DNA of 64,000 bases from the NCBI RefSeq assembly GCF_024055795.1, contig NZ_JAMXMY010000004.1, positions 62,001 to 126,000 on the forward strand, given 5' to 3'. This DNA is from Actinoallomurus purpureus. GTDB lineage: Bacteria; Actinomycetota; Actinomycetes; Streptosporangiales; Streptosporangiaceae. Below the pieces are notes generated by a model that was not told the DNA's origin, made no database searches, and saw nothing but the letters and a program-made list of their open reading frames with translations. Both the position numbers and the translations under genes were made by a program. Numbering within the stretch: position 1 is the first letter of the stretch; the number at the start of each line of letters is the position of its first letter. Of the stretch, positions 1 through 64,000 are shown in pieces.

Positions 1-1319
1 GGCACGCCGAGCATGTCGGGCAGCGAGATCGTCCGCGACAGCACCTGCTCGCGCTCGCCCGACAGGCGCAGCGGCGCGAGGCGGCGGGCGATCTGCTCGC
101 ACAGGGCCGGGTCCATGCGGTCCGCCACCGCGTCCTCGACAGAGCTGTGCAGGGCCGGGACACGACTCGTCAGCTCAAGCCCGCCCGCGCCGTCCAGGCG
201 TGCGCGCACGCCGACTCGCTCTGGCTCCTCCTTCTCCCGCTGGACCAGGCAGACCACCGTGATGCCGGTCTCCGGGCCGGCCTCGCCGATCAGGCGCTGG
301 ACCAGCGGCGTCCGCGCCCACGCCTCGTCCGGCCGGTACCCGTCGAACACGACCACGAGCCGGTGGCGGGGTCCGGTGTCGCGCAGGGAACTGAGCCGGG
401 TCGCGCGTTCCGCCCGCTGGTTCTGAAGCTTGGTGAGGTGGTCGTCGAGGTAGTCGGCGAGCCCGTCGAGGTCCTCCGCGACCAGCGGCACCACCCCGGC
501 CTCGGCCCCGCGCGCGTCCGGGTCGTGGGTGTGCGGCAGCCACTTGGCCCACTCCCAGCCGGGTGCGCCGTTCGCGCACACCGCCACCGACACGTCGTCC
601 GGCGCGTGCAACACCGCGAGTTGCGTGAGGAGGGCACGCGCCGCCGCCTGCGTCGCCTCCTCCGGCCCCAGCAGGCTCACCACACCGGACCGCGCGAGAT
701 CCACCCAGGCCGGCTGCCGGCCCACGGTCGCGTTGGCGGCGACGACCCTGGCGGCCGCGCGCTGGGACTGCTTGTCGTACTCGGCCATCGGATCGCTGCG
801 CCCGCTCTGACGGATCTGCAACGCGTGCGGGCCTCGCCCCACGCCGAGCCGCAGTTTCAGGAAGTCCTCGTCCGTCGGCCGCCGCTCCCACACCCGCCGG
901 CGGCCGACCGCGATCGCGAACAGCCGCTCCGGACTCGGGTGGGCGAACGCGCCCGCCACCCGCTGGGCACTCGCGACGGCGCGCGCCTGCCGCCGGATGT
1001 CGGCGAGATGCTCGTCGAACCGTTCACGCTGGCGGTCGCGGGTGCGGCGGTTCGCGTTGCGGAACTGCACGCGGACCGCCACTGTCACCCCGACCGACAC
1101 GATGACGAACGAGATGCCCAGGACGACCAGCCAGGGCTTGCCGTACGTCACCATGTAGGCCGCCATGCTGACGCTGCTCAGCAGCGGCAACAGGAGGTAG
1201 AGCCAGTTCGAGGCGTTGTTGTTCTGCGGCTTCTGTGGCGGCGCCCCCAGGGTGACTTTCTCTTCGGGGATCGCCGGCGGCATCGTACGCGCAGACCGGT
1301 GAAAGGCAGTCCTGCTCAT
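1..1319 (-). CDS. eccC: EccC, type VII secretion ATPase (5' part, cut by the window edge)
   Basis: About 439 residues of the N-terminal part are visible, read from the ATG at 1319 down to the left edge. The product begins with a short polar segment and then two closely spaced membrane helices (about residues 38-82, starting NWLYLLLPLLSSVSMAAYM). A cytosolic region with Arg-rich linkers follows, as in the membrane-anchored FtsK/SpoIIIE-type ATPase EccC of ESX systems. The Walker A modules would lie beyond the edge, so the call rests on the N-terminal architecture and on the neighbours EccD, an EccA-like ATPase and WXG100 proteins. The ATG overlaps the upstream gene's stop (ATGA, 1316-1319), which indicates translational coupling. 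In this family EccC recognises WXG100 substrates and powers their export. Confidence 0.85.
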   Translation of the reverse strand, partial: MSRTAFHRSARTMPPAIPEEKVTLGAPPQKPQNNNASNWLYLLLPLLSSVSMAAYMVTYGKPWLVVLGISFVIVSVGVTVAVRVQFRNANRRTRDRQRERFDEHLADIRRQARAVASAQRVAGAFAHPSPERLFAIAVGRRRVWERRPTDEDFLKLRLGVGRGPHALQIRQSGRSDPMAEYDKQSQRAAARVVAANATVGRQPAWVDLARSGVVSLLGPEEATQAAARALLTQLAVLHAPDDVSVAVCANGAPGWEWAKWLPHTHDPDARGAEAGVVPLVAEDLDGLADYLDDHLTKLQNQRAERATRLSSLRDTGPRHRLVVVFDGYRPDEAWARTPLVQRLIGEAGPETGITVVCLVQREKEEPERVGVRARLDGAGGLELTSRVPALHSSVEDAVADRMDPALCEQIARRLAPLRLSGEREQVLSRTISLPDMLGV

Positions 1320-3994
1320 GCGGCCCCTTGCGGCAGGTCTTCGGGGAGCACCTCGGTGAGGTCCTGTTTGCTGAGGGAGGTCAGCCCCGCCACGCGCTGC
1401 GCCTGCCGTTCGGTCATCCGCTGGAAGACCTGCCGGGCGGTGCGGCCGTTACCGAACCGCCCGCCCCGCGGGTAGGCCGCGAAGTAGTCCAGCAGGCGTT
1501 CACGCGTGTCGTCGGCCAGCCGGTAGTCGTGCTGCTCGGCGTGGTGTTCCACGATGCTGACGAGCTCCTCGGAAAGGTAGTCCTCGAATGTGAGGGTCCT
1601 GGTGAAACGTGAGGCCAGGCCGGGGTTGGAGTCGATGAACCGTTCCATGTCGCCCGGATAGCCGGCGGCGATCACGACGACCTCGTCGCGGTGGTCCTCC
1701 ATCAGCTTGACCAGCGTGGAGACCGCCTCCTGCCCGAAGTCGGTGCTCTGCCCGTGCGGGACCAGGGCATAGGCCTCGTCGATGAACAGCACGCCGCCGA
1801 GCGCGCGGCGGAAGATCGCCTGGGTCTTGGGCGCGGTGTGCCCGACGTACTCTCCGACCAGGTCGCCGCGGTCGGCCTCGACCAGATGGCCGCGTTCCAG
1901 CAGCCCCAGCGCGGCGAGGATCCGCCCGTACAGGCGGGCCACCGTGGTCTTTCCCGTACCCGGGTTCCCGGCGAAGACCAGGTGCCGCGACAGCGGTGGG
2001 GGCGAGAGGCCGAGCTCCTCACGTCGCTTGACCATCTGCATGAGGTCGGCGAGCGCGCTGACCTCCTGCTTGACCCGGTCCAGCCCGACGAGACGGTCGA
2101 GCTCGGCCAGCAGGTCCTCCAGGCTCTCCTTCGAGTCCTCCTCCGGCTCGTCCGGGGCCTCGGTCCGCGCGCTCCCGCCCGCCCACCTCGGCGCCTTTTC
2201 GCCCTGCGGCATGGAGCTGCCGGCCACGCCGCTGGTCCAGCAGTCCTCGAACACCGGCTCCGCGCCGTCGGCGAGCGTGAGGTCCTCGCCGGTGTCGCGG
2301 ACCACGCAGCGCCGCAGAGTCGGCGTCGCCTCCTCCCCCACGTAGATCGCCGGGAAGCCCGTCTCGGAGATGTCGCAGTCCTCGAACACCCCGGCGCTTC
2401 CCGGCGCGACGTACAGCCCGTTCTTGCCCGTACGCGCGATGGTGACGTTCCGGACCCGCGGCCGGGCACCGGTCCACACGATCAGGCCGCTGCCCTCGAT
2501 GTCGGTGATCCGCATGCCCTCGAACCAGGCTTCGCTGCGCTCGTCCAGGAAGACCCCGGCCGATCCGGTCTTCTCGATACGGCCTCCGGAGATCAGGACG
2601 CCGGTGTCCGCTCCGACCTCGATGGCGGTACGGGCGATGGCGGTGAACTCACAGTCGTCGAGGAGCGGCCGGTGCGTTGTGGCGATCTTGGCGCCGACGT
2701 CGACGTCGCTGACGTGGCAGCCGCGCAGCAGGGCGTCGCCGCCCTCGATGCTGAGCGCCGCCATCTGGATGTGTTCCACGGTGACGCCCTCGGCGCGCAG
2801 ACCGGCCTGCTGACGCACACGCAGGCCGTGCTCGGGCGTCTCGGACACGCGGCAGTCGCGCAGTGTGGCCTTTGCGCCGCCGTCGAGGTGGACGGCGGTG
2901 AACGCCGTGCGGGACACCTCACAGTCGGTCAGCGTCAGGGTGCCGGCACCGCTGCAGTGCACGCCGTTGGCGGCCGTGCGGGTCAGCACCGTACGCCGGG
3001 CGTGGACGTCCGCCGAGTCCGCGATGACCAGCGCCGTTCCGGTCCCGTCGACGAGGCGGACGTCCTCGAGATCCATGCGGCAGTTCCCCGAGACGAGCAC
3101 ACCGGTGCCCTTGACCTCGCGGACATGGCAGTCCTTCAGCAAGACGCCGGAGTCGCCGTGGGCGGACACTCCGTCGCCGGTACGGGTGATCTCGCACTGC
3201 TCCAGCCGGACCCTGCGCTCCTCCCGCCCGGCGTCGGCGGACCCGTCCCCGTCGGTCGTCTCGTCCTCGCGGGCGCGGTCGCCGGCCCACTGTGCCGAGC
3301 CTTCGATCCGTACTCCCTCGGCGCCTGTGTCGCGCAGCCGGCACCGGCGCAGGCGCGGGTGCGCGGGGGCCTCGATCGAGACGGCGGCGTCACCGGTCCG
3401 GCTGATCTCACAGTCGTCGAACACGCCGCCGCCGGTGCCGGCGACGCGCAGGCCGCTGCCCTGCACGTCGTCCACCGTGGTGCGGGCGCAGTCGGCGCGC
3501 GCCGCGTCGTCCAGGCGCATGCCGTCACCGTCCACCGAGCGCACGGTGCAGTCCTCGATCACGGCCCGGCTAGTGCCGGTCAGGTAGACCCCGGCGTACA
3601 CCGCGTCGTGGATGTCGCATCCGCGCAGCACGCATTCGGCGTCCGCCGTGATCTCGACGCGGCCGCGGGCGATCTCGCACCGCTCCAGCACCGGCGCACC
3701 GCCCTTGATCAGAACGGCGGTCTCCTTCGGGGAGGCGGCCTCGATCGTGATGTCCCGGACGGTCGCGGCGCATCCGTGCAGCATGAGGGCGGACCGCTGC
3801 GGGGCCACGATGCGCACCGTGCCCGGCCCCTTCGCCGCGACGACCGTCACGTCCCGGTCGAGGACCACCGACTCCTGGTAGACCCCCGGCTGTACCGACA
3901 CCGTCGCGCCGTCGTCGGCCGCGCGCACGGCGGCGCCGATCGTACGGTGAGCGCCCCAGCCGTTCGGAGAGACACGCTGCCAGGCCGGTTTCAC
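1316..3994 (-). CDS. Right-handed beta-helix repeat protein fused to an EccA/CbbX-like AAA+ ATPase
   Basis: The first ~600 residues are a run of short repeats of the type 'LxxCxIxxTGxxGVxVxGxAxxxLxDCxV', typical of right-handed parallel beta-helix (pectate-lyase-like) proteins. After an acidic linker comes an AAA+ domain with Walker A GNPGTGKTT (near residue 674), Walker B GGVLFIDEAYAL (near 731) and an arginine-bearing SNPGLASRFTRTLTF segment (near 785), matching the CbbX/SpoVK/EccA group. EccA-type ATPases are cytosolic partners of ESX secretion; the helix may hold a substrate or a partner. I prefer the GTG at 3994 because it lies one base after the EccD stop; a GTG at 4045 is also in frame and would overlap eccD by 50 bp. 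The stop overlaps the EccC start. Confidence 0.85.
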   Translation of the reverse strand: MKPAWQRVSPNGWGAHRTIGAAVRAADDGATVSVQPGVYQESVVLDRDVTVVAAKGPGTVRIVAPQRSALMLHGCAATVRDITIEAASPKETAVLIKGGAPVLERCEIARGRVEITADAECVLRGCDIHDAVYAGVYLTGTSRAVIEDCTVRSVDGDGMRLDDAARADCARTTVDDVQGSGLRVAGTGGGVFDDCEISRTGDAAVSIEAPAHPRLRRCRLRDTGAEGVRIEGSAQWAGDRAREDETTDGDGSADAGREERRVRLEQCEITRTGDGVSAHGDSGVLLKDCHVREVKGTGVLVSGNCRMDLEDVRLVDGTGTALVIADSADVHARRTVLTRTAANGVHCSGAGTLTLTDCEVSRTAFTAVHLDGGAKATLRDCRVSETPEHGLRVRQQAGLRAEGVTVEHIQMAALSIEGGDALLRGCHVSDVDVGAKIATTHRPLLDDCEFTAIARTAIEVGADTGVLISGGRIEKTGSAGVFLDERSEAWFEGMRITDIEGSGLIVWTGARPRVRNVTIARTGKNGLYVAPGSAGVFEDCDISETGFPAIYVGEEATPTLRRCVVRDTGEDLTLADGAEPVFEDCWTSGVAGSSMPQGEKAPRWAGGSARTEAPDEPEEDSKESLEDLLAELDRLVGLDRVKQEVSALADLMQMVKRREELGLSPPPLSRHLVFAGNPGTGKTTVARLYGRILAALGLLERGHLVEADRGDLVGEYVGHTAPKTQAIFRRALGGVLFIDEAYALVPHGQSTDFGQEAVSTLVKLMEDHRDEVVVIAAGYPGDMERFIDSNPGLASRFTRTLTFEDYLSEELVSIVEHHAEQHDYRLADDTRERLLDYFAAYPRGGRFGNGRTARQVFQRMTERQAQRVAGLTSLSKQDLTEVLPEDLPQGAA

Positions 3995-3995
3995 G

Positions 3996-5342
3996 TCAGA
4001 TTCGTCCGCCGAGGTGCGCGAGGTCGCCGAACACCCCGAAGACACCCGCGGCGAGTGGCACGGAGAGCGCGACCATCACGATGCCCAGCGTCCCCAACCA
4101 GGACGGACGCTCCTCCGGGATCTCGGCGGGCGCCCTCCGGCCCGCCAGACCGCATCCGACGCCGAGGACGGCGGCGCCGAGGCCGCACACGATCAGGGCC
4201 ACCGGCGTCGAGGCGAGGTGGATCAGATGGACGGGCGCGCGCAGGGCGACGGCGGCGACACCGGCGAATCCGGCGGCGAGACGGGACATGACGGCCACCG
4301 GGACCTCGCTCTCACCGGCCTGGGCCAGCAGGGCGAGGCTGACGCACGCCGCCAGCGCGACGGCGAACGGGTCGCTCGAATCCGCCACGACCAGCAGGCA
4401 GGCGGCGACGACCAGCGACAGGATCAGCACCAGCGTGATCAGAGCGCCACGGCCACGCCGCAGGACCAAGGCGATCTCCCCCGCCGGGTCGGCCGGCGTG
4501 TCCTTCTTCCCGCGTACCGGAGCCAGCGTGGCCAGGCGCCCGGCGACTGCGGGCGCGGCGCTCAGCGCGATGAGCGCGACCACGCCCGTGACCGACGCGG
4601 ACTCGACGAAAGTCGCATGCGCCACAGCGAGGAGGATCGCGACCGGCAACGCGATCGCCGCGACCACCAGCAGCAGCAGCGTGGACACGTCCGGCACCGC
4701 GAGCGCTGCCGCCAGCGCGCCGATGAAGGCCCCGGCCATGATCCCGGCACCGGCGGTGTTCACGGAAGCGGGCAGCGCGTAGCCGGCGAGGGCGAACAGC
4801 GGGCACGCGGCCATCGCGACCGCCGCCCGCAGCGGCGCGGGCATCGCCCAGTCGCGGCGGACGGCCGTCCCGCCGAGCAGTGCCACACCGGATCCCATGA
4901 GGATGGAGATGATGGTCGCCGGGCTGTTGGGCGAGGTCAGCGTCAGCAGCGCGACGGCACCGACCATCACGGCCAGGCCGATACCGATGGTCGTGAGGAC
5001 GCGATGACGCGTGTTCCACCGATCCCACCCGCCGCGGACCTCTTCGGCCAGATCCTCCAGGTCGGTGACGACCGGCTCATCCGTCTCACCGTCGACGACG
5101 TCGCGCAGGTACAGCGTCGCGCCGTCCACGACCTCTGCCTCGAGCAGCGACACACCCAGCGGGAACGGTCTGGCGCCCGGCAGCGCGAGCGACCACGACG
5201 CCGGGAAGGTCTCATCGGTCTCCTGGCCGCACAGCCGTGTCAGCTCAGGCACGTACTCCGCGATCGGAGCGTGGGCCGGCACGGCGAGGTCGACACGGCG
5301 CCGCCTGCCGACCACGGTGATCCGGCACCGTTCATCATCCAC
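3996..5342 (-). CDS. eccD: EccD, type VII secretion integral membrane protein
   Basis: The product has 448 residues. A ubiquitin/YukD-like N-terminal domain (about residues 6-85, starting DDERCRITVVGRRRRVDLAV) is followed by about 11 hydrophobic segments between residues 115 and 448. This is the standard EccD layout and a normal length, if slightly short. EccD forms the membrane channel scaffold of the ESX core complex. Translation starts at a GTG preceded by AGGA at good spacing. It lies 43 bp downstream of the WXG100 gene ending at 5386 and is followed almost without gap by the beta-helix/AAA+ gene, so all are probably one operon running from about 6.1 kb towards the left edge. Confidence 0.88.
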   Translation of the reverse strand: MDDERCRITVVGRRRRVDLAVPAHAPIAEYVPELTRLCGQETDETFPASWSLALPGARPFPLGVSLLEAEVVDGATLYLRDVVDGETDEPVVTDLEDLAEEVRGGWDRWNTRHRVLTTIGIGLAVMVGAVALLTLTSPNSPATIISILMGSGVALLGGTAVRRDWAMPAPLRAAVAMAACPLFALAGYALPASVNTAGAGIMAGAFIGALAAALAVPDVSTLLLLVVAAIALPVAILLAVAHATFVESASVTGVVALIALSAAPAVAGRLATLAPVRGKKDTPADPAGEIALVLRRGRGALITLVLILSLVVAACLLVVADSSDPFAVALAACVSLALLAQAGESEVPVAVMSRLAAGFAGVAAVALRAPVHLIHLASTPVALIVCGLGAAVLGVGCGLAGRRAPAEIPEERPSWLGTLGIVMVALSVPLAAGVFGVFGDLAHLGGRI

Positions 5343-5385
5343 GTCGGATTCCTCGCATCGGTACTGGCAGGAGGTACGGACCGGG

Positions 5386-5703
5386 TCAGTGCTGCCAGGT
5401 CTTGATGTTGGACCACTCGGCGTCGGAGTAGTTGCCCCAGTTGACGTTCATCGCGTGGGCGATCCGGCCGAGCACGCCGTCCGGGCCGAACAGGCCCTCG
5501 GCGGCGACGTTCCACTCATGCTGCATGTCCTGGTAGTAGGTGGACGCCATGCTGTTCCACGTGTCCACCAGTGGCGCGAGCTGCGCCTTCAGCCGCGACA
5601 GGTCGTCGGCGCAGATGGTCGCCTGGGAGTTCAACCACGCTCCGGCGCCTTCAAGGCCCTCGCCGACGAGGATCTTGCTGCCGTCGATGTTCGTGTTCGC
5701 CAT
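5386..5703 (-). CDS. WXG100-family (ESAT-6-like) secreted protein
   Basis: This 105-residue protein has the size and helical-hairpin character of WXG100 substrates. The turn is marked by DTWNSMASTYY (a W-x-S variant of the WXG motif near residue 48). The C-terminal helix carries WNVAAEGLFG and WGNYSDAEW. An SD-like GAGAGGAC precedes the ATG at 5703. It sits between the second WXG100 gene (5724-6101) and eccD, the usual place for the EsxA/EsxB pair, and it would be exported as a heterodimer by the EccC/EccD machinery encoded just downstream. Confidence 0.85.
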   Translation of the reverse strand: MANTNIDGSKILVGEGLEGAGAWLNSQATICADDLSRLKAQLAPLVDTWNSMASTYYQDMQHEWNVAAEGLFGPDGVLGRIAHAMNVNWGNYSDAEWSNIKTWQH

Positions 5704-5723
5704 GAGAAACGTCCTCTCGTTGA

Positions 5724-6101
5724 CTAGGCGAGGTTCGCTGCGCCCATGGTCTGGCTTCCGGCGGGAAGGGACGCGTCGAGCGACTGAAGGTTGTTGATGT
5801 TGGTCTGCTCGGAGTCGACGTAGTTGACGTAGGTGCCTTGCAAGCCGGAGGCGATGTCGGTGAGGCTGTCGTGCAGCATCTTGGCGTAGATGTCGTACTC
5901 GGCCATCAGTGTTTGAAAGGTGCTGTACGCGACGCCCTGCCACGACGCTTCCAGGTTGACGACGTACGACTTGATACTTGCCAGGATGCCGTCGATCTCC
6001 GTCGCGGTGTTGGTGGTACTCGTCACGGCATTGGACAGATACTCGGGCGTGACCTGGTAGGTCACGCCCCCCACGGTCGTCGTGCCGCCATTCGCAGCCA
6101 T
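5724..6101 (-). CDS. WXG100-family (CFP-10-like) secreted protein, EsxB-type partner
   Basis: The protein has 125 residues with a canonical WQG turn (LEASWQGVAYSTFQTLM, near residue 54) between two amphipathic helices. A flexible C-terminal tail (SLPAGSQTMGAANLA) follows. The ATG at 6101 is preceded by AAAGG. It is the first gene of the ESX operon seen here and lies 20 bp upstream of its likely partner. The N-terminal extension (MAANGGTTTVGGVTYQVTP) is a little longer than in the classical 100-residue members. Confidence 0.87.
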   Translation of the reverse strand: MAANGGTTTVGGVTYQVTPEYLSNAVTSTTNTATEIDGILASIKSYVVNLEASWQGVAYSTFQTLMAEYDIYAKMLHDSLTDIASGLQGTYVNYVDSEQTNINNLQSLDASLPAGSQTMGAANLA

Positions 6102-7928
<1,827 letters not shown>

Positions 7929-7944
7929 CCCGGAACAGCTTCGG

Positions 7945-7981
7945 ACGCCGGTCCGTCCCCGCCGGGTGGACCGGCGTTTCT
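7945..7981 (+). terminator. Rho-independent terminator after ilvC
   Basis: A perfect 10-bp stem ACGCCGGTCC (7945-7954) / GGACCGGCGT (7968-7977), with a 13-nt loop, is followed by TTTCTC. It lies 17 bp after the ilvC stop and before the convergent regulator gene ending at 8016. Confidence 0.8.
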
Positions 7982-8015
7982 CGTCGGCGGGCTCGCACTG
8001 GATCGCGTCCAGGTC

Positions 8016-8897
8016 CTACGCGCGAAGACGCGTGTTCTGGCCCCTCTTCCGGTACTGCGTCGGCGTGAGACCGAAGCGCTGCCGGAATGCCCGCGAGAAA
8101 TGGGCTGCGTCGGAGAACTGCCATCTCGCCGCGAGATAGGCGATGGTGACCGAGGAATCCTGGGTGCTCATCTCGATCCGAGCGTGGTCCAATCTCTGCC
8201 GGCGCACGTAGGCCATTACGGATTCGTCCGATTCAGCAAAGGTCCGGTGCAGGGTACGTAGCGACACACCCAGGTCCTTGGCGATGGTGTTGGGATCCAG
8301 GGACGGATCGCGGAGATTTCGGTCGATGTACCGTTCGGCACGGCTACGCATATGTGATGAACGCGCCTCGGACGAAAGCTCGGCATCGAGGATTCCTCTG
8401 ATGAGGTGGAGAGTAGCGTTCCGGGCTCTCTTCGCAGCCTTGCACGTCAACGTGCCGGCGGTCTCGCCGAGCGCGTCGAGCTGGGCGAGCAGCAAGCGGG
8501 CCTCCGGCGAGGACGACTCCACCGCCACGAAAGGGATGAGCCGCTCGTGGGAAACCTCGGACAACGCCTGCTTGGGGAAGATCAGAATACGCGAGGTCGT
8601 CTCCTCACCCGATGAATATCTCCAGTCGTTCCCGAAATCACGAATGCTGACCATCCCCGGGCCGATCACCACGTCATTTTCCGCGTCGGTGATATGAACG
8701 GAGCCGGCGGTCACCTGGAACACGGCCATGAAATCGGCCCACCCGCCTTCGAGCGACGGGCGGGAGAAGTGCGCGCTGTGCGCACCGCTGACCCTCCTGA
8801 CGATCAGCAGGTCATCGAGGCTCTGCCATGTCACCTGTTCCCGGTAGTCCGCCACGGCGGGCACGGCCATCTCCGGCGAGGCGGCCGGCAATCCCAT
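8016..8897 (-). CDS. AraC-family transcriptional regulator
   Basis: The product has about 293 residues. The N-terminal half fits the AraC 'binding-like' sensor domain (FMAVFQVTAGSVHITDAEND and neighbouring beta strands). The C-terminal ~100 residues form the double helix-turn-helix: IAKDLGVSLRTLHRTFAES is helix-turn-helix 1, and FSDAAHFSRAFRQRFGLTP is the signature of helix-turn-helix 2. The ATG at 8897 is chosen because AAAAAGGA sits nine bases upstream; 87 further in-frame bases upstream have no SD. It converges on ilvC and faces a ~1 kb region with an inverted repeat just upstream (8946-8975), possibly its own operator. The target genes are not evident. Confidence 0.88.
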   Translation of the reverse strand: MGLPAASPEMAVPAVADYREQVTWQSLDDLLIVRRVSGAHSAHFSRPSLEGGWADFMAVFQVTAGSVHITDAENDVVIGPGMVSIRDFGNDWRYSSGEETTSRILIFPKQALSEVSHERLIPFVAVESSSPEARLLLAQLDALGETAGTLTCKAAKRARNATLHLIRGILDAELSSEARSSHMRSRAERYIDRNLRDPSLDPNTIAKDLGVSLRTLHRTFAESDESVMAYVRRQRLDHARIEMSTQDSSVTIAYLAARWQFSDAAHFSRAFRQRFGLTPTQYRKRGQNTRLRA

Positions 8898-8945
8898 GTG
8901 CGAAGATCCTTTTTGCCACAGGCGCTGAAGCAGTTTATCGCGCAG

Positions 8946-8975
8946 TGGCATATCCTGCGGTATCGCGATATGCCA
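8946..8975. promoter_or_regulatory. Inverted repeat upstream of the AraC-family gene (candidate operator)
   Basis: Perfect 9-bp arms TGGCATATC (8946-8954) and GATATGCCA (8967-8975) flank a 12-bp spacer, 49 bp upstream of the regulator's ATG. The position and symmetry suit a dimer-binding operator for autoregulation. There is no direct evidence of function. Confidence 0.45.
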
Positions 8976-9631
8976 TGTAACCACCTTGGACAGGTTTCCT
9001 TTCTATCTCGACCGCCTGGCTTTTCGTGCGCCAAGTCAGCGATCGTCGCCTCAACCGGAAGCGTCGGATCAAGTCGAAACAACAGTCGGGCCAAGGGGGA
9101 ACTATCCATGGTGATGACGACCGAGTGACCTGTTTGGACCGTGGACCATACATCACCGCAAGGTCACTGCCGTCGCTCGGCTCGCTAACGGTCGCAGCCG
9201 GTGGTCGGTCAATACCGTAAATGACCTTACGCCGACCGATCCGGGGCGAAGCTAGAAGATCCCTGCCATTATCTTGCATGGGGATGCCAATCCCACGCGG
9301 ACGCCGACCGGTAACGGGTTACCAGCCTTTTCATCCTTACCCGATGACACTCCTTGCGAGCAACACCGAGACCCCGAACTCATGCCGGCGCACACCGACG
9401 CCACTCGTCAGGCTCGGCCGGTGTATCGACGCCGTCCACGCATGGTTCGTCGCACGGAAAAGGACATCGATGAAGTATGAGGGAGCTGTTAAGAAGCCAT
9501 GATCAAAACATGGCCCCACCGACGGCCCCCCGGGCGGCCTCGAAGCCGAACACCGCATCCGGCCTCCTCCTCGCCTATGCCCCATAACGGCAGCCGGTTC
9601 CGCATCGGTCGGATCGAGCGTAGATACGCGG
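8976..9631. other. Non-coding stretch
   Basis: About 650 bp with lower GC than the flanking genes. Short open frames exist on both strands, but none shows a recognisable domain, a good ribosome site or a high-GC codon pattern. I see no RNA gene in it. Confidence 0.4.
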
Positions 9632-9931
9632 GATGGACGAAGACTGGATAGGCGCTTCCACCGACGACGGCGGCCAACGACGTGCGTTCAGTCGTCGTTC
9701 ACTGGGCCGGTATCGCCACAGCCCGGACCCGCGCTGTCGCCAACGCCCGAGCCGCGTGGCCGCTTACGCGCGGATCGACAAGGAGTTCACTGCACGGTGA
9801 TGGACCTCACTCGCGGACGCCCTGGCCGACTCCGGAATCGGAATCCGGGCGCTCGCCCGCGAGCTCGCCACCAACACTCACAGCCTCCGCGCCTGGGATC
9901 AGCGCCGCCGCACCCGGCCTCCCCGAAGCTG
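9632..9931 (+). pseudogene. Degenerate helix-turn-helix protein fragment
   Basis: Reading from an ATG at 9632 gives about 55 codons ending ...VAAYARIDKEFTAR and a TGA. The same frame then continues WTSLADALADSGIGIRALAR followed by ELATNTHSLRAWDQRRR. That looks like a helix-turn-helix (homeodomain-like/XRE-like) segment interrupted by the stop. Another frame just upstream (GIATARTRAVANARAA) looks like a frameshifted continuation. It ends inside the 3' end of the antisense giant gene. I read it as the remains of a regulator or mobile-element protein; the family is not certain. Confidence 0.3.
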
Positions 9932-12900
9932 ACCCCGACCGACGAGCGCCACCTGCACGCAGTACGGGCCTTTGCTATACCCCGAGACCCGCCAGTCGTA
10001 GCCCTCACCCATCTCGACCGGCACGACCGCCCCGGCACGGTCCAGTGACATCCCGGCCCGCAGACCGGAGGACTCACCACCGCCACCGATCTCAACGAGA
10101 TTCAGGGGCCGCCGACGGCTGCCCGGTGGCGCCCCGCCGGTGCGGCGTCCGGTGCCCGTCTCATCGGCCAACTGCTCCGACAGCGCAATGGCCGGTGTGA
10201 GTTCGTCGTCCACGCTACCGTCCGGCCCGGACACGAAATGCAATTGCTCCGCGACGGCGTAGAGGATGCCCTCATAGGCGGCCCGTTTCTCCGGTGTGAC
10301 CGTCGTCATATCGACGGGCAGCGGTTCGTGGTGGTGCGCGATGATCTCGCCGGCCAGCCTGAGCAACGATTCCTTCTCGGCCAGCCTGTCCACGATCTCC
10401 CTGGCCTGTTCGAACCAGACGCGGTGATTGACGGTGGCGCGGGAGGGTCTTTCGGCCTGCGTTCCGTGATCCTCGACGACGAGATCCAGCAAATCGTACG
10501 GAGAGACCCGCCGGAGATCCGCGATCCCCAGGACCGGGTTCCTCGCACGCGCCGCCTCGACGACGGTGCGCATCCCCTCGGCGTCGGTTCCCAGGCGGGC
10601 CGCCATCGCCGCGAAATCCGCGATGTCCTCTGGTGACGCGTACGTCAAGAGCATGCGTGCGGCCGCCTCTAGCCTGGCCTCCGCCTCCGGGACACGCCTC
10701 CGGATCGCTTCGCCGGTCAGCGATGACTCGGGCTCCGCGCGAGACGGACCGGTATCCGACGCCTGAGAGTAGATCTCACGGAACTCCCGACCGAAGATCT
10801 TGAGGTCATTCGGACGGACTCCGGTCCGGGCGCTAAACCACGCGACATCGTTCGCGCTCATCGCTAGCGATTCCGCGGCACCTTCCAGCAGGGCCAGGTA
10901 GTCGATGACCTCCTGGTGAAAGGCGGCTGGCTGGTCCAGTTCCAAAGCTTCCAAATCTTCGAGTTCCTGCGCCGCGTCACCACCCTTGAACAGAAGCATT
11001 GCGCGCAGCACGTCAGCGGATACTTCAGCGGCGCCGGCAACGTTAAGGAAGCTTTTGACGTCGATGCTATCGCCATCCACGCGGGCACCCGGGACCGCGC
11101 GGAACATCTTCCTGACCTGCTCCTGCCGGAACGACTCAAGGCTCGCATGAGGGCTATCGGGGGTTCGAGAATAGATCTCACGCAACTCCCGGCCGAAGAT
11201 CCAGAGCTCCGGCAGGTCGATACCCCATTCGACGGCAACCCGAGCGATGTCATCAAGACCCATCGGCGCGAGCGATTCCGCAGCCCGCTTCAGGACCCTC
11301 AGGTCCGCGTCGATCTCCCCCTGGAGATCCTCCGGAGCCATCTCCCGCCACTGGTCAAGCTTCGGCTTCTCTCCGCGTTCAGTTCGTAGGATCAGAAAAG
11401 CGGACAGCTCTTCGGCGGATACCCGTGCTCGAACAGCGATGGCGGCGAAGCCCGATATGTCGGCTTCATCGTCTTCTATGACGACGTCCGGGAGGCGCCG
11501 TGTCCCCAACTCCTCGGCGAGCCACGACGCCATCTCGTGGGCGTACACCTCGGGCTGTTCCGTATCGGGGTTGGCCAGAGTCGTCGCCACGACCAGGAGG
11601 ACGGCCTCGTACACCGGCCGTGGTTGTTCCACGCGCTCGCCGGTCATGTCGCCGGGGAGCGGCTGATGATAAAGGCCGACGATACCGCTGGCCCTGGCCA
11701 GCAGGTCATCGCGGACCTCATCCTGCAGTTCGTCCAGCCACCTTTCGGCTTGAGCGGCGTCGTTCATGAGGGTCTCTAGAGTGGCCGGATCCGGCTCGGA
11801 CGCCACGAGCTCACGTGGAGAAACAGGAACCGACGACGGCGAGCCTGGCGCGAGGCCGAACTCGAACTCGTCCAACCCGACCGAAGGAGAACCAGGCACC
11901 GACGGAGCCACGTCCGGCTCCAGACCGCTCTCGATCTCCCCCAGCGCGTCCGGAGAAGAGACGATGTTCGAAGACCAAAAATAGGCCTCCAGCGCGTCGA
12001 GGTTTTGAAGCGTTTCGTGTGCCTGATCGCCGACCTGGGGATCATCGGCCAGCGTCTCCAAGTGGGAGCGAAGCCGGCTGAGCGGCTCGCCGTCCTCGAT
12101 GTCCAACGGCACGTCCTCATCGTGCGGAGAGCGAAGTCCGCGGAGGACCGTGGCCACATCCGCCACTGGGAACAGCTCACCCCGCGGGTAACGCGGCCTC
12201 CACGTGGCATCCAGTCCCATCAGGAAGTCGCCGAACACCCTCACCCGTTCCTCGGGTGAGGTCTCGCTGAGTAGGGACGCCACCTGCCAGAGATCCAAGC
12301 TGATCTGGCTGTGATCCGCGGTGAAGGCTCCCGCGTCGGCCTGCTCCTGCCCCGTGGACGGTGGCGTGTAGGCGTGGAGAGGCTCGAGGACGGCCTCCAA
12401 CCGCTCGAGTGCGCCGTGCGCCATGTTCTGGATCGCCGTGGATTTGTCGGCCGCGATCAGCTTGAGCCGGTTCGAAGCCGCTTGCAGCACCTCAATCGCA
12501 TCGGCGACGTCCTGCGCGGAGGTCGGCTCCGGCACATCGAGGGCGCGGAGCCCGACCAGGATCGTTGCCACGTCGGCCACCGGCAGCAGTTCCGTACCGT
12601 CCTTGGAATGCTTCTTCCGCCAGATCCGCTTCAACTGGCCCAGACCGTCTTCGTTGAAACTCCTGAAGGCCGCCGCCCTCGGGTGGTCCGCGAGCAGACG
12701 AGCCGCGTCGAGCAGCCGCGGACCACGGGCGGAGGTCTGGAAGCGTTTCCGCCCGGCCCGGTTCTCCCGGTCCGCGAGCATCGTGCCGAGCGAGTCGATG
12801 ACCTCCGGCACCTCGCCGAGGCCGATCGGATACGGGCCCCAGCCACGGAGCTCCACGGCAAGCTGGCCGTCATGTGTCCTGCGGTTGTGGGTCCACATAC

Positions 12901-15900
12901 CGATGCCGGTGAGCTGGTCGACCGGCTTGCCCTGTGGTTCGAGCAGGGCGCTGTTCAGGTAGTCGCCGATCGTGCCGTCCGTGGACCACAACCGCTTGGC
13001 AAGAAGGTTCGCTCCGGCCGCCTGCTCGTCGAGCTCGGGAGAGCCCTCGCGGAACTTCTCAACCAGCCGTTTTTCGATGGCCGGGGCGTAGAACTCCAGG
13101 AACAACCGCGAGGCCTCGGGCAGGAGACCACGTATCGCCGCGAAATCGGTCCGCGATGCGGCGAGTACCCAGTTCTTGATCAGGTTTGTCCCTACAAGGG
13201 CGCCCCGGAAAATGGCGGTGATATGAGGATAAACCAGTGCCAGAAAACCCCGTACGGCCGCAACAGGTTCGATCTCATCAAGTACGTCGACGGCCGACGA
13301 AGGGAGTTCGGTGCCGGTAAGGAGGGCGGCGAAATCGCGCGCGATCTCAGTGCCGAATTCCAGTCCCTGCTGGAGAAAACGTGCGGAGTTCGTACCCTGT
13401 TTCCCCTGCGCGAGGACGTCCTGAAGGGCGCCGTACAGCTCCGTCGGCCTGAGATCAACGGTGTATTGGGCGTACAACGTCACATCATCCGCCTGGCCGG
13501 TGCGAATGGGCAGGACCTCGCCCCTGATCTCCGGCCGGTGGACGGTCCACCCCTCGCTTTCGGGAAGCCACTCCGCGATGGACAGGGGCTCCTCGGCCTT
13601 CGCCAACGCGTTGATGGTGGTGCTTACCTGGGCGATGATCTCCTTGATGGTCCACTTCTTGTGCTCGCCCGGGATTCCTCCGGGGCGAGTGACGAACTCC
13701 ACGATGGGAGTCTTGTCCTGGCGCTCTTTCAGCGGCTTGTTCGAGGCTTTGAACAGTTCCGCTGTCGGGTAGTAGTCACCCTCTGTGTCGATGAAGAAGT
13801 TGCGGTGATCGACGACGAGTTTGAAACCCAGCCGCTCGTTGTCGGCCAGCAGCGTCGCGTATTTGAGTTCCGCGTCCGCGTGGAGCTTGATGACGCTTTC
13901 GAACTCCGCGCCGATGGCGCCTCCGGGTAGCCGGAGCGACTCCCCGTTGACGAGCCGGTCGGCGATCCGCTGCGCGACCGTGCGCATCGGGCCTTTCCGA
14001 TCCTCGTCCGGCAGGCCATGGTAGGCGCGCAGCACCTCCTCGGACGTGGACAAGGGGACACGCCAACGGCCGAGTATGCCGTTCACCTCGGCGGTCAGGT
14101 CGCTGGTCCATCGCGACGGCGCGGACGCCGAGAGAGCGGCCAGGAGGAAATCGGCGAAGGCCTCGGCGCTCCTGTCATGGACGGTGGGTGCCGCCTCGCG
14201 GTCGACGTCCGAGACCTCGCCGCTGTGGTCCGACCGGACCGGCTCAGACGCTCTCTGGTCTACGTCGGAACGGAAGTGCCCGTCGCTCCGCTCGCGGGCG
14301 ATGTGGGCCGCCACGAGGAGCCGGATGCGGTCGACGTCCGAGACCTCTCCGCCGAGGTCGTTCCAGGTCGGCCGGAGACCGCTCCGGTCACGGACGATCG
14401 TCCACGCCTTTTCCATCGGGTCGTCGTACCGGGAGCCGGACTGCTTGGCCAGCGCCCTCCGCGCCCTGTTGAGATCGGCGTAATCGTGCACCGTCTCGTC
14501 CACACCATCGGTCGAGGCGGTGACCGCCGAACCGGCGGCCGGTGGAAGCTCCAGGGTGATGGGCGGCTGGGAACCCTCCGGGGGCGCGCCGCCCGTCCGG
14601 TGCCGCGTCCCCAGTGCGTCGGCCAGCCACGACGCCAGCCCATCGGCCTCCGCCTCGGCCTGTTCCGGGCCGGCGCCGTCCAGAGCGGCCTTGGCCATAG
14701 CGTGCGCCACAACCTGGAGGACGGCCTCGTACGCCTCCCGTTGCCGCAGCGACTCGACGGTCCCGCCGACGGGGGGTGACTCGTGGTGATCCGCGACGAT
14801 CTGACCGGCCCTGTCCAACAGTTTTTCGCGGGCCTCATCCGCCAGACCGTTCAGCCATTCGCCGGCCTCAGCGGCCTTCGCCATGAGGCCCGCACGAGTG
14901 AACTGCTCCGGTTCGGACGCCATGGGCTCACGTGAAGGCACCAAAGTAAGCGCGGAATCGGCGAACTCTTTGGCGTGTTCACTACCCATGCGGACGATCC
15001 ACGCCGCCGTGAGGATCCTGGCCCGATCGATGTCCGAGACGACCCCGCCAGGGTCGGAAATGCTGGGCGTCCGCCCGACGAGCTCGCGAATGATCCTTCG
15101 TGCTTCGAGCATGGCATTGTTGTGCCGGGCCCTGGAGTCCTCGTACTCCTTCTCGAGCAGTTCCCGTGCCACATCGAGGTTGTAATCGCTACTCTCGGCA
15201 CCCAGTTCACGCAGTACAGGCACTTCACCAAGATCAGAAACCGCGCGCTCGGCGTCATCGGCCGGCGCCGGCGTCCCGATCTGGCTCTCAACCGCATCAT
15301 CGGTCCCGCGCGCGGGAGCCTCGGCTTCGCCGGCGGACCGCTCACCGAGCGATTCCCGTACCGCGTCGAGATCGGCCGGTTCGTGCATCGGGGACTCGAC
15401 AACACCGGCCGACGCCCGGTCGTCACGATCCCCGGTGGCGAGTTCCTCCTGCGCCACGTCGTACTCGTCACTCAGCCCGTGGAATGACGTGGTGTCGGCC
15501 CGCGGTTCCTCCGTCGCCGCGGACTCGACGCCGACGAGCCCGGCCAGCTCGCCGAGGAGGCCGTTCATCCGGTCCTCCCATTCCCATATACGGGCCGTCA
15601 GGTCGACCGGATCCGCGGTGACGCTGTCGAAGACCGATTCGAAGACTTCTCCGGCCAGGGCGGCGAACGCGTTCCTCAGGCGGCCGACCGGCCATGGGGC
15701 GAGCTCGCGACCGGCGTCGGTCGTGTCGAACCGCTCGTCGAACATCCGGATCGCCTCGGCCACCAGTGCCCTGTGTGCGATCGGCAGCAGGAACCAGTCG
15801 TGCAGGCGACTTTTGTCCGCGTTGAGCAACTTTTCCAGCTGCTCATGTGACTGTCCGACGGGGGTCGTCCTACTCTCGGAGGCGCGGTCGAAGACACTGT

Positions 15901-18900
15901 CGAACCGGGCTCCTGCCCTGATGGCGAAACCTTCGCGGATCGCGCCGAAGACGTCGGCGGGCACGGGCCTCTGGACGCCGAGCCGATTGCGCAGAGCCGT
16001 GCTCTGCTCGAGCACGGTCTGCCAGGTCCATGCGGCCGTGTCGACCATGGCGCGAGCCCTCGCGATGGTTGCCTCGCGAGCCGCCTCGCGCTCGAGGGCC
16101 CATCCGATCCCCTTGACCAGGCGGTCGACCGGCCCGCTGATCCGCGCCTTCAGATCGGCGATCCGCACGTCGACGCTCTCGGGGCCAGGGTAGAACAACG
16201 TCTTACGGGGGGACGTCTCCCTGGCGATCACGTCGTCGAACCCGCTCTGCACCCGATCACGTACGACGGACAGGACGGACCTGGAGACAGCGCCGTCCGG
16301 CACATTGAACTCGCGTAGGGTGTGGGGCCCAGCCGCGAAATTCGCCGCCGCTCTGGCGATCGCCTTGTTGACGCGCTTCTGCTGTCTCCTGATGACGCGA
16401 CGCTGCATCACAACGAGGCGGTCCTGCTCCTCCGACGTCGAGACACGATCCACGACATCCGGCGAATCAACAGAACCCGTCGCCTCGGCCGACGCCGAAT
16501 CCGAGTCATCCCCCAGCAACCACTCATGCTCCTGCGAATAAGACGAAGAAGCATCGTCATCCTTGAGCGGCCGCCACCCGCTCTTGTGGAGGCCGTAATC
16601 GTCATCCCCCCGCGCCTCTTCGGCAACAGAACCCGACGCCCCGGCCGACGCCGAAGCCGAGCTCCGCGCCTCTTCGACACGCGCCGGCTCCTCCTCCGCC
16701 ACGGCACGGTCCGCGACAACCGGCGAATCAACAGAACCCGACGTTTCGGCCGACGCCGAAGCCGACCCCCGCGCCTCCGGCGGTGTCACGGTGGCCCGCC
16801 AGTCGATATGGGCCTGAACGAACCTTTCGCGGACTTCCTCGACCTGGTCGGCGGCCCATGTCCGGGCGGCAGGTGTGGCCAGTTCCTGAGGAGCGGCCTT
16901 GTCGAGCAGGCGCCCGAACTCCCGACTTGCCTCGAGCCTGGACCATGCCATGTCACGCAGCGTCGTGATCCGCTGTTGGAAGACGCGCTCCAGCTCCGCG
17001 CCGGGCCCGTGAAGCTCCAGCGCGTCCGAGAACCGCCGTACGATGTCCGCCTGCTGCCGCCGGTACCAGGAGAACAGGGCGGGGTCCCCCTTGAGCGTCT
17101 GGTCGCGTCCGGCATGGGGGCTCATGTCGCGCGTCCGCTCGTTGAAAGCATGGACCGTCGCGCCAATCGGTTCCACCCGAGCTCTCAGCATCGTCGCCGC
17201 CTTCACGATGACCTGCTGCAAGTGCTCGACCTGCTCCGTTCGGTTTACACCCAGCGGAATACGATCCGCGACATACCGCTCCCGAAGCCGGTCAAGCCTC
17301 TGATGAAAGAGATCGGTGGTCGTCTGATCCCATGTGGGATCAGGATTGGCGTAGTCAGTCCCGCCCTCGACGCGCAGCGCGATGTGGAACTCCCGCTCGT
17401 ACCGCCGCTGTAGGCGATCGTCGGCCGGCGGCCTCGTATCGGTCGGCAGCCGGCTCGTCAGTTCGCCCTTCAGCCGCTCCTGAGTCGCGGTCGTCAAGTG
17501 TTCGGAGCCACCGGCTTCCTTCGCCGCCGCCGTCCAGCGGTCCGCGAACCACTCGCGGACCGGCGTGACGTCGCGTACGGCCGGACGTGTCCGCAGTTCG
17601 GGATAGCGGGCCTCGAACTGAGTCTGGAAGGTCTTGTACGCATCGTCGCGGATGGCGGCCGTCTCGCCGACTCGGTTCAGGGTCTTGGTGAAGCCGTCCA
17701 CGATCTCCGACGGCGTGGCCACCGAGGATTCCGGCGTCTCGACGAGATCGTGCTCCCCTGTGGGCTTCGGGGTCGTCTCCCCAGCGCCCTTCGCACCGAG
17801 ACCTTCCTCGTGTGAACCCGGTGACCGCACGCTCGATGACGTGGGCCGCTCGCGCACGACCTGGGCGTGGACCTGCCCTGGATCCGACCCCATGTGCTCG
17901 GCCGGACGCGCCCCCGGCTCAGGAACCGGCCGGTCGGCCGAGGCCGCCGTGGGCGTCGGCCGGTCGCCGGAAGACGGGACGGCGGGTCCACTCGTGTCAT
18001 CGTCGGGCGGCCGAGGATCGGCTGGGCCGCCTGCGGCCGACTCTTCCGCATGCCCTTCGGGCCCGCGGTCTCCCGGACGGTACGGTGCCTCACGCAGGCC
18101 CGTCAGCGTCGTCTCGAAGACGTTTTCGTGCTGGGCCTCGTGTTCGAGCCATGCCTTGGAGTCCGTCCCCTCCGGCCCCCAGAGCCGGTCGTACTCGGTG
18201 ACGGTGTCGGTACGGAAATCGCTCGACAGCTTCTCGAACGACTCTGGGGTGACGGTGTGCCCGGCCGACAGGTCGTCGGGATGGCCCGCGATCTGTTCGA
18301 AGTCGTTGGCGGCCCCTCGCAGGACGATGTTCTTGTCGGACTCGTGCGCGATCCGTTGGGGCAGTGTGTGGCTGAGCTGCTGGAAACGCTCCTCCCAGGA
18401 CATCTGCAAGCCCTCATGCAGGCCGGCATCGTCATCCCCCAGCCGCCGCCACCCGCTCTCGCGGAGACCATCGTCACCCTCGGACGACCGCACGCTCCCG
18501 TGCGAGGAAGCGGCGTCGTCATCCCCCAGCAACCACTCATGCTCATGCGAATAAGACGAAGAAGCATCGTCATCATTCCCAGACCGCCACACACTCTGAT
18601 CCGAAGAAGACGAGGAAACATCATCCCGCCCCGACCCAACGCTCCCGCGCGAGGAGACGGCATCGTCATCCACGGACGACCGCACGCTCTCTTGGGGGCG
18701 GCCTGTGCTGCGGAAGTCCCGGCCCGGGAGTGAGGACCAGTGGTCGTCGACGGCCTTCTCGACGGCCTTCGTCCAATCCGTGGTCAGTCGCTCCTCGCCT
18801 TCGGGGCCCACATACTCCCCGAGGCCTTCCCCACCGTCCTCGCCCTGGGCTCGGGCGACGGCCTTCCGCAGGGCTTGCTTCCCCTGCTGAAGCGCCTTCT

Positions 18901-21900
18901 CACGGAACTCGCCGTGATCGAGACGGTTACGGAGAGCGTCCGTGCCGCGCATGTGTTCGTCCGCCGCGTCCCAGGCACGGTCGAACCATCCGGGGTCACG
19001 CCCCGTCGCCTGCTCGCGCAGTTCGTTATACCGACTTCGGATCTCGTCGCCGAACTCCTTACGAACCCGGTCCAGCACGTCGCGGCTCAGGGGGGTGCCT
19101 CGCGCGCTGTGCTCTTCGTCGAGAGCCCGTTCACCATGCTGAACCTGGCGTTCCTGGTTGCTCAGATTCTCAAGGCGTTCGTGCAGCCCGTCACGGATCT
19201 GGCCAAGGTCGTTCTCCAGTCCGCGCGCCGCCTCGCCTGTCGGGAGCCCTCCGGCGTCCCTCCAGGCCGAGTTCACGGTCTCAACGACGTCCTTGTGCAC
19301 GTCCAGTTGCAGCTTGCCGTACGGTCCCGCCTTCTCGTGATCGACGGAGAACGTTCCCGTTGCCTCGTCGAACTTGACGGCGTTCTCGTCGAATTTCTCC
19401 TTCGGCAGGTAATTGCCCCTGAAGAGATCCTTCTCCCCGAATCCGTCCGCAGCGTCCTTGAGGGCGGTGTCCATCCGGCTGATTTCGCGATGCTGCAGGC
19501 TCACCTGCGCGAACCGGTCGGGAAGCTCCTGGCGAAGCCGCGTGTAGGTCTCCGACCACGCGTCAGTCTCCTCCGGACGCCCCGCGCTCTTCTTCCATGC
19601 GGAGGAGAACGCGTCGTGCAGAGCCTCCCGGAATCCCTTGCTCACGGCGGCGGTCCCGTCCGCAGGCAGGTGAGCGGCCAGCTCCGGGTCAGCCTCCCGG
19701 AAACCCCGTTCGGCGCTGGCGACCTCATGGTCCACGTCGAGATCGCGTGTCGCGTGCGCGAACCGCTCCTCCTTCGAGAACCGGCCCGCGTAGTCGGCGT
19801 CCCGCGTGTTCTTGAAGGCCTGCCACGTCTCGGCCTTGGTCAGGGGCCCGTGCTGCGAGACGAGCGCGGCGGCCTCCTCACCGGCCTCGGGCCGATGTGC
19901 GCCGTGCCCGCCCGAGGCATCCCGCTCGCCCGACGGTCCGGTGAGCCGCTCTCCCCGGTCAGCCGGAGCGGACGGCCTGGCGCTCTCCTGGCCTCTGCCC
20001 TCCGGTGATGCCGGTGTCCTCCGGGCGTCGTCGGCCGGGCCGGCGGAGGGACCGTCACGGCGAGGCACGGCCGAGCGCTCAGGACCCCCGTCGCCCGCGA
20101 CGTCCTTCGAGCCGGCCCGTGGGCTCCCGGCGTCGCTTCGCCTCTCCTCCGCAGGAGCGGCATGCTCATCGCGCGGGGTCCTCGGCTCACTGCCGGCCCT
20201 GGCCGAACCGACACTCCCTGTCGGCCGCTCATCGGACCGCACAACACCGGTGGGTACGTCCTCGCCGACGGCGGAAGCCCGCGTGGTCCCGTGGACGGTC
20301 TCGCTCTCCTGTCCCGGCGTACGGGACGGCGGCTCCTCCGACGACGAGACCTTCGATCCGCTCGAACCGCCGCTGGGGCCCTCGGCCTTCGCTCCCGTGC
20401 CGGCGGCCGGCCGCTCCGGTGACGTCGGCGGCGACGTCCGGCCGGTCCCCGCCGGGGCGACGGCCTCGTCGCCTTGAGGTTTCGCGGCCGCCGCCGCACC
20501 TTCGCCCGGACGCGCACCCGAAGGCCCGGCCACCGACTCGGCCGCACCCACGCCCCGCCCCGCCTCAACCGCCGACTCCGACCTGCCCGCTCCCGCCCGC
20601 GCGGACGCAGGCGGCACCGCACCACCATTCGCCGAACCAACCGGACCCGACCGGTCGACCACCACGGCATCGCGCTCGTACGGCGCCTCACCCGTCTCCG
20701 CGCGCCCGCCCGCCGACCTGGCCTGCGGATTCCCCGCCGGCACCCGGGAACCGCCACCACCGTTGACCGCCGCACCACCACTGACCGCCCCGGCGTCCCG
20801 CGCGCCCGCATCCTCGACATCCCCGGCAGGACCCTGCCCAGAAGGCCTCTCCGCACCACCACGCCCCGAAACGACCGCCCGATCGGCCGAAGCAGCCGGG
20901 TCCGCGGACACCGACCGCCCACCCCGCGCCCCCTCCGCGGGCCCTGCCGGAGGGACGGCCCCATCGCCTTGAGGTTTCGCGGCCGCCGCCGCACCTTCGC
21001 CCGGACGCGCACCCGAAGGCCCGGCCACCGACTCAGCCGCACCCGCACCCGCACCCCGCCCGGCCTCGACCGCCGACTCCGGCCCGCCGGCTCCCGCCCG
21101 CCCGGCCGTGGGCGAAAGCGGGCCACCGGCTCCCGTCCGCCCGGCCGTGGGCGAAAGCGGGCCACCGGCTCCCGTCCGCCCGGGCGTGGGCGATAGCGGG
21201 TCGCCGTTCGTGGGACCTGCCGTACCGGGCCGGCCGACGACCGCGGGGTCGTGCTCGGACGACGGGTCACCCGACGCCGGGCGCTCACTCGCCGGTGCGC
21301 CCGGCCTGCCCTGCGGGCTTACCGCCGACGGCCGAGGGCCGTTGCCGCCGTTGGCCACGAGGCCATCGCTGACGGCTCCAGGACCGTGCGCGCCCGAAGC
21401 TCCGTTGTCCGCGACCGGAGTCTGCCCAGAGGGCTCCCCCGGACCACCGCGCGACGAAACAGACCCGGGCCTCCCACCGGCCGCGGCGCCAGGGTCCGCG
21501 GACGCCGGCCGTCCACTCTGCAAAGGATCCGCGGGACCGGGCGCCACGACCTCACCGCCGGGCCGTGAGGCGATCTCGCCGGGGGTGATCTGGGCAGAGG
21601 TTGGAGTGTGATCGGCGGGGGGACGGCCGGCAGCCCCTCCTGCGGAGGACACCGCGGGCTCCGGACGTGGAGTTCCGGCCGGCCTGGCGCTCTCTTCAGC
21701 GGACCCGCCGCCCGAGATCTGCGTCGCCGGAGCAGGACCGCTCACGTCCGGGCGGCCGAGCCCGTCCGTGACCGAAACGCCACCCGGTCCCGGCAGGCCC
21801 GATGGGTCGCTGTGGACGCCCGTCGGGTCAATTTTGGACTCGCCGTTGCCCGGCATCCCGGACATGCCCTTGAAATCGGCCGTGGTGATCGTAGAGTTGG

Positions 21901-22777
21901 GCACCACCTCGCCCCTCTGACCGCCGCCCGAGACCGATACCGTGCCGGGGTGTGCCGCAGCTCCCTCGATATCGCCGGCATTCGGGACTTTTCCGACCGA
22001 GGGCACATCGGGGGCATTCAGCCCATCGAACTCACCCTTCCCGCGCCCCCCGAAGCCGCCACCGTGCGCCATACCCCCGATGAGGCCACCGAGGCCCGCC
22101 GCCCCGGCCACGCCCGCCGGGTTGGGTGTCCAGTGGTGGTTCCCGACGGCAGCGTTGGCGATGGCCTCGGCAGTAAATTCCAGCGAGACGTTTACCACCG
22201 CTCCGCTGACGGCCCCCGCGGCGAAGCGAAGAACGGTCTCGGGGACCAGCCCGTCCAGTTTGGCGATTCGCGATACGACGCTGACCAGATTGGAGATGAT
22301 ATCGGTGAGTATCGCGTCGGCCGCACCGAGTAGCTCACCAAGGGGACCGAACGCAAAGAAGTCGAAGACGACCCCGAAGATCTGGAGGATGAGCTCGATC
22401 TTGGCTTCCTTGTTATACTTCTCCACGGCTGCCAAGACCTGATCGGCGTAGTAATTAATGGCACCACCGATCTCGTACGCAGCGTCCCGACATTGCAGAA
22501 GACACTGGGGGATGCCTTCCGCGCCGCCCGCCGAAAGGTAGGGGCCTCCATTCGTATGCGGATGCATCCCCCCGCTAATCGGGCCTGGCTCATTCACCTC
22601 AGACCACAGCATGCGCGCCATCTTGGACGCGTCGCCAGTCCAGCTCATGCTCGCCACTGCGTCAACCATTGACTGGGTACCAAGCGCGAGCGCGTCACCG
22701 AGCATGATCCAATAATTGCCCAGGTCGTAGAGCGCGGCAGTGTCCACGCCCAACAGGGACAAGTCGGTTTCAGCCAT
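9899..22777 (-). CDS. Giant (4292-residue) ESX-linked protein with WXG100-like N-terminus and amidoligase-like domain
   Basis: Residues 1-110 resemble an ESX/WXG100 helical domain (MAETDLSLLGVDTAALYDLG; MSWTGDASKM at the turn). Hydrophobic helices follow (125-215), then a Gly/Pro/Ala-rich disordered tract (about 215-965) with tandem repeats, charged helical modules and acidic Ser/Asp-rich spacers (about 1370-1450 and 2005-2115). Residues 2950-3311 match the amidoligase-like domain shared with the genes at 45841 and 57433: E2958-F-E2960, VEFVTRPGG, LYAQYTVDL and E3309-L-R3311. A helical module occurs three times (near 2636, 3673 and 4120). The C-terminus carries a DUF397-like motif, WRVSGYSKGPYC, with its Cys at 4273. 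GGGGAGGA precedes the ATG. It is the last gene of a five-gene operon, with genes about 50 bp apart. It is probably a polymorphic-toxin-like effector; no immunity gene is recognised. Confidence 0.75.
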   Translation of the reverse strand: MAETDLSLLGVDTAALYDLGNYWIMLGDALALGTQSMVDAVASMSWTGDASKMARMLWSEVNEPGPISGGMHPHTNGGPYLSAGGAEGIPQCLLQCRDAAYEIGGAINYYADQVLAAVEKYNKEAKIELILQIFGVVFDFFAFGPLGELLGAADAILTDIISNLVSVVSRIAKLDGLVPETVLRFAAGAVSGAVVNVSLEFTAEAIANAAVGNHHWTPNPAGVAGAAGLGGLIGGMAHGGGFGGRGKGEFDGLNAPDVPSVGKVPNAGDIEGAAAHPGTVSVSGGGQRGEVVPNSTITTADFKGMSGMPGNGESKIDPTGVHSDPSGLPGPGGVSVTDGLGRPDVSGPAPATQISGGGSAEESARPAGTPRPEPAVSSAGGAAGRPPADHTPTSAQITPGEIASRPGGEVVAPGPADPLQSGRPASADPGAAAGGRPGSVSSRGGPGEPSGQTPVADNGASGAHGPGAVSDGLVANGGNGPRPSAVSPQGRPGAPASERPASGDPSSEHDPAVVGRPGTAGPTNGDPLSPTPGRTGAGGPLSPTAGRTGAGGPLSPTAGRAGAGGPESAVEAGRGAGAGAAESVAGPSGARPGEGAAAAAKPQGDGAVPPAGPAEGARGGRSVSADPAASADRAVVSGRGGAERPSGQGPAGDVEDAGARDAGAVSGGAAVNGGGGSRVPAGNPQARSAGGRAETGEAPYERDAVVVDRSGPVGSANGGAVPPASARAGAGRSESAVEAGRGVGAAESVAGPSGARPGEGAAAAAKPQGDEAVAPAGTGRTSPPTSPERPAAGTGAKAEGPSGGSSGSKVSSSEEPPSRTPGQESETVHGTTRASAVGEDVPTGVVRSDERPTGSVGSARAGSEPRTPRDEHAAPAEERRSDAGSPRAGSKDVAGDGGPERSAVPRRDGPSAGPADDARRTPASPEGRGQESARPSAPADRGERLTGPSGERDASGGHGAHRPEAGEEAAALVSQHGPLTKAETWQAFKNTRDADYAGRFSKEERFAHATRDLDVDHEVASAERGFREADPELAAHLPADGTAAVSKGFREALHDAFSSAWKKSAGRPEETDAWSETYTRLRQELPDRFAQVSLQHREISRMDTALKDAADGFGEKDLFRGNYLPKEKFDENAVKFDEATGTFSVDHEKAGPYGKLQLDVHKDVVETVNSAWRDAGGLPTGEAARGLENDLGQIRDGLHERLENLSNQERQVQHGERALDEEHSARGTPLSRDVLDRVRKEFGDEIRSRYNELREQATGRDPGWFDRAWDAADEHMRGTDALRNRLDHGEFREKALQQGKQALRKAVARAQGEDGGEGLGEYVGPEGEERLTTDWTKAVEKAVDDHWSSLPGRDFRSTGRPQESVRSSVDDDAVSSRGSVGSGRDDVSSSSSDQSVWRSGNDDDASSSYSHEHEWLLGDDDAASSHGSVRSSEGDDGLRESGWRRLGDDDAGLHEGLQMSWEERFQQLSHTLPQRIAHESDKNIVLRGAANDFEQIAGHPDDLSAGHTVTPESFEKLSSDFRTDTVTEYDRLWGPEGTDSKAWLEHEAQHENVFETTLTGLREAPYRPGDRGPEGHAEESAAGGPADPRPPDDDTSGPAVPSSGDRPTPTAASADRPVPEPGARPAEHMGSDPGQVHAQVVRERPTSSSVRSPGSHEEGLGAKGAGETTPKPTGEHDLVETPESSVATPSEIVDGFTKTLNRVGETAAIRDDAYKTFQTQFEARYPELRTRPAVRDVTPVREWFADRWTAAAKEAGGSEHLTTATQERLKGELTSRLPTDTRPPADDRLQRRYEREFHIALRVEGGTDYANPDPTWDQTTTDLFHQRLDRLRERYVADRIPLGVNRTEQVEHLQQVIVKAATMLRARVEPIGATVHAFNERTRDMSPHAGRDQTLKGDPALFSWYRRQQADIVRRFSDALELHGPGAELERVFQQRITTLRDMAWSRLEASREFGRLLDKAAPQELATPAARTWAADQVEEVRERFVQAHIDWRATVTPPEARGSASASAETSGSVDSPVVADRAVAEEEPARVEEARSSASASAGASGSVAEEARGDDDYGLHKSGWRPLKDDDASSSYSQEHEWLLGDDSDSASAEATGSVDSPDVVDRVSTSEEQDRLVVMQRRVIRRQQKRVNKAIARAAANFAAGPHTLREFNVPDGAVSRSVLSVVRDRVQSGFDDVIARETSPRKTLFYPGPESVDVRIADLKARISGPVDRLVKGIGWALEREAAREATIARARAMVDTAAWTWQTVLEQSTALRNRLGVQRPVPADVFGAIREGFAIRAGARFDSVFDRASESRTTPVGQSHEQLEKLLNADKSRLHDWFLLPIAHRALVAEAIRMFDERFDTTDAGRELAPWPVGRLRNAFAALAGEVFESVFDSVTADPVDLTARIWEWEDRMNGLLGELAGLVGVESAATEEPRADTTSFHGLSDEYDVAQEELATGDRDDRASAGVVESPMHEPADLDAVRESLGERSAGEAEAPARGTDDAVESQIGTPAPADDAERAVSDLGEVPVLRELGAESSDYNLDVARELLEKEYEDSRARHNNAMLEARRIIRELVGRTPSISDPGGVVSDIDRARILTAAWIVRMGSEHAKEFADSALTLVPSREPMASEPEQFTRAGLMAKAAEAGEWLNGLADEAREKLLDRAGQIVADHHESPPVGGTVESLRQREAYEAVLQVVAHAMAKAALDGAGPEQAEAEADGLASWLADALGTRHRTGGAPPEGSQPPITLELPPAAGSAVTASTDGVDETVHDYADLNRARRALAKQSGSRYDDPMEKAWTIVRDRSGLRPTWNDLGGEVSDVDRIRLLVAAHIARERSDGHFRSDVDQRASEPVRSDHSGEVSDVDREAAPTVHDRSAEAFADFLLAALSASAPSRWTSDLTAEVNGILGRWRVPLSTSEEVLRAYHGLPDEDRKGPMRTVAQRIADRLVNGESLRLPGGAIGAEFESVIKLHADAELKYATLLADNERLGFKLVVDHRNFFIDTEGDYYPTAELFKASNKPLKERQDKTPIVEFVTRPGGIPGEHKKWTIKEIIAQVSTTINALAKAEEPLSIAEWLPESEGWTVHRPEIRGEVLPIRTGQADDVTLYAQYTVDLRPTELYGALQDVLAQGKQGTNSARFLQQGLEFGTEIARDFAALLTGTELPSSAVDVLDEIEPVAAVRGFLALVYPHITAIFRGALVGTNLIKNWVLAASRTDFAAIRGLLPEASRLFLEFYAPAIEKRLVEKFREGSPELDEQAAGANLLAKRLWSTDGTIGDYLNSALLEPQGKPVDQLTGIGMWTHNRRTHDGQLAVELRGWGPYPIGLGEVPEVIDSLGTMLADRENRAGRKRFQTSARGPRLLDAARLLADHPRAAAFRSFNEDGLGQLKRIWRKKHSKDGTELLPVADVATILVGLRALDVPEPTSAQDVADAIEVLQAASNRLKLIAADKSTAIQNMAHGALERLEAVLEPLHAYTPPSTGQEQADAGAFTADHSQISLDLWQVASLLSETSPEERVRVFGDFLMGLDATWRPRYPRGELFPVADVATVLRGLRSPHDEDVPLDIEDGEPLSRLRSHLETLADDPQVGDQAHETLQNLDALEAYFWSSNIVSSPDALGEIESGLEPDVAPSVPGSPSVGLDEFEFGLAPGSPSSVPVSPRELVASEPDPATLETLMNDAAQAERWLDELQDEVRDDLLARASGIVGLYHQPLPGDMTGERVEQPRPVYEAVLLVVATTLANPDTEQPEVYAHEMASWLAEELGTRRLPDVVIEDDEADISGFAAIAVRARVSAEELSAFLILRTERGEKPKLDQWREMAPEDLQGEIDADLRVLKRAAESLAPMGLDDIARVAVEWGIDLPELWIFGRELREIYSRTPDSPHASLESFRQEQVRKMFRAVPGARVDGDSIDVKSFLNVAGAAEVSADVLRAMLLFKGGDAAQELEDLEALELDQPAAFHQEVIDYLALLEGAAESLAMSANDVAWFSARTGVRPNDLKIFGREFREIYSQASDTGPSRAEPESSLTGEAIRRRVPEAEARLEAAARMLLTYASPEDIADFAAMAARLGTDAEGMRTVVEAARARNPVLGIADLRRVSPYDLLDLVVEDHGTQAERPSRATVNHRVWFEQAREIVDRLAEKESLLRLAGEIIAHHHEPLPVDMTTVTPEKRAAYEGILYAVAEQLHFVSGPDGSVDDELTPAIALSEQLADETGTGRRTGGAPPGSRRRPLNLVEIGGGGESSGLRAGMSLDRAGAVVPVEMGEGYDWRVSGYSKGPYCVQVALVGRGQLRGGRVRRR
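16505..16561. repeat. 57-nt dispersed repeat, copy A
   Basis: This stretch matches 18518-18574 at 56 of 57 positions. Both copies lie inside the giant gene and encode the same acidic peptide (DDDASSSYS..EHEWLLGDD). Near-identity in DNA across synonymous positions implies recent duplication or gene conversion. Confidence 0.8.
18518..18574. repeat. 57-nt dispersed repeat, copy B
   Basis: Partner of 16505-16561, about 2 kb away in the same orientation, with a single mismatch (A for C). Confidence 0.8.
20469..20539. repeat. 71-nt perfect direct repeat, copy A
   Basis: Identical to 20964-21034. It encodes part of the Ala/Gly/Pro-rich tract (SVAGPSGARPGEGAAAAAKP) of the giant protein. Confidence 0.85.
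20964..21034. repeat. 71-nt perfect direct repeat, copy B
   Basis: Identical to 20469-20539, 495 bp away. The similarity continues imperfectly on the low-coordinate side. Confidence 0.85.
21085..21200. repeat. 39-nt tandem repeat (about three units)
   Basis: Three consecutive 39-nt units encode GGPLSPTxGRTGA-type 13-residue repeats in the disordered tract of the giant protein. The units differ by only a few bases. They probably vary in number between strains. Confidence 0.75.
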
Positions 22778-22825
22778 GAATCCTCCCCACCCTAGATCGG
22801 GTTATGATGGTGCCGCCGCGTTCGG

Positions 22826-23281
22826 CTACCAGGTTTCGGTAACCGCCGTCATCGTGGCGTCGGTGATACTCTGCGGAGCGCCACCAGAGCCGCCGCCCGT
22901 TGAACTCCAAAGCGCATCCACGAACTTGCCGAAGAAGTCACTGAGCGCCAGCTCGGCTTGGGCGAACGTGCCGGCGGCCGTGTACAAACCGGTCGCGATG
23001 AGGTTGAGCGCACCTATCGACGGTTCGTCCTCGGTGCCGAAGAGTTCCTTCATAACGGCGTTCCACCGGTCGCCAAAGTCTTTGGCTTCCTGAGACGTCT
23101 TCCCCGCCCATCCCAAGTTGAGATCACTAAGCGTTTTGTTGATAGTGGAAAGAGCGTCAACGATATTCTGGTTACTCGCAACGATGTTATTAATATGGGT
23201 GAAGAGATCGTCCGGACCGCCATTGTGCGGATTGACGTAATAAGTTGTAACACTATCGTAGTCTACGTCAGAAACTGCCAT
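22826..23281 (-). CDS. WXG100-like protein (fourth gene of the giant-protein operon)
   Basis: The product has 151 residues from the ATG at 23281 (MAVSDVDYDSVTTYYV). Two helices are separated by the turn LGWAGKTSQEAKDFGDRWN, a W-x-G motif near residue 56. It is longer than classical WXG100 proteins, with a hydrophobic third helix (FAQAELALSDFFGKFVDALW) and a Gly/Ser-rich C-terminal stretch. A start 54 bp further upstream is in frame but lacks an SD. The stop lies 48 bp before the giant gene. It is probably exported with, or acts as adaptor for, the giant protein. Confidence 0.75.
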   Translation of the reverse strand: MAVSDVDYDSVTTYYVNPHNGGPDDLFTHINNIVASNQNIVDALSTINKTLSDLNLGWAGKTSQEAKDFGDRWNAVMKELFGTEDEPSIGALNLIATGLYTAAGTFAQAELALSDFFGKFVDALWSSTGGGSGGAPQSITDATMTAVTETW

Positions 23282-23331
23282 GACCGATGCACAGCCTCTC
23301 AGTCGACGGGCCAAGGTCGCCCACTCGGTGG

Positions 23332-23838
23332 TCACCCATTCCCATCAAGGGGCTGCGCGGCGACGCGCAGCAGCTTCTTGGCGTCGCCCCCAACAAAAAA
23401 CCGCTCGGAGCTGCGCAGCAGCTTCTTGCCGTGGCTCCCAACAACAAACCGCTCGGAGCTGCCCAGCAGCTTCTTGCCGTGGCTCCCAACAACAAACCGC
23501 TCGGAGCTGCCCAGCAGCTTCTTGCCATGTGCTTCAAGATTTGAGACGTTGGCTTCTTCCGCCGACGTGTAGTTGTCATAAGCCGCCTGCATTCGGCTGA
23601 CCATTTCAGCCAGTACTGAATTGACGTCCGTACTGACATTCGTAAACCACGTGCTTACGTCATCGAACGATGCGGTCGACGGAGTGTTCCAGGACTCCCT
23701 ACATCCGTTGAACTCGCTGGCGACATTGTCCAGCTCGGCACTGATCACATCATGCTGTTTCTTGACGATGCCGATCGCATCATGCAATTGACCCAGGTCA
23801 ACCTTGAACTCGCTCGAACTCGACGGCGGATTCGCCAT
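23332..23838 (-). CDS. WXG100-like protein with C-terminal 16-residue tandem repeats
   Basis: The N-terminal ~115 residues form an ESX-type helical hairpin with the turn CRESWNTPSTASFDDVSTWF. The remainder is about three and a half copies of a 16-residue repeat, HGKKLLGSSERFVVGS, degrading towards the C-terminus. The ATG at 23838 is taken as the start; an in-frame ATG four codons upstream is equally possible. The repeat is basic, unlike the acidic hairpin. It sits 50 bp from each neighbour in the operon. The role of the tail is unknown; a binding or tethering function is only a guess. Confidence 0.72.
   Translation of the reverse strand: MANPPSSSSEFKVDLGQLHDAIGIVKKQHDVISAELDNVASEFNGCRESWNTPSTASFDDVSTWFTNVSTDVNSVLAEMVSRMQAAYDNYTSAEEANVSNLEAHGKKLLGSSERFVVGSHGKKLLGSSERFVVGSHGKKLLRSSERFFVGGDAKKLLRVAAQPLDGNG
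23367..23528. repeat. 48-nt tandem repeat (about 3.5 units) in a WXG100-like gene
   Basis: Adjacent units share a core of the form cttgccgtggctcccaacaa (+ strand). The middle two are nearly identical over all 48 nt and the outer ones diverge. All are in frame, with no spacers between units. Confidence 0.85.
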
Positions 23839-23888
23839 TGGACATCCCATTGATCTCAGCGCCGGAAGGATCGGCCTTCAGGTATTGG

Positions 23889-24593
23889 TCACACCTGGTT
23901 GTCAGGAACGGTCGGAGTGCGAGGAGTGATCGGAGTGCCGGAATCGGAAAGCCGCCAAATTCTTGGCTCGGGAAATCTTGCCAGACGGTCGGCATGACTA
24001 TAGGTCTGGCCCGCTCTGTCCACACCCGCGATGAACTGTCCGACCAGCTCTAGGGAGTTGGCGATCGCCTCGAGCGTCTTCTCCTGAGCAGGGTTGATGC
24101 TGGCCGCGAAGTCTTGCGCGTACGGTTGGATCTGGCTCCCATACGTATGATCCTGAGGGTTGCCACTGCCACTGCCACCGCCACCGCTGGCCTGACCTGC
24201 GGCGTTACCGAGTGAGTTGCCGACCTCGGTGACGGTGGCGTTCTGACCGAAGACAGTGTCCTTCTGCGCGGCTACCAGGGACTTCAAGCTCTCGTAGTCG
24301 CTCACCAGCAATTTCACATCGGAGAGCATGCTGTTCATGGCGAAACGTAGAGAGGACAGATTCACCGAGATGGGTGTGGTCAGCGGTATACCTCCGGGCG
24401 GCGATTCGCCCGCCCCGGCGGGAGACGACGGGTCGTCGTTGAACGAAGGCGGACCCGTAGTGCCCCATGGCGCGGGAACCGCCAAATCCGGCACATCGCC
24501 CCAGAAGTCCTTTCCGCTGTCCGGGTCGGAGGAGCCGTTGCCGCCCTTCGGCGGCTGAAACGGCGGGCCGTACTTTGGTGTCACGCCGCCCAA
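23889..24593 (-). CDS. ESX-associated helical protein with proline-rich N-terminus
   Basis: This 234-residue product is the first gene of the operon leading to the giant. Residues 1-75 are Pro/Gly/Asp-rich (GGVTPKYGPPFQPPKGG). Then comes a long helical region (SLRFAMNSMLSDVKLLVSDY ... LEAIANSLELVGQFIAGVDR) broken by a glycine linker (GQASGGGGSGSGN). It lacks a W-x-G turn but has the size and helix pattern of ESX/PE-type partners. The start is a TTG at 24593, backed by GGGAG six bases upstream; a GTG three codons later is the alternative. The specific function is unknown. Confidence 0.6.
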   Translation of the reverse strand: MGGVTPKYGPPFQPPKGGNGSSDPDSGKDFWGDVPDLAVPAPWGTTGPPSFNDDPSSPAGAGESPPGGIPLTTPISVNLSSLRFAMNSMLSDVKLLVSDYESLKSLVAAQKDTVFGQNATVTEVGNSLGNAAGQASGGGGSGSGNPQDHTYGSQIQPYAQDFAASINPAQEKTLEAIANSLELVGQFIAGVDRAGQTYSHADRLARFPEPRIWRLSDSGTPITPRTPTVPDNQV

Positions 24594-24706
24594 TGTTCAC
24601 TCCCAGTGGGTTTCGGGCTCTCGATGAGAGGGTCACGCCGACTCGGCCGGTCCAAGCCCGGTCGGGTCGTGCGCGGAGCCCATCCGTGGCGAGAAGCCGT
24701 TACGGA

Positions 24707-25141
24707 TTACTGGAAATCGCATCCCGGGTTCGGCGCGTCCTCCGACAGGGGACTTCCCACCGGAAGGATGTAGAGCACGTCGAGTACCACGGGGACCGTG
24801 CCGAGATTGCGTCCGATGTGCACATGATTCGAACCGGCCGGCTCGACGATGGTGCCGCCGGTCCGGTATACGCCGTCGGGCTTGCAGGAGGAGTCGAAGT
24901 GGCTGAGCGTGCCCTGCTTGACGTAGCCGAACAGGTTTCCGTCGTGGTAGTGCCAGCCGGTGCTCTGTCCCGGCGGCAGGGTGATCTCACGCACGACGAT
25001 GTGCTTGTCGCCCACGGTCTCGTCCGTGATGACCATGCCGCTAACACCAGGGCCGGGAGGAGTGGCGTTCGCCGCAGTTGCAGCGAGGAACAAACCGGCG
25101 ACGACGGCACCGACGACGGCGAACCGTCCTGAATATCTCAT
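24707..25141 (-). CDS. Secreted single-domain cupin protein
   Basis: The protein has 144 residues. A Sec-type signal peptide (RFAVVGAVVAGLFLAATAANA, cleavage probably after ANA) is followed by one cupin barrel. Cupin motif 1 is GWHYHDGNLFGYVKQGTL (H-x-H), and the second metal-binding strand is EPAGSNHVHIG. Two cysteines (SSCKPDG and NPGCDF) could form a disulphide outside the cell. The ATG at 25141 is preceded by GGGGAA and starts directly with the signal peptide. The enzymatic role is unknown; small secreted cupins of this type are common in actinomycetes. It shares the strand of the giant-protein operon 113 bp downstream but is probably a separate unit. Confidence 0.8.
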   Translation of the reverse strand: MRYSGRFAVVGAVVAGLFLAATAANATPPGPGVSGMVITDETVGDKHIVVREITLPPGQSTGWHYHDGNLFGYVKQGTLSHFDSSCKPDGVYRTGGTIVEPAGSNHVHIGRNLGTVPVVLDVLYILPVGSPLSEDAPNPGCDFQ

Positions 25142-25478
25142 GATGTTCCCCGAACCCTCTGCATCGGTAGCGGTAAACAAGGATGCACGCCAGCCGAGGC
25201 GCACGGCTAGAACGCCGGCGCCAACGCATTGAACACCCGATCACTCACTGACACGTCGGCACCCTCAGCAGAGCCCAGATGGCGCTGAAGTTCAACCGAA
25301 TGGCACGGATACGCAAACCCATATAGCGGACACGTCTGTCGGAAACGATTTCTCTTCCTTTGTTCTAACTTGCGTGATACATGTTTGAAACATTCGGGCC
25401 CTGGGCGTACATCCAGCCGTCAGGAAGTCGGGTTCATGGCCGTGCTGCGCTCGGCGGTCGTCGGTAGGTGAGCGATCT
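25142..25478. other. Divergent intergenic region between the cupin and the 2903-residue giant
   Basis: No gene is supported in these 337 bp. The part at 25340-25395 is AT-rich and holds a perfect palindrome (25381-25393). Promoters for both flanking genes must lie here, but no clear hexamers stand out. Confidence 0.45.
25381..25393. promoter_or_regulatory. Perfect palindrome ATGTTT-G-AAACAT, candidate operator
   Basis: A 13-bp perfect inverted repeat lies 85 bp upstream of the start of the 2903-residue giant gene, in the most AT-rich part of the intergenic region. The binding protein is unknown. Confidence 0.4.
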
Positions 25479-28400
25479 ATGCGAACAGCTCGTGGTCAGC
25501 GGGCGACAGGCCCCTGCCGCGTCGATCCGGCCGACGTCGACGCGGGCGGCCGATCGGAGATCACGCCGGCCGAACCCGCTTGGCGCACATCGAGGTGGAG
25601 TGACGGGGCCGAGCAATCCTTCTGCGTCCAGGCAAGGGCCTACGACATTCCTCGTACCTCCGGGCAGCCGACGGCGAATGCGACCGTGGCGAGCCGGAGG
25701 AAGACCGTTCGCTGGGCCGACGCGGAAGGCGAAAGCGAGCGGGACGGTGAGAAATCTACCGCCGAGGAATCGGCGATGCGGTCCCCCGCGCTGGACACGG
25801 AGTCCGGTCCGGAGCGGACGGCGCCGCTCGTCGAGCTGCTGGCCGGCACGGATGTGGGTGTGGTCGGCGGCCGGCCGGTGGCGTTGTGGCTGCCGGGTGC
25901 GCCCGCCGATGGGTTGCGTTTCGATGAGGCGACGCTGGGGGCGCTGGGTGACCTGGTGCCGCCGCAGACCGTGTTCGTGATCGCCGCGGAGCGCGACGGT
26001 CGGGTGGTGGTCGGTGACCACCCGGTGTCGGCGGCGACATTGCACCGCACGATCGCCGCCAGGGCTCCGGGCATGCAGCCGTTCTTGCTGGTCCCGGGCG
26101 CGGCGGGGGTGGCCGAACCGCTGGCGCGAGAGTTCGACGGGCCGGTTCTGGCGGCCCCGGACGGCATGCGGCTCGACCTGGACAACGGCTTGACGTTGGA
26201 CACCGGCTTGACGTTCTTCCGCCCCAGCCAGGACGGGCCGGTGCCGGAACCGTTCCGGCTGCACGAACCCGGCATACCGGACGGCCTGCCGATCGCGGCC
26301 TCGCTGACCGCGGGCGCACGGGAAGTGCCGACGATCGACGCGCCGGTGACGGAGAGCCGGCCTCTGGACGGGATGGCCCGTTCCATCGGCGTGCCCCGTG
26401 CCGGCCTGCCGTACATGAGTGCGCTGCTGGCCGCGATCGGCTTCGAGATGGCCGTCCGAGATCAGACCTTCACCGAGAAACAGCAGGACGATCTGGTGCA
26501 GCGGCTGCTCGCCAACTACCCGTACCTGCTGGGCCGGAGTACGGACGACAACGCGAGCGGGCTGGTGGTCCCGATGGGGTCCATCGAGATCCTGATCACC
26601 TTCGATCCCCAGCGGCCACAACGCGTCGTGCGCAACCCGGCCGGTTCGTACACCGCGCCGTCGAAGCAGGCCGCTCCGGACGGTTCCTCCATGGCCGTGG
26701 GCACGATCAACGCCGCGTACGGCACCGGCGCGCACGGGGAGACGTACGGCGGGCAGACCGGCGCGACCCGCGGCAAGATCGGGTTCTCGTTCGGGATCGG
26801 CGGCCTGGCACCGCGTGTGCTCAACCTGATCAGAGTCGGCGGCTCGATCGCCGGGACCGCCAATCAGTCCAACCGGAGCACGACGGCCGTCAAGGACGCC
26901 GAGCGGGGCAAGGTCGAGGACGGCCGGATCGAGGCGGATCTGATCGCGTATCCGGAGGTGAACGTCTCCTACAAGATCCGCGAGCAGAGGAAGAACGAGC
27001 CGGTGCCCCGCTGGCAGGGCCTGCCGCGCCACGACATCCCGGAGTCGGGCAAAGAGGCGCTGCTGGTGTGGGTGCCCAAGCCGTACACCGAGCAGTCTCC
27101 GGCACCCACGACCACGGTCACCGCGACCGGCCCCGAGGTCGACAGACGCAGGGGGACGCTGCCGAGCAACTACTACGCATCGGGCCTCACCGACATCCCG
27201 CGACTGTTCGACGAGACCCTCACGGTCCTGCGCCGGCAGGGTCTGCGGCTGCCCGCCGGGAGCGTCACCCGCGAGGAACTGCTGCAGAAGCTGTGGAACC
27301 TGAACACCCACCTCGACAGTGCGGTCAACGGGCGGCAGATCGGCTACCAGATCACGCTGCACGACGACCAGGGCAAGAAGATCGCCATGGTGCAGGTGCA
27401 CAGCCGGCTGCTGAACCCAGCCGCGGCGCAGCAGGTCGGTGCGGTGAGCGACAAGGTGCACCTGGAGGACGTCCGCACCGCGATCGACGGCAGCAGCGGC
27501 GGCCACACGCTGACCAACTCCACCACGGCCGCCCTGAGCGTGGAGTTCGACCTGCTGCCGAACCCGGGCATCGAGGGTCTGGGCCTGAACCTCAGCGCCG
27601 CGGCGTCGTACAGCACGACCCGCACCGACACGCTGTCCGCGGGGCGTACCGGCCTGTGGGTCCTGGTGCCGCGGTACACCGGCCGCACCGCGGCGTACAA
27701 CGTCGAATTCGAGCACCACGCCACCGTGAGCGTCCTCGGCGGGCGGCGGGCCGAGCCGACGACGCCGGTCCGTGGGCGCGGGCTGGTGCGGATGCCGGTG
27801 AAGGCGGCGTTCGCGCACGGCTTCACGGTGGACCGGGCCACCCTGGAGAACCCCCCGGACGGGAACACCATGCCGTACCGGGACGACGCGGTCCTGGACT
27901 CCGGACGCCGTCCGCAGGACCCGCAGAGCAAAGACGTGCCGCTGCACGTCCAGGAGGGCAAGGGCGTCGGGATGGGCCTCGTCCGGGTGTCGGACGAGGC
28001 CGTCAGCAGGCTCCGCGGGATCGTCGAGAACGAGGTGAGCAGGTTCGGCTTCCTGCCACCGGACCAGGACGACCCGTTCGCCCGGCACCATTGGTACAGC
28101 CACGGCAACCGGCTTCGCCGGCGGCTGGACAACCGTGACCTGCTGAGGAAGATGATCTCCACGCAGGGTCTGGACTCCCACTACGACCAGATCCACCAGG
28201 ACGGGATGACCTTCACGCTCCGGCTCAGCAGCGGCATCGCCGGCACGGATCTCGACGTCGACTCGGTCAAGGTGACCGTCAAGGCCAGGCAGAGCGCCAC
28301 GAGCCCCCCGAGGTACCACCGGACCACGAACGAGTACCACACGGTGAACCTGGCGATGGGCATGGACACCACGGGGCAGAGCGTCAGCCGGTCCCGCAAG

Positions 28401-31400
28401 CTCGCGGCCGGCGTCTCGCTCCGGGGGCTGTACACGTTCCTCAGGGGCGCCGCGATGGGCGTGGAGATCCAGCGGACCGTGGGCGCCGCCGACAGCGTCG
28501 GCTTCCTGAACAACCGTCCCGAGCTCCTGGAGTACCCCGGCGAGGTCGATGAGTTCACGCTGACCAGCGACTACGAGGTCGGCTTCGAGTACAAGTACTC
28601 CGGGCGGACGGGAGAGATCGTCCAGCGCCCCGAGCGGACGGGAGAGGTCGGCCGGCCCCCCGAGCAGACGAGGAACAGGTTGCGCAAGGACCGGCGCCCG
28701 CGGCAGGTCCGCCTGCCGGGTCAGACGGCGGTGGTGCACCTGATGCCGCTGGGCACCGCCGAGCAGCGCGGGCCGGTGCGGGAGGGGCGCGCGCCCGACG
28801 ACCTCCTCGACCAGGGGGTCGGCTACTTCGTCGACACGACCGGCCTGCGGGAGCTGGCCGGCCGGGCGCTCACCGACCTGACCGGACCGGCCGGCACCGC
28901 CGACGCCGACATCGACACGTTCGCCGGCACCATCGGGGTACGGGCTCATCTGCGGGAGATCCTCAAGGGCGAGTACACCACCGACCGGCTGTTCGACACC
29001 GGGCTGTTCGTCGACACCCTCGGAGCCTTGGACATCTCGGGCGAGATGCACGACGTACGGTTCAGCGGTTCTTCGGGGGACAAGTTCGTCAAGGGCGACA
29101 TCAAGCTCGCCCTGCTGGAGAACCGGCTCACCGACAACAACTCCTTCGGCATCGCCTGGGACCAGCTGGACTTCGCCTTCGGCGGCGGCGCCGGCACCGC
29201 CGGGCTGACCGGCGAGGCCGACCTCAACCGGCGCTGGCAGTGGAACACCTCGACCTCCAGCGGGCGCACCGGCGCCAAAGAACTGATCCAGCTCGACTTC
29301 AACCAGGTCTACGCCTTCACCGCCCGGCTGGACCTCGCCGTCTCGGCCCGGCAGGAAAAACACTCCAAGCCCGCGCCGATCTGGACGAAGCGCCTGGTGC
29401 GGGAACGGCTCGACCCGCGCACGGTGATGTTCCTGTTGTCGGAGCCGGAGGCGCTGAAACGCTACGCCGATGACAGCGTGCCGATCTCCGACGCACAGCT
29501 CACCGACGCCCTGACACGCTGGCAGGACGGAAAGCTCACGCTCAGCGGTGACACCGTGGCCAGGGTCCTGACGCGCTGGAGAACCGACCTGCGCACCCGG
29601 ACCACGCAGCCGGCCGGCGCGCTCGACACGGAACGCGCCGGGCGTCTCCGCCACGCCAACGGCTTCGCAGACGCCCTTTCGAGGATGCATCGTACGGGCT
29701 CGACGCCGGTACGTGACGCCGACGTCCGGCGGGATTTCAATGCCACCTTCACTCGTTCCACGAGGCTGGAGGAACCGCGGGATTCGTCCGGCGCCGTCGA
29801 CATGTCCGGGAGCCAGGACCTGCTGGACTACGCGAAGGGCGCCGTGAACCTGCCGGACGGGCGGCTGATCGAGGCCATGAACGCCTGGCGGAACGGTGAC
29901 CTCACCCTGAACGGCGACGTGGTGGCCGAGATCCTGGCGCGCTGGATGACCACGGTGCCCCACCTGTCGGACGGGACCGACGACCAGGACGAGCTCGTCC
30001 AGCTCCTGTACGACCTGCACTCCGCGGGCGCGCTCCCGATCCGGCAGGCGGCGACGCGGGAGCGGTTCGAGACGGTCCTTCCGCAAGAGCGGCGGCCACT
30101 GCCGCGCCCGAAGACGCCGCTCGAGCACATGGAACTGCCCGAGTACCTGACGCGTGAGGACCCGGGCGGGCGGATGCTCGGCCACAGCGGCATGCAGACC
30201 TACCGGCACGACGACGGCCGCACCACGTACCAGATCGTCAAGGAGCAGATCGAGGCGGTGGCACCCGGCATGCTGGCCGCCGGGGCCGAGATCTGGGACC
30301 GGAGGGGACGGGTCGTCGGCCGCATGCAGGGCGGCGTCGACGCGCTCCAGGCGATGCTGGCCCAGGGCCGGGACGTGGGCATGTTCGAGGAGTTCCTGTC
30401 CACGAACGGTCACTCCTTCTACCTGGCCCACCCGTCCGGCTGGCTGCTCACCGACATCGTGGAGATCAACATCTCCAGCGTCCTGACCTCGGCGCCGAAG
30501 GTCGGCGAGTTCGTGCCGAACACCGGCATCGAGGTCTACTCCCACGGCTACCGCAGCGCCTCGACTTCCAAGTCCAAGGACGGTTCCCAGTCCCTCACGA
30601 CCAAGCTCAGCGCGGGCGGCACGGACACCTACACCGGGTCCGGTGCGGGCGCCGCGAAGATCTCCGAAGGGCATCACCGCGGAACGACGCGCGCCGAGAC
30701 GGGCGTCACCGAGCAGACCGTCTACGACTGGTCCGGTCATTACCTGGCCGACTTCGGCGAGGCGATGACGGTCAAGGTGCGGCGACTCAGGATGTCCGGC
30801 CGACCGCTGAACAACCTGCTGCAGAGGAAGTTCAACCGGATGACGTGGCACAACCGGACGTCGGAGGTCACGGTGCCGGGCCGGCTGGAGATCCAGGTGC
30901 CGCGCGCGATCGCGGAGGCCGGCGTGATCCGCGGCCCGTCCGCCCGGCGTGACCTGGCGGCCCTGCCGAAGCTGCCGGGCAACGGGTTCATCGCCGGAAC
31001 CATGATCGACGACGCCCTGCCGATCGCCCAGAAGATGCTCGCACAGGTGTTCAAGCCCGGCGCGGTCGCGCGGATGTTCGGGGCCGGGGGCCCGAAGGAG
31101 GAGTCCAGCCGGTCGCTTCCGATCCTGCTGTCGCGGCTGCACCTGACCAACCACCTCGCGGAGGCGACCGGCGGCAGCACCTACCAGGTGGCCGAGGGCC
31201 TCCACATGCCCGGGGACGCCGACACCCGCGCGGACCTCTTCCTCGAGGGCGGGCTGTACGACCTGCAGGTGATCGCGCCGATGAAGGAGGGCACCGGAAC
31301 CGGGCGCTACAGCAAGCACCAGAGCGGCACGACGACCTTCGCCGGCACCGACCACGTACGTCTGGAGGGCGACTACCAGGTCGACGGTTCCGTGGGACCC

Positions 31401-34190
31401 CAGCTGAAGCCGTCCCAGGACCAACCCCCGTACACCTGGAACCCCGACCAGCCCGGCAGCCGCGTCACCTCACTGAACCAGAACAGCGCCGGCACCGAGA
31501 ACTACCGCCGTGAGCAGCACGCCAAGGAGCAGGGTCCGGTCTACATGGTCCGGCTCCAGTTCCGTGGGCGGCTCCACGCGGACAAGTTCCAGCACCACAT
31601 GTTCCGCAAGCCGACGCTCAAGGGCCGGTTCCACAGCGACCCGATCAGCGGCGACGTGTACGCCGAGCTGTTCGAGGCCGAGGTCAACGAGCTGCGCGCC
31701 AAGATCGAGCAGGAGCGGGCCGACGCACGGCCACGCACCGAGCCCTGGCCGGACATGCGCCGGGCTCCCGCCTTCGACCTCGCCCCCCTGCTCACCGGCG
31801 CGGCCGAAAACCACCTGGAGGCCGCATGGGCCTACCAGCACGTGGCCCGCCAGATCCGTACCCAGACCGGCGGTGACCGGCCGGTCGTCCTCACCGCCGA
31901 CGACCGGACCCTCGCGATGCAGAGGTACCGCGCGGCGCTGTCGTGGGCGGTGGAGACCATGCGGGCCGACTTCGGGGCCGCCCGCGGAGCCGTCGGCGAC
32001 GACGTCGCCGAACCGGCGAACCGGCGGACCTATGAGACGCGGCTGGGCCAACTCCAGGAGTGGGAGCAGGGGAACCGGGCCGTCCACCCGGCGCAGCGCA
32101 TCGGCCCGAACGGGCAGCCCGCGAGGACACCCGACCTGGCGACGGCGATGAACCAGGACGTCGACGCGATGATCAGAGACGTCCAGGCCGCACGCGACAC
32201 CGTGAACGAGGCGATCGCGAACGCGTCGGCGCGCGACGGGCGTCCCCGCCCGTCGCTCCAGGTCCTGCCGGAGCTGCCGCCCGGGATATCGGTGCTCGGG
32301 CAGGACCCGGTGTACGTCGCTCGCGACGTGGCGCACGCCCTCGACACCCACGTGCGCGTCGACGTCCGGCAGGCCGGCGGCGCGATGCGGTCGACCTGGA
32401 TCGCCCCCGACGGCGGCGTGCACTCCTTCGACCCGGCCCGCGACCGGGTCGACGAGGATGGCAACCTCCACGTCTCCGACGAACGGGGCGAGCGCCCGTT
32501 CACCGCCGACCTCGCGTACCGGCACGGGCTGCTGTCGGACTGGCACCGCACCGACGTCGCCGCCTTCGCGCTCGACGACGCCGAGCTGGGCCGGCTGTAC
32601 AAAGACTCGATGGCGCGCCAGCAGACGTTCGAGCAGGCCGTCGCGGAGGAGATCGCCGCCCGCCGCGAACGGTTGGAGACGGTGCACCCGGGGATGTCGG
32701 AGCGGTTGCGGCACGCATACGAGGCCCACGAGTTCTGGCGGAGCGAGCTGGACTGGCGCAGCGAACGGCGCATTGAGGTCCGCGGGACCCAGGACGCGGC
32801 CACTGCGGGTGAAATCCTGGACCGCCTGCTGGAGTTCGCCCGGCCGGGCGAACTCCAGCGGCCATCGTCGCATTTCGTACGGCGGATGGGCGAGCGGCTC
32901 GACGACCTGACTTCGCTGGAACGGCTGGCCCGGTCGCCACGCGTCCGCCGTGCGTACCGGACCCGGTCGCCGGACACGACCGCCGCGACGATCGAAGACG
33001 AGCTCATCCAGGCCCGCTCGGGCGCCGTGTCGCTGGTGCTCTCGTCCGGGCGCCCGCTCGTGGCGGCGAACCAAGGCGATACGGTCCGGTGGTTCGACAC
33101 GTTGGGCCGGCCGGTGGGCCGGCCGGCCGGTGTGACGGCGTCACTGGACCTCAATCTGGACGGCGAGGTACGAAACCCGGTCGACGGGCTATCGAATCTC
33201 CGCCTCGGACAGGCGATCTTCCAGCGACTCCGGTCGTCCGCCGCCGCGTTGGCCAAGCGGGGAGGGACGTCCTCCTCGCGCGTGCCGCAGGCGCTGCTCA
33301 GCCAGGACCCGCCGCGGGTTCCCATGGGGCTGACCCTCACCGACGCGCACCTGTCGATGCAGGACGACGGGCGCACGGTCCCCCACGCGGGGCCCGGCCG
33401 TCCGCTGGCGGACTACGCTCCGGTCTTCTGGCTCATGCACGGCGCTCCGAACAATGGCGTCACGGTGGAAGACATCGTCGGCACCGACTGGACCAACGCG
33501 CTGGACTTCCTGACGGCCGACCGTGGCATGAGCCTGTCTCAGCGTGTCGAAGAGGAACTCAGTCGACCCGACCGCTTCGTCAGGACGAGAAGCGAACTGC
33601 CGGACGACCTGCGGAGCGGCACGTGGGTGGCGTTCGACGGCGACACCGCGACGGGAGCGGCGGTCGCGCTCGGCAGAGGGCGGTATCGCACGTACGTACC
33701 CGGGGCGGAGATCCGGAGCCTGAGCGCCGAGGAACTGCGGCAGGAGGCCGGCGCGTGGCCGACCTTCCTGATCGTCGCTCCCGATCAGCATTTTTCGCTC
33801 CGGCTCCCCTCGTCACAGCCTGTTTCTCTCCTCAGGTCGTCGAGCGGGGACGCCGGACCGGACGGAACGAGCGGGGCGAGCGACGCGTCGTCCATTCCCC
33901 ATCTGCACGCCACCGCCGTCGCCTCCCTGCGCAGATCGGGATCAGCGGGGGTCAGGCCGCCGAGCCCTGCGGCCGGTGAGCGTTCCCGTCCGGATCACCC
34001 TCGCGTCTTCCTGGAGGAGCCGCAAGCCGAGCCTGGACACGATCGGGCCGCCTCGACGCGCGTCCCGGAGACGGACGAGCGGGAGCCACAGCGAAAGAAC
34101 GCCGAGACCGATGACATCGGCCTGCAATACAGTAAATCGAGCTACAGCAAGGGGCCGTTCTGCGTCGAGGTCACTGTGATCTGGCGTTGA
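25479..34190 (+). CDS. Giant (2903-residue) beta-rich protein with DUF397-like motifs at both ends
   Basis: The family is not recognised. Near the N-terminus is WRTSRWSDGAEQSFCVQARA (W35, C49). At the C-terminus is YSKSSYSKGPFCVEV (Cys 2895). A globular domain with LLAGTDVGVVGGRPVALWLP follows the N-terminal motif, then a very long region of alternating beta strands and short helices resembling repeats of one fold. An anchor LPSNYYASGLTDIPRLFDE resembles LPPWY-type anchors in two other giants here. Two ~125-residue repeats (near 1330 and 1450) contain the pattern ALTRWQDGKLTLSGDTVARV. Residues near 2390 read YVARDVAHALDTHVRVDV. The ATG at 25479 has GGTGAG upstream and is supported by the N-terminal motif. 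Its stop overlaps the convergent gene at 34171. It is probably an ESX-linked effector or surface protein, by context only. Confidence 0.7.
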   Translation: MRTARGQRATGPCRVDPADVDAGGRSEITPAEPAWRTSRWSDGAEQSFCVQARAYDIPRTSGQPTANATVASRRKTVRWADAEGESERDGEKSTAEESAMRSPALDTESGPERTAPLVELLAGTDVGVVGGRPVALWLPGAPADGLRFDEATLGALGDLVPPQTVFVIAAERDGRVVVGDHPVSAATLHRTIAARAPGMQPFLLVPGAAGVAEPLAREFDGPVLAAPDGMRLDLDNGLTLDTGLTFFRPSQDGPVPEPFRLHEPGIPDGLPIAASLTAGAREVPTIDAPVTESRPLDGMARSIGVPRAGLPYMSALLAAIGFEMAVRDQTFTEKQQDDLVQRLLANYPYLLGRSTDDNASGLVVPMGSIEILITFDPQRPQRVVRNPAGSYTAPSKQAAPDGSSMAVGTINAAYGTGAHGETYGGQTGATRGKIGFSFGIGGLAPRVLNLIRVGGSIAGTANQSNRSTTAVKDAERGKVEDGRIEADLIAYPEVNVSYKIREQRKNEPVPRWQGLPRHDIPESGKEALLVWVPKPYTEQSPAPTTTVTATGPEVDRRRGTLPSNYYASGLTDIPRLFDETLTVLRRQGLRLPAGSVTREELLQKLWNLNTHLDSAVNGRQIGYQITLHDDQGKKIAMVQVHSRLLNPAAAQQVGAVSDKVHLEDVRTAIDGSSGGHTLTNSTTAALSVEFDLLPNPGIEGLGLNLSAAASYSTTRTDTLSAGRTGLWVLVPRYTGRTAAYNVEFEHHATVSVLGGRRAEPTTPVRGRGLVRMPVKAAFAHGFTVDRATLENPPDGNTMPYRDDAVLDSGRRPQDPQSKDVPLHVQEGKGVGMGLVRVSDEAVSRLRGIVENEVSRFGFLPPDQDDPFARHHWYSHGNRLRRRLDNRDLLRKMISTQGLDSHYDQIHQDGMTFTLRLSSGIAGTDLDVDSVKVTVKARQSATSPPRYHRTTNEYHTVNLAMGMDTTGQSVSRSRKLAAGVSLRGLYTFLRGAAMGVEIQRTVGAADSVGFLNNRPELLEYPGEVDEFTLTSDYEVGFEYKYSGRTGEIVQRPERTGEVGRPPEQTRNRLRKDRRPRQVRLPGQTAVVHLMPLGTAEQRGPVREGRAPDDLLDQGVGYFVDTTGLRELAGRALTDLTGPAGTADADIDTFAGTIGVRAHLREILKGEYTTDRLFDTGLFVDTLGALDISGEMHDVRFSGSSGDKFVKGDIKLALLENRLTDNNSFGIAWDQLDFAFGGGAGTAGLTGEADLNRRWQWNTSTSSGRTGAKELIQLDFNQVYAFTARLDLAVSARQEKHSKPAPIWTKRLVRERLDPRTVMFLLSEPEALKRYADDSVPISDAQLTDALTRWQDGKLTLSGDTVARVLTRWRTDLRTRTTQPAGALDTERAGRLRHANGFADALSRMHRTGSTPVRDADVRRDFNATFTRSTRLEEPRDSSGAVDMSGSQDLLDYAKGAVNLPDGRLIEAMNAWRNGDLTLNGDVVAEILARWMTTVPHLSDGTDDQDELVQLLYDLHSAGALPIRQAATRERFETVLPQERRPLPRPKTPLEHMELPEYLTREDPGGRMLGHSGMQTYRHDDGRTTYQIVKEQIEAVAPGMLAAGAEIWDRRGRVVGRMQGGVDALQAMLAQGRDVGMFEEFLSTNGHSFYLAHPSGWLLTDIVEINISSVLTSAPKVGEFVPNTGIEVYSHGYRSASTSKSKDGSQSLTTKLSAGGTDTYTGSGAGAAKISEGHHRGTTRAETGVTEQTVYDWSGHYLADFGEAMTVKVRRLRMSGRPLNNLLQRKFNRMTWHNRTSEVTVPGRLEIQVPRAIAEAGVIRGPSARRDLAALPKLPGNGFIAGTMIDDALPIAQKMLAQVFKPGAVARMFGAGGPKEESSRSLPILLSRLHLTNHLAEATGGSTYQVAEGLHMPGDADTRADLFLEGGLYDLQVIAPMKEGTGTGRYSKHQSGTTTFAGTDHVRLEGDYQVDGSVGPQLKPSQDQPPYTWNPDQPGSRVTSLNQNSAGTENYRREQHAKEQGPVYMVRLQFRGRLHADKFQHHMFRKPTLKGRFHSDPISGDVYAELFEAEVNELRAKIEQERADARPRTEPWPDMRRAPAFDLAPLLTGAAENHLEAAWAYQHVARQIRTQTGGDRPVVLTADDRTLAMQRYRAALSWAVETMRADFGAARGAVGDDVAEPANRRTYETRLGQLQEWEQGNRAVHPAQRIGPNGQPARTPDLATAMNQDVDAMIRDVQAARDTVNEAIANASARDGRPRPSLQVLPELPPGISVLGQDPVYVARDVAHALDTHVRVDVRQAGGAMRSTWIAPDGGVHSFDPARDRVDEDGNLHVSDERGERPFTADLAYRHGLLSDWHRTDVAAFALDDAELGRLYKDSMARQQTFEQAVAEEIAARRERLETVHPGMSERLRHAYEAHEFWRSELDWRSERRIEVRGTQDAATAGEILDRLLEFARPGELQRPSSHFVRRMGERLDDLTSLERLARSPRVRRAYRTRSPDTTAATIEDELIQARSGAVSLVLSSGRPLVAANQGDTVRWFDTLGRPVGRPAGVTASLDLNLDGEVRNPVDGLSNLRLGQAIFQRLRSSAAALAKRGGTSSSRVPQALLSQDPPRVPMGLTLTDAHLSMQDDGRTVPHAGPGRPLADYAPVFWLMHGAPNNGVTVEDIVGTDWTNALDFLTADRGMSLSQRVEEELSRPDRFVRTRSELPDDLRSGTWVAFDGDTATGAAVALGRGRYRTYVPGAEIRSLSAEELRQEAGAWPTFLIVAPDQHFSLRLPSSQPVSLLRSSSGDAGPDGTSGASDASSIPHLHATAVASLRRSGSAGVRPPSPAAGERSRPDHPRVFLEEPQAEPGHDRAASTRVPETDEREPQRKNAETDDIGLQYSKSSYSKGPFCVEVTVIWR

Positions 34191-34226
34191 TCATGACCTG
34201 GGTCACGGCGACCTCGACGCAGAACG
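34156..34226. repeat. 17-bp perfect inverted repeat across the convergent giant-gene ends
   Basis: The arms CGTTCTGCGTCGAGGTC (34156-34172) and its exact complement (34210-34226) encode the same F-C-V-E-V motif on opposite strands. The 37-bp middle contains both stop codons. Transcripts from either side could form a hairpin, so it may also serve as a bidirectional terminator, although no T-run follows. Confidence 0.75.
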
Positions 34227-37200
34227 TCCCCTCGCCCTCCGAGGAGCCCCCGGCGCTGTAGCTGCTGGGCGTCCACTTAAGGCCAGCGGCATCGACGCCG
34301 TCCGAGGTCTCGTCGCCGGCGGCGGCCACGAGGTGGCGGTCGATCGAGCCGTCGGCGTCGCGGATGAGAAGTTCGACCGGGACGCCGGCGTCCGCGGCCA
34401 GCCGCCCTGCGGTCACGGTGGCGGCCGCCGGGTGCTCGGCCGGAGCCCACAGTCGCAGCGTTCCGGCGGCGCGCACGGCCTCCGCGCCACCGGCGTTCTC
34501 GACGATCCGGGCGGCCGCCCCGGAGGGCAGGGTCCCATCCTGCGCCCATTCGGCGTCGAGCGGGGCCCGCTCGAGGGGAAGGTCCGGGTCCTTGGCGAGA
34601 AGCCGCGCCACGACGGTGGCGGGCAGCATGCCGGCCAGGCCGTCCACGGTCGCGACCCTGAGCCGATGGCCGTACGGGCCCGTGACGTGGTACTCGGCGT
34701 CGAACACGTAGTAGTCGAAGTCGCCGTCGCGCTGGCGGTTGGACTCGACGAAGTCACCGGCCGAGCTCTTCGTGACGCGGACCGTCGTGCCGTCTCGGTC
34801 GGCACCGACTCCCGGGTCCAGCAGTGGCCGCTCCGCGTCCTTCTTCAGCGGATGGCCGGCAGGGTGGCCGAGGTCGAACTCGATACCGCCGCTCGAACGC
34901 CGGTGCGTCTCGTTCACGCGGTCCGGTTCGGCGGCGTGCTCGGGGAAGTTGAGGGCGGAGTATCGGCCCCGGCCGAGCCACCGCGCCCGCGACGGCACGA
35001 GCTGGACGGTGAGGTGGTCACCGTTGACCAGCGGGATGCTGTACGTTCCGGCGAGCAGCGCGGCGATGTTGGCGCGCAGGTTGCGTTCATCCAGGGCCAG
35101 GTCGAGGGTGAGGCCGTCCTGGGTGCCCGGCGCGAACTCCTCCACGATCGGCTCGACGCCCTGCTCCACCGCCTCATGGTCGACGCGGCGCCACGGGACC
35201 GCCGCGAGCGGCGCCCATATCGGCAGCCTCTCGGCTCCCGGCACCGACAGCGCTTGCACGTGCTCGGCCAGTGCCGTCGCCAACGCCGAGGGAGCAGGTG
35301 CCGTCGTTCGGGCGACGCCCTGTGCCGGCGCGAGCGTCACCGGTGGTGCCACGGGGCCGGCGGCCGACGCACGGGAGGCCGTCGTCGTCAGGTGCGTGGG
35401 GACGAGGACCGTAGCCCGGCCGGGCACCTGCTCCGTTACGGCCGAGGGCCGGTCGGCCGGGAAGAAGCGCTGCCACAACCGCCGGCTCTCCCCTCGTGAC
35501 AGCACCTCGAGGAGCTCGGGCGCGAGGGAGAGAAGCCGTCCGGCCTTGCGGGTGAGCTCGTCCGGCGAGTAGCGGTAGAAGATCTCGATGTTGTAGGTGA
35601 CCGTGTGGGTGAACTCCTGCGAGGTGTCCTGCGCGGTGGCGCGACGGATGTCGCGCGCGGTCGAGTTCGTGCCCACCTTCGAACGGCCACCGGACTCGTA
35701 GGCGCCGCTCACCCCACCCGCCGGCCGCAGGCCGTACGGCGCGCCCGCCCACCGGCCGTGGACAAAGCCGGACACCCGGCCGGTGCGTCCGCGGCTGCGG
35801 GCCTTGCCCTTCTGGATGAACGCCTGTCCGCCGGTCGTCACCTTGACGTCCGGCCGGGGCCGCTCGTACTCGACCGACTGCTCCGTGGCCGTGACCCGGA
35901 TGCCGGTGTGCATGGTGCCGCTGGTGCGCGGGGACATCTTCATGTGGTCCCAGGCGCCGTGGTCGGGCCAGAGCTTCGCCGGCATCGTGAAGATCCGGCG
36001 GATCCCGCCGCGGCGCGCGATGCCGTACTGGGCGCGGACCGCCTCCTCGGAGAACGCCGTCTCCACCGCGCGCAGCAGCTCCGGATCGACGCGCTCGCCG
36101 AGCATCCGCCGAATGGTGTCGCCGACCCCGCCGGCGTCCACGTCCTCCACGTACGCGACCGCCAGCGCGAGGTTCTTCTCGAGGTAGCCGCGCTCGCCCT
36201 GCACGACGGGCCGGTCGTCGCGGGCGGGAACGGTCAGGCCGTCGCCGGCGGGAACGGTCACACCGTCGCGGGCGGGAACGGGCAGGCCGTGGTCGGCCGC
36301 GCGCACGTACGGCGCGAGGATCTCCATCCCACGGTCGATCCTGACGTGCCGGGTGACCGTGTAGGAGAAAGGTGTGGGCGTGGCTCGCTTCTTTTTCAAC
36401 ACGTTCTGGTCCTTGGGCCGCTCGGGAATCCGAGACCGGCGACGCCAGCGGCGGTACTCCAGCGTGTACACCGGGTCGGCGCCGAACATCTCGCCGTCGC
36501 CGGAGTACGTGCCGAGGTTCAGGTCCAGGCCGCCGCCCAGGTCGCCGTCGTGCCGGCCCCACGACGCGCCCCCGCTGCCGATGACCCCGCCCGAGATCTG
36601 ACTGCTCGACTTCTGGCTGGCCGTGCGTGCGCCCTCCTGGGGCGGGGTCCCGCCGATCCGCCCGACGCCGCTCAGGCCGGCGGCAGCGTCGAGCGTGTCG
36701 GTGACCTCGTTCTCCTCGCCGAAGCGAAGGTCGGCCTCGGTGTACTGCTCCAGCGTGCCGCCCTTGACCGTCTTGTCGTGACGAGCGTTGAAGGTCCGCA
36801 TGCGGATCCTGACCTCCTGCTGCCACCCGTCCGCGGTCGGCGGCAGCGGAACCACCAGGCCCCTCTCGCGCATCGTCGTCCGGGCGTTGGCCTCCAGGAA
36901 GGTCTGCGTGCCGGCCCGCAGGATCCGCTCGGCGACTCCGTACCGGCCGCCGGACGGCACGATCTTCCCCAGGACCTCCTGGAACGCGTCCGATTTCGTC
37001 CCGGCCCAGGACAGGTGGTTGTGCTGGGCCACCATCGCGGCCAGTTGCGTCGATATCTCGCTGACGCCGATGAGGCCGACCTGGATGCCGGACAGCCCCT
37101 TCTCGCTGAGGTCGAACTCCTTACCCTGCCCGCCGGCGAGCTCCTGGACGCCCTCATCTGTCAGCGGGCCGTTCTCCACCGTGACCCGGCCGACCTCCAG

Positions 37201-40200
37201 CAGCTCGTCGGCGGACACGGGCTCGTCCGGCAGGTGGGCGTCGGACACGGTCACGGCGGTCCAGTACGCGTCGCCGGACAACTCCCGGACCTGGGCGGCG
37301 ACGACGCCCTCGGACGCCCGGCGGGTGGTGACCGCCAGCTTGTAGGCGGTCTCGTACTCGAACCGCGTGACGTTCCCGGCGGTCCGGTCGCGGCGGTACT
37401 CCTTGATGCCCGTGCTGTCGATGACCTTGTGCGCCCAGGAACGCTTGTAGCCGAGCTTCAACGCGTTGATGTCCATGCTGAAAACGTGGGCCAGCTTGGC
37501 CCGGAACCGGATGTCGAAACCGGCGCCGAGCCCCACGCCGCGCTTCTCCTCGACGTCCATCGTCGTGACGCCCTTGCGCTGGGCGTCCAGGGTGACGCCG
37601 GTCTCGGCCACCGGCTCACGGCGCAGGTGGCGCAGCTCCGCGTCCAGCATGACCGTGAACACGTAGTCGCCGACCTGCACCTCGTGCGCGACGCCACCGT
37701 CGAGCAGGCCTGCGTAGGCACCCCGTAGGCCGGGCACACCGAATTTCATCGCCAGCACCCGTGCCAGGTGCTGGCGTTCGCTCGCCGTGAGCGCGTTCTC
37801 GACGCCAGCGGCGCGCATCTGGTGCGCCAGGGCGTTCCGCACTTCCCGGTACACCTCTTCGAGGCCGGGCGTCTCACGGACGATGCCGCGGCCGAGCCCC
37901 TTCCGGGCGGCGAGCGCCCTCGGTTCGCGCGGATGCGGGACGTGATGCCAGGGCCGCAGCGGGCCGTGCCCGCTGCCGACGCCGTCGATGACGAACCGGC
38001 TCTCCGGCGGCACGACCGGCGTTCCGGCGTCGTGCCGCTCCTCGGCCGATTCGTCGTCGGGGTCCTCGGCCGCGAGCGGCCGGCCGTCGGCGCCAATGAC
38101 ATGGATCCCCGGTGCGGTGCGCATCAGAATGACGGCCCGGGCCAGCGGGTCGGAGGCGGCGGCCTTGTCCAGCCGCCGGCGGAGCGCGTCACTGAGCTGA
38201 ACCTGCGGTACACCGCCGCCCGTGACGAAGTCGGCGACGCCGCTCAGGCCGGCCACGCGCAGCGCCCGGTCCAGCTCGCCGACCGGATCGGACGTCTCCG
38301 TCACCGGTTCCCGCGTTGGCTCCGTCACCGTTTCCCGCGTGGGCTCCGTCGCCGCGTCCGGGCGCTGCTGCTCCGCGTCCTTCGGCGGGGCGGTCGCCGC
38401 GGGGTTGGGGACGTACCCGCGCGGTTCCCGTACGCCCGTCGGCTGTTCCTCCATGAACAGGGCGCCCACCACCCGGGCCTCGTCGTCCACCACGTACCGC
38501 CAGGACGCGTTGGCCGGGCCCTCGGCGCGCGAGACGAGACTCGACGCCTCGTCCCCCATGAAGACCCACGTGACGCCCGGGTTTCCGAGCAGCGCCCGCC
38601 GGCCCTCCGACCGCAGCCCGGTCGGCGCCCGGCCGTCGTGCAGGGCCGGCGGCAGGGCGATCTCGATCGGCCCCCGGCCGGCGAGCCGCAGCAGGTCGTC
38701 CACACCGCGTACGCCGCCACTGGGGAACGGCGCCGGCGTCGTGTCGCTCCGGATGAACCTGTCCCGGAGCCGCTGCGTGAAACCCGCCTTCTGTCGCGGT
38801 GGAAGCACGGGTGCCGGCTCGCGTCCGTCGGGCACCTCGAACTCCCCGGGTGCCATCACGAGCCCGGAGCCGGTGTGCTTCCCGCCCAGGGCCCGGCGTT
38901 CGAACTCTTTGGCGTGCTCGCGGCCGACGGCCAGTTCGCCGAGGACCGGTCTGGTCACCTTGGCCTGGCCCTTGTCCGACCGGAGGATGACCGTCATCTC
39001 GAACTCGGTCCGGTAGCGGACCAGCCGGTCCTTGCGCATGATGGCGTTCTTGGTCTGCCCGCCTCCGGCCACCGTCCGTCCGTGGCCGTGCTCCGAAGAG
39101 ATCTTCAGGGGGTCGAAGCCGGGCGTGGCCAGGTGGTCGCCGATCTCGACGCCCAGCGCGAGCCCCGGCGCGATGTTCGCCGAGCTCTCATGCTCGCCGC
39201 CGTCGCGGAACATGGCCGTGTCCGCGATGTCGTTGCGGATGAGCACTTCCTGCTCGGTCGTGGTGACGTAACGCACCGTGCGCGGGATCGCGCTGATCTC
39301 CAGGTGACCGCTGAACGAGCGCAACCAGGACAGCTTCTTGGTGATGAGGCCCGAGACCCAGCTGTTGGTGAGCCACCACTGGCTGCGGTCCTTCAGCGTC
39401 TTCTCGTTCAGGTACTCCTCGGCGATCTCCTGACGGATCTCGTCGACCGCCTTTTCCGGTAGGCCGAGCTCGTTCTCGAGCGTCTCCGTCAGCGCGTCCA
39501 GCAGGTCCCCGGGGACCGCGGCGTTGACCGCGTGGTCGAGGCCCTGCAACACCGACGGCTCGACCACCCGCAGGGTCGGATGCCCGCCGTCGCCGGGCCG
39601 TTCCTCGGCGGCCGAGGAGTACACCGTCGGGAACGCCAGCCGCGCCTTGCCGGGCAGCACCACGGCGCGGCCGGCCTCGCGGTTCACCGCCGCCGCGACC
39701 CGGACCTTCGCGGTGAACAGGTGAGTCGCGTTCGCGATGACCCGGTTTCCGGACTGTACCTCCATCGCGACGCTGTGCCCGGAGGAGTGGCCCTGCTCCG
39801 CGCCGACCTTCACCGACGGCGATACGTGTGACAGGCCCCCCTGCGCGGCCGCCGCGACGAACAGCACCGGCTCGATCCGGGCGCCTCCGGCGGTCCGGCG
39901 GTGGGACGACTCGCCCTCCGCGTAGGAGGTGTCACCGTACTTGCTGAAGTAGGTCTGGTAGCCGGGCTCGGCCGGCTCGCCGGGCTCGTAGCCGAGCTGC
40001 TCGGCGGAGAAGGTCAGCTTCACCCGCACGCCGTCCGCGACGATCAGCTTGCCGTGGCGCAGCAGCCGCTCCCACGCCCGGGGGTCGTCCTCTCCCAGCA
40101 ACGCGATGATCCGTGCGCGTACCTTCGCGGCGGTCGCCTGTTTCATCCCGGTGGTCACCCCGGTGATCCACTGGTCGACCGTGGTGTCGAGGGGCTTGCC

Positions 40201-40608
40201 CTCCGGTACGGACTCGCTGACCACCTCTGCCATCGACGACACCCCGCCGTCGCCGAACCCGCCCTGGCGCACGTACCAGGGCGGCAACGGCGCAGGTGGA
40301 TCCGGCGGATCGGCCGGGCGGGGAGGCTCGGGCGCCTCGACCTGCGGCCAGCCGCTGTCGATCGCGGCGGCGAGCCAGTCGAACTCCTCGAAGAAGTCGT
40401 CCTTGGCGGATGTCTTCCCTGCGTCCACCCGGTCCCGCACGGGCGAGGACGTCGGCAGCGCGGAAATTCCGACGCCGCCGCGCCGCCCGTCTTCGGCCGG
40501 CCGCTCACGCGTCCCGGATACGGCGCGCACATGCATCGCTCGCGCCTGCACGCAGAAAGCTGCACCGCTCCGGCTGGACGTGCGCCACGGTCGGTTCCGT
40601 TCGGTCAT
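34171..40608 (-). CDS. Giant (2145-residue) beta-rich protein with DUF397-like motifs at both ends
   Basis: The family is not recognised. The N-terminal motif is WRTSSRSGAAFCVQARA (W8, C19). The C-terminal motif starts WTPSSYS (W2112) and ends CVEVA (C2130). An LPPWYVRQGGFGDGG anchor near residue 90 resembles LPPWYIDGGGAMGAG in the gene at the right edge. The bulk is beta-strand-rich with several basic Arg/Gly segments. An 8-residue tandem repeat (TVPARDGV-type) lies near residue 1445, and short repeats TEPTRE occur near 755. No catalytic motif was recognised. GAGGAGA precedes the ATG at 40608. It is convergent with the 2903-residue gene, overlapping by 20 bp. Downstream of the SARP gene on the same strand, it may be a target of that regulator, which is inference. 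Confidence 0.7.
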   Translation of the reverse strand: MTERNRPWRTSSRSGAAFCVQARAMHVRAVSGTRERPAEDGRRGGVGISALPTSSPVRDRVDAGKTSAKDDFFEEFDWLAAAIDSGWPQVEAPEPPRPADPPDPPAPLPPWYVRQGGFGDGGVSSMAEVVSESVPEGKPLDTTVDQWITGVTTGMKQATAAKVRARIIALLGEDDPRAWERLLRHGKLIVADGVRVKLTFSAEQLGYEPGEPAEPGYQTYFSKYGDTSYAEGESSHRRTAGGARIEPVLFVAAAAQGGLSHVSPSVKVGAEQGHSSGHSVAMEVQSGNRVIANATHLFTAKVRVAAAVNREAGRAVVLPGKARLAFPTVYSSAAEERPGDGGHPTLRVVEPSVLQGLDHAVNAAVPGDLLDALTETLENELGLPEKAVDEIRQEIAEEYLNEKTLKDRSQWWLTNSWVSGLITKKLSWLRSFSGHLEISAIPRTVRYVTTTEQEVLIRNDIADTAMFRDGGEHESSANIAPGLALGVEIGDHLATPGFDPLKISSEHGHGRTVAGGGQTKNAIMRKDRLVRYRTEFEMTVILRSDKGQAKVTRPVLGELAVGREHAKEFERRALGGKHTGSGLVMAPGEFEVPDGREPAPVLPPRQKAGFTQRLRDRFIRSDTTPAPFPSGGVRGVDDLLRLAGRGPIEIALPPALHDGRAPTGLRSEGRRALLGNPGVTWVFMGDEASSLVSRAEGPANASWRYVVDDEARVVGALFMEEQPTGVREPRGYVPNPAATAPPKDAEQQRPDAATEPTRETVTEPTREPVTETSDPVGELDRALRVAGLSGVADFVTGGGVPQVQLSDALRRRLDKAAASDPLARAVILMRTAPGIHVIGADGRPLAAEDPDDESAEERHDAGTPVVPPESRFVIDGVGSGHGPLRPWHHVPHPREPRALAARKGLGRGIVRETPGLEEVYREVRNALAHQMRAAGVENALTASERQHLARVLAMKFGVPGLRGAYAGLLDGGVAHEVQVGDYVFTVMLDAELRHLRREPVAETGVTLDAQRKGVTTMDVEEKRGVGLGAGFDIRFRAKLAHVFSMDINALKLGYKRSWAHKVIDSTGIKEYRRDRTAGNVTRFEYETAYKLAVTTRRASEGVVAAQVRELSGDAYWTAVTVSDAHLPDEPVSADELLEVGRVTVENGPLTDEGVQELAGGQGKEFDLSEKGLSGIQVGLIGVSEISTQLAAMVAQHNHLSWAGTKSDAFQEVLGKIVPSGGRYGVAERILRAGTQTFLEANARTTMRERGLVVPLPPTADGWQQEVRIRMRTFNARHDKTVKGGTLEQYTEADLRFGEENEVTDTLDAAAGLSGVGRIGGTPPQEGARTASQKSSSQISGGVIGSGGASWGRHDGDLGGGLDLNLGTYSGDGEMFGADPVYTLEYRRWRRRSRIPERPKDQNVLKKKRATPTPFSYTVTRHVRIDRGMEILAPYVRAADHGLPVPARDGVTVPAGDGLTVPARDDRPVVQGERGYLEKNLALAVAYVEDVDAGGVGDTIRRMLGERVDPELLRAVETAFSEEAVRAQYGIARRGGIRRIFTMPAKLWPDHGAWDHMKMSPRTSGTMHTGIRVTATEQSVEYERPRPDVKVTTGGQAFIQKGKARSRGRTGRVSGFVHGRWAGAPYGLRPAGGVSGAYESGGRSKVGTNSTARDIRRATAQDTSQEFTHTVTYNIEIFYRYSPDELTRKAGRLLSLAPELLEVLSRGESRRLWQRFFPADRPSAVTEQVPGRATVLVPTHLTTTASRASAAGPVAPPVTLAPAQGVARTTAPAPSALATALAEHVQALSVPGAERLPIWAPLAAVPWRRVDHEAVEQGVEPIVEEFAPGTQDGLTLDLALDERNLRANIAALLAGTYSIPLVNGDHLTVQLVPSRARWLGRGRYSALNFPEHAAEPDRVNETHRRSSGGIEFDLGHPAGHPLKKDAERPLLDPGVGADRDGTTVRVTKSSAGDFVESNRQRDGDFDYYVFDAEYHVTGPYGHRLRVATVDGLAGMLPATVVARLLAKDPDLPLERAPLDAEWAQDGTLPSGAAARIVENAGGAEAVRAAGTLRLWAPAEHPAAATVTAGRLAADAGVPVELLIRDADGSIDRHLVAAAGDETSDGVDAAGLKWTPSSYSAGGSSEGEGTFCVEVAVTQVMINARSQ
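36217..36288. repeat. 24-nt tandem repeat, three units
   Basis: Three adjacent 24-nt units (36217-36240, 36241-36264, 36265-36288) inside the 2145-residue gene encode 8-residue repeats of the type LTVPARDG. They differ at only a few positions. Confidence 0.8.
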
Positions 40609-40964
40609 TCGTCTCCTCGCGAAGACACAACGCCGGATCCGCCAAACTCACCGGTGTCAGAGAGCCTGCGGTCCGATGAGCCCCTGAACCTGCGGCAGCA
40701 GTCTATGTACGAACGCGAACTTCTTTCCACAACACCAGGTGAAAGTCGGCTGAACAGCCCGCTGCCCTTCTACCGCAGACCACCCGCCCCAACATTTCCA
40801 CCCGATAGATTTCTGCGATCAGACCGCCGACAAGACGGGCCACACACGGGATCAGCCAAAACAGAAGACTGGCGACGGATACTTGAATAACCGTGCCAAT
40901 TCCACCCGGCAGCGAGAATACTGCTCTCAGACCCTCACGGACAGCAACGAAATGCGCAGCCCCC
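40609..40964. other. Intergenic region upstream of the 2145-residue giant
   Basis: This region holds the promoter side of the giant gene and the 3' flank of the SARP regulator. An open frame with a hydrophobic stretch runs through it on the minus strand, but it overlaps the restored SARP frame and has no SD at its start. I do not call it. No repeat of operator type is clear. Confidence 0.4.
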
Positions 40965-41172
40965 TCACAAGTGACCACACCGCAGGTGTCCGCGCAACGG
41001 GGGAACCTCAAGACCGGCCTCCCGTACCGCGTGACCGAGTACGTCATGTTCGGCGGCGAACCATGCCATCGCCTCGTTGTAACGCCCGGGCCGCTCCGGA
41101 CGGACGCCGGCCACCGCGGGCGGCGGCTGGATCGGGGTCCGGTGCGATTTCAGGGCGACCTGTGCGTTGAAG
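40965..41172 (-). pseudogene. Frameshifted C-terminal end of the SARP regulator
   Basis: In the frame shifted by one base relative to the gene 41044-43104, the minus strand reads FNAQVALKSHRTPI, then GVRPERPGRYNEAMAWFAAE and HDVLGHAVREAGLEV, ending at a TGA at 40965. This is the conserved AfsR-type segment that normally follows LLQHY. The natural frame is therefore lost by a single extra base near 41172 (in CAGCAGCTTCAAC). It could be a real mutation, a sequencing error or, less likely, a programmed shift. Confidence 0.75.
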
Positions 41173-43104
41173 CTGCTGATAGTGCTGCAGCAGACGGCTG
41201 GTGGCCTCGTCCCGCTCCTGCTCGGTGTCGGTCGTGGCGCAGAGTTCTCTCGCGTAGGCCTTCACAAGGACGTGGGAGGAGAACCGGCCGGCGCTGTGCT
41301 CGTGGAACAGCGCCACCTCCGACAGCTCCCGCAGAAGCTCACGCGTCTTCCGCGGGTCCAGCCCGGCCAGGCTGGCGTACGCGGCCACGGAGACGTCGGG
41401 GCCGAGGGCCAGCGACGAGAGCCGGAAGAGCCGCGCGGCACCGATGCTCAACCGCTGGTAGGACCAGGCGAAGGCGGTACGTGGATCGCTGACGCCGTGT
41501 CCGCCGGGAAAGGCGCCCAGCAGGCCCTCGTCATCCCTCAGCTCGGCGGCCACCGCGGCCGGCGAGAGATGCGGACGGGCGCTTATCCGGGCCGCCACGA
41601 TCGCCAGGGCCAGCGGCAGCCGGCCGCATGCGGTGATGACCTCGTCGATGAGCTCGTCGCGCAGGTCCGGCGGAAGCGGCGGCAGGCGCCTCTCGAGCAG
41701 TGCGTGCGCCTCCGGCATGTCGGGGACGTCGACGTGCAGCAGATGGGCGCCGTCGAACGCGGCCAGCCCGACCAGCGGTGCCCGGCTGGTCACCAGGACG
41801 ACGCATTCAGCGGAGTTGGGCAGCAACGGCCGGACCTGCGAGACGTCGCGAGCGCTGTCCAGCAGTATCAGGAGGCTCTTGCGCGCGGTCAGGCTCCGGT
41901 ACATGCCCACCAGCGAGTCGAACGTGTCCGGAATCCGCTGCGCGGGCACGCCCAGGGCGTGCAGCAGAGATCTCAGGGCGTCACCGACCGGCAGCGCCTC
42001 GGTCTCGTTTCCCCGCAGGTAGAGATGGAGGTGGCCGTCCTCCATCCGCTCGGCGATCCGGCTGGCGAAATGAAGGGCGAGCGTCGACTTGCCGACCCCG
42101 CCCATACCGTCCATCGCCACGATCAACGGGCTCGTGCGCTCTCCCAGGCGCCGGTTCTCGAACAGTCCGGTCAGGGTCGACAGTTCGGTCTTCCGGCCGA
42201 AGAAGTTCGGCAGCTCCGGCGGGAGCTGGGCGGGTCTGACGAGCGGAGTCAGGAACGCCGAGTCGACCGGCTCGATCCGCTCGGGATTCACTCCGCGACC
42301 GGTTCTCGGCAGCTCGGCTTCGGGACGGTTCTCCGCTGCCGCGGCGCTCTGGTTCAGCACCTGGCGGTACGCCTCCCTCAGGCTCGACCCCGGATCGATG
42401 CCGAGTTCATCGGTGAGGCGGTCGCGTACGGCCTGGAAGACGGACAACGCCTCGGCCTGCTGGCCCGCCGCGGCCAGCGTCCGCATCAAGAGGGCATGGA
42501 TCGGTTCGTTCAGCGGCCCCAGGCCGGCCGCTCGCCGCAGTACGGGCAGCACACGGGCCGGCTGGTTCCGGCGCATGGCCAGCTCGGCGGCCTCCATGGC
42601 CGCCTCGAAGAGCTCGTCCTCGAGGGCCGGCAGAGCCACCGACGCCGCCGTGCTCTCGGCCAGGCCGTCGCCCGGCGGCCCCTGCCACAGGCGAAGACCC
42701 TGGATGTAGTGGTCGAGCGCGTCGTCCGGCCGGTGCTCGCGCAGGCTTCTCCTCGCCATGTCGACCTGGCTCCGGAAGGCGGCCAGGTCCAGGTGGTCCG
42801 CACCGGCGACAAGGCGGTAACCGTTGCCGTGCCGGATCAGCCATGAGCCCTGCGCGCGAGCCGTCAGTTCCGGCTCCAGCAGGCGGCGAAGCGCGCCTAC
42901 GTACTTGTGGATCACATTGACCGCGCTGGCCGGAGGGTCGTCGGCCCACAGCAGATCGATCAACTCGGCCATGCTGACCGGGCCGCCGCCGCGGGCGAGC
43001 ATGAGGGCCAGCACGCAACGCTGCTGCGAGGGGCCGGCATCCAGCTCGACGTCGCCCCGCCAGATCCGCAACGGACCGAGGATCTGAATTCGCACTTCTT
43101 CCAC
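41044..43104 (-). CDS. AfsR/SARP-family regulator with BTAD and NB-ARC domains (frameshifted near its end)
   Basis: The 686-residue frame begins with the OmpR-like winged helix of SARPs (MEEVRIQILGPLRIWRGDVE; the start codon is GTG). The bacterial transcriptional activation domain follows (about 95-250, ending LGIDPGSSLREAYRQVL). Then comes an NB-ARC ATPase with P-loop MGGVGKSTLAL (near 335), LLILLDSARD and the GLPL-type CGRLPLALAIVAARI. SARP-NB-ARC proteins activate secondary-metabolite or developmental promoters. The last ~40 residues (after LLQHYQQLQ) are out-of-frame sequence; the true continuation lies in another frame down to 40965. AAGGCGG precedes the start. Possible targets are the adjacent giant genes. 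Confidence 0.88.
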   Translation of the reverse strand: MEEVRIQILGPLRIWRGDVELDAGPSQQRCVLALMLARGGGPVSMAELIDLLWADDPPASAVNVIHKYVGALRRLLEPELTARAQGSWLIRHGNGYRLVAGADHLDLAAFRSQVDMARRSLREHRPDDALDHYIQGLRLWQGPPGDGLAESTAASVALPALEDELFEAAMEAAELAMRRNQPARVLPVLRRAAGLGPLNEPIHALLMRTLAAAGQQAEALSVFQAVRDRLTDELGIDPGSSLREAYRQVLNQSAAAAENRPEAELPRTGRGVNPERIEPVDSAFLTPLVRPAQLPPELPNFFGRKTELSTLTGLFENRRLGERTSPLIVAMDGMGGVGKSTLALHFASRIAERMEDGHLHLYLRGNETEALPVGDALRSLLHALGVPAQRIPDTFDSLVGMYRSLTARKSLLILLDSARDVSQVRPLLPNSAECVVLVTSRAPLVGLAAFDGAHLLHVDVPDMPEAHALLERRLPPLPPDLRDELIDEVITACGRLPLALAIVAARISARPHLSPAAVAAELRDDEGLLGAFPGGHGVSDPRTAFAWSYQRLSIGAARLFRLSSLALGPDVSVAAYASLAGLDPRKTRELLRELSEVALFHEHSAGRFSSHVLVKAYARELCATTDTEQERDEATSRLLQHYQQLQRTGRPEIAPDPDPAAARGGRRPSGAARALQRGDGMVRRRT

Positions 43105-43235
43105 TGATCGTCCGCCTTTTGCCGCCTTTTCAGCCCATCGATTTCACGACCCGGGTACGCCTTCCGTCGTCGCGTGCGCTGACGGCGGCGGCCGGGTGTC
43201 AGGACGTCACTCTCGCCGTCCCGAGTCGCCTCCGG

Positions 43236-43835
43236 TCAGATCTCCTCCGCCGGATCGAACTGGAACAGGCGGTAGTACGAGACGGTCGTGAAACCCATGC
43301 GCTCGTAGACCGGCCTTCCCATCGAACTCGCCTGGAGCGTGGCGACCGCGTGGCCGGCCTCGCGGGAGATCCGTAGCGCCTCCAGCGTGAGGGCCGTCGC
43401 GACACCACGACGCCGGTACCGACCGTCGGTGGCGATGCAGTAGAGGGCCGGGTCGTCGGCGCAGGCCATCACGGCCGAGTCCTCCGGGAAGCCGACGGGA
43501 ACCGGCAGGCGGGCCCGGAGGCGCATGCGGCAGTTGTTGCGCACGATGGCCTTGAGCCACGGCCCCACCGCCGCGGGATCCCTCAGGTCTCCCAGCCGGG
43601 ACATCGCCGTGATGGCAGCGTCCTGGCAGACGTCTTCGGCATCGGGAACACTTCCCAGGATGCTGCACGCCACCGCGTACATCCCGGCGTAATGAGTCTT
43701 CAGCAGTAGCCCGAGGCTTTGCAGGTCACCCTGCTGTGCCGCATGGACGAGATCGATCTGCGCACGTGCTGCGGCGGTCGGCCGAGTTCTGACAGAGATC
43801 TCGTTCACGACTCCGAGGTCCGACGGACGGCGCAC
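43236..43835 (-). CDS. Sigma-70 region 2-like domain fused to a partial GNAT acetyltransferase
   Basis: The first ~110 residues match ECF sigma factor region 2 (LLKTHYAGMYAVACSILG; VPDAEDVCQDAAITAMSR; VGPWLKAIVRNNCRMRLRAR). Then, instead of region 4, the chain continues as the C-terminal half of a GNAT acyltransferase: ALYCIATDGRYRRRGVATAL is the acetyl-CoA-binding Q/R-x-x-G-x-A loop, and ATLQASSMGRPVYERMGF is motif B. The join is within LPVPVGFPEDSAVMACADDP. The start is either the GTG at 43835 (AGAGGGG just upstream) or the GTG at 43808. The protein probably arose by an in-frame deletion joining two genes. Without region 4 it is unlikely to be a normal sigma factor. It is divergent from the LysR gene. 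Confidence 0.75.
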   Translation of the reverse strand: MRRPSDLGVVNEISVRTRPTAAARAQIDLVHAAQQGDLQSLGLLLKTHYAGMYAVACSILGSVPDAEDVCQDAAITAMSRLGDLRDPAAVGPWLKAIVRNNCRMRLRARLPVPVGFPEDSAVMACADDPALYCIATDGRYRRRGVATALTLEALRISREAGHAVATLQASSMGRPVYERMGFTTVSYYRLFQFDPAEEI

Positions 43836-43889
43836 ATCCCCTCTGACCTCGGCGCTTGGATCGATATGATGCTCGGCGGGGGGTGACCC

Positions 43890-44864
43890 ATGGATATCCG
43901 GCAGATCGAGTTCTTTGTCGCGGTCGCCGAGGAGCTCAACTTCACGCGGGCCGCCGAGCTGACGTATGTCACCCAGTCGGGGCTGTCCTCTTCGATCCGC
44001 GGTCTGGAGCGTGAGCTGAACACCCAGCTGTTCGACCGCACGCCCCGCGCCGTCGCGCTCACCCCGGCCGGTCACGCCTTCCTCCCGCACGCCCGCCGCA
44101 TGCTGCATGACGCACGCGCCGCACTGCGGGAGCTCGCGGAGGACTCGCCGGAAGGGGCCCTTTCCGTCGGCTCCGAGCAGTGCCTCGGTGACCTGGTCGA
44201 CCTGCCCGAGCTGATCGCGTCGTTCCACATGCAGTTCCCCGGCGTCACGCTCCGGTTCGAGCAGCTCGGTACGCAGGCCGTCTTCGACCAGTTGCTCCGG
44301 GGCGAGCTGAACGCGGCGTTCCTGGCCCAGCCCGGCGCGTTCGTCACACCGATGGCGGGCCAGAAGCTGGACTCATTCGAGGTGGCCCGCGAGGATTTCG
44401 AGTTGGTGCTGGCGTCCGGGCACCCGCTGGCTTCCCGTGACGAAGTGACCTGGCCGGACCTTGAGAAGCACCCGTTCGTCGACTTCGACGTGACGTGGAC
44501 GGCGCGGCGGATCGTCGACGCAGCGTTCGCCACGCGCCGCCTCGTACGGCGCGTGGCGTTCACCGTCAACGACATGAGCATGCTCATGGAGCTGGTGCAC
44601 AAGGGGCTGGGCATCGCGCTGGTCCCCGCACCGCTCGCCGGCAAGCCAGAGGCCGAGGGCCTGGTACGACGGCCGTTCCCCGAACCGGACCTGGAGTGGG
44701 TCGTGCACTTCGTCACCACGGAAGACAGCGGCCCGCCCGTGCGGCTGCTCTCCGAAATGGTGTTCACTTCGGAGGTCCTGGCCGCGACGCGGCAGGACAT
44801 CGGAGCGGAGATCCGAAAGGGCCCCTCGGAGTCTGCTGGAGTGACGCGGACCGGCTCGGCGTAG
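43890..44864 (+). CDS. LysR-family transcriptional regulator
   Basis: This 324-residue protein has the N-terminal winged helix (MDIRQIEFFVAVAEELNFTR; ELTYVTQSGLSSSIRGLERE) and a periplasmic-binding-like effector domain (ALSVGSEQCLGDLVDLPELI onward). GGGGGTG lies upstream of the ATG. It is divergent from the sigma/GNAT fusion with about 55-80 bp between starts, the classic arrangement for a LysR protein controlling its divergent neighbour. A hairpin overlaps its stop codon. The effector is unknown. Confidence 0.9.
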   Translation: MDIRQIEFFVAVAEELNFTRAAELTYVTQSGLSSSIRGLERELNTQLFDRTPRAVALTPAGHAFLPHARRMLHDARAALRELAEDSPEGALSVGSEQCLGDLVDLPELIASFHMQFPGVTLRFEQLGTQAVFDQLLRGELNAAFLAQPGAFVTPMAGQKLDSFEVAREDFELVLASGHPLASRDEVTWPDLEKHPFVDFDVTWTARRIVDAAFATRRLVRRVAFTVNDMSMLMELVHKGLGIALVPAPLAGKPEAEGLVRRPFPEPDLEWVVHFVTTEDSGPPVRLLSEMVFTSEVLAATRQDIGAEIRKGPSESAGVTRTGSA

Positions 44865-44880
44865 GGGGGCGCCGAGCCGG
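44851..44880 (+). terminator. Hairpin at the end of the LysR gene
   Basis: A perfect 11-bp stem CCGGCTCGGCG (44851-44861) / CGCCGAGCCGG (44870-44880) has an 8-nt loop that includes the TAG stop. There is no T-run, so it may act as a non-canonical terminator of the kind common in actinomycetes. Confidence 0.5.
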
Positions 44881-45840
44881 CCACGTCCCTCGGGGGAGGG
44901 GGGAGGAACAGCTGGTCTGCAGCCGCGGCGTTCCCGTGTCGAGGCAGGGGGTCACGCCGGTGAGGGTCGGCGTGGGCCACGAAGACGGACGCGTGGCCCG
45001 GGTCGCCTCGCCGGTCCGCCCGGCAACGTACCGAGGACGAGCAAGGAACCACGCCCCGGAACTCCCGGGCTGCCGGTACCGCAAATGATCACTCCTTCCG
45101 CCTTTCCAGAGGTCACGCTAGGTGGAGCCGTCCGGGAGCGTCCAACAAGATCTCGCCATGACTGTCATTCGAGTTCGGTGTGGTCACTGTTCTGGCGATC
45201 GTCCTCACGTTCGAGACGGGCCGCCCATGTGCCACGGGCCTCGAGCGCGGCGCTCGCATAGGCCGTAAGCGGTCGAGCATCGGCTCCGATCGTCTCGGCG
45301 CGAGTATCCGATGCAGGTAGCAGCGAATTCAGCGGGAAGTTCATCGTGCAGTCATTGGCACTGAGAGCAAAATTACCCCTTGAGGTCGGCGTGTTCAATT
45401 CGATCTTGCCCCACATGCGCGGCCGAGCGTTTGGACGGTTACCTGACGACCCGGAACGCCGGTTCGAACTCCATCCCACAGGAGGACTAAGCCGGTGCCC
45501 GACAGGCACACCGCCGATTCGACCCGCTGGCAGGTACGGCCCCAGAGGGCAACGCGAAGGCCAGGGACCGAAGGACTGGCGCCTAAATTCAAATATCTGA
45601 CGCGCATATTCTTTATTGAAGCCATGGCGCCACGCCAGACTTGAGCACGCTGTTGCAAAGAAGGTCGAGCGGACAACGCTTCTTACTTGTCTATGCAGCG
45701 GCCATCCTGCAGCCATCGGATGGCTACTCGATCTATGGGGAAGTGTTGTCCGGTACCATGCCCGGGCCACGCCGGACTGACCGCAGCCCGTGGAACCGGC
45801 TGCTGCGTCGTAGAGCACGACGGCGCCCGGTGAGTTCTCC
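44881..45840. other. Long stretch without a supported gene
   Basis: About 960 bp with mixed composition. Open frames on the minus strand (up to 225 codons) have no recognisable domain, poor codon bias and no SD. The last ~100 bp before 45841 should carry the promoter of the 847-residue gene. No tRNA, repeat or insertion sequence was seen. Confidence 0.4.
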
Positions 45841-48384
45841 ATGACCGCTCAAGGCACGGGCGTCGCGTCCACCGCGGAGACACTCGCAGGGCTTGGGACA
45901 GGGCCGGGCGCAAACCTTCGATTGTGGCGTAAGTCGGCTCACACTGCTGGGGCCTGCGTCGAAGCGGCGCCCGGCGTCATCGACCACGAAGGCCAGTTCC
46001 ACCATCTAAAACCAGGCGCCCGATCACGACCGCCGGCGCCGGCCAATGAACCCGGCGGAAGCTCAGCCGTCGGCCCTGGCGTGCTGCGCACGCACCGTGG
46101 GCCCCAAGGAGCCGGTCGAGGCCATATCGCGACGACCCCCGACCGCACTTCGCCGGGCAAGCCGCATGACTTCCTCCTGCACGAGACCAACACACAGTTG
46201 CGCCAACTTGGACGAACCGGCCAGGACATCGACGGGAAGGACGTTCAAAACGCGCTGGGAGAGCTGGAACGGGCGGGCAGAAGGCCGCCCGGCAACCCGC
46301 GGGGGCGGGCGCAATGGGTCGCGCACCACATCGCCGGCAAACCGCTCCCGGTCCTGCCGGGCGGTGCGATCGGTTTCGAGGCGGAACTCCTACCGCGCGT
46401 CACACTCCGCCCAGGGATAACCGGCGACGATTTCCAGATCATCGCAAAAGACGGCACGTTCGAGGTAGTCCTCGACAACAACGGTGCCTATAAGGCCAAG
46501 GACGGTACGTTCTACAAATCGGAAGATAACCTGCTCGGCGCTGGAAAGGAGGTGGCGGAGTGGACCCATTGGCCGATCCTGGAGATCGTCACCGCGCCGA
46601 TAGCGGTACTACCCGGAGAAGAGCGTGCGCGGCGAAGTGCAGGTGCGGTCTTCGCCGCCGTCGAAAGCGCCCTGTCTCGAATGAGACACTCCCCCCAAGG
46701 CACTCCGATTGAGGAGATATTCCCCAAAGACCGGTTCACCTATACCCACGACGCCGAAGACGCTCTCCTGATACCGGACCCCACAATAGACGGTATCAGA
46801 CCAGAACTCTACATGCATTATACCGTTGGAATGCCACTCGAAAGCGGGGTGTCCTTTCTTGAGCACGTTCGGGACAACGAATGGCACCCGATAAGGAAGA
46901 GGCGACTTTCGGACGGCATCCGGTTTTCCGGGGAAATGATATCCCTGTATCACGGCACGCGCTATGCGCCGCCCACCGCCGACCTGCTGGACGAACGAGA
47001 CGTCTCCATGCTCAGGTTCTTTCTGGCAACCGTGTACACGCAGGTCGCGGCAGCCTTCCCGGGTGGCTCACAGGACCCGGAGATGATCAAGAACCGTACC
47101 TCCGTCGCCCTGCGTACCAATCTCGCGGCATGGCGGGCAGCACTGCCACAGCCGGTCCAAGACTTCCTACGCGACCGCGCGGCGGAGATCCGCGCGGAGT
47201 TGCTTCGCACAGCGGGCGTCGAAAGACCGGGGCTGACCAGTGACGCCCTGAAGGTACGACTGGACGACGAGAGCAACGCCACGATCGGTGACTACCTCGA
47301 CAACGCCCTGCTTCCCGATCCTGGGCATATCGTCGACCAGTACCAGGCCCTCGGCGTGCGTACCCGCTTCGCCAACCTCGACACCGCGCAGCGTGGGCTT
47401 CGGACCCCCTTGGTGCTGCTCGAACTACGGTCCAGCCACCGGCGGGCCCGCACACTCAATGACGTGAAGGCCACCTTCACGGACTTGAAACAGCTGGCAA
47501 CCCAAAGTTATGAGTCCGCGCGCACGATGCGGGATGCCGAACACAACGATCCACGACGGACCGAGCACCGGCGGCGGTTGGCAAGAGAGCTGAGCACCAG
47601 CACGAATCCGGCAGTGCGTGACACCCTCCGCGCACTGGAGGTGGTCGATGATAACGCGGCTCCGATATTGACCGCCTCAGAAGTCCAGGCGATCCTCGCG
47701 GAACTCGGCGCGTACCTCCACGATCCGGCCGCAAACGCCGAATCGCTCGCCAAAGCCCTGAGGAAGGTGGCTGACGGTATCGGGCCAGTCCACCCAGTCC
47801 CGGACACTTACGGGCCCGTCGAGGAGACGCAGCGGATTCTGTGGGGCGTGAGCGGCTGGCTCAGGCATCGGAATGACCCTGACCTGCTGAAATTCGTCAA
47901 CGGCATTCTACGCACGGACCGAACCCTGGGCTGGACCGGCGACAACGTCGACGCAAACGCTGTGCATGAAGCCGGTCGGAAAGTGCTGGTGCAGAACACG
48001 CCCTTGCCAAAGAACCGCGCCGAGTGGGCGAACGCCATCGCCCAACAGATCGCCCGCGGTAACGCTCCCCCGCGGATGCGGGGCGGGAGGCCGACTTTCC
48101 GCAAGGACTGGCAGACACCGACACACGAGGTGAATCCCGCCGGTTCTTCACGGAGCCCGTATCCCTTGACCGACTCACACGTCGTGACCGCGGATCTCGC
48201 GACATCCGGTATCGTCCCCCCGCAGCACGGCGCCGGCACCCCGACAGAACACACGGCTGGCTCCGGACCGGGCGTCCATGACAGCTTCGTGACCGACGAC
48301 AATGGCCTCAGGTGGAAGTTCAGCTCCCTCAGTGACGGCCAACTCTGCGTCGAGGTCGCCGAAGTGTGCCGGAAATTCACGTAG
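45841..48384 (+). CDS. Amidoligase-like protein (847 residues) with DUF397-like motifs at both ends
   Basis: The N-terminal motif is WRKSAHTAGACVEAAPG (W29, C39). The C-terminal motif is WKFSSLSDGQLCVEVAEV (W825, C836). Residues ~176-530 form the domain shared with the 4292- and 1254-residue proteins: GGAIGFEAEL (E180, E182), WPILEIVTAPI, LYMHYTVGMP, ATIGDYLDNALL and E528-L-R530. The order and spacing fit an amidoligase (COOH-NH2 ligase) of the glutamine-synthetase-like fold, which joins a carboxylate to an amine using ATP. Catalysis is inferred, not shown. A helical region of ~300 residues follows. It has no toxin domain. It may modify or mark partner proteins. It is the smallest complete member of the set and appears to be a single-gene unit. 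Confidence 0.65.
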   Translation: MTAQGTGVASTAETLAGLGTGPGANLRLWRKSAHTAGACVEAAPGVIDHEGQFHHLKPGARSRPPAPANEPGGSSAVGPGVLRTHRGPQGAGRGHIATTPDRTSPGKPHDFLLHETNTQLRQLGRTGQDIDGKDVQNALGELERAGRRPPGNPRGRAQWVAHHIAGKPLPVLPGGAIGFEAELLPRVTLRPGITGDDFQIIAKDGTFEVVLDNNGAYKAKDGTFYKSEDNLLGAGKEVAEWTHWPILEIVTAPIAVLPGEERARRSAGAVFAAVESALSRMRHSPQGTPIEEIFPKDRFTYTHDAEDALLIPDPTIDGIRPELYMHYTVGMPLESGVSFLEHVRDNEWHPIRKRRLSDGIRFSGEMISLYHGTRYAPPTADLLDERDVSMLRFFLATVYTQVAAAFPGGSQDPEMIKNRTSVALRTNLAAWRAALPQPVQDFLRDRAAEIRAELLRTAGVERPGLTSDALKVRLDDESNATIGDYLDNALLPDPGHIVDQYQALGVRTRFANLDTAQRGLRTPLVLLELRSSHRRARTLNDVKATFTDLKQLATQSYESARTMRDAEHNDPRRTEHRRRLARELSTSTNPAVRDTLRALEVVDDNAAPILTASEVQAILAELGAYLHDPAANAESLAKALRKVADGIGPVHPVPDTYGPVEETQRILWGVSGWLRHRNDPDLLKFVNGILRTDRTLGWTGDNVDANAVHEAGRKVLVQNTPLPKNRAEWANAIAQQIARGNAPPRMRGGRPTFRKDWQTPTHEVNPAGSSRSPYPLTDSHVVTADLATSGIVPPQHGAGTPTEHTAGSGPGVHDSFVTDDNGLRWKFSSLSDGQLCVEVAEVCRKFT

Positions 48385-48806
48385 CAGGTCCGGGCAGTCC
48401 CGCAGAGCGTCATCGGCCTCGCGCCCGTCCGGAGCGATCCCTGCCTCGTACGCCGACCATCGCAGCGTCGGCAGGTGATTCCCGTTCGGTCCCGCGTCGC
48501 TCGCGACATCCGCAAGTGGTGCTGCGCCGGTAAGGGGTTGCATGAGTTGCATGAGTTGCATCACATTAAGCACATGACGGCTCGCCTCCGCGCCCGGCGG
48601 GAACTCATTCACACATGACATTCTCGTTCTATTTTGTGGCACCCATTCACTATGCCGCAGCCGACTCGAACCGTAGACTGGCTGCTCCGCGACGACGGTG
48701 AATGGAGTCGTTCGCGCCGCCCAGTGATCAAGCACGTCCTTTGCCTGACGTTCGGCAAGGCGTTCCAGCTCCGCATAGAGCTGACGATTTGGTACTTATA
48801 GGGGTC
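48385..48806. other. Intergenic region upstream of the kinase genes
   Basis: No gene is supported in these 422 bp. The stretch holds a 9-nt triple repeat (48537-48563) and a 12-mer ATTTTGTGGCAC (48631-48642) that recurs upstream of the histidine kinase gene at 51532-51543. Confidence 0.4.
48537..48563. repeat. Three tandem copies of GTTGCATGA
   Basis: Units at 48537-48545, 48546-48554 and 48555-48563 (the last ends TCA instead of TGA). Short tandem sites upstream of a kinase gene could be binding sites or simple slippage. Confidence 0.6.
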
Positions 48807-49802
48807 ATGTCACTAGGAGAAGGTTCCACACTGGGTGGGCGTTACCGTCTGCTATCACAGATCGGCCGCGGCGGAATGGGCACGGTCTGGCATGCTCACG
48901 ATGAGCTTCTTGACCGCGATGTCGCGGTCAAGGCCATACTTTTGCCGTCCGATTTCACACCGGCCGAGTATGACGAGGTCTACCAGCGGACGCTTCAAGA
49001 GGCCCGGCTGGCCGCCCGACTGTCTCATCCGGCGATCGTGAACATCTACGACGTCGTCGAGGAGGAAAACCGGCCCTGGATCGTCATGGAGCTGATCCAC
49101 GTTCCTTCGCTCAGGGACCTGATCGACGAGCGCGGCCCGCTGGAGCCGCCTGTTGTCGCGAAGATCGGGCTGCAGATCACGAACGCGCTCCTCGCTGCGC
49201 ACGAGGCCGGCATTCTGCATCGCGACGTCAAGCCGGGCAACGTGCTCGTCGACGAGTCGCGGTCCCTGCGCGCTGTGCTCACCGATTTCGGCGTCGCCCG
49301 CGCGCACAGCGACGCGACCACCAGCAAGACCGAAGATTTGACCGGTTCCGCGGCCTACATGGCGCCCGAGCGTGTGGACGGCCAACCCTCGGTCGCCGCG
49401 TCCGACCTCTGGTCCCTCGGTGCCACGCTGTATGAAGCGGTCGAGGGGAAACCGCCGTTCAAGCGGCCCGAGCCGGTGGCGAGCCTGGTCGCCGTACTCA
49501 AGGATGACCCTGCTCCGACCGAGAAGGCCGGGCCCCTCCAACCCGTGATCGATGGCCTCCTCTGCAAGGACCCCGACGAGCGACTAACGGCCACGGAGGC
49601 CGCAGCCATGCTCGAACAGGTCATGAATGACCCCTCCGACTCAACTACCGAGTTCTCCGAGTTGTTCGTGTCGTCTGCGCCGGTCGCGCCAGAGCCATCG
49701 GTAAAGTCACCCAGGCGACGACCGACTCTGCAATCGGCATTGCTAGTCGCAATAGTGGTGACCGTCATGGCCGATCTGATCGTCTTCGCCATCGTCCGCT
49801 GA
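48807..49802 (+). CDS. Ser/Thr protein kinase (Hanks type), C-terminal membrane anchor without sensor
   Basis: The 331-residue protein starts MSLGEGSTLGGRYRL, giving the usual short N-terminus; an upstream ATG at 48702 is in frame but adds 35 residues unlike kinases. Motifs in order are GRGGMGTV (P-loop), K42 in VAVKAIL, HRDVKPGN with D140, DFGVA with D160, and the APE segment. After the kinase domain there is a short linker, and the chain ends in a hydrophobic helix (SALLVAIVVTVMADLIVFAI), so it is tail-anchored with no extracytoplasmic domain. It probably forms an operon with the second kinase 53 bp downstream. Substrates are unknown. Confidence 0.9.
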   Translation: MSLGEGSTLGGRYRLLSQIGRGGMGTVWHAHDELLDRDVAVKAILLPSDFTPAEYDEVYQRTLQEARLAARLSHPAIVNIYDVVEEENRPWIVMELIHVPSLRDLIDERGPLEPPVVAKIGLQITNALLAAHEAGILHRDVKPGNVLVDESRSLRAVLTDFGVARAHSDATTSKTEDLTGSAAYMAPERVDGQPSVAASDLWSLGATLYEAVEGKPPFKRPEPVASLVAVLKDDPAPTEKAGPLQPVIDGLLCKDPDERLTATEAAAMLEQVMNDPSDSTTEFSELFVSSAPVAPEPSVKSPRRRPTLQSALLVAIVVTVMADLIVFAIVR

Positions 49803-49855
49803 GGTTCGGCTTTGACACGCTGCCATATTAATTGCATCGAAAAATCATGCCCACC

Positions 49856-51376
49856 ATGCAGTTGAGAGAAGACTCGGTTCTGGCCGGACGTTACCGTTTG
49901 CTGTCGCGCGTCGGTAACGGCGGAATGGGAACCGTCTGGCGCGCGCTCGACGAGCGACTCAACCGCGAAGTTGCGGTCAAGACGGTCCATTTTCCGCCCG
50001 GCCTGACAACGGCCGAGCGTCAGGTGCTCTACGAAAGGACGCTACGAGAGGCACGATCGGCCGCACGGCTGTCCCATCCCGGCATTGTGACCGTTCACGA
50101 TGTGTTTGAACAGGACGGCCAGCCCTGCGTCGTCATGGAACTCCTTCATGCCCGCTCGCTGCACGATGTCATCAGAGCCAACGGCAGGATGCGACCGATG
50201 CAGGCGGCCGCGATCGGCGTCAAGATGCTGGCCGCACTCCGAGCCGCACACGCGGCCGGCATCCTGCATCGCGACGTGAAGCCGCCCAACGTGCTACTCA
50301 CCCTTACCGAATCCGGCGACGTGGCCGCGACCTCCCGCGTGGTGATCACCGATTTCGGGATCGCCGCGATCGAGGGCGAACAGGCCCTCACCCGCACCGG
50401 CACGGTCCTGGGATCTCCGAATTTCATCGCCCCGGAACGCGTAGCCGGCGAATGGGCGAGCCCCGCCTCCGACCTGTGGTCCCTCGGAGCGACGCTGTAC
50501 ACCGCCGTCGAGGGACGGCCGCCCTACTCTCGCGGCACCGCCATGGAGACGCTTCAGGCGGTCTACAGCGATGAGCCCACCCCGCCACTCCACGCCGGGC
50601 CGCTCACCCCTGTGCTGAGAGGCCTCCTGACCAAGGACGTGACGCTTCGGATGTCGGCCGAGCAGGCGGCGGAAGGACTCGCCCAAGTCCTCCAGCAGAC
50701 ATCTCCTAGTCCAGACACGCCCATTCCAGAAAACCCGATCGAACCGCACACGCAAAACGAGCCTACGCCGGAAGCGGCTCCGCCTGCGGGAAAACCGTCA
50801 CGGACCAGGAAATGGAGGACGCCGGTGTTGGCGGCGCTGACCGTACTCGCCGTGGCCGGGGCGGGCTTCGTCGCACTCCGCCCGCCCGGCGAGAAGACCG
50901 ACCATGGCAGCAACTGGGCCTCCGCCGTAGCGGCTGGTTTTCGGCAGGCGAACGGCCCCGGCATGACGACGCTCGACGTACCGGCCAAATGGCGGCGAAA
51001 GGCGCTGACCGCCGCTTCCGTACGATGGACCGAGCCGAAGACGGGGGCCTATGTTCAGGTGAGCGCCGCCCACTGGGACGTGCCCGACCCCGTCGAACAC
51101 TGGCGAAGATTTCAGCGTGAAATGATTCAGCGATCAACGTTCCCCACCATGCGCGTTCTGCGGTGGGGCCAGCCGTTCTCCGCCCGCGGCTGGACAACGG
51201 CCGACATCGAGTTCACCTCGGCCCGGGGCCGCCACCACAGGCTGCACGGCTATGGCCGCGCCTTCACCGCGAATGGGCATCAGTACACCATCCTTGTCGT
51301 CGCCGCGGCTGCGCGCTGGAACAACCGATACGCCGCCGCGCTGACCACGGCGTTCCAAACACTCCAGCCGGCCTAA
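49856..51376 (+). CDS. Ser/Thr protein kinase (Hanks type) with transmembrane helix and extracytoplasmic domain
   Basis: The chain has about 506 residues. Kinase motifs are GNGGMGTV, K42 in VAVKTV, HRDVKPPN with D140, DFGIAA with D166 and APERVAGEW. A Pro/Glu linker, one membrane helix (VLAALTVLAVAGAGFVAL) and a ~150-residue exterior domain with several Trp (RWTEPKTGAYVQVSAAHWDV) follow. MQLREDSVLAGRYRL at 49856 aligns with the start of the first kinase; ATG 49847 is possible. The kinase halves of the two genes are clear paralogues, presumably a tandem duplication. The outer domain may sense a ligand or stress. Confidence 0.88.
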   Translation: MQLREDSVLAGRYRLLSRVGNGGMGTVWRALDERLNREVAVKTVHFPPGLTTAERQVLYERTLREARSAARLSHPGIVTVHDVFEQDGQPCVVMELLHARSLHDVIRANGRMRPMQAAAIGVKMLAALRAAHAAGILHRDVKPPNVLLTLTESGDVAATSRVVITDFGIAAIEGEQALTRTGTVLGSPNFIAPERVAGEWASPASDLWSLGATLYTAVEGRPPYSRGTAMETLQAVYSDEPTPPLHAGPLTPVLRGLLTKDVTLRMSAEQAAEGLAQVLQQTSPSPDTPIPENPIEPHTQNEPTPEAAPPAGKPSRTRKWRTPVLAALTVLAVAGAGFVALRPPGEKTDHGSNWASAVAAGFRQANGPGMTTLDVPAKWRRKALTAASVRWTEPKTGAYVQVSAAHWDVPDPVEHWRRFQREMIQRSTFPTMRVLRWGQPFSARGWTTADIEFTSARGRHHRLHGYGRAFTANGHQYTILVVAAAARWNNRYAAALTTAFQTLQPA

Positions 51377-51642
51377 TGCGCCGCGTACGCCGACGACGTC
51401 AGACGCCTGCCTCCCTCTCTCTGCGGTCGACGAGCGTGGGGTCTGCGGAACGCGGGCCCACCCGGCCGTCCTCACCATCGATGACCAGCAACCCCGGCTA
51501 CGCCCCTGACACACTGAGTCCATTTTGTGGCACTTGAGGCGCTTGTGGCGATTGTCGGCTAGATGGTGAACTCAGCCGCATTGGGCGATCCTGCGCTGAT
51601 GTTGCGCCTGTCATGCGCCCATACGAATCCGATAGGGCTGTC

Positions 51643-53958
51643 ATGGCTACACACAAGCGTTCTACGCGCCGTTCGCTGCGGTTGCGTCTAGTGGCGCTAC
51701 TTTTGGTGCCTCTTTCATCACTGACGGTAATTTGGTCGTTCGGCGCCTACGTGACGACCCGAGACGCCCTCGCTAAGTACGACGCGTCGACCACGTTCCA
51801 CAAGATCGCCATGCCGGGTATGCCGCTCACACTCGCGCTCCAACTGGAGCGGGGCACATCGGTGCCGTATGTCGCAACGGCTCGTTCGCAGGGGCGCTCG
51901 TCGGTCGTACGCAGCCGGGCGGGCACGGACGCGATGGTGGAGACCTTCCGTCGATCGGTGCTGTCATCTGCTGCTCGCCGCACGTCGAGCCCCTTGACCA
52001 GACAGCGGCTCGGCGAGTTGCTGAAGCAACTCGCCGGGCTGCCCGACATACGTCTGCGGGTCGATGCCGGACCGGTAGACGCGCTGCGTGCGATCGATGA
52101 TTACGGCGCGTTGATCGACTCGTTCATGCATCTCTACAGTGGCCTCGTGATGATCAACGATCTGAACGTCTACCGCGAAGGTCTCGCGATCGTCAATGTG
52201 AGCAAGGCCGAAGAACTCCTGGCGCGCGAGGATGCACTGGTGACCGGGGCTCTGGCCAGTAGGACCGGGAAGCTGACCGCCCCGGAGTACGCCATGTTCG
52301 TGCAGACCGCGAACAACGAACGTTATTTGTTCGATACCGGAATGGCAGATCTGACCCCGAGCCTACGGGCCCCACTCGGCCAATTGGCCGCTTCCTCAAG
52401 CTTCGCTGCCCTTCGCACACTGGAAGGCGCCGTTATCGCCGGTGGTGCGAGAGCCTCGTTGGCGCCGACGGCGCTTAGCTGGCGGGCTGCCACCGGATCG
52501 GTCATGGCGGCATTGCAGCAAGCGATCGCCCGGACCGGCGTCGCTTTGGCCAGCGAGGCCAAGCCCATCGGCGACAGAATTATGTTGCTGCTATATGCCG
52601 CAGGCGGACTTGGCCTGGTCGCCGTGGCGCTTTCTATCGCGGTCTCAGCACGGTTCGGCCGAAGCCTAGCCCGTGAGCTGACCGCCCTTCAGCGGACCGC
52701 GCTCCATCTGGCCAACGAGCGCCTCCCCAGGGTGATCAAGCACCTTAGAGAAAACAAGAGAGTAGACGTCACCGCCGAAGCGCCGCGCGTTTACATCGGC
52801 ACGAGCAAAGAAGTCGCAAACGTTGCCGATGCGCTGAGCACCCTGCAACGAACCGCTATCGAGGCGGCCATCAATGAGGCATATCTACGGGAAAGCATCC
52901 ACCAGGTCGTCCGCAACATCGCATGGCGGAATCAGACTTTGCTGCACCGCCAACTCTCCATGCTCGACGCCATGGAACTGCGAGCAACCGAGCCGGCTGC
53001 CTTGAAAGACCTCTTCGCGCTCGACCACCTAACGACGCGTATGCGCCGCCACGCCGAGGGCTTGGTGATCTTGTCCGGCGTGCCACCAGCCCGCGGCTGG
53101 CACAACCCGGTGCCCATACGTGATGTCATGCGGGCCGCGATCGCCGAGGTCGAGGACTATACCCGTGTCATTGTGGAGACGGGGCCGGCCGCCGCACTGG
53201 TGGGTGAGGCTGTCGCCGACGTTACCCATATGCTGGCGGAACTTATCGAGAACGCGACTTCCTTTTCACCACCAGAGACGTATGTGCGTGTGCGCGGAGA
53301 ACCTGTGGCCAGCGGTTACGTGGTCGAGGTGGAGGACGGGGGCATCGGGATGAATTCCCAAGAGTTGGCCGATTCCAACGCGCGGGTGACGTCGTCTTCG
53401 GAATTTGATCTCGCCGACAGTAACCGGCTCGGGCTGTTCATCGTCGGAAGGATCGCCTCTCGTAGAGGAATCCGCGTAACACTCAGGTCATCGCCCATCG
53501 GCGGAGTACAGGCTGTCGCCCTGATTCCATCCGACCTGATCACCCGCGATCGGGGATCCGCCGATGAAAACGGCTTGTCCAATGAGCCAGTCGCCAAATC
53601 CGGCCGGCTCCCCGCCTCAAGCCTGGAGTCGCGTCCTCCGGTGCCTGCCGGCATCTCAAAGGAGACGGCAACTCCGCCACCGCCTGACTCGAATGTGACG
53701 GCTGAACACACGTCCGCCGACGTCGGACAGATTTCGCCTCCTCCGTCCATCGACGGGCGGACCGAGAGCACGGTCCGTAAATTGCCCCGCCGGGTCCGCC
53801 AAGCAAATATGGCGCCGCAACTGCGTAAGGACCATGCCAAACATGAACCGACCCGAAACGACCCCGCCAACACGCGCCCTCCGACGGAAGTACGGTCGCG
53901 CCTGGAATCGTTTCAAAATGGATGGCTCCGAGGACGTGAAGAGAATTTCGAAGAGTGA
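51643..53958 (+). CDS. NIT-domain sensor histidine kinase, conservon CvnA-like
   Basis: The protein has about 771 residues from the ATG at 51643; an in-frame ATG at 51613 is also open. It has one N-terminal membrane helix (VALLLVPLSSLTVIWSFGAY) and a ~250-residue extracytoplasmic NIT (nitrate/nitrite-sensing type) domain. A second membrane helix (IMLLLYAAGGLGLVAVALSI) and a HAMP-like stretch follow. The HATPase domain has N-box LAELIENATSFSPP and G-boxes VEDGGIGM and NRLGLFIVGRIASRRGIRV. A long disordered tail follows. In Streptomyces conservons CvnA works with CvnB (roadblock), CvnC (DUF742) and CvnD (a GTPase); here only a CvnC-like gene follows. Confidence 0.85.
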   Translation: MATHKRSTRRSLRLRLVALLLVPLSSLTVIWSFGAYVTTRDALAKYDASTTFHKIAMPGMPLTLALQLERGTSVPYVATARSQGRSSVVRSRAGTDAMVETFRRSVLSSAARRTSSPLTRQRLGELLKQLAGLPDIRLRVDAGPVDALRAIDDYGALIDSFMHLYSGLVMINDLNVYREGLAIVNVSKAEELLAREDALVTGALASRTGKLTAPEYAMFVQTANNERYLFDTGMADLTPSLRAPLGQLAASSSFAALRTLEGAVIAGGARASLAPTALSWRAATGSVMAALQQAIARTGVALASEAKPIGDRIMLLLYAAGGLGLVAVALSIAVSARFGRSLARELTALQRTALHLANERLPRVIKHLRENKRVDVTAEAPRVYIGTSKEVANVADALSTLQRTAIEAAINEAYLRESIHQVVRNIAWRNQTLLHRQLSMLDAMELRATEPAALKDLFALDHLTTRMRRHAEGLVILSGVPPARGWHNPVPIRDVMRAAIAEVEDYTRVIVETGPAAALVGEAVADVTHMLAELIENATSFSPPETYVRVRGEPVASGYVVEVEDGGIGMNSQELADSNARVTSSSEFDLADSNRLGLFIVGRIASRRGIRVTLRSSPIGGVQAVALIPSDLITRDRGSADENGLSNEPVAKSGRLPASSLESRPPVPAGISKETATPPPPDSNVTAEHTSADVGQISPPPSIDGRTESTVRKLPRRVRQANMAPQLRKDHAKHEPTRNDPANTRPPTEVRSRLESFQNGWLRGREENFEE

Positions 53959-54064
53959 AACATCAAAGTAGTTGCCGCAGCTAGCTGGTTAGATGTGTCC
54001 GCTCGGCACCTTGGCCATACCACCAGGGCCAGGAAGTGAAGCACCCTTCGGGATCTGATGCTCA

Positions 54065-54445
54065 GTGAACCCGCCCAAACATGACCGCTGGTTTGATGGC
54101 GCCGCCGGGCCGGTCGTCCGGCCCTACGCGGTGACCCAAGGGCGGACCGGGTCGCCAGGGAAATCATTCGATCTACTCGCCATCGTGGTCGGTTCTTCCG
54201 CATCAGAGGTCGATCGCGCGCGCCTGGAGGCGGAACACCTACGCCTCCTGGCACGCTGCCAATCCCCGATCACCGTCGCCGACCTGGCATCCGGCATGAA
54301 CCTTCCACTGGGCGTTGTGCACGTGCTCCTCGGCGACTTGCAGGACAGAGGCATCCTGAGCGTTCACGCCCCGGAGGAGCCATCCCAGTATTCGCATGGC
54401 GAGGAAATACTCTCGAGGGTCCTCGCCGGACTGCATTCTCTCTGA
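54065..54445 (+). CDS. DUF742 protein, conservon CvnC-like
   Basis: This 126-residue protein matches the DUF742 pattern. VVRPYAVTQGRT is the conserved RPY-(A/S)-x-T-x-GRT start, and a winged-helix-like core follows (EAEHLRLLARCQSPITVADL; ASGMNLPLGVVHVLLGDLQD; RGILSVHAP). The start codon is GTG. In conservons it bridges the sensor kinase and a small GTPase. Here it lies 106 bp after the CvnA-like gene, with neither the roadblock protein nor the GTPase nearby. Confidence 0.85.
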   Translation: MNPPKHDRWFDGAAGPVVRPYAVTQGRTGSPGKSFDLLAIVVGSSASEVDRARLEAEHLRLLARCQSPITVADLASGMNLPLGVVHVLLGDLQDRGILSVHAPEEPSQYSHGEEILSRVLAGLHSL

Positions 54446-54550
54446 TCTGCGGGTTGCGGACGATCACGCGCAGCACCCGCTGGGCCCATTCGATCAGCCT
54501 GTCGGCGCTGGAACACAGGCGTCTCCCTGGGATCGATGGCGTGGTGTGGC

Positions 54551-54581
54551 GAAGGCCGACCGGTGGTACCGGTCGGCCTTC
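54551..54581. terminator. Bidirectional terminator hairpin
   Basis: A perfect 14-bp stem GAAGGCCGACCGGT / ACCGGTCGGCCTTC has a 3-nt loop. It sits between the DUF742 gene (plus) and a convergent hydrolase gene (minus). It is symmetric and serves both directions; there is no T-run on either side. Confidence 0.75.
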
Positions 54582-54626
54582 ACGAGCAGAGGGGTCAGGA
54601 TCCGCCGTTGGGCGGCCGAGGGGACG

Positions 54627-55508
54627 TCAGCCGACGGCGCGGGCCGCGTCGATGATCGTGTCCGCGACCGTGCCGGGACGGGTGAGCAGGGACAGGTGAC
54701 CGGCCGGGACCTTCACCACGTGGGATCCGGCCCGGTTGGCCATGAACAGCAGCTCTGCCGGCGGGATAACGTTGTCCGCCGTGCCGACGACGGCCCACGA
54801 GGGGATCGTCTTCCAGGTGGGGACGCCCGACGGCTCCGAGGTCGCGCTGACGGCGAGCGGCCGCTGGCCGGCGGCCAGCAGGCGTGCCTGCGCCGACGGG
54901 ACGCCGTTCGCGAAGCAGCCTTCGAAGCCCTGGTAGCTGCCGTTGGGGGCGTACTTCAGGTACGCGTCCACGTCGCCCTTCGGACCGCCGGGGTAAGGGA
55001 CGAGGTTGAGGAACGTGCTGGGAGCAGCGGTCACACACGAACCGGGCCGGGCCGAGTTGAGCTGGGACACCGTCTCGCCCTTGGCGGGGATGTAGGCGTC
55101 GTCGTACACGAACGCGTGGACGTTGTGGCTGAGGGCGGCGGCGTTGGTGATGACGAACCCGCCGTAGGAGTGGCCGACCAGGACGACCGGGCCGGGGATC
55201 GTGTTCACGAAGTCGGCGATGGTCTGCGCGTCCGACTGGACGCCACGGAGTGGGTTCGGGGGAGCGTAGACCGTGTAACCCGCGTTCTGAAGGCGGCTCA
55301 TGACGGGGTTCCAGCTCGACGCGTCGGCCCAGGCGCCGTGCACGAGCACGATCGTCGGCTTGGCCTGCGCGGCTTCAGCGCGCACAGCGTGAGCCGGCGT
55401 CGGCGCTGGTGCCGAAACGGCCGGAAGGGCCGCGGCCGTGCCTGCGGCGAGGAGACCGGCGACAGCGACCGCGGTGCCGACGGCACGGCGACGAAGACGG
55501 AGAGGCAT
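54627..55508 (-). CDS. Secreted alpha/beta hydrolase
   Basis: The product has 293 residues from the ATG at 55508 (GGAG upstream). Its N-terminal signal peptide is Arg-rich (MPLRLRRRAVGTAVAVAGLL; Sec or Tat). The hydrolase core has the oxyanion segment VLVHGAWADASSW, the nucleophile elbow GHSYGG, the acid region VVGTADNVIPP and the catalytic His in VPAGHLSLL. This is the family often labelled 'alpha/beta fold hydrolase, signal-peptide type' in actinomycetes. The substrate is unknown. A degraded close relative lies immediately upstream (55616-56067), so a small cluster of paralogues existed here. Confidence 0.88.
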   Translation of the reverse strand: MPLRLRRRAVGTAVAVAGLLAAGTAAALPAVSAPAPTPAHAVRAEAAQAKPTIVLVHGAWADASSWNPVMSRLQNAGYTVYAPPNPLRGVQSDAQTIADFVNTIPGPVVLVGHSYGGFVITNAAALSHNVHAFVYDDAYIPAKGETVSQLNSARPGSCVTAAPSTFLNLVPYPGGPKGDVDAYLKYAPNGSYQGFEGCFANGVPSAQARLLAAGQRPLAVSATSEPSGVPTWKTIPSWAVVGTADNVIPPAELLFMANRAGSHVVKVPAGHLSLLTRPGTVADTIIDAARAVG

Positions 55509-55615
55509 GGTGACTCCATGTTCTGCGGGGTGGAGGGTGAGAAGAAGACGGAACTGCCTTCGCATTGGGGGCGCCACCCGGCGTGTGAGCACGGACAGCG
55601 CCCCAGATCGCCGGG

Positions 55616-56067
55616 TCAGCCGGTGACGGTGCGCACTGCCTCGCGGATGAGGTCGGCGACCCGCATCGGCTGGGACAGCATCACCAGGTGCGAGGAGGCG
55701 GCCTCGACCGTGGTCATGCCCGCCCGCTGGTAGCCGAAACGCTCGACCGAGTGCCCGACCAGCACCACCGGTCCCGGGATCTGCCGGACCGCGGAGGCGA
55801 TGTAGTCGGAGTCGCCGACCAGGCTGCGATTGGGCACCGCGGCCGCGACCACGGACAGGCCGTCGGCGAGGAGTTCGGGAATGACCCGGGCGAAGCTGGA
55901 GGCGTCGGCGAAGGCGCCAGCAGTGACTACGTGACCTAGTGCACGAGCGGCGTACGCAGGGCGACGTGGCCGGTTGCCGGATGTGCCGTCACCGTCTCGG
56001 CGAGACCCGCGCCGACGCCGACAGCCGCCGCAACGCCCAGCGCAAGCGCGATCAGTTTCCTTCGCAC
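55616..56067 (-). pseudogene. Degraded secreted alpha/beta hydrolase
   Basis: From the GTG at 56067 (AAGGAG upstream) a signal peptide (VRRKLIALALGVAAAVGVGA) leads to a TAG at 55936. In another frame the hydrolase core reads VVTAGAFADASSFARV, PGPVVLVGHS and then at once VERFGYQRAGMTTVEAASSH. The nucleophile elbow thus jumps to the C-terminal catalytic His region (ASSH), and about 130 central residues are missing. One frameshift and one internal deletion make this a pseudogene. It is similar to the intact gene at 54627-55508 (for example IPGPVVLVGHS in both). Confidence 0.7.
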
Positions 56068-56266
56068 TGTCTTTTCTCCTTCATAGATGTTCGCCGCCGA
56101 CCGAACGTCGGCGGCGAGGCGAGTATGAGACGTACGACTGGAGAGCAAGTGCAGGGATTCTTGACGCCGCATTGGGCCGGCGATTCATCAGCGAGCTCTC
56201 ATACAACCAGCCGCCTGGCCTGAGCCCGGGTGCAGCGAGCTCAGGCGAGTACGGCCTCACGGTTGG

Positions 56267-57091
56267 TCAGGAGCGGATGAAGGCCAGCAGGTCGGCGTTG
56301 ATCGTGTCGGCCTGAGTGGTCGGCATACCGTGCGGGAAGCCCGCGTACGTCTTCAGCGTGCCGTTCTGCACCAGTTCGGCCGTTCGCGGCGCCGTGATGG
56401 CGTAGGGAACGATCTGGTCGTCGTCGCCGTGCATCACCAGGACCGGCACACTGATCTTCTTGAGGTCCTCGGTGTAGTCCTCATCGGCGAACGCGAAGAC
56501 GCAGTCGTAGTGGGCCTTCGCAGCACCCATCATGCCCTGGCGCCACCAGTTCTCGATGACCGCCTCGGACGGCTCGACGCCCGGCCGGTTGAAGCCGTAG
56601 AACGGGCCGGACGCCACGTCCCGGAAGAACTCCGAGCGGTTGGCGGCCAGCCCGGCCTGCAGGCCGTCGAAGACGCTCTGAGGCTGCCCGTCCGGGATGG
56701 CCTCCGTCTGCTGCATGGACGGCGTCACAGCGCTGATCAGCGCCACTTTCGCCACCCGACTCTCGCCGTGACGGCCGATGTAGCGTGCCACCTCGCCGCC
56801 ACCGGCGGAGTGCCCGACGTGGACGGCGTCCCGCAGATCGAGGTGCTCGGTCAAGGCCGCCAGGTCGTCGGCGTAGTGGTCCATGTCGTGACCGTCGCCG
56901 ACCTGTGCCGATCGGCCGTGCCCGCGCCGGTCGTGGGCGATCACCCGATAACCATGGTGGAGGAAGAAGAGCATCTGGGTGTCCCAGTCATCGGACGACA
57001 GCGGCCACCCGTGACTGAAGACGATCGGTTGACCGGAGCCCCAGTCCTTGTAGAAGATTTCCGTACCGTCTGTAGTCGTGATCGTGGCCAT
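56267..57091 (-). CDS. Alpha/beta hydrolase, non-heme chloroperoxidase/arylesterase type
   Basis: This 274-residue cytosolic protein starts [18 protein letters not shown]. Conserved motifs are [31 protein letters not shown] (nucleophile Ser), [11 protein letters not shown] (acid) and the His in FPHGMPTT. These fit the cofactor-free 'non-heme haloperoxidase'/arylesterase family; the physiological reaction is usually ester or lactone hydrolysis. AAGG lies upstream of the ATG at 57091; the 12 residues before it in frame are not conserved. The upstream region contains a candidate operator (57225-57244). Confidence 0.9.
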
Positions 57092-57432
57092 TCTTGACCT
57101 TGCTTTCTGTCGGCGGAAAACACACATGCCATGGGCGTGAGCCCGGCGATGGAAGTCGACTCACGCCGAGTCTGCGATCCACGATGCTCTCGTATTCACG
57201 CGACACTAACTCAAGCTAGGGTGATCCACTTGATGACGAGTGGACACTTTATGGATTCCGCATCGGCACAGAGGTCCGAACGCTTCGGTGGGATCCCAGG
57301 CGTCCTCCGGGTCGGACACCTGCCCGACGGCGGCGACAGGACAGCGTGATGTGACGGTGGCGCTTGGTGACGACCGCTCCGTCCGCCAACTGGTGGGCGG
57401 AGTGTCGATGGGCCAGACGGCGAAGTTCGGGC
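57092..57432. other. Intergenic region upstream of the chloroperoxidase-type hydrolase
   Basis: No gene is supported here. The stretch lies between the 3' end of the 1254-residue gene and the start of the hydrolase gene. It holds an inverted repeat (57225-57244) in its AT-richer centre. Confidence 0.4.
57225..57244. promoter_or_regulatory. Inverted repeat TCCACT-8 bp-AGTGGA, candidate operator
   Basis: Six-bp perfect arms lie about 135 bp upstream of the hydrolase start. The size suits a MarR/TetR/HxlR dimer site, but no such regulator gene is adjacent. Confidence 0.3.
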
Positions 57433-60400
57433 CTAGCTATTCGGCGACGACGTTCCGCGGGACGGGGTCGGACCTCCGAAGCGCGTGCGGCTTCGCTTGC
57501 CGGTCCCGCCGATCGAGGTGACCTCGACGCAGTACTTCTCGCCGTTGTTGTCGGCCATGCTGTGGGTGCTCTTCGTCCACTGCAGCGCTTTGGGCTCGAG
57601 ATCGGCGGTCCCCTCAGCCTTGCCGCTGGGGTGGTACATCATGAGCCCGACCTCGACGGCGTTGGCCGGCAGCGCCGCCAGGCCGCCGATCTGGCCGTCG
57701 AGGAACACCACGCCGACGTCGGTGTGGGTGACGTTGAAGAGGTGCGGGTCACCCTGGCGAGCGCCGATGAAGACCACGCCACGGCTGCCAGGCTCATCGG
57801 CGATGCGGGTGATGATGTCGTCGTAGCCGTCGACCTGCACCCAGTGGCCCCCGTACCGGTCCTGGAGCAGGTCCAGCCCGTACCAGCCGCCGGTGCCGGA
57901 AGGCGGCACCCGTACCTGCGCGTCCCCGTTGAGCATGTAGTCGACGGCCACGACCGCCTGGTTGCAGTTCATCGTGTTGCCGGTGGGGTTCAGTGCGTGC
58001 AGCACCGGATAGCGCTCCGCGACGAACCTGGCCAGCTTGGCCGCCACCGCCCCCTCCTCAAGGGCGGAGACGCTCTGGTTGATCGACGGCTGCGTCGTGA
58101 CCCCCGGGACCGGACGGTTGATCCCGGCCCATGGGCCGTCACCACGCCTGGGCGTCACCACGTCTGTATTCCGCGGAAGCCGCAACCGGGCGACCACCCA
58201 AGACCGGTCACCATCACCCGCGGTGGACGGGGGAACCGGCAACGACCGGCCTCCCCTCATCGGCGTCGGTCGGAATGGAACAGGCTGGAACGAAACCCGC
58301 CCCATCGGCACCCCGCGTCGGATGCCGTAAGTTCGAATACCGTCGCCGGCGCTCGCACTCCGGTATACCCCGGAACGACCGGGGCCGGCCTGCTGCGAAC
58401 GGCCACCGTGCCGATACGCGCTCACCGGCACCGGCTCCGGCACCGACACCGGCGCGACCGACACCCACACGGGACGCCCGGCACCATGTCGTGGTGCGGA
58501 CGTATCGAGCGACCGCGCCCGCGTCTGGACCGCGACCACCGCCGGGTCCATACCGCGCATCGAAAGCTCTCCGTAGATCAGCAGCCGCACAGCGCCGGCC
58601 ACGATCTCCCCCGCGGGGACGCTACGGCCGATGCGGAACAGCCGGCGGAACAGCCCGTGGGAGGCCACATCGCCATCAGGGCTCTCCACGCGCACGCGCA
58701 GACGCGACCCTCTCCTTGCCTGGTCGGCGACGTGCGCCGCAAACCGATGCAGGTCGGCACGCTGACCGGGCAGTAGGCGGCGCTGCCTGTCGGCGAACAC
58801 CACCAGCAGATGGTCCATCTCCCGGCGCCGCAGATCGTCGATGATCCCGTTGACTCGGTGCATAAGGCCGACCGCCCCAGAGCGGCTGCGATTTCTCGGC
58901 CCTATGGTTAGGGAGACCTGCATCCTGAGAGCCTCGAGCGCGGCTCTCAGCGGCCTCGCCTGCCAATCACCGGACCGGGAGAACGAATGAAGGGCTAGCA
59001 CCGTGTCGGCGATGATGTTGCTGGTCACCTCGTCTCGGGTTATCGGAGTACGGAGCGACTCGGCCTGTCCGTCGACGACCTCCTCCAGGAGTTCGCGAAC
59101 CTGTGACACCGGGCCGCCGTCCCTCGGCAGACCGCTCAGATGGCCCACTGCGGCGTTCAACGCCTCGGTGAATTTTTGGCCTTTCGGGTTTTGTTCGTTC
59201 AGGGCAAGCTTTTCCCTGTTTGCATAAGCCAGCTGCGCGAAGTCGGCGACGGCCCGGTACTTTTCTTCGGCCTCATCGATGGAGAACCACCGCTTACCAA
59301 GGTTACGCCACTCCACGACAATGAGGGGATGCGTGAGTCGGCCGTCGTTCGTGTCGGCGCTGTCGAAGTTCGTCCGGACGTTCATGGCGTCCGCTTGGTC
59401 GACGTGGACTCGTCGCCGGTGCCTCGGCTGCAACATGTTGTTGACGTAGTCGTCCAGGGTCAGTTCGTCCTGGTACTGCAACGGATATTTAAAGATGTCG
59501 AGGGCGGGAAGATTCTGCCGAATGCGCTGTTCTTTGTGACGCCGAATATCTTGAGCGAAGTCATATTCGATATATTCTCGCAGTCGCGTTTTGATGGGGC
59601 GGGCATTCTTGTAGATATATTCTCGCGCTGCGACGGGAAGCGCTTGCAGGACGCCCGAGAATGAGGTGCGCAATGTCGCATGAACATTGTTCTTCGCTCG
59701 GCCGCCGGGATTTATTAGGTAGGTGTGGACTTCAGCATAGGCGTGTGAGGCCAAGAGCTCCATGGCCGAGGCGAACAGACTGACTGCCGGCGTATAGTCC
59801 AGCGCCACCACCGCATACCTGTCCACCGAGGTGTCGCTCTTGATCCGAAATTGTATGAAGTCGCGGGTGACGGACGCAGCGAATCCCAGGCTCGATGCCA
59901 GGTATCTCTGCATGAAGGGAAAGCCACCGTTATGGCGCGCAGCGAATCGCTGAAAAGCCGGGATGCTTTCCCCGGGCAGGCCTACCGATATCTGCGGGGT
60001 GCCCCACTGTGTGCCCCAGGGGCCAGGCACAATGGAAAGTTGAGCTGACTCCCGAAAGAATCGCCGCCCGGGCGCGGGTGGGAACAGGTCCAGCAGAGAG
60101 GTCCCTGGCCGGCCGGGCCCGGCGTCACCACCGTGGGGCCGTGCCGTGCGTAGGATCCGCAGAACCTCCCGGATGCTCCGGTAACCCTGCTCGAGTGACG
60201 GCAGGTTGGTCTCCTCCGGCAGGATGACGCCGACAGGGGGTTTGTTCACTATCTCAACGATCATGACCGTTTGCCTGGTCACCCTTCCCACGCGGGCGGC
60301 GAGCGCCGCTTCTTGCGACGGGAAGTAACGTCCGCCGGCGACAACCACCTCCCAGCTGTCGGTTATCAGCTTGATCCCCAGATTGTCGTCCTCCATGAGG

Positions 60401-61197
60401 ATGGTTTCGTGGTCGAGCGGCACGCCGTTGCGACCATGCACGATGAAGCCGACTTCCAGTTCCACGCCCATGGCCTTGTACTTCAGGTCACGCGACGGGT
60501 CCACCACCGCGTCCACGGTTCTCGCCACGGAGACCAGGTCTTCGGCCAGGGGCACCGCGCGGCCCGACGAGTCGACGACGATGACTCGCGTCCCGATCGA
60601 GGGCGCCATCGGCTGCCCGGTGACCGGGTTGGTCCAGCCCTGCACTATTGCCGGGCTGACCCGTCCGCCCTCAGTCTCCTGGGTCTCGATCCGAAAGACC
60701 GTTCCGTCCTCATTGCGCAGGACGAAGCCGTGCCGGTTCTGGTCACCTGGTGGTGAGGTGAGAACGAACGCGGCCGCCCCGTGGCCGAGCTCTTCCAGCC
60801 GCCGTATCACGATCTCGAGCGAGCTCCCCACCGGCTGCCAGACGCCACCCACGGCCGAGGCCAGGGCGTCTTGGTGCCGGCCGGTGCCCAGCGCGGAATC
60901 ATCGCGCATGACCCGAGGTGATTTGTAGAAGTCGGCGCGCACAGACTCCATGCGGATGACACAGTCGACGGAATTTCCCTCGAACGGCGGGAGGACCTTC
61001 TTCAGCCGTTCATTCAGCCTCGTCGCTGTATCGCTGCGGTCCGCGCCCGCCGCGGTGAGGCTGAACCGGCCATCAGGGTGACGAATGGCGGCCGAGGCCT
61101 GGACACACGCGTTGTTCCCCGCCGCAGTGCAATAACGTGACGTGCGCCAAGCGGCGAATCCACCATTGACGCCGCGGCCCAGCGAGATGATCGACAC
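57433..61197 (-). CDS. Papain-like glutamine-deamidase toxin (Tox-PL) with amidoligase-like domain and DUF397-like ends
   Basis: The protein has 1254 residues from the GTG at 61197 (GGGAAGG upstream); a GTG at 61254 is in frame. The N-terminal motif is WRTSRYCTAAGNNACVQASA (W17, C31). Residues ~240-631 are the amidoligase-like domain: G244-V-E246-L-E248, IVEIVNKPP, TPQISVGLP, LTLDDYVNNML and E629-W-R631. A basic, disordered tract follows. Residues ~1060-1190 are a Tox-PL papain-like domain with the triad C1078 (NTMNCNQAVVAVDYM), H1152 (GDPHLFNVTHTD) and D1167 (VVFLDGQIGG). Such domains deamidate glutamine in target proteins. The C-terminal motif is WTKSTHSMADNNGEKYCVEV (C1223). It is a likely secreted or delivered effector; no immunity gene is recognised. 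Confidence 0.8.
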   Translation of the reverse strand: MSIISLGRGVNGGFAAWRTSRYCTAAGNNACVQASAAIRHPDGRFSLTAAGADRSDTATRLNERLKKVLPPFEGNSVDCVIRMESVRADFYKSPRVMRDDSALGTGRHQDALASAVGGVWQPVGSSLEIVIRRLEELGHGAAAFVLTSPPGDQNRHGFVLRNEDGTVFRIETQETEGGRVSPAIVQGWTNPVTGQPMAPSIGTRVIVVDSSGRAVPLAEDLVSVARTVDAVVDPSRDLKYKAMGVELEVGFIVHGRNGVPLDHETILMEDDNLGIKLITDSWEVVVAGGRYFPSQEAALAARVGRVTRQTVMIVEIVNKPPVGVILPEETNLPSLEQGYRSIREVLRILRTARPHGGDAGPGRPGTSLLDLFPPAPGRRFFRESAQLSIVPGPWGTQWGTPQISVGLPGESIPAFQRFAARHNGGFPFMQRYLASSLGFAASVTRDFIQFRIKSDTSVDRYAVVALDYTPAVSLFASAMELLASHAYAEVHTYLINPGGRAKNNVHATLRTSFSGVLQALPVAAREYIYKNARPIKTRLREYIEYDFAQDIRRHKEQRIRQNLPALDIFKYPLQYQDELTLDDYVNNMLQPRHRRRVHVDQADAMNVRTNFDSADTNDGRLTHPLIVVEWRNLGKRWFSIDEAEEKYRAVADFAQLAYANREKLALNEQNPKGQKFTEALNAAVGHLSGLPRDGGPVSQVRELLEEVVDGQAESLRTPITRDEVTSNIIADTVLALHSFSRSGDWQARPLRAALEALRMQVSLTIGPRNRSRSGAVGLMHRVNGIIDDLRRREMDHLLVVFADRQRRLLPGQRADLHRFAAHVADQARRGSRLRVRVESPDGDVASHGLFRRLFRIGRSVPAGEIVAGAVRLLIYGELSMRGMDPAVVAVQTRARSLDTSAPRHGAGRPVWVSVAPVSVPEPVPVSAYRHGGRSQQAGPGRSGVYRSASAGDGIRTYGIRRGVPMGRVSFQPVPFRPTPMRGGRSLPVPPSTAGDGDRSWVVARLRLPRNTDVVTPRRGDGPWAGINRPVPGVTTQPSINQSVSALEEGAVAAKLARFVAERYPVLHALNPTGNTMNCNQAVVAVDYMLNGDAQVRVPPSGTGGWYGLDLLQDRYGGHWVQVDGYDDIITRIADEPGSRGVVFIGARQGDPHLFNVTHTDVGVVFLDGQIGGLAALPANAVEVGLMMYHPSGKAEGTADLEPKALQWTKSTHSMADNNGEKYCVEVTSIGGTGKRSRTRFGGPTPSRGTSSPNS

Positions 61198-61381
61198 GGT
61201 TGGCCTTCCCGGTGACCAGAGCAGACGGGCGACGCTTCCGACCTTCCGGGGCACCGTACACTTTTGGGCTCATCGAGTGACTGGCGCGTCACTGTAGCGG
61301 ATCTCTCCGCTGGCGTCTGTGACGCCCCTGTGGCCACCCCTTCGATGGGGCGTCGTCGGGGAACAGCGCCCAAGGCCCCGG

Positions 61382-64000
61382 TCACCGGCCCACCGCCGGC
61401 ACCAGGACGACGACTGCGACAGAAACGCACGCCTCCGGTTCGTTCGGGCGCCCCGGCAGGCTGTGCGTGCTCTTCTTCCAGTCGAGAGGTTCGGACCCGG
61501 CGGCCTTGGCCATGACCTGCCCTGGCCGGTCCACGAACGGTGCCTCATCCGTACCGGTGGTGATGCGGGACTCGTCGGCCGGGGTTTCGGTGGTACGGAG
61601 CAGCAGGTCTCCGACGACCCATCGGGTGCCGGAGGGGCCGCGTACCTCCAGTACGGCGACGGCGCGGATACGGTGGCCGGTGTGTCCGGAGCCGTCGGCG
61701 CCTTCCTTCGGGGTGCCGATGCGCAACAGTTCGCGGCGCTGGCTGGAGAAGTTGGAGATCTGGCCGAAATGCTCAGTGCCACCGAGGAGGGGGATGGACG
61801 GGCCGCCGCGGTCGGTCCCGTCGGATTTCAGCGGCGAACCACCGAAGGTCAGCGAGAAGGCGGTGGACTTGTCCGTCTGGCTGATGAACCCGTCCGTGGA
61901 CAGCTCGACGCGGTCGATGGCGACGTCTTTGCTGGTGGTCTCCTGACGGGGGGAGTACAAGGTGACCTTGATCGAGGTGCCTTTGCCGCCGCGACGCCCG
62001 AGGATGGGGGCGGTGGCGGCGGGCTCGAGCAGGGTCAGCCGGTTGCTGGCGACGAGTTGGTTGAGCCGCAGGAACATACCCTCGGCCGACTGGGAGGTCT
62101 GTGGGGCCAAATCCTGTTCCAGCGACGGGTCCACATTCCGTAGTGCCTGGCCCAACTGCCGTATCCCGCCGAAGTCGTAGATCTGGAACGGCCGTGAGGG
62201 GACCCACTGCGGGCCGGAGAGCAACCCGCGCGCATCAGCGGGGACCTCGTCCGGGCCGATCTGTATGACGTATCCGCCCGGTGTGGGACCGGGGGTGACG
62301 GTCGGGTCGAAGGCATACAGGCCGGGCTGGACCGATGCCGCGCGGTAGCCGCCGTCATCCGGCGCCTCATCGGCGTCGAACCGCAGACTCACCGACGCCG
62401 GCTGCCAGCCGGTCGCCTGACTGACGGGACGTGGAAGGTGCTGGAGTACCGGGTCGAGCAGGTTGAGGATGCGCGTGGCCCGCCCGGCCCATACGAGACC
62501 GTTGAGCCCGGCGCCGACCAGGCGCACCAGCAGTGCCTCGTCCAGCGGACGGGAGCTGACGATCCACGCGTAGGCGTACGGCACCTCGTTGAACTCGACG
62601 CTGTTGACGGTACGTTTCCAGGTCCGCAGCTCGCGGGCGGAGGTCTGGAGGTCGGTCGTGGTGCGGTTACCGGACAGGCGCAGGGTCGGCCGGCCCTGGT
62701 TGCCCCTGACCTGGCCCAGCGGTGCGAAGTCCATCTCGTGACTGGTGGTCCGGGTGGTGCTCACCCCGGTCGCGCCGGGCACCTTGAGCGCCGCGCCGTC
62801 ACCGTTGGAGCGGCCGAAGACGTTGTCCACACCGGAGTTCGGATCCACCATCCGGCCGCGTATCCCCGCCAGGTCGACGCCCGGGGCGGGCCGGGCGGTG
62901 AACGCCACCTCCACCAGCCGGGGCCCGAGCCAGGAGCGGTGGATGAAGTGGAAGGCGGTGTGGCCGTTCGGTCCAGCGTTGGGCAGGGTCCGCAGACCCA
63001 GCGTGGAGGTGTGCTCGTTGATCCGCGTCAGCACATTGCGCAGATAGGTGGCGTGACCGGGCCGGGTCACTCCCGGAGCCTGCTCCTCCACCGCGGCGAT
63101 CACGGCGTTGTGGAGGGCGTTTCTGCCGCCTTGCAGGTGGACTTCGGTAACCGCGCCCGCACCCATGGCGCCGCCGCCGTCGATGTACCACGGGGGCAGC
63201 ATCCGGTTCCGCGGCCGGCCTTCGGACAGCGGGGGGAAGTCGCCTATGGCCAGCAGTTCGGGATGGTTGCGCAGATCGTTGTCGACGAGTAGGAATTCCA
63301 GCCCGTCGGGGGCCTCCACCATGCGGGTGCGTTCCAGGCTGGGGCCGGGACGCAGCGTGCCGGCGACGATGTTGCCCAACCCCCGGCGGACGGTGACGGC
63401 GTAGACCACCTTCGCGGTGAACCGGTGGGCCAGCGTGGTGTCTTCGGTCGTCACCCGGAACGCACCGGTGTTGTCGTTCACCACCGAGCTGTCGGTCGTG
63501 GAGGAACCGAACTGATACGTGCCCGCAGGGTTGAAGGACCGGTGCGCGGTGCCGTACTGACCGGCCACCGCCCCCGCGAGGTGATGCCCCGCGGTGAGGG
63601 AGTCGGTGGTCATGGAGAAGTTGGTGGACTGCAGCCACCGCTCGCTGTCCAGCTTCGGCGGCTGCGGCAGCAACCGGACGTCGGTGATGTACCCCGTCAC
63701 CTCGACCGTGACGTCGGTTCCCGCGATCGCGCCGGCCGTGCCGCCGCCCTCGACCACGTAGGAGTCACGGAAGATACGCAGCGCATTCGCCGACAGGTGC
63801 TGGGGGGACAGCGCGTTCTGGTGTACCTGCTCGGTCGCCGACTCCCCGTTCGCGGCCGGCTCCCCCACCGCGACGTGCCGCACGAACCGCCACGCGGCCA
63901 CCGCCCCGGTCCACTTCGCCGTTTCCCAGGCGGCGGTCTTGGCCACGGACGTGGCCGCGTCGGTGAGGGCCTTGGCCCACGAAGACGCGGCCGGGGCCTC
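61382..64000 (-). CDS. Giant beta-rich protein with C-terminal DUF397-like motif (5' end outside window)
   Basis: The frame is open to the right edge; about 872 residues are visible and the start lies beyond. The visible part is beta-strand-rich and contains LPPWYIDGGGAMGAG, close to LPPWYVRQGGFGDGG in the 2145-residue protein. Then come a helical stretch (NALHNAVIAAVEEQAPG) and more strands. The C-terminal motif is WKKSTHSLPGRPNEPEACVS, with the Cys 15 residues from the end. No enzyme motif is recognised. It lies upstream of the Tox-PL gene on the same strand with about 185 bp between, so both could share a transcript. It belongs to the same set as the 2903- and 2145-residue giants. Confidence 0.65.
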   Translation of the reverse strand, partial: EAPAASSWAKALTDAATSVAKTAAWETAKWTGAVAAWRFVRHVAVGEPAANGESATEQVHQNALSPQHLSANALRIFRDSYVVEGGGTAGAIAGTDVTVEVTGYITDVRLLPQPPKLDSERWLQSTNFSMTTDSLTAGHHLAGAVAGQYGTAHRSFNPAGTYQFGSSTTDSSVVNDNTGAFRVTTEDTTLAHRFTAKVVYAVTVRRGLGNIVAGTLRPGPSLERTRMVEAPDGLEFLLVDNDLRNHPELLAIGDFPPLSEGRPRNRMLPPWYIDGGGAMGAGAVTEVHLQGGRNALHNAVIAAVEEQAPGVTRPGHATYLRNVLTRINEHTSTLGLRTLPNAGPNGHTAFHFIHRSWLGPRLVEVAFTARPAPGVDLAGIRGRMVDPNSGVDNVFGRSNGDGAALKVPGATGVSTTRTTSHEMDFAPLGQVRGNQGRPTLRLSGNRTTTDLQTSARELRTWKRTVNSVEFNEVPYAYAWIVSSRPLDEALLVRLVGAGLNGLVWAGRATRILNLLDPVLQHLPRPVSQATGWQPASVSLRFDADEAPDDGGYRAASVQPGLYAFDPTVTPGPTPGGYVIQIGPDEVPADARGLLSGPQWVPSRPFQIYDFGGIRQLGQALRNVDPSLEQDLAPQTSQSAEGMFLRLNQLVASNRLTLLEPAATAPILGRRGGKGTSIKVTLYSPRQETTSKDVAIDRVELSTDGFISQTDKSTAFSLTFGGSPLKSDGTDRGGPSIPLLGGTEHFGQISNFSSQRRELLRIGTPKEGADGSGHTGHRIRAVAVLEVRGPSGTRWVVGDLLLRTTETPADESRITTGTDEAPFVDRPGQVMAKAAGSEPLDWKKSTHSLPGRPNEPEACVSVAVVVLVPAVGR

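What the first reader, a model, noticed from the sequence alone, without database searches (positions are those of the whole stretch)
25479..64000. DUF397-like W..S..S...CV motif caps the ends of six large proteins
Seen: C-terminal copies in all six large proteins, for example WRVSGYSKGPYC (9.9-22.8 kb gene), YSKSSYSKGPFCVEV, WKFSSLSDGQLCVEVAEV and WTKSTHSMADNNGEKYCVEV. N-terminal copies occur in the four complete ones without an ESX domain, for example WRTSSRSGAAFCVQARA and WRKSAHTAGACVEAA. Known: DUF397 is a ~60-residue actinobacterial domain, usually a stand-alone protein next to XRE/Scr1 regulators, with a W-(R/K)-x-S-(S/T)-x-S...CVEVA start. Inference: here half-domains act as terminal tags, perhaps for folding, pairing of the two ends through the single Cys, or recognition by the ESX machinery. 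I know of no description of DUF397 as a paired end cap on giant proteins.
Basis: partly seen in the sequence, partly recalled or inferred. Interest (0 to 1): 0.88.

Follow-up and report, generated by a model that had tools for sequence, protein, structure and literature searches.

The report
Half-DUF397 end caps on giant toxins
Giant toxin-like proteins near a type VII secretion system carry a short, cysteine-bearing half of a small regulatory domain at one or both ends, which looks like a docking tag for proteins that lack their own export signal.

Summary
All six window proteins end in the first half of DUF397 (PF04149 positions ~1-30 of 55). The four complete ones without an ESX domain also start with it, and so does the sixth beyond the window edge. 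One window protein passes Pfam's cut-off; reversed and shuffled proteins give no profile hits. In six Actinoallomurus genomes I count 36 proteins (602-9,558 aa, varied bodies) capped at both ends. Six complete giants are capped at the C end only, and all six start with a WXG/ESX-type domain. One internal profile hit was seen. N-caps (WRTS..ACVQA) and C-caps (W..SS..CV[SE]VAV) are different types. Each brings a cysteine into proteins nearly free of it: 15 of 36 bodies (780-3,281 aa) have none. At three of five cap-bearing EccC loci, DUF397 second-half ORFs lie beside eccC. Best reading: docking tags, analogous to PKS/NRPS docking domains, that join signal-less toxins to a WXG carrier bearing only a C-cap. 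The partner of a cap, the direction and any disulfide are inferred, not shown; 23 of 28 cap-bearing stretches held no EccC.

The parts
9899..22777 (-). G1: 4,292-aa ESX-type giant ('carrier'); WXG-like N domain (local profile, not Pfam), C-cap only; aa ~2929-3341 homologous to the G4 and G5 bodies
9950..9994 (-). C-cap of G1 (WRVSGYSKGPYCVQV)
25479..34190 (+). G2: 2,903-aa double-capped protein ('cargo'); zero Cys between the caps
25581..25634 (+). N-cap of G2
34128..34172 (+). C-cap of G2
34171..40608 (-). G3: 2,145-aa double-capped protein; only two Cys, one in each cap; convergent with G2
40543..40587 (-). N-cap of G3
34210..34275 (-). C-cap of G3
45841..48384 (+). G4: 847-aa double-capped protein; predicted body fold nearest to the actin-crosslinking domain; zero Cys between the caps
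45925..45966 (+). N-cap of G4
48313..48357 (+). C-cap of G4
57433..61254 (-). G5: 1,273-aa double-capped protein with a papain-fold toxin domain (PF15644, 58 bits) before the C-cap; PF04149 over cut-off
61087..61155 (-). N-cap of G5
   Evidence: C44:123087-123155
57520..57579 (-). C-cap of G5
61382..64000 (-). G6: C-terminal 872 aa of a 1,874-aa double-capped protein; its N-cap lies past the window edge (C44:128896-128964); only two Cys, one in each cap
61418..61480 (-). C-cap of G6
1..1319 (-). 5' part of eccC (the gene continues to C44:59246; EccCa and EccCb models over cut-off on the part in L001)
1316..4045 (-). beta-helix plus AAA ATPase protein
3996..5342 (-). EccD (TIGR03920 over cut-off)
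5724..6101 (-). WXG100 protein (over cut-off)

Best explanation
The caps are terminal docking tags made from the first (beta1-beta2) half of DUF397. Giant toxin-like proteins without a detectable export domain ('cargo') carry an N-type cap within 64 residues of the first possible start and a C-type cap near the end. WXG-domain giants ('carriers'), which a type VII machine should recognise, carry a C-type cap only. Cargo is thus recruited to, and strung behind, a carrier, much as PKS/NRPS docking domains order megasynthases; the lone cysteine of each cap could lock the pair as a disulfide after export. The DUF397 second-half proteins encoded next to eccC at three loci may hold or deliver the caps. 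Shown: positions, two cap types, mutual exclusion of N-cap and WXG domain, cysteine distribution, partial EccC linkage. Inferred: the cap partner, the C-to-N direction, the disulfide, and co-export.
For: (a) N-cap and WXG domain exclude each other. There are 36 double-capped proteins (33 plus 3 added). A local WXG profile matched 8 ORF starts at E<=1; the 5 capped ones among them are all C-only. All 6 complete C-only giants have a WXG-type start: PF25547 over cut-off in 2, below cut-off in 1, none in 3; 4 of the 6, including those 3, match the local profile strongly, one of them (E 1.8e-39) outside its training set. (b) N- and C-caps are distinct types: residue C+3 is Ala in 28 of 39 N-caps and 2 of 43 C-caps (p 7e-11); W+1 is Arg in 34/39 vs 12/43; C+2 is S/N in 1/39 vs 25/43. 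(c) Cysteine: the 36 double-capped proteins hold 143 Cys in 79,389 aa, 80 of them in the caps; bodies have 43 in 76,740 aa (0.56 per 1,000), 15 of 36 bodies none, against 6.97 per 1,000 in 136 other ORFs of 600-2,900 aa. Seven of 33 proteins have exactly two Cys, one per cap; 3 of 6 complete carriers (2,126-3,647 aa) have exactly one, in the C-cap. (d) Five of 6 complete carriers have an N-capped protein in the same fetched stretch. In G006:C55 a C-capped carrier gene is followed directly by an N-only gene. (e) Caps persist between homologues only 31-43% identical (4 of 8 pairs compared). (f) Precedents: the DUF397 protein BldB hetero-oligomerises with paralogues in two-hybrid tests (PMC10294661, passages); [quoted passage not shown]
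Against: No pairing or secretion was tested. AlphaFold2 gave the cap regions mean pLDDT of about 26-41 and says nothing about their contacts. Uncapped ORFs over 2,900 aa are just as Cys-poor (12 of 14 at 0-0.45 per 1,000, one at 0.66, one at 6.13), so Cys avoidance is not caused by the caps. Only 5 of 28 cap-bearing stretches hold an EccC, though stretches are about 3-140 kb. One carrier (G006:C33) has no capped neighbour within the 60 kb held, and the G001:C13 locus has double-capped proteins but no visible carrier. One internal cap occurs in a 6,059-codon ORF of G005. Gene order and strand do not suggest an ordered chain.
Confidence: 0.4

Rival explanations
1. Split-domain adaptor: caps are completed in trans by DUF397 second-half proteins encoded beside eccC (beta3-beta4-alpha), which act as chaperones or adaptors that bring cargo to EccC, as EspG does for PE/PPE.
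For: Directly downstream of eccC in G000:C44 lie two small ORFs that match PF04149 over its cut-off, but only at positions 18/19-55. Homologues lie at the same place in G006:C27 (phmmer E 1.7e-28 and 1.6e-36) and, fused in one 136-codon ORF, in G001:C13. One of the two types has no room for a first half. None beside eccC in the 20 other EccC loci of the tree (Fisher p 0.005, computed with 19 others). Two partners for two cap types.
Against: Absent at the capped loci C11 and G007a. Related half-2 ORFs also occur elsewhere in the genome (C2 near a contig end, C50). The second type has extra N-terminal strands and may be a complete, divergent DUF397. Only three loci, two of them found through caps. 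Several of the 20 other loci are short or at contig ends. A full-length DUF397 lies about 15 kb from eccC in G005:C37, beside an XRE gene.
Confidence: 0.2
2. Caps are themselves export signals read by this EccC subtype, replacing the WXG domain; no partner protein is needed.
For: N-caps were found only where the WXG domain is missing. Among EccC-anchored loci, 3 of 3 with flank at 80% EccC identity or more (own window included) are capped; 0 of 4 at 64-67% (two of these end just past eccC), 0 of 1 at 52% and 0 of 10 distant controls are.
Against: WXG carriers also have a C-cap. Two cap types and an invariant Cys are not needed for a signal. G001:C13 EccC branches outside the group of capped and uncapped sisters. 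Most cap-bearing stretches hold no EccC.
Confidence: 0.13
3. Intramolecular staple: N-cap and C-cap of the same chain pair and form a disulfide that closes the protein.
For: 36 proteins have both caps; 7 of 33 have exactly two Cys, one per cap.
Against: C-only carriers (6 complete) and N-only ORFs (3 complete: G006:C55, G006:C17, G005:C49) have no second cap in the chain.
Confidence: 0.12
4. Regulatory sensing: caps mimic the small DUF397 partners of XRE/DUF5753 regulators and let the cell sense or repress the toxins.
For: In this genome small ORFs of 1-3 tandem half-units follow XRE regulators at several loci. XRE homologues lie in 3 of 28 cap-bearing stretches (G000:C50, G001:C11b, G006:C34c), in the last right next to a capped gene.
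Against: No XRE homologue (E<=1e-6, six queries) in the fetched stretches of C44, C11, G007a, G006:C27 or G001:C13. N- and C-caps have diverged from the peptide type WRKSSRS..CVEVA. Does not explain the WXG exclusion.
Confidence: 0.06
5. Relic: caps are leftovers of mobile DUF397 peptide genes captured at gene ends, without function.
For: Half-unit peptides are abundant (103 PF04149 matches in the genome, many of them half-length).
Against: Signature residues conserved at both ends of differing bodies and between 31%-identical homologues while adjoining linkers diverge; two position-specific types.
Confidence: 0.04

Closest known systems
DUF397 / BldB-like proteins (PF04149), partners of XRE regulators
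   Same: Cap sequence is the first half of this domain (W..SS.S...CVEVA); BldB hetero-oligomerises with paralogues (PMC10294661, passages read)
   Different: Known members are mostly <=100-aa stand-alone proteins or WhiJ fusions (same passages); here only the first half, at one or both ends of proteins of 600-9,600 aa
ESX/T7SS polymorphic toxins with WXG/LXG trafficking domains (PMC3482391, passages read)
   Same: EccC/EccD/WXG100 locus, giant multidomain proteins, papain-fold toxin domain PF15644, WXG-type start on carriers
   Different: Most capped proteins have no detectable WXG/LXG domain; it is apparently replaced by an N-cap
[quoted passage not shown]
   Same: Short tags at the ends of giant proteins, N and C tags assembling chains in order; that the first protein has only a C tag is recalled
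   Different: Unrelated sequence; toxins, not synthases; pairing here is inferred
EspA, ESX-1 substrate with a single Cys (PMC2891827, passages read)
   Same: One cysteine, disulfide dimer formed after type VII secretion
   Different: Homodimer of one Esp protein; no DUF397 mentioned in the passages
VMAP-ternary conflict systems with linked DUF397 genes (PMC7159879, passages read)
   Same: DUF397 proposed there to multimerise, perhaps through its conserved cysteines
   Different: Separate DUF397 genes, no terminal caps described in the passages

Membership tests
DUF397 (PF04149) | Profile score over the curated cut-off | tested here: inconclusive
   Over cut-off in 1 of 6 window proteins (29.7 vs 24 bits) and in 2 of 14 other capped proteins scanned (28.8, 27.9); the rest below it or not listed
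DUF397 (PF04149) | CxE / CV.V motif of strand 2 | tested here: met
   Cys invariant in 35 of 35 aligned caps, W, S and V at 90% or more; the residue two after C is Q in 28, E in 27 and S in 21 of 82 caps, so the E is not kept
DUF397 (PF04149) | Second half with the RDS motif and C-terminal helix | tested here: not met
   Best stretches stop at profile position 20-30 of 55; so caps are half-domains, not full members
ESX/T7SS polymorphic toxins | Type VII machinery in the locus | tested here: met
   Window locus: EccC, EccD and WXG100 over NCBIfam cut-offs. Over all cap-bearing stretches only 5 of 28 hold an EccC
ESX/T7SS polymorphic toxins | WXG/LXG-type N-terminal trafficking domain | tested here: not met
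   For double-capped proteins: none matches the local WXG profile, and none of the 18 scanned whole with Pfam shows a WXG/LXG/PPE match. The 6 complete C-only carriers do have one
ESX/T7SS polymorphic toxins | Known toxin domain | tested here: met
   PF15644 papain-fold toxin over cut-off in G5 and in 5 of 14 other capped proteins, below it in 1 more
ESX/T7SS polymorphic toxins | Secreted and toxic | not testable with these tools
   needs experiment
PKS/NRPS-type docking domains | Specific binding of a C-terminal tag to an N-terminal tag | not testable with these tools
   AF2 of G4 uninformative for the caps
XRE-DUF397 toxin-antitoxin/regulator pair | XRE gene adjacent | tested here: not met
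   none in the C44, C11, G007a, G006:C27 or G001:C13 stretches; present in 3 of 28 cap-bearing stretches

The most novel reading that the evidence does not exclude
A combinatorial 'toxin train': half-DUF397 couplers, an N-type and a C-type with one conserved cysteine each, let any number of signal-less giant toxins link head-to-tail behind a WXG-domain locomotive and be exported and covalently locked as one mega-complex by a dedicated EccC subtype, with DUF397-half chaperones encoded beside eccC.
Probability: 0.25. Interest if true: 0.95.

Novelty: new variant of a known kind. Interest (0 to 1): 0.8.

Why it matters
It would give a widespread but poorly understood domain (DUF397; a median of 19 paralogues per bldB-containing actinobacterial genome, PMC10294661 passage) a concrete protein-docking role, show how toxins without a WXG/LXG domain can belong to a type VII system, and define a two-ended tag that can be tested with short peptides. 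The cysteine pattern (in 15 proteins no Cys at all between the caps, and a conserved one in each cap) makes the disulfide idea directly testable.

Tried and rejected
Rejected: chance motif (0 profile hits in reversed and shuffled proteins; relaxed-regex background inside large ORFs 8 in 408,755 residues). Rejected: caps only in this locus; they recur in G000:C11 and C50 and in G001, G004, G005, G006 and G007. Rejected: caps as a unit1/unit2 split of the tandem half-unit peptides; the first and last units of 6 tandem peptides show no such split. Tried without result: AF2 of G4 for cap contacts; Pfam of G1-G4 and G6 beyond weak matches, and NCBIfam of G2-G6. The search for related loci gave 5 loci: in 4 both ends of the ORF lie outside, in the fifth (L154) the visible C end has no cap.

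Limits of the census. The genome search scores only part of its candidates (150 per genome, of up to 959; 43 per genome), and the listings are cut, so caps can be missed. Genus restriction: among 200 family genomes, listed cap matches at E<=1e-6 in frames of 600 aa or more were only in genus g1 (5 genomes); the listed matches in the 45 genomes outside it were in frames of at most 255 aa. Weaker copies elsewhere are not excluded. Rows dropped: the GC filter left out four capped ORFs (G0, G006:C60 and G006:C28 with both caps, G005:C4 with an N-cap at a contig edge); they were added, giving 36 double-capped. In 10 of the 33 double-capped ORFs, and in two of the three added, the C-cap rests on the relaxed regex, not on the profile. 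My note 1 says the regex found 10 copies; it found 9. Proteins are taken from the first possible start codon, so lengths before the N-cap are upper estimates.

Literature: the DUF397 search listed 25 papers, with toxin and secretion 9; passages were read in four, none describes terminal caps; the others were seen only as listing lines and starts of abstracts. I claim only that I found no description in these searches.

Full report
Where it is. The window is contig C44:62001-126000 of a 9.25-Mb genome. Its genus is Actinoallomurus, inferred because genus-mate G003 has a contig of the same length (338,064) as A. iriomotensis NZ_BSTJ01000014 and G004 one of the same length (20,759) as an Actinoallomurus MAG contig. 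The left end of the window holds a type VII (ESX) locus: eccC (EccCa and EccCb models over cut-off), EccD, a WXG100 protein and a beta-helix/AAA protein.

Check of the observation. A six-frame scan found the motif at 11 sites in 64 kb: 9 at ends of the large genes and 2 on antisense frames. A tenth copy, at the N end of 57433-61254, was found by PF04149 and by profile. All six proteins have the C-terminal copy. The four complete non-ESX ones have the N-terminal copy, and so does the sixth once its gene is followed past the window (1,874 aa). PF04149 is over cut-off in one window protein, and only its first ~30 of 55 positions match. DUF397 is described as four beta-strands plus a helix, with CxE in strand 2 and RDS towards the end of strand 3 (PMC7159879, passages), so a cap corresponds to strands 1-2.

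Census. Caps were searched in the own genome, in three genus-mates, and in four genus-mates plus G135; these searches score only the best 150 candidates per genome. Listed hits in frames of 600 aa or more were fetched, together with EccC-anchored and body-anchored loci. Of 238 coding-like ORFs of 600 aa or more, 43 have a cap profile hit of at least 9 bits: 33 capped at both ends, 7 C-only, 2 N-only, 1 internal only. In 10 of the 33 the C-cap was found by a relaxed regex whose internal background is 8 in 408,755 residues. Three more double-capped ORFs, dropped by a GC filter, bring the total to 36 in six genomes, the window's own included. Six of the 7 C-only ORFs are complete; the seventh starts beyond a contig edge. 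Of the two N-only ORFs one ends at a contig edge and one (G006:C55, 963 aa) is complete; two shorter complete N-only ORFs (390 and 428 codons) were also seen, and no C-cap remnant was found just downstream of these three. A profile built from own-genome caps alone finds 24 N-terminal, 21 C-terminal and 1 internal hit in 201 ORFs of the other genomes; on all 238 ORFs reversed or shuffled it finds none. In 200 genomes of the family, listed matches at E<=1e-6 in frames of 600 aa or more occur only in this genus.

Carriers and cargo. All six complete C-only giants begin with a WXG/ESX-type domain: PF25547 over cut-off in two, below it in one, none in three; four of the six, including those three, match a local profile of WXG-like starts, one of them (E 1.8e-39) outside its training set. 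None of the N-capped ORFs matches that profile. So the N-cap stands where the WXG domain would be. Giants without caps also exist, up to a 25,518-codon ORF with a WXG100_2 start. Five of the six carriers have an N-capped protein in the same fetched stretch; G006:C33 does not.

Two types of cap. N-caps read W-R-[TK]-S...A-C-V-[QE]-A; C-caps read W-x-x-S-S...C-V-[SEN]-V-A-V-[VI]. Residue C+3 is Ala in 28 of 39 N-caps and 2 of 43 C-caps (Fisher p 7e-11; the sequences are related, so the p-value is only indicative), and two other positions differ in the same way. Among seven proteins of the window cluster compared, only G1, G4 and G5 share a clear body module, with one marginal G2/G6 match; across genomes some bodies are homologous. 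In four of eight homologous pairs the bodies are only 31-43% identical and the caps are still recognisable while neighbouring linkers diverge.

Cysteine. The 36 double-capped proteins hold 143 Cys in 79,389 aa: 39 in N-caps, 41 in C-caps, 43 in 76,740 aa of body (0.56 per 1,000) and 20 outside the caps at the ends; 15 bodies have none. In 136 other ORFs of 600-2,900 aa from the same stretches the rate is 6.97 per 1,000. Seven of 33 proteins have exactly two Cys, one in each cap; three of six complete carriers (2,126-3,647 aa) have exactly one, in the C-cap. Against a cap-specific reading: uncapped ORFs over 2,900 aa are equally Cys-poor (12 of 14 at 0-0.45 and one at 0.66 per 1,000; the last has 6.13).

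Link to EccC. Loci anchored on EccC alone: the three with flank at 80% EccC identity or more are capped (G000:C44 itself, C11, G007a). Four at 64-67%, the 52% one and ten distant controls are not; two of the four end just past eccC, and a 76% locus ends 1.4 kb after eccC. In a tree of 25 EccC, four capped loci form a clade (support 1.0), and the fifth, G001:C13, branches before the uncapped sisters, so caps were lost, gained twice or moved. Over all 28 cap-bearing stretches only these 5 hold an EccC. Beside eccC in C44 lie two small ORFs that match only the second half of PF04149, over cut-off; homologues lie at the same place in G006:C27 and, fused, in G001:C13. C11 and G007a lack them.

What the bodies are. 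G5 and 5 of 14 other capped proteins carry papain-fold toxin PF15644 over cut-off, one more below it. AF2 of G4 (8-row alignment, mean pLDDT 57.7) gives a better middle part whose nearest solved structure is the actin-crosslinking domain of a VgrG/MARTX toxin (E 8e-9, TM 0.47-0.50 by target but 0.23-0.24 by query, 13-14% identity); G1 and G5 hold homologous modules. The caps are not resolved.

Interpretation. The distribution (C-tag alone on the proteins with an export domain, both tags on most others, distinct N and C types, a conserved Cys in each tag) fits docking tags better than a purely intramolecular staple, a bare export signal or a regulatory mimic. Direct support is absent: no binding, secretion or disulfide data. 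BldB is reported to hetero-oligomerise (PMC10294661) and the only Cys of EspA to form a disulfide dimer after type VII secretion (PMC2891827), so two of the inferred steps have a precedent. The docking-domain analogy rests on the start of an abstract (PMC8251938) and general knowledge.

Noticed in passing
G003:C14:71784-148337 (L098-L102); G001:C2, G006:C10, G000:C6, G007:C1:2852439-2898764: Uncapped giant ORFs of 25,518, 21,284, 18,762, 16,792 and 15,442 codons in Actinoallomurus; the first has a WXG100_2-type start by Pfam, the others begin similarly by eye.
   Followed up: partly
window 45841-48384, also 12698-14062 and 58885-60504: Shared body module whose predicted fold is closest to the actin-crosslinking domain.
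   Followed up: partly
window 34171-34190: Convergent capped genes G2 and G3 overlap at their 3' ends; a homologous overlapping convergent pair lies in G006:C27:63854-79343.
   Followed up: partly
G000 loci L003, L004, L007, L009, L010, L011: Tiny ORFs made of 1-3 tandem first-half DUF397 units, several right after XRE regulators: a shrunken form of the XRE-DUF397 partner.
   Followed up: partly
G005:C47:3-18179: One cap copy lies in the middle of a 6,059-codon ORF, as if two capped proteins had fused.
   Followed up: no
window 41044-43104: AfsR/SARP-type regulator (BTAD + NB-ARC) inside the capped cluster.
   Followed up: no
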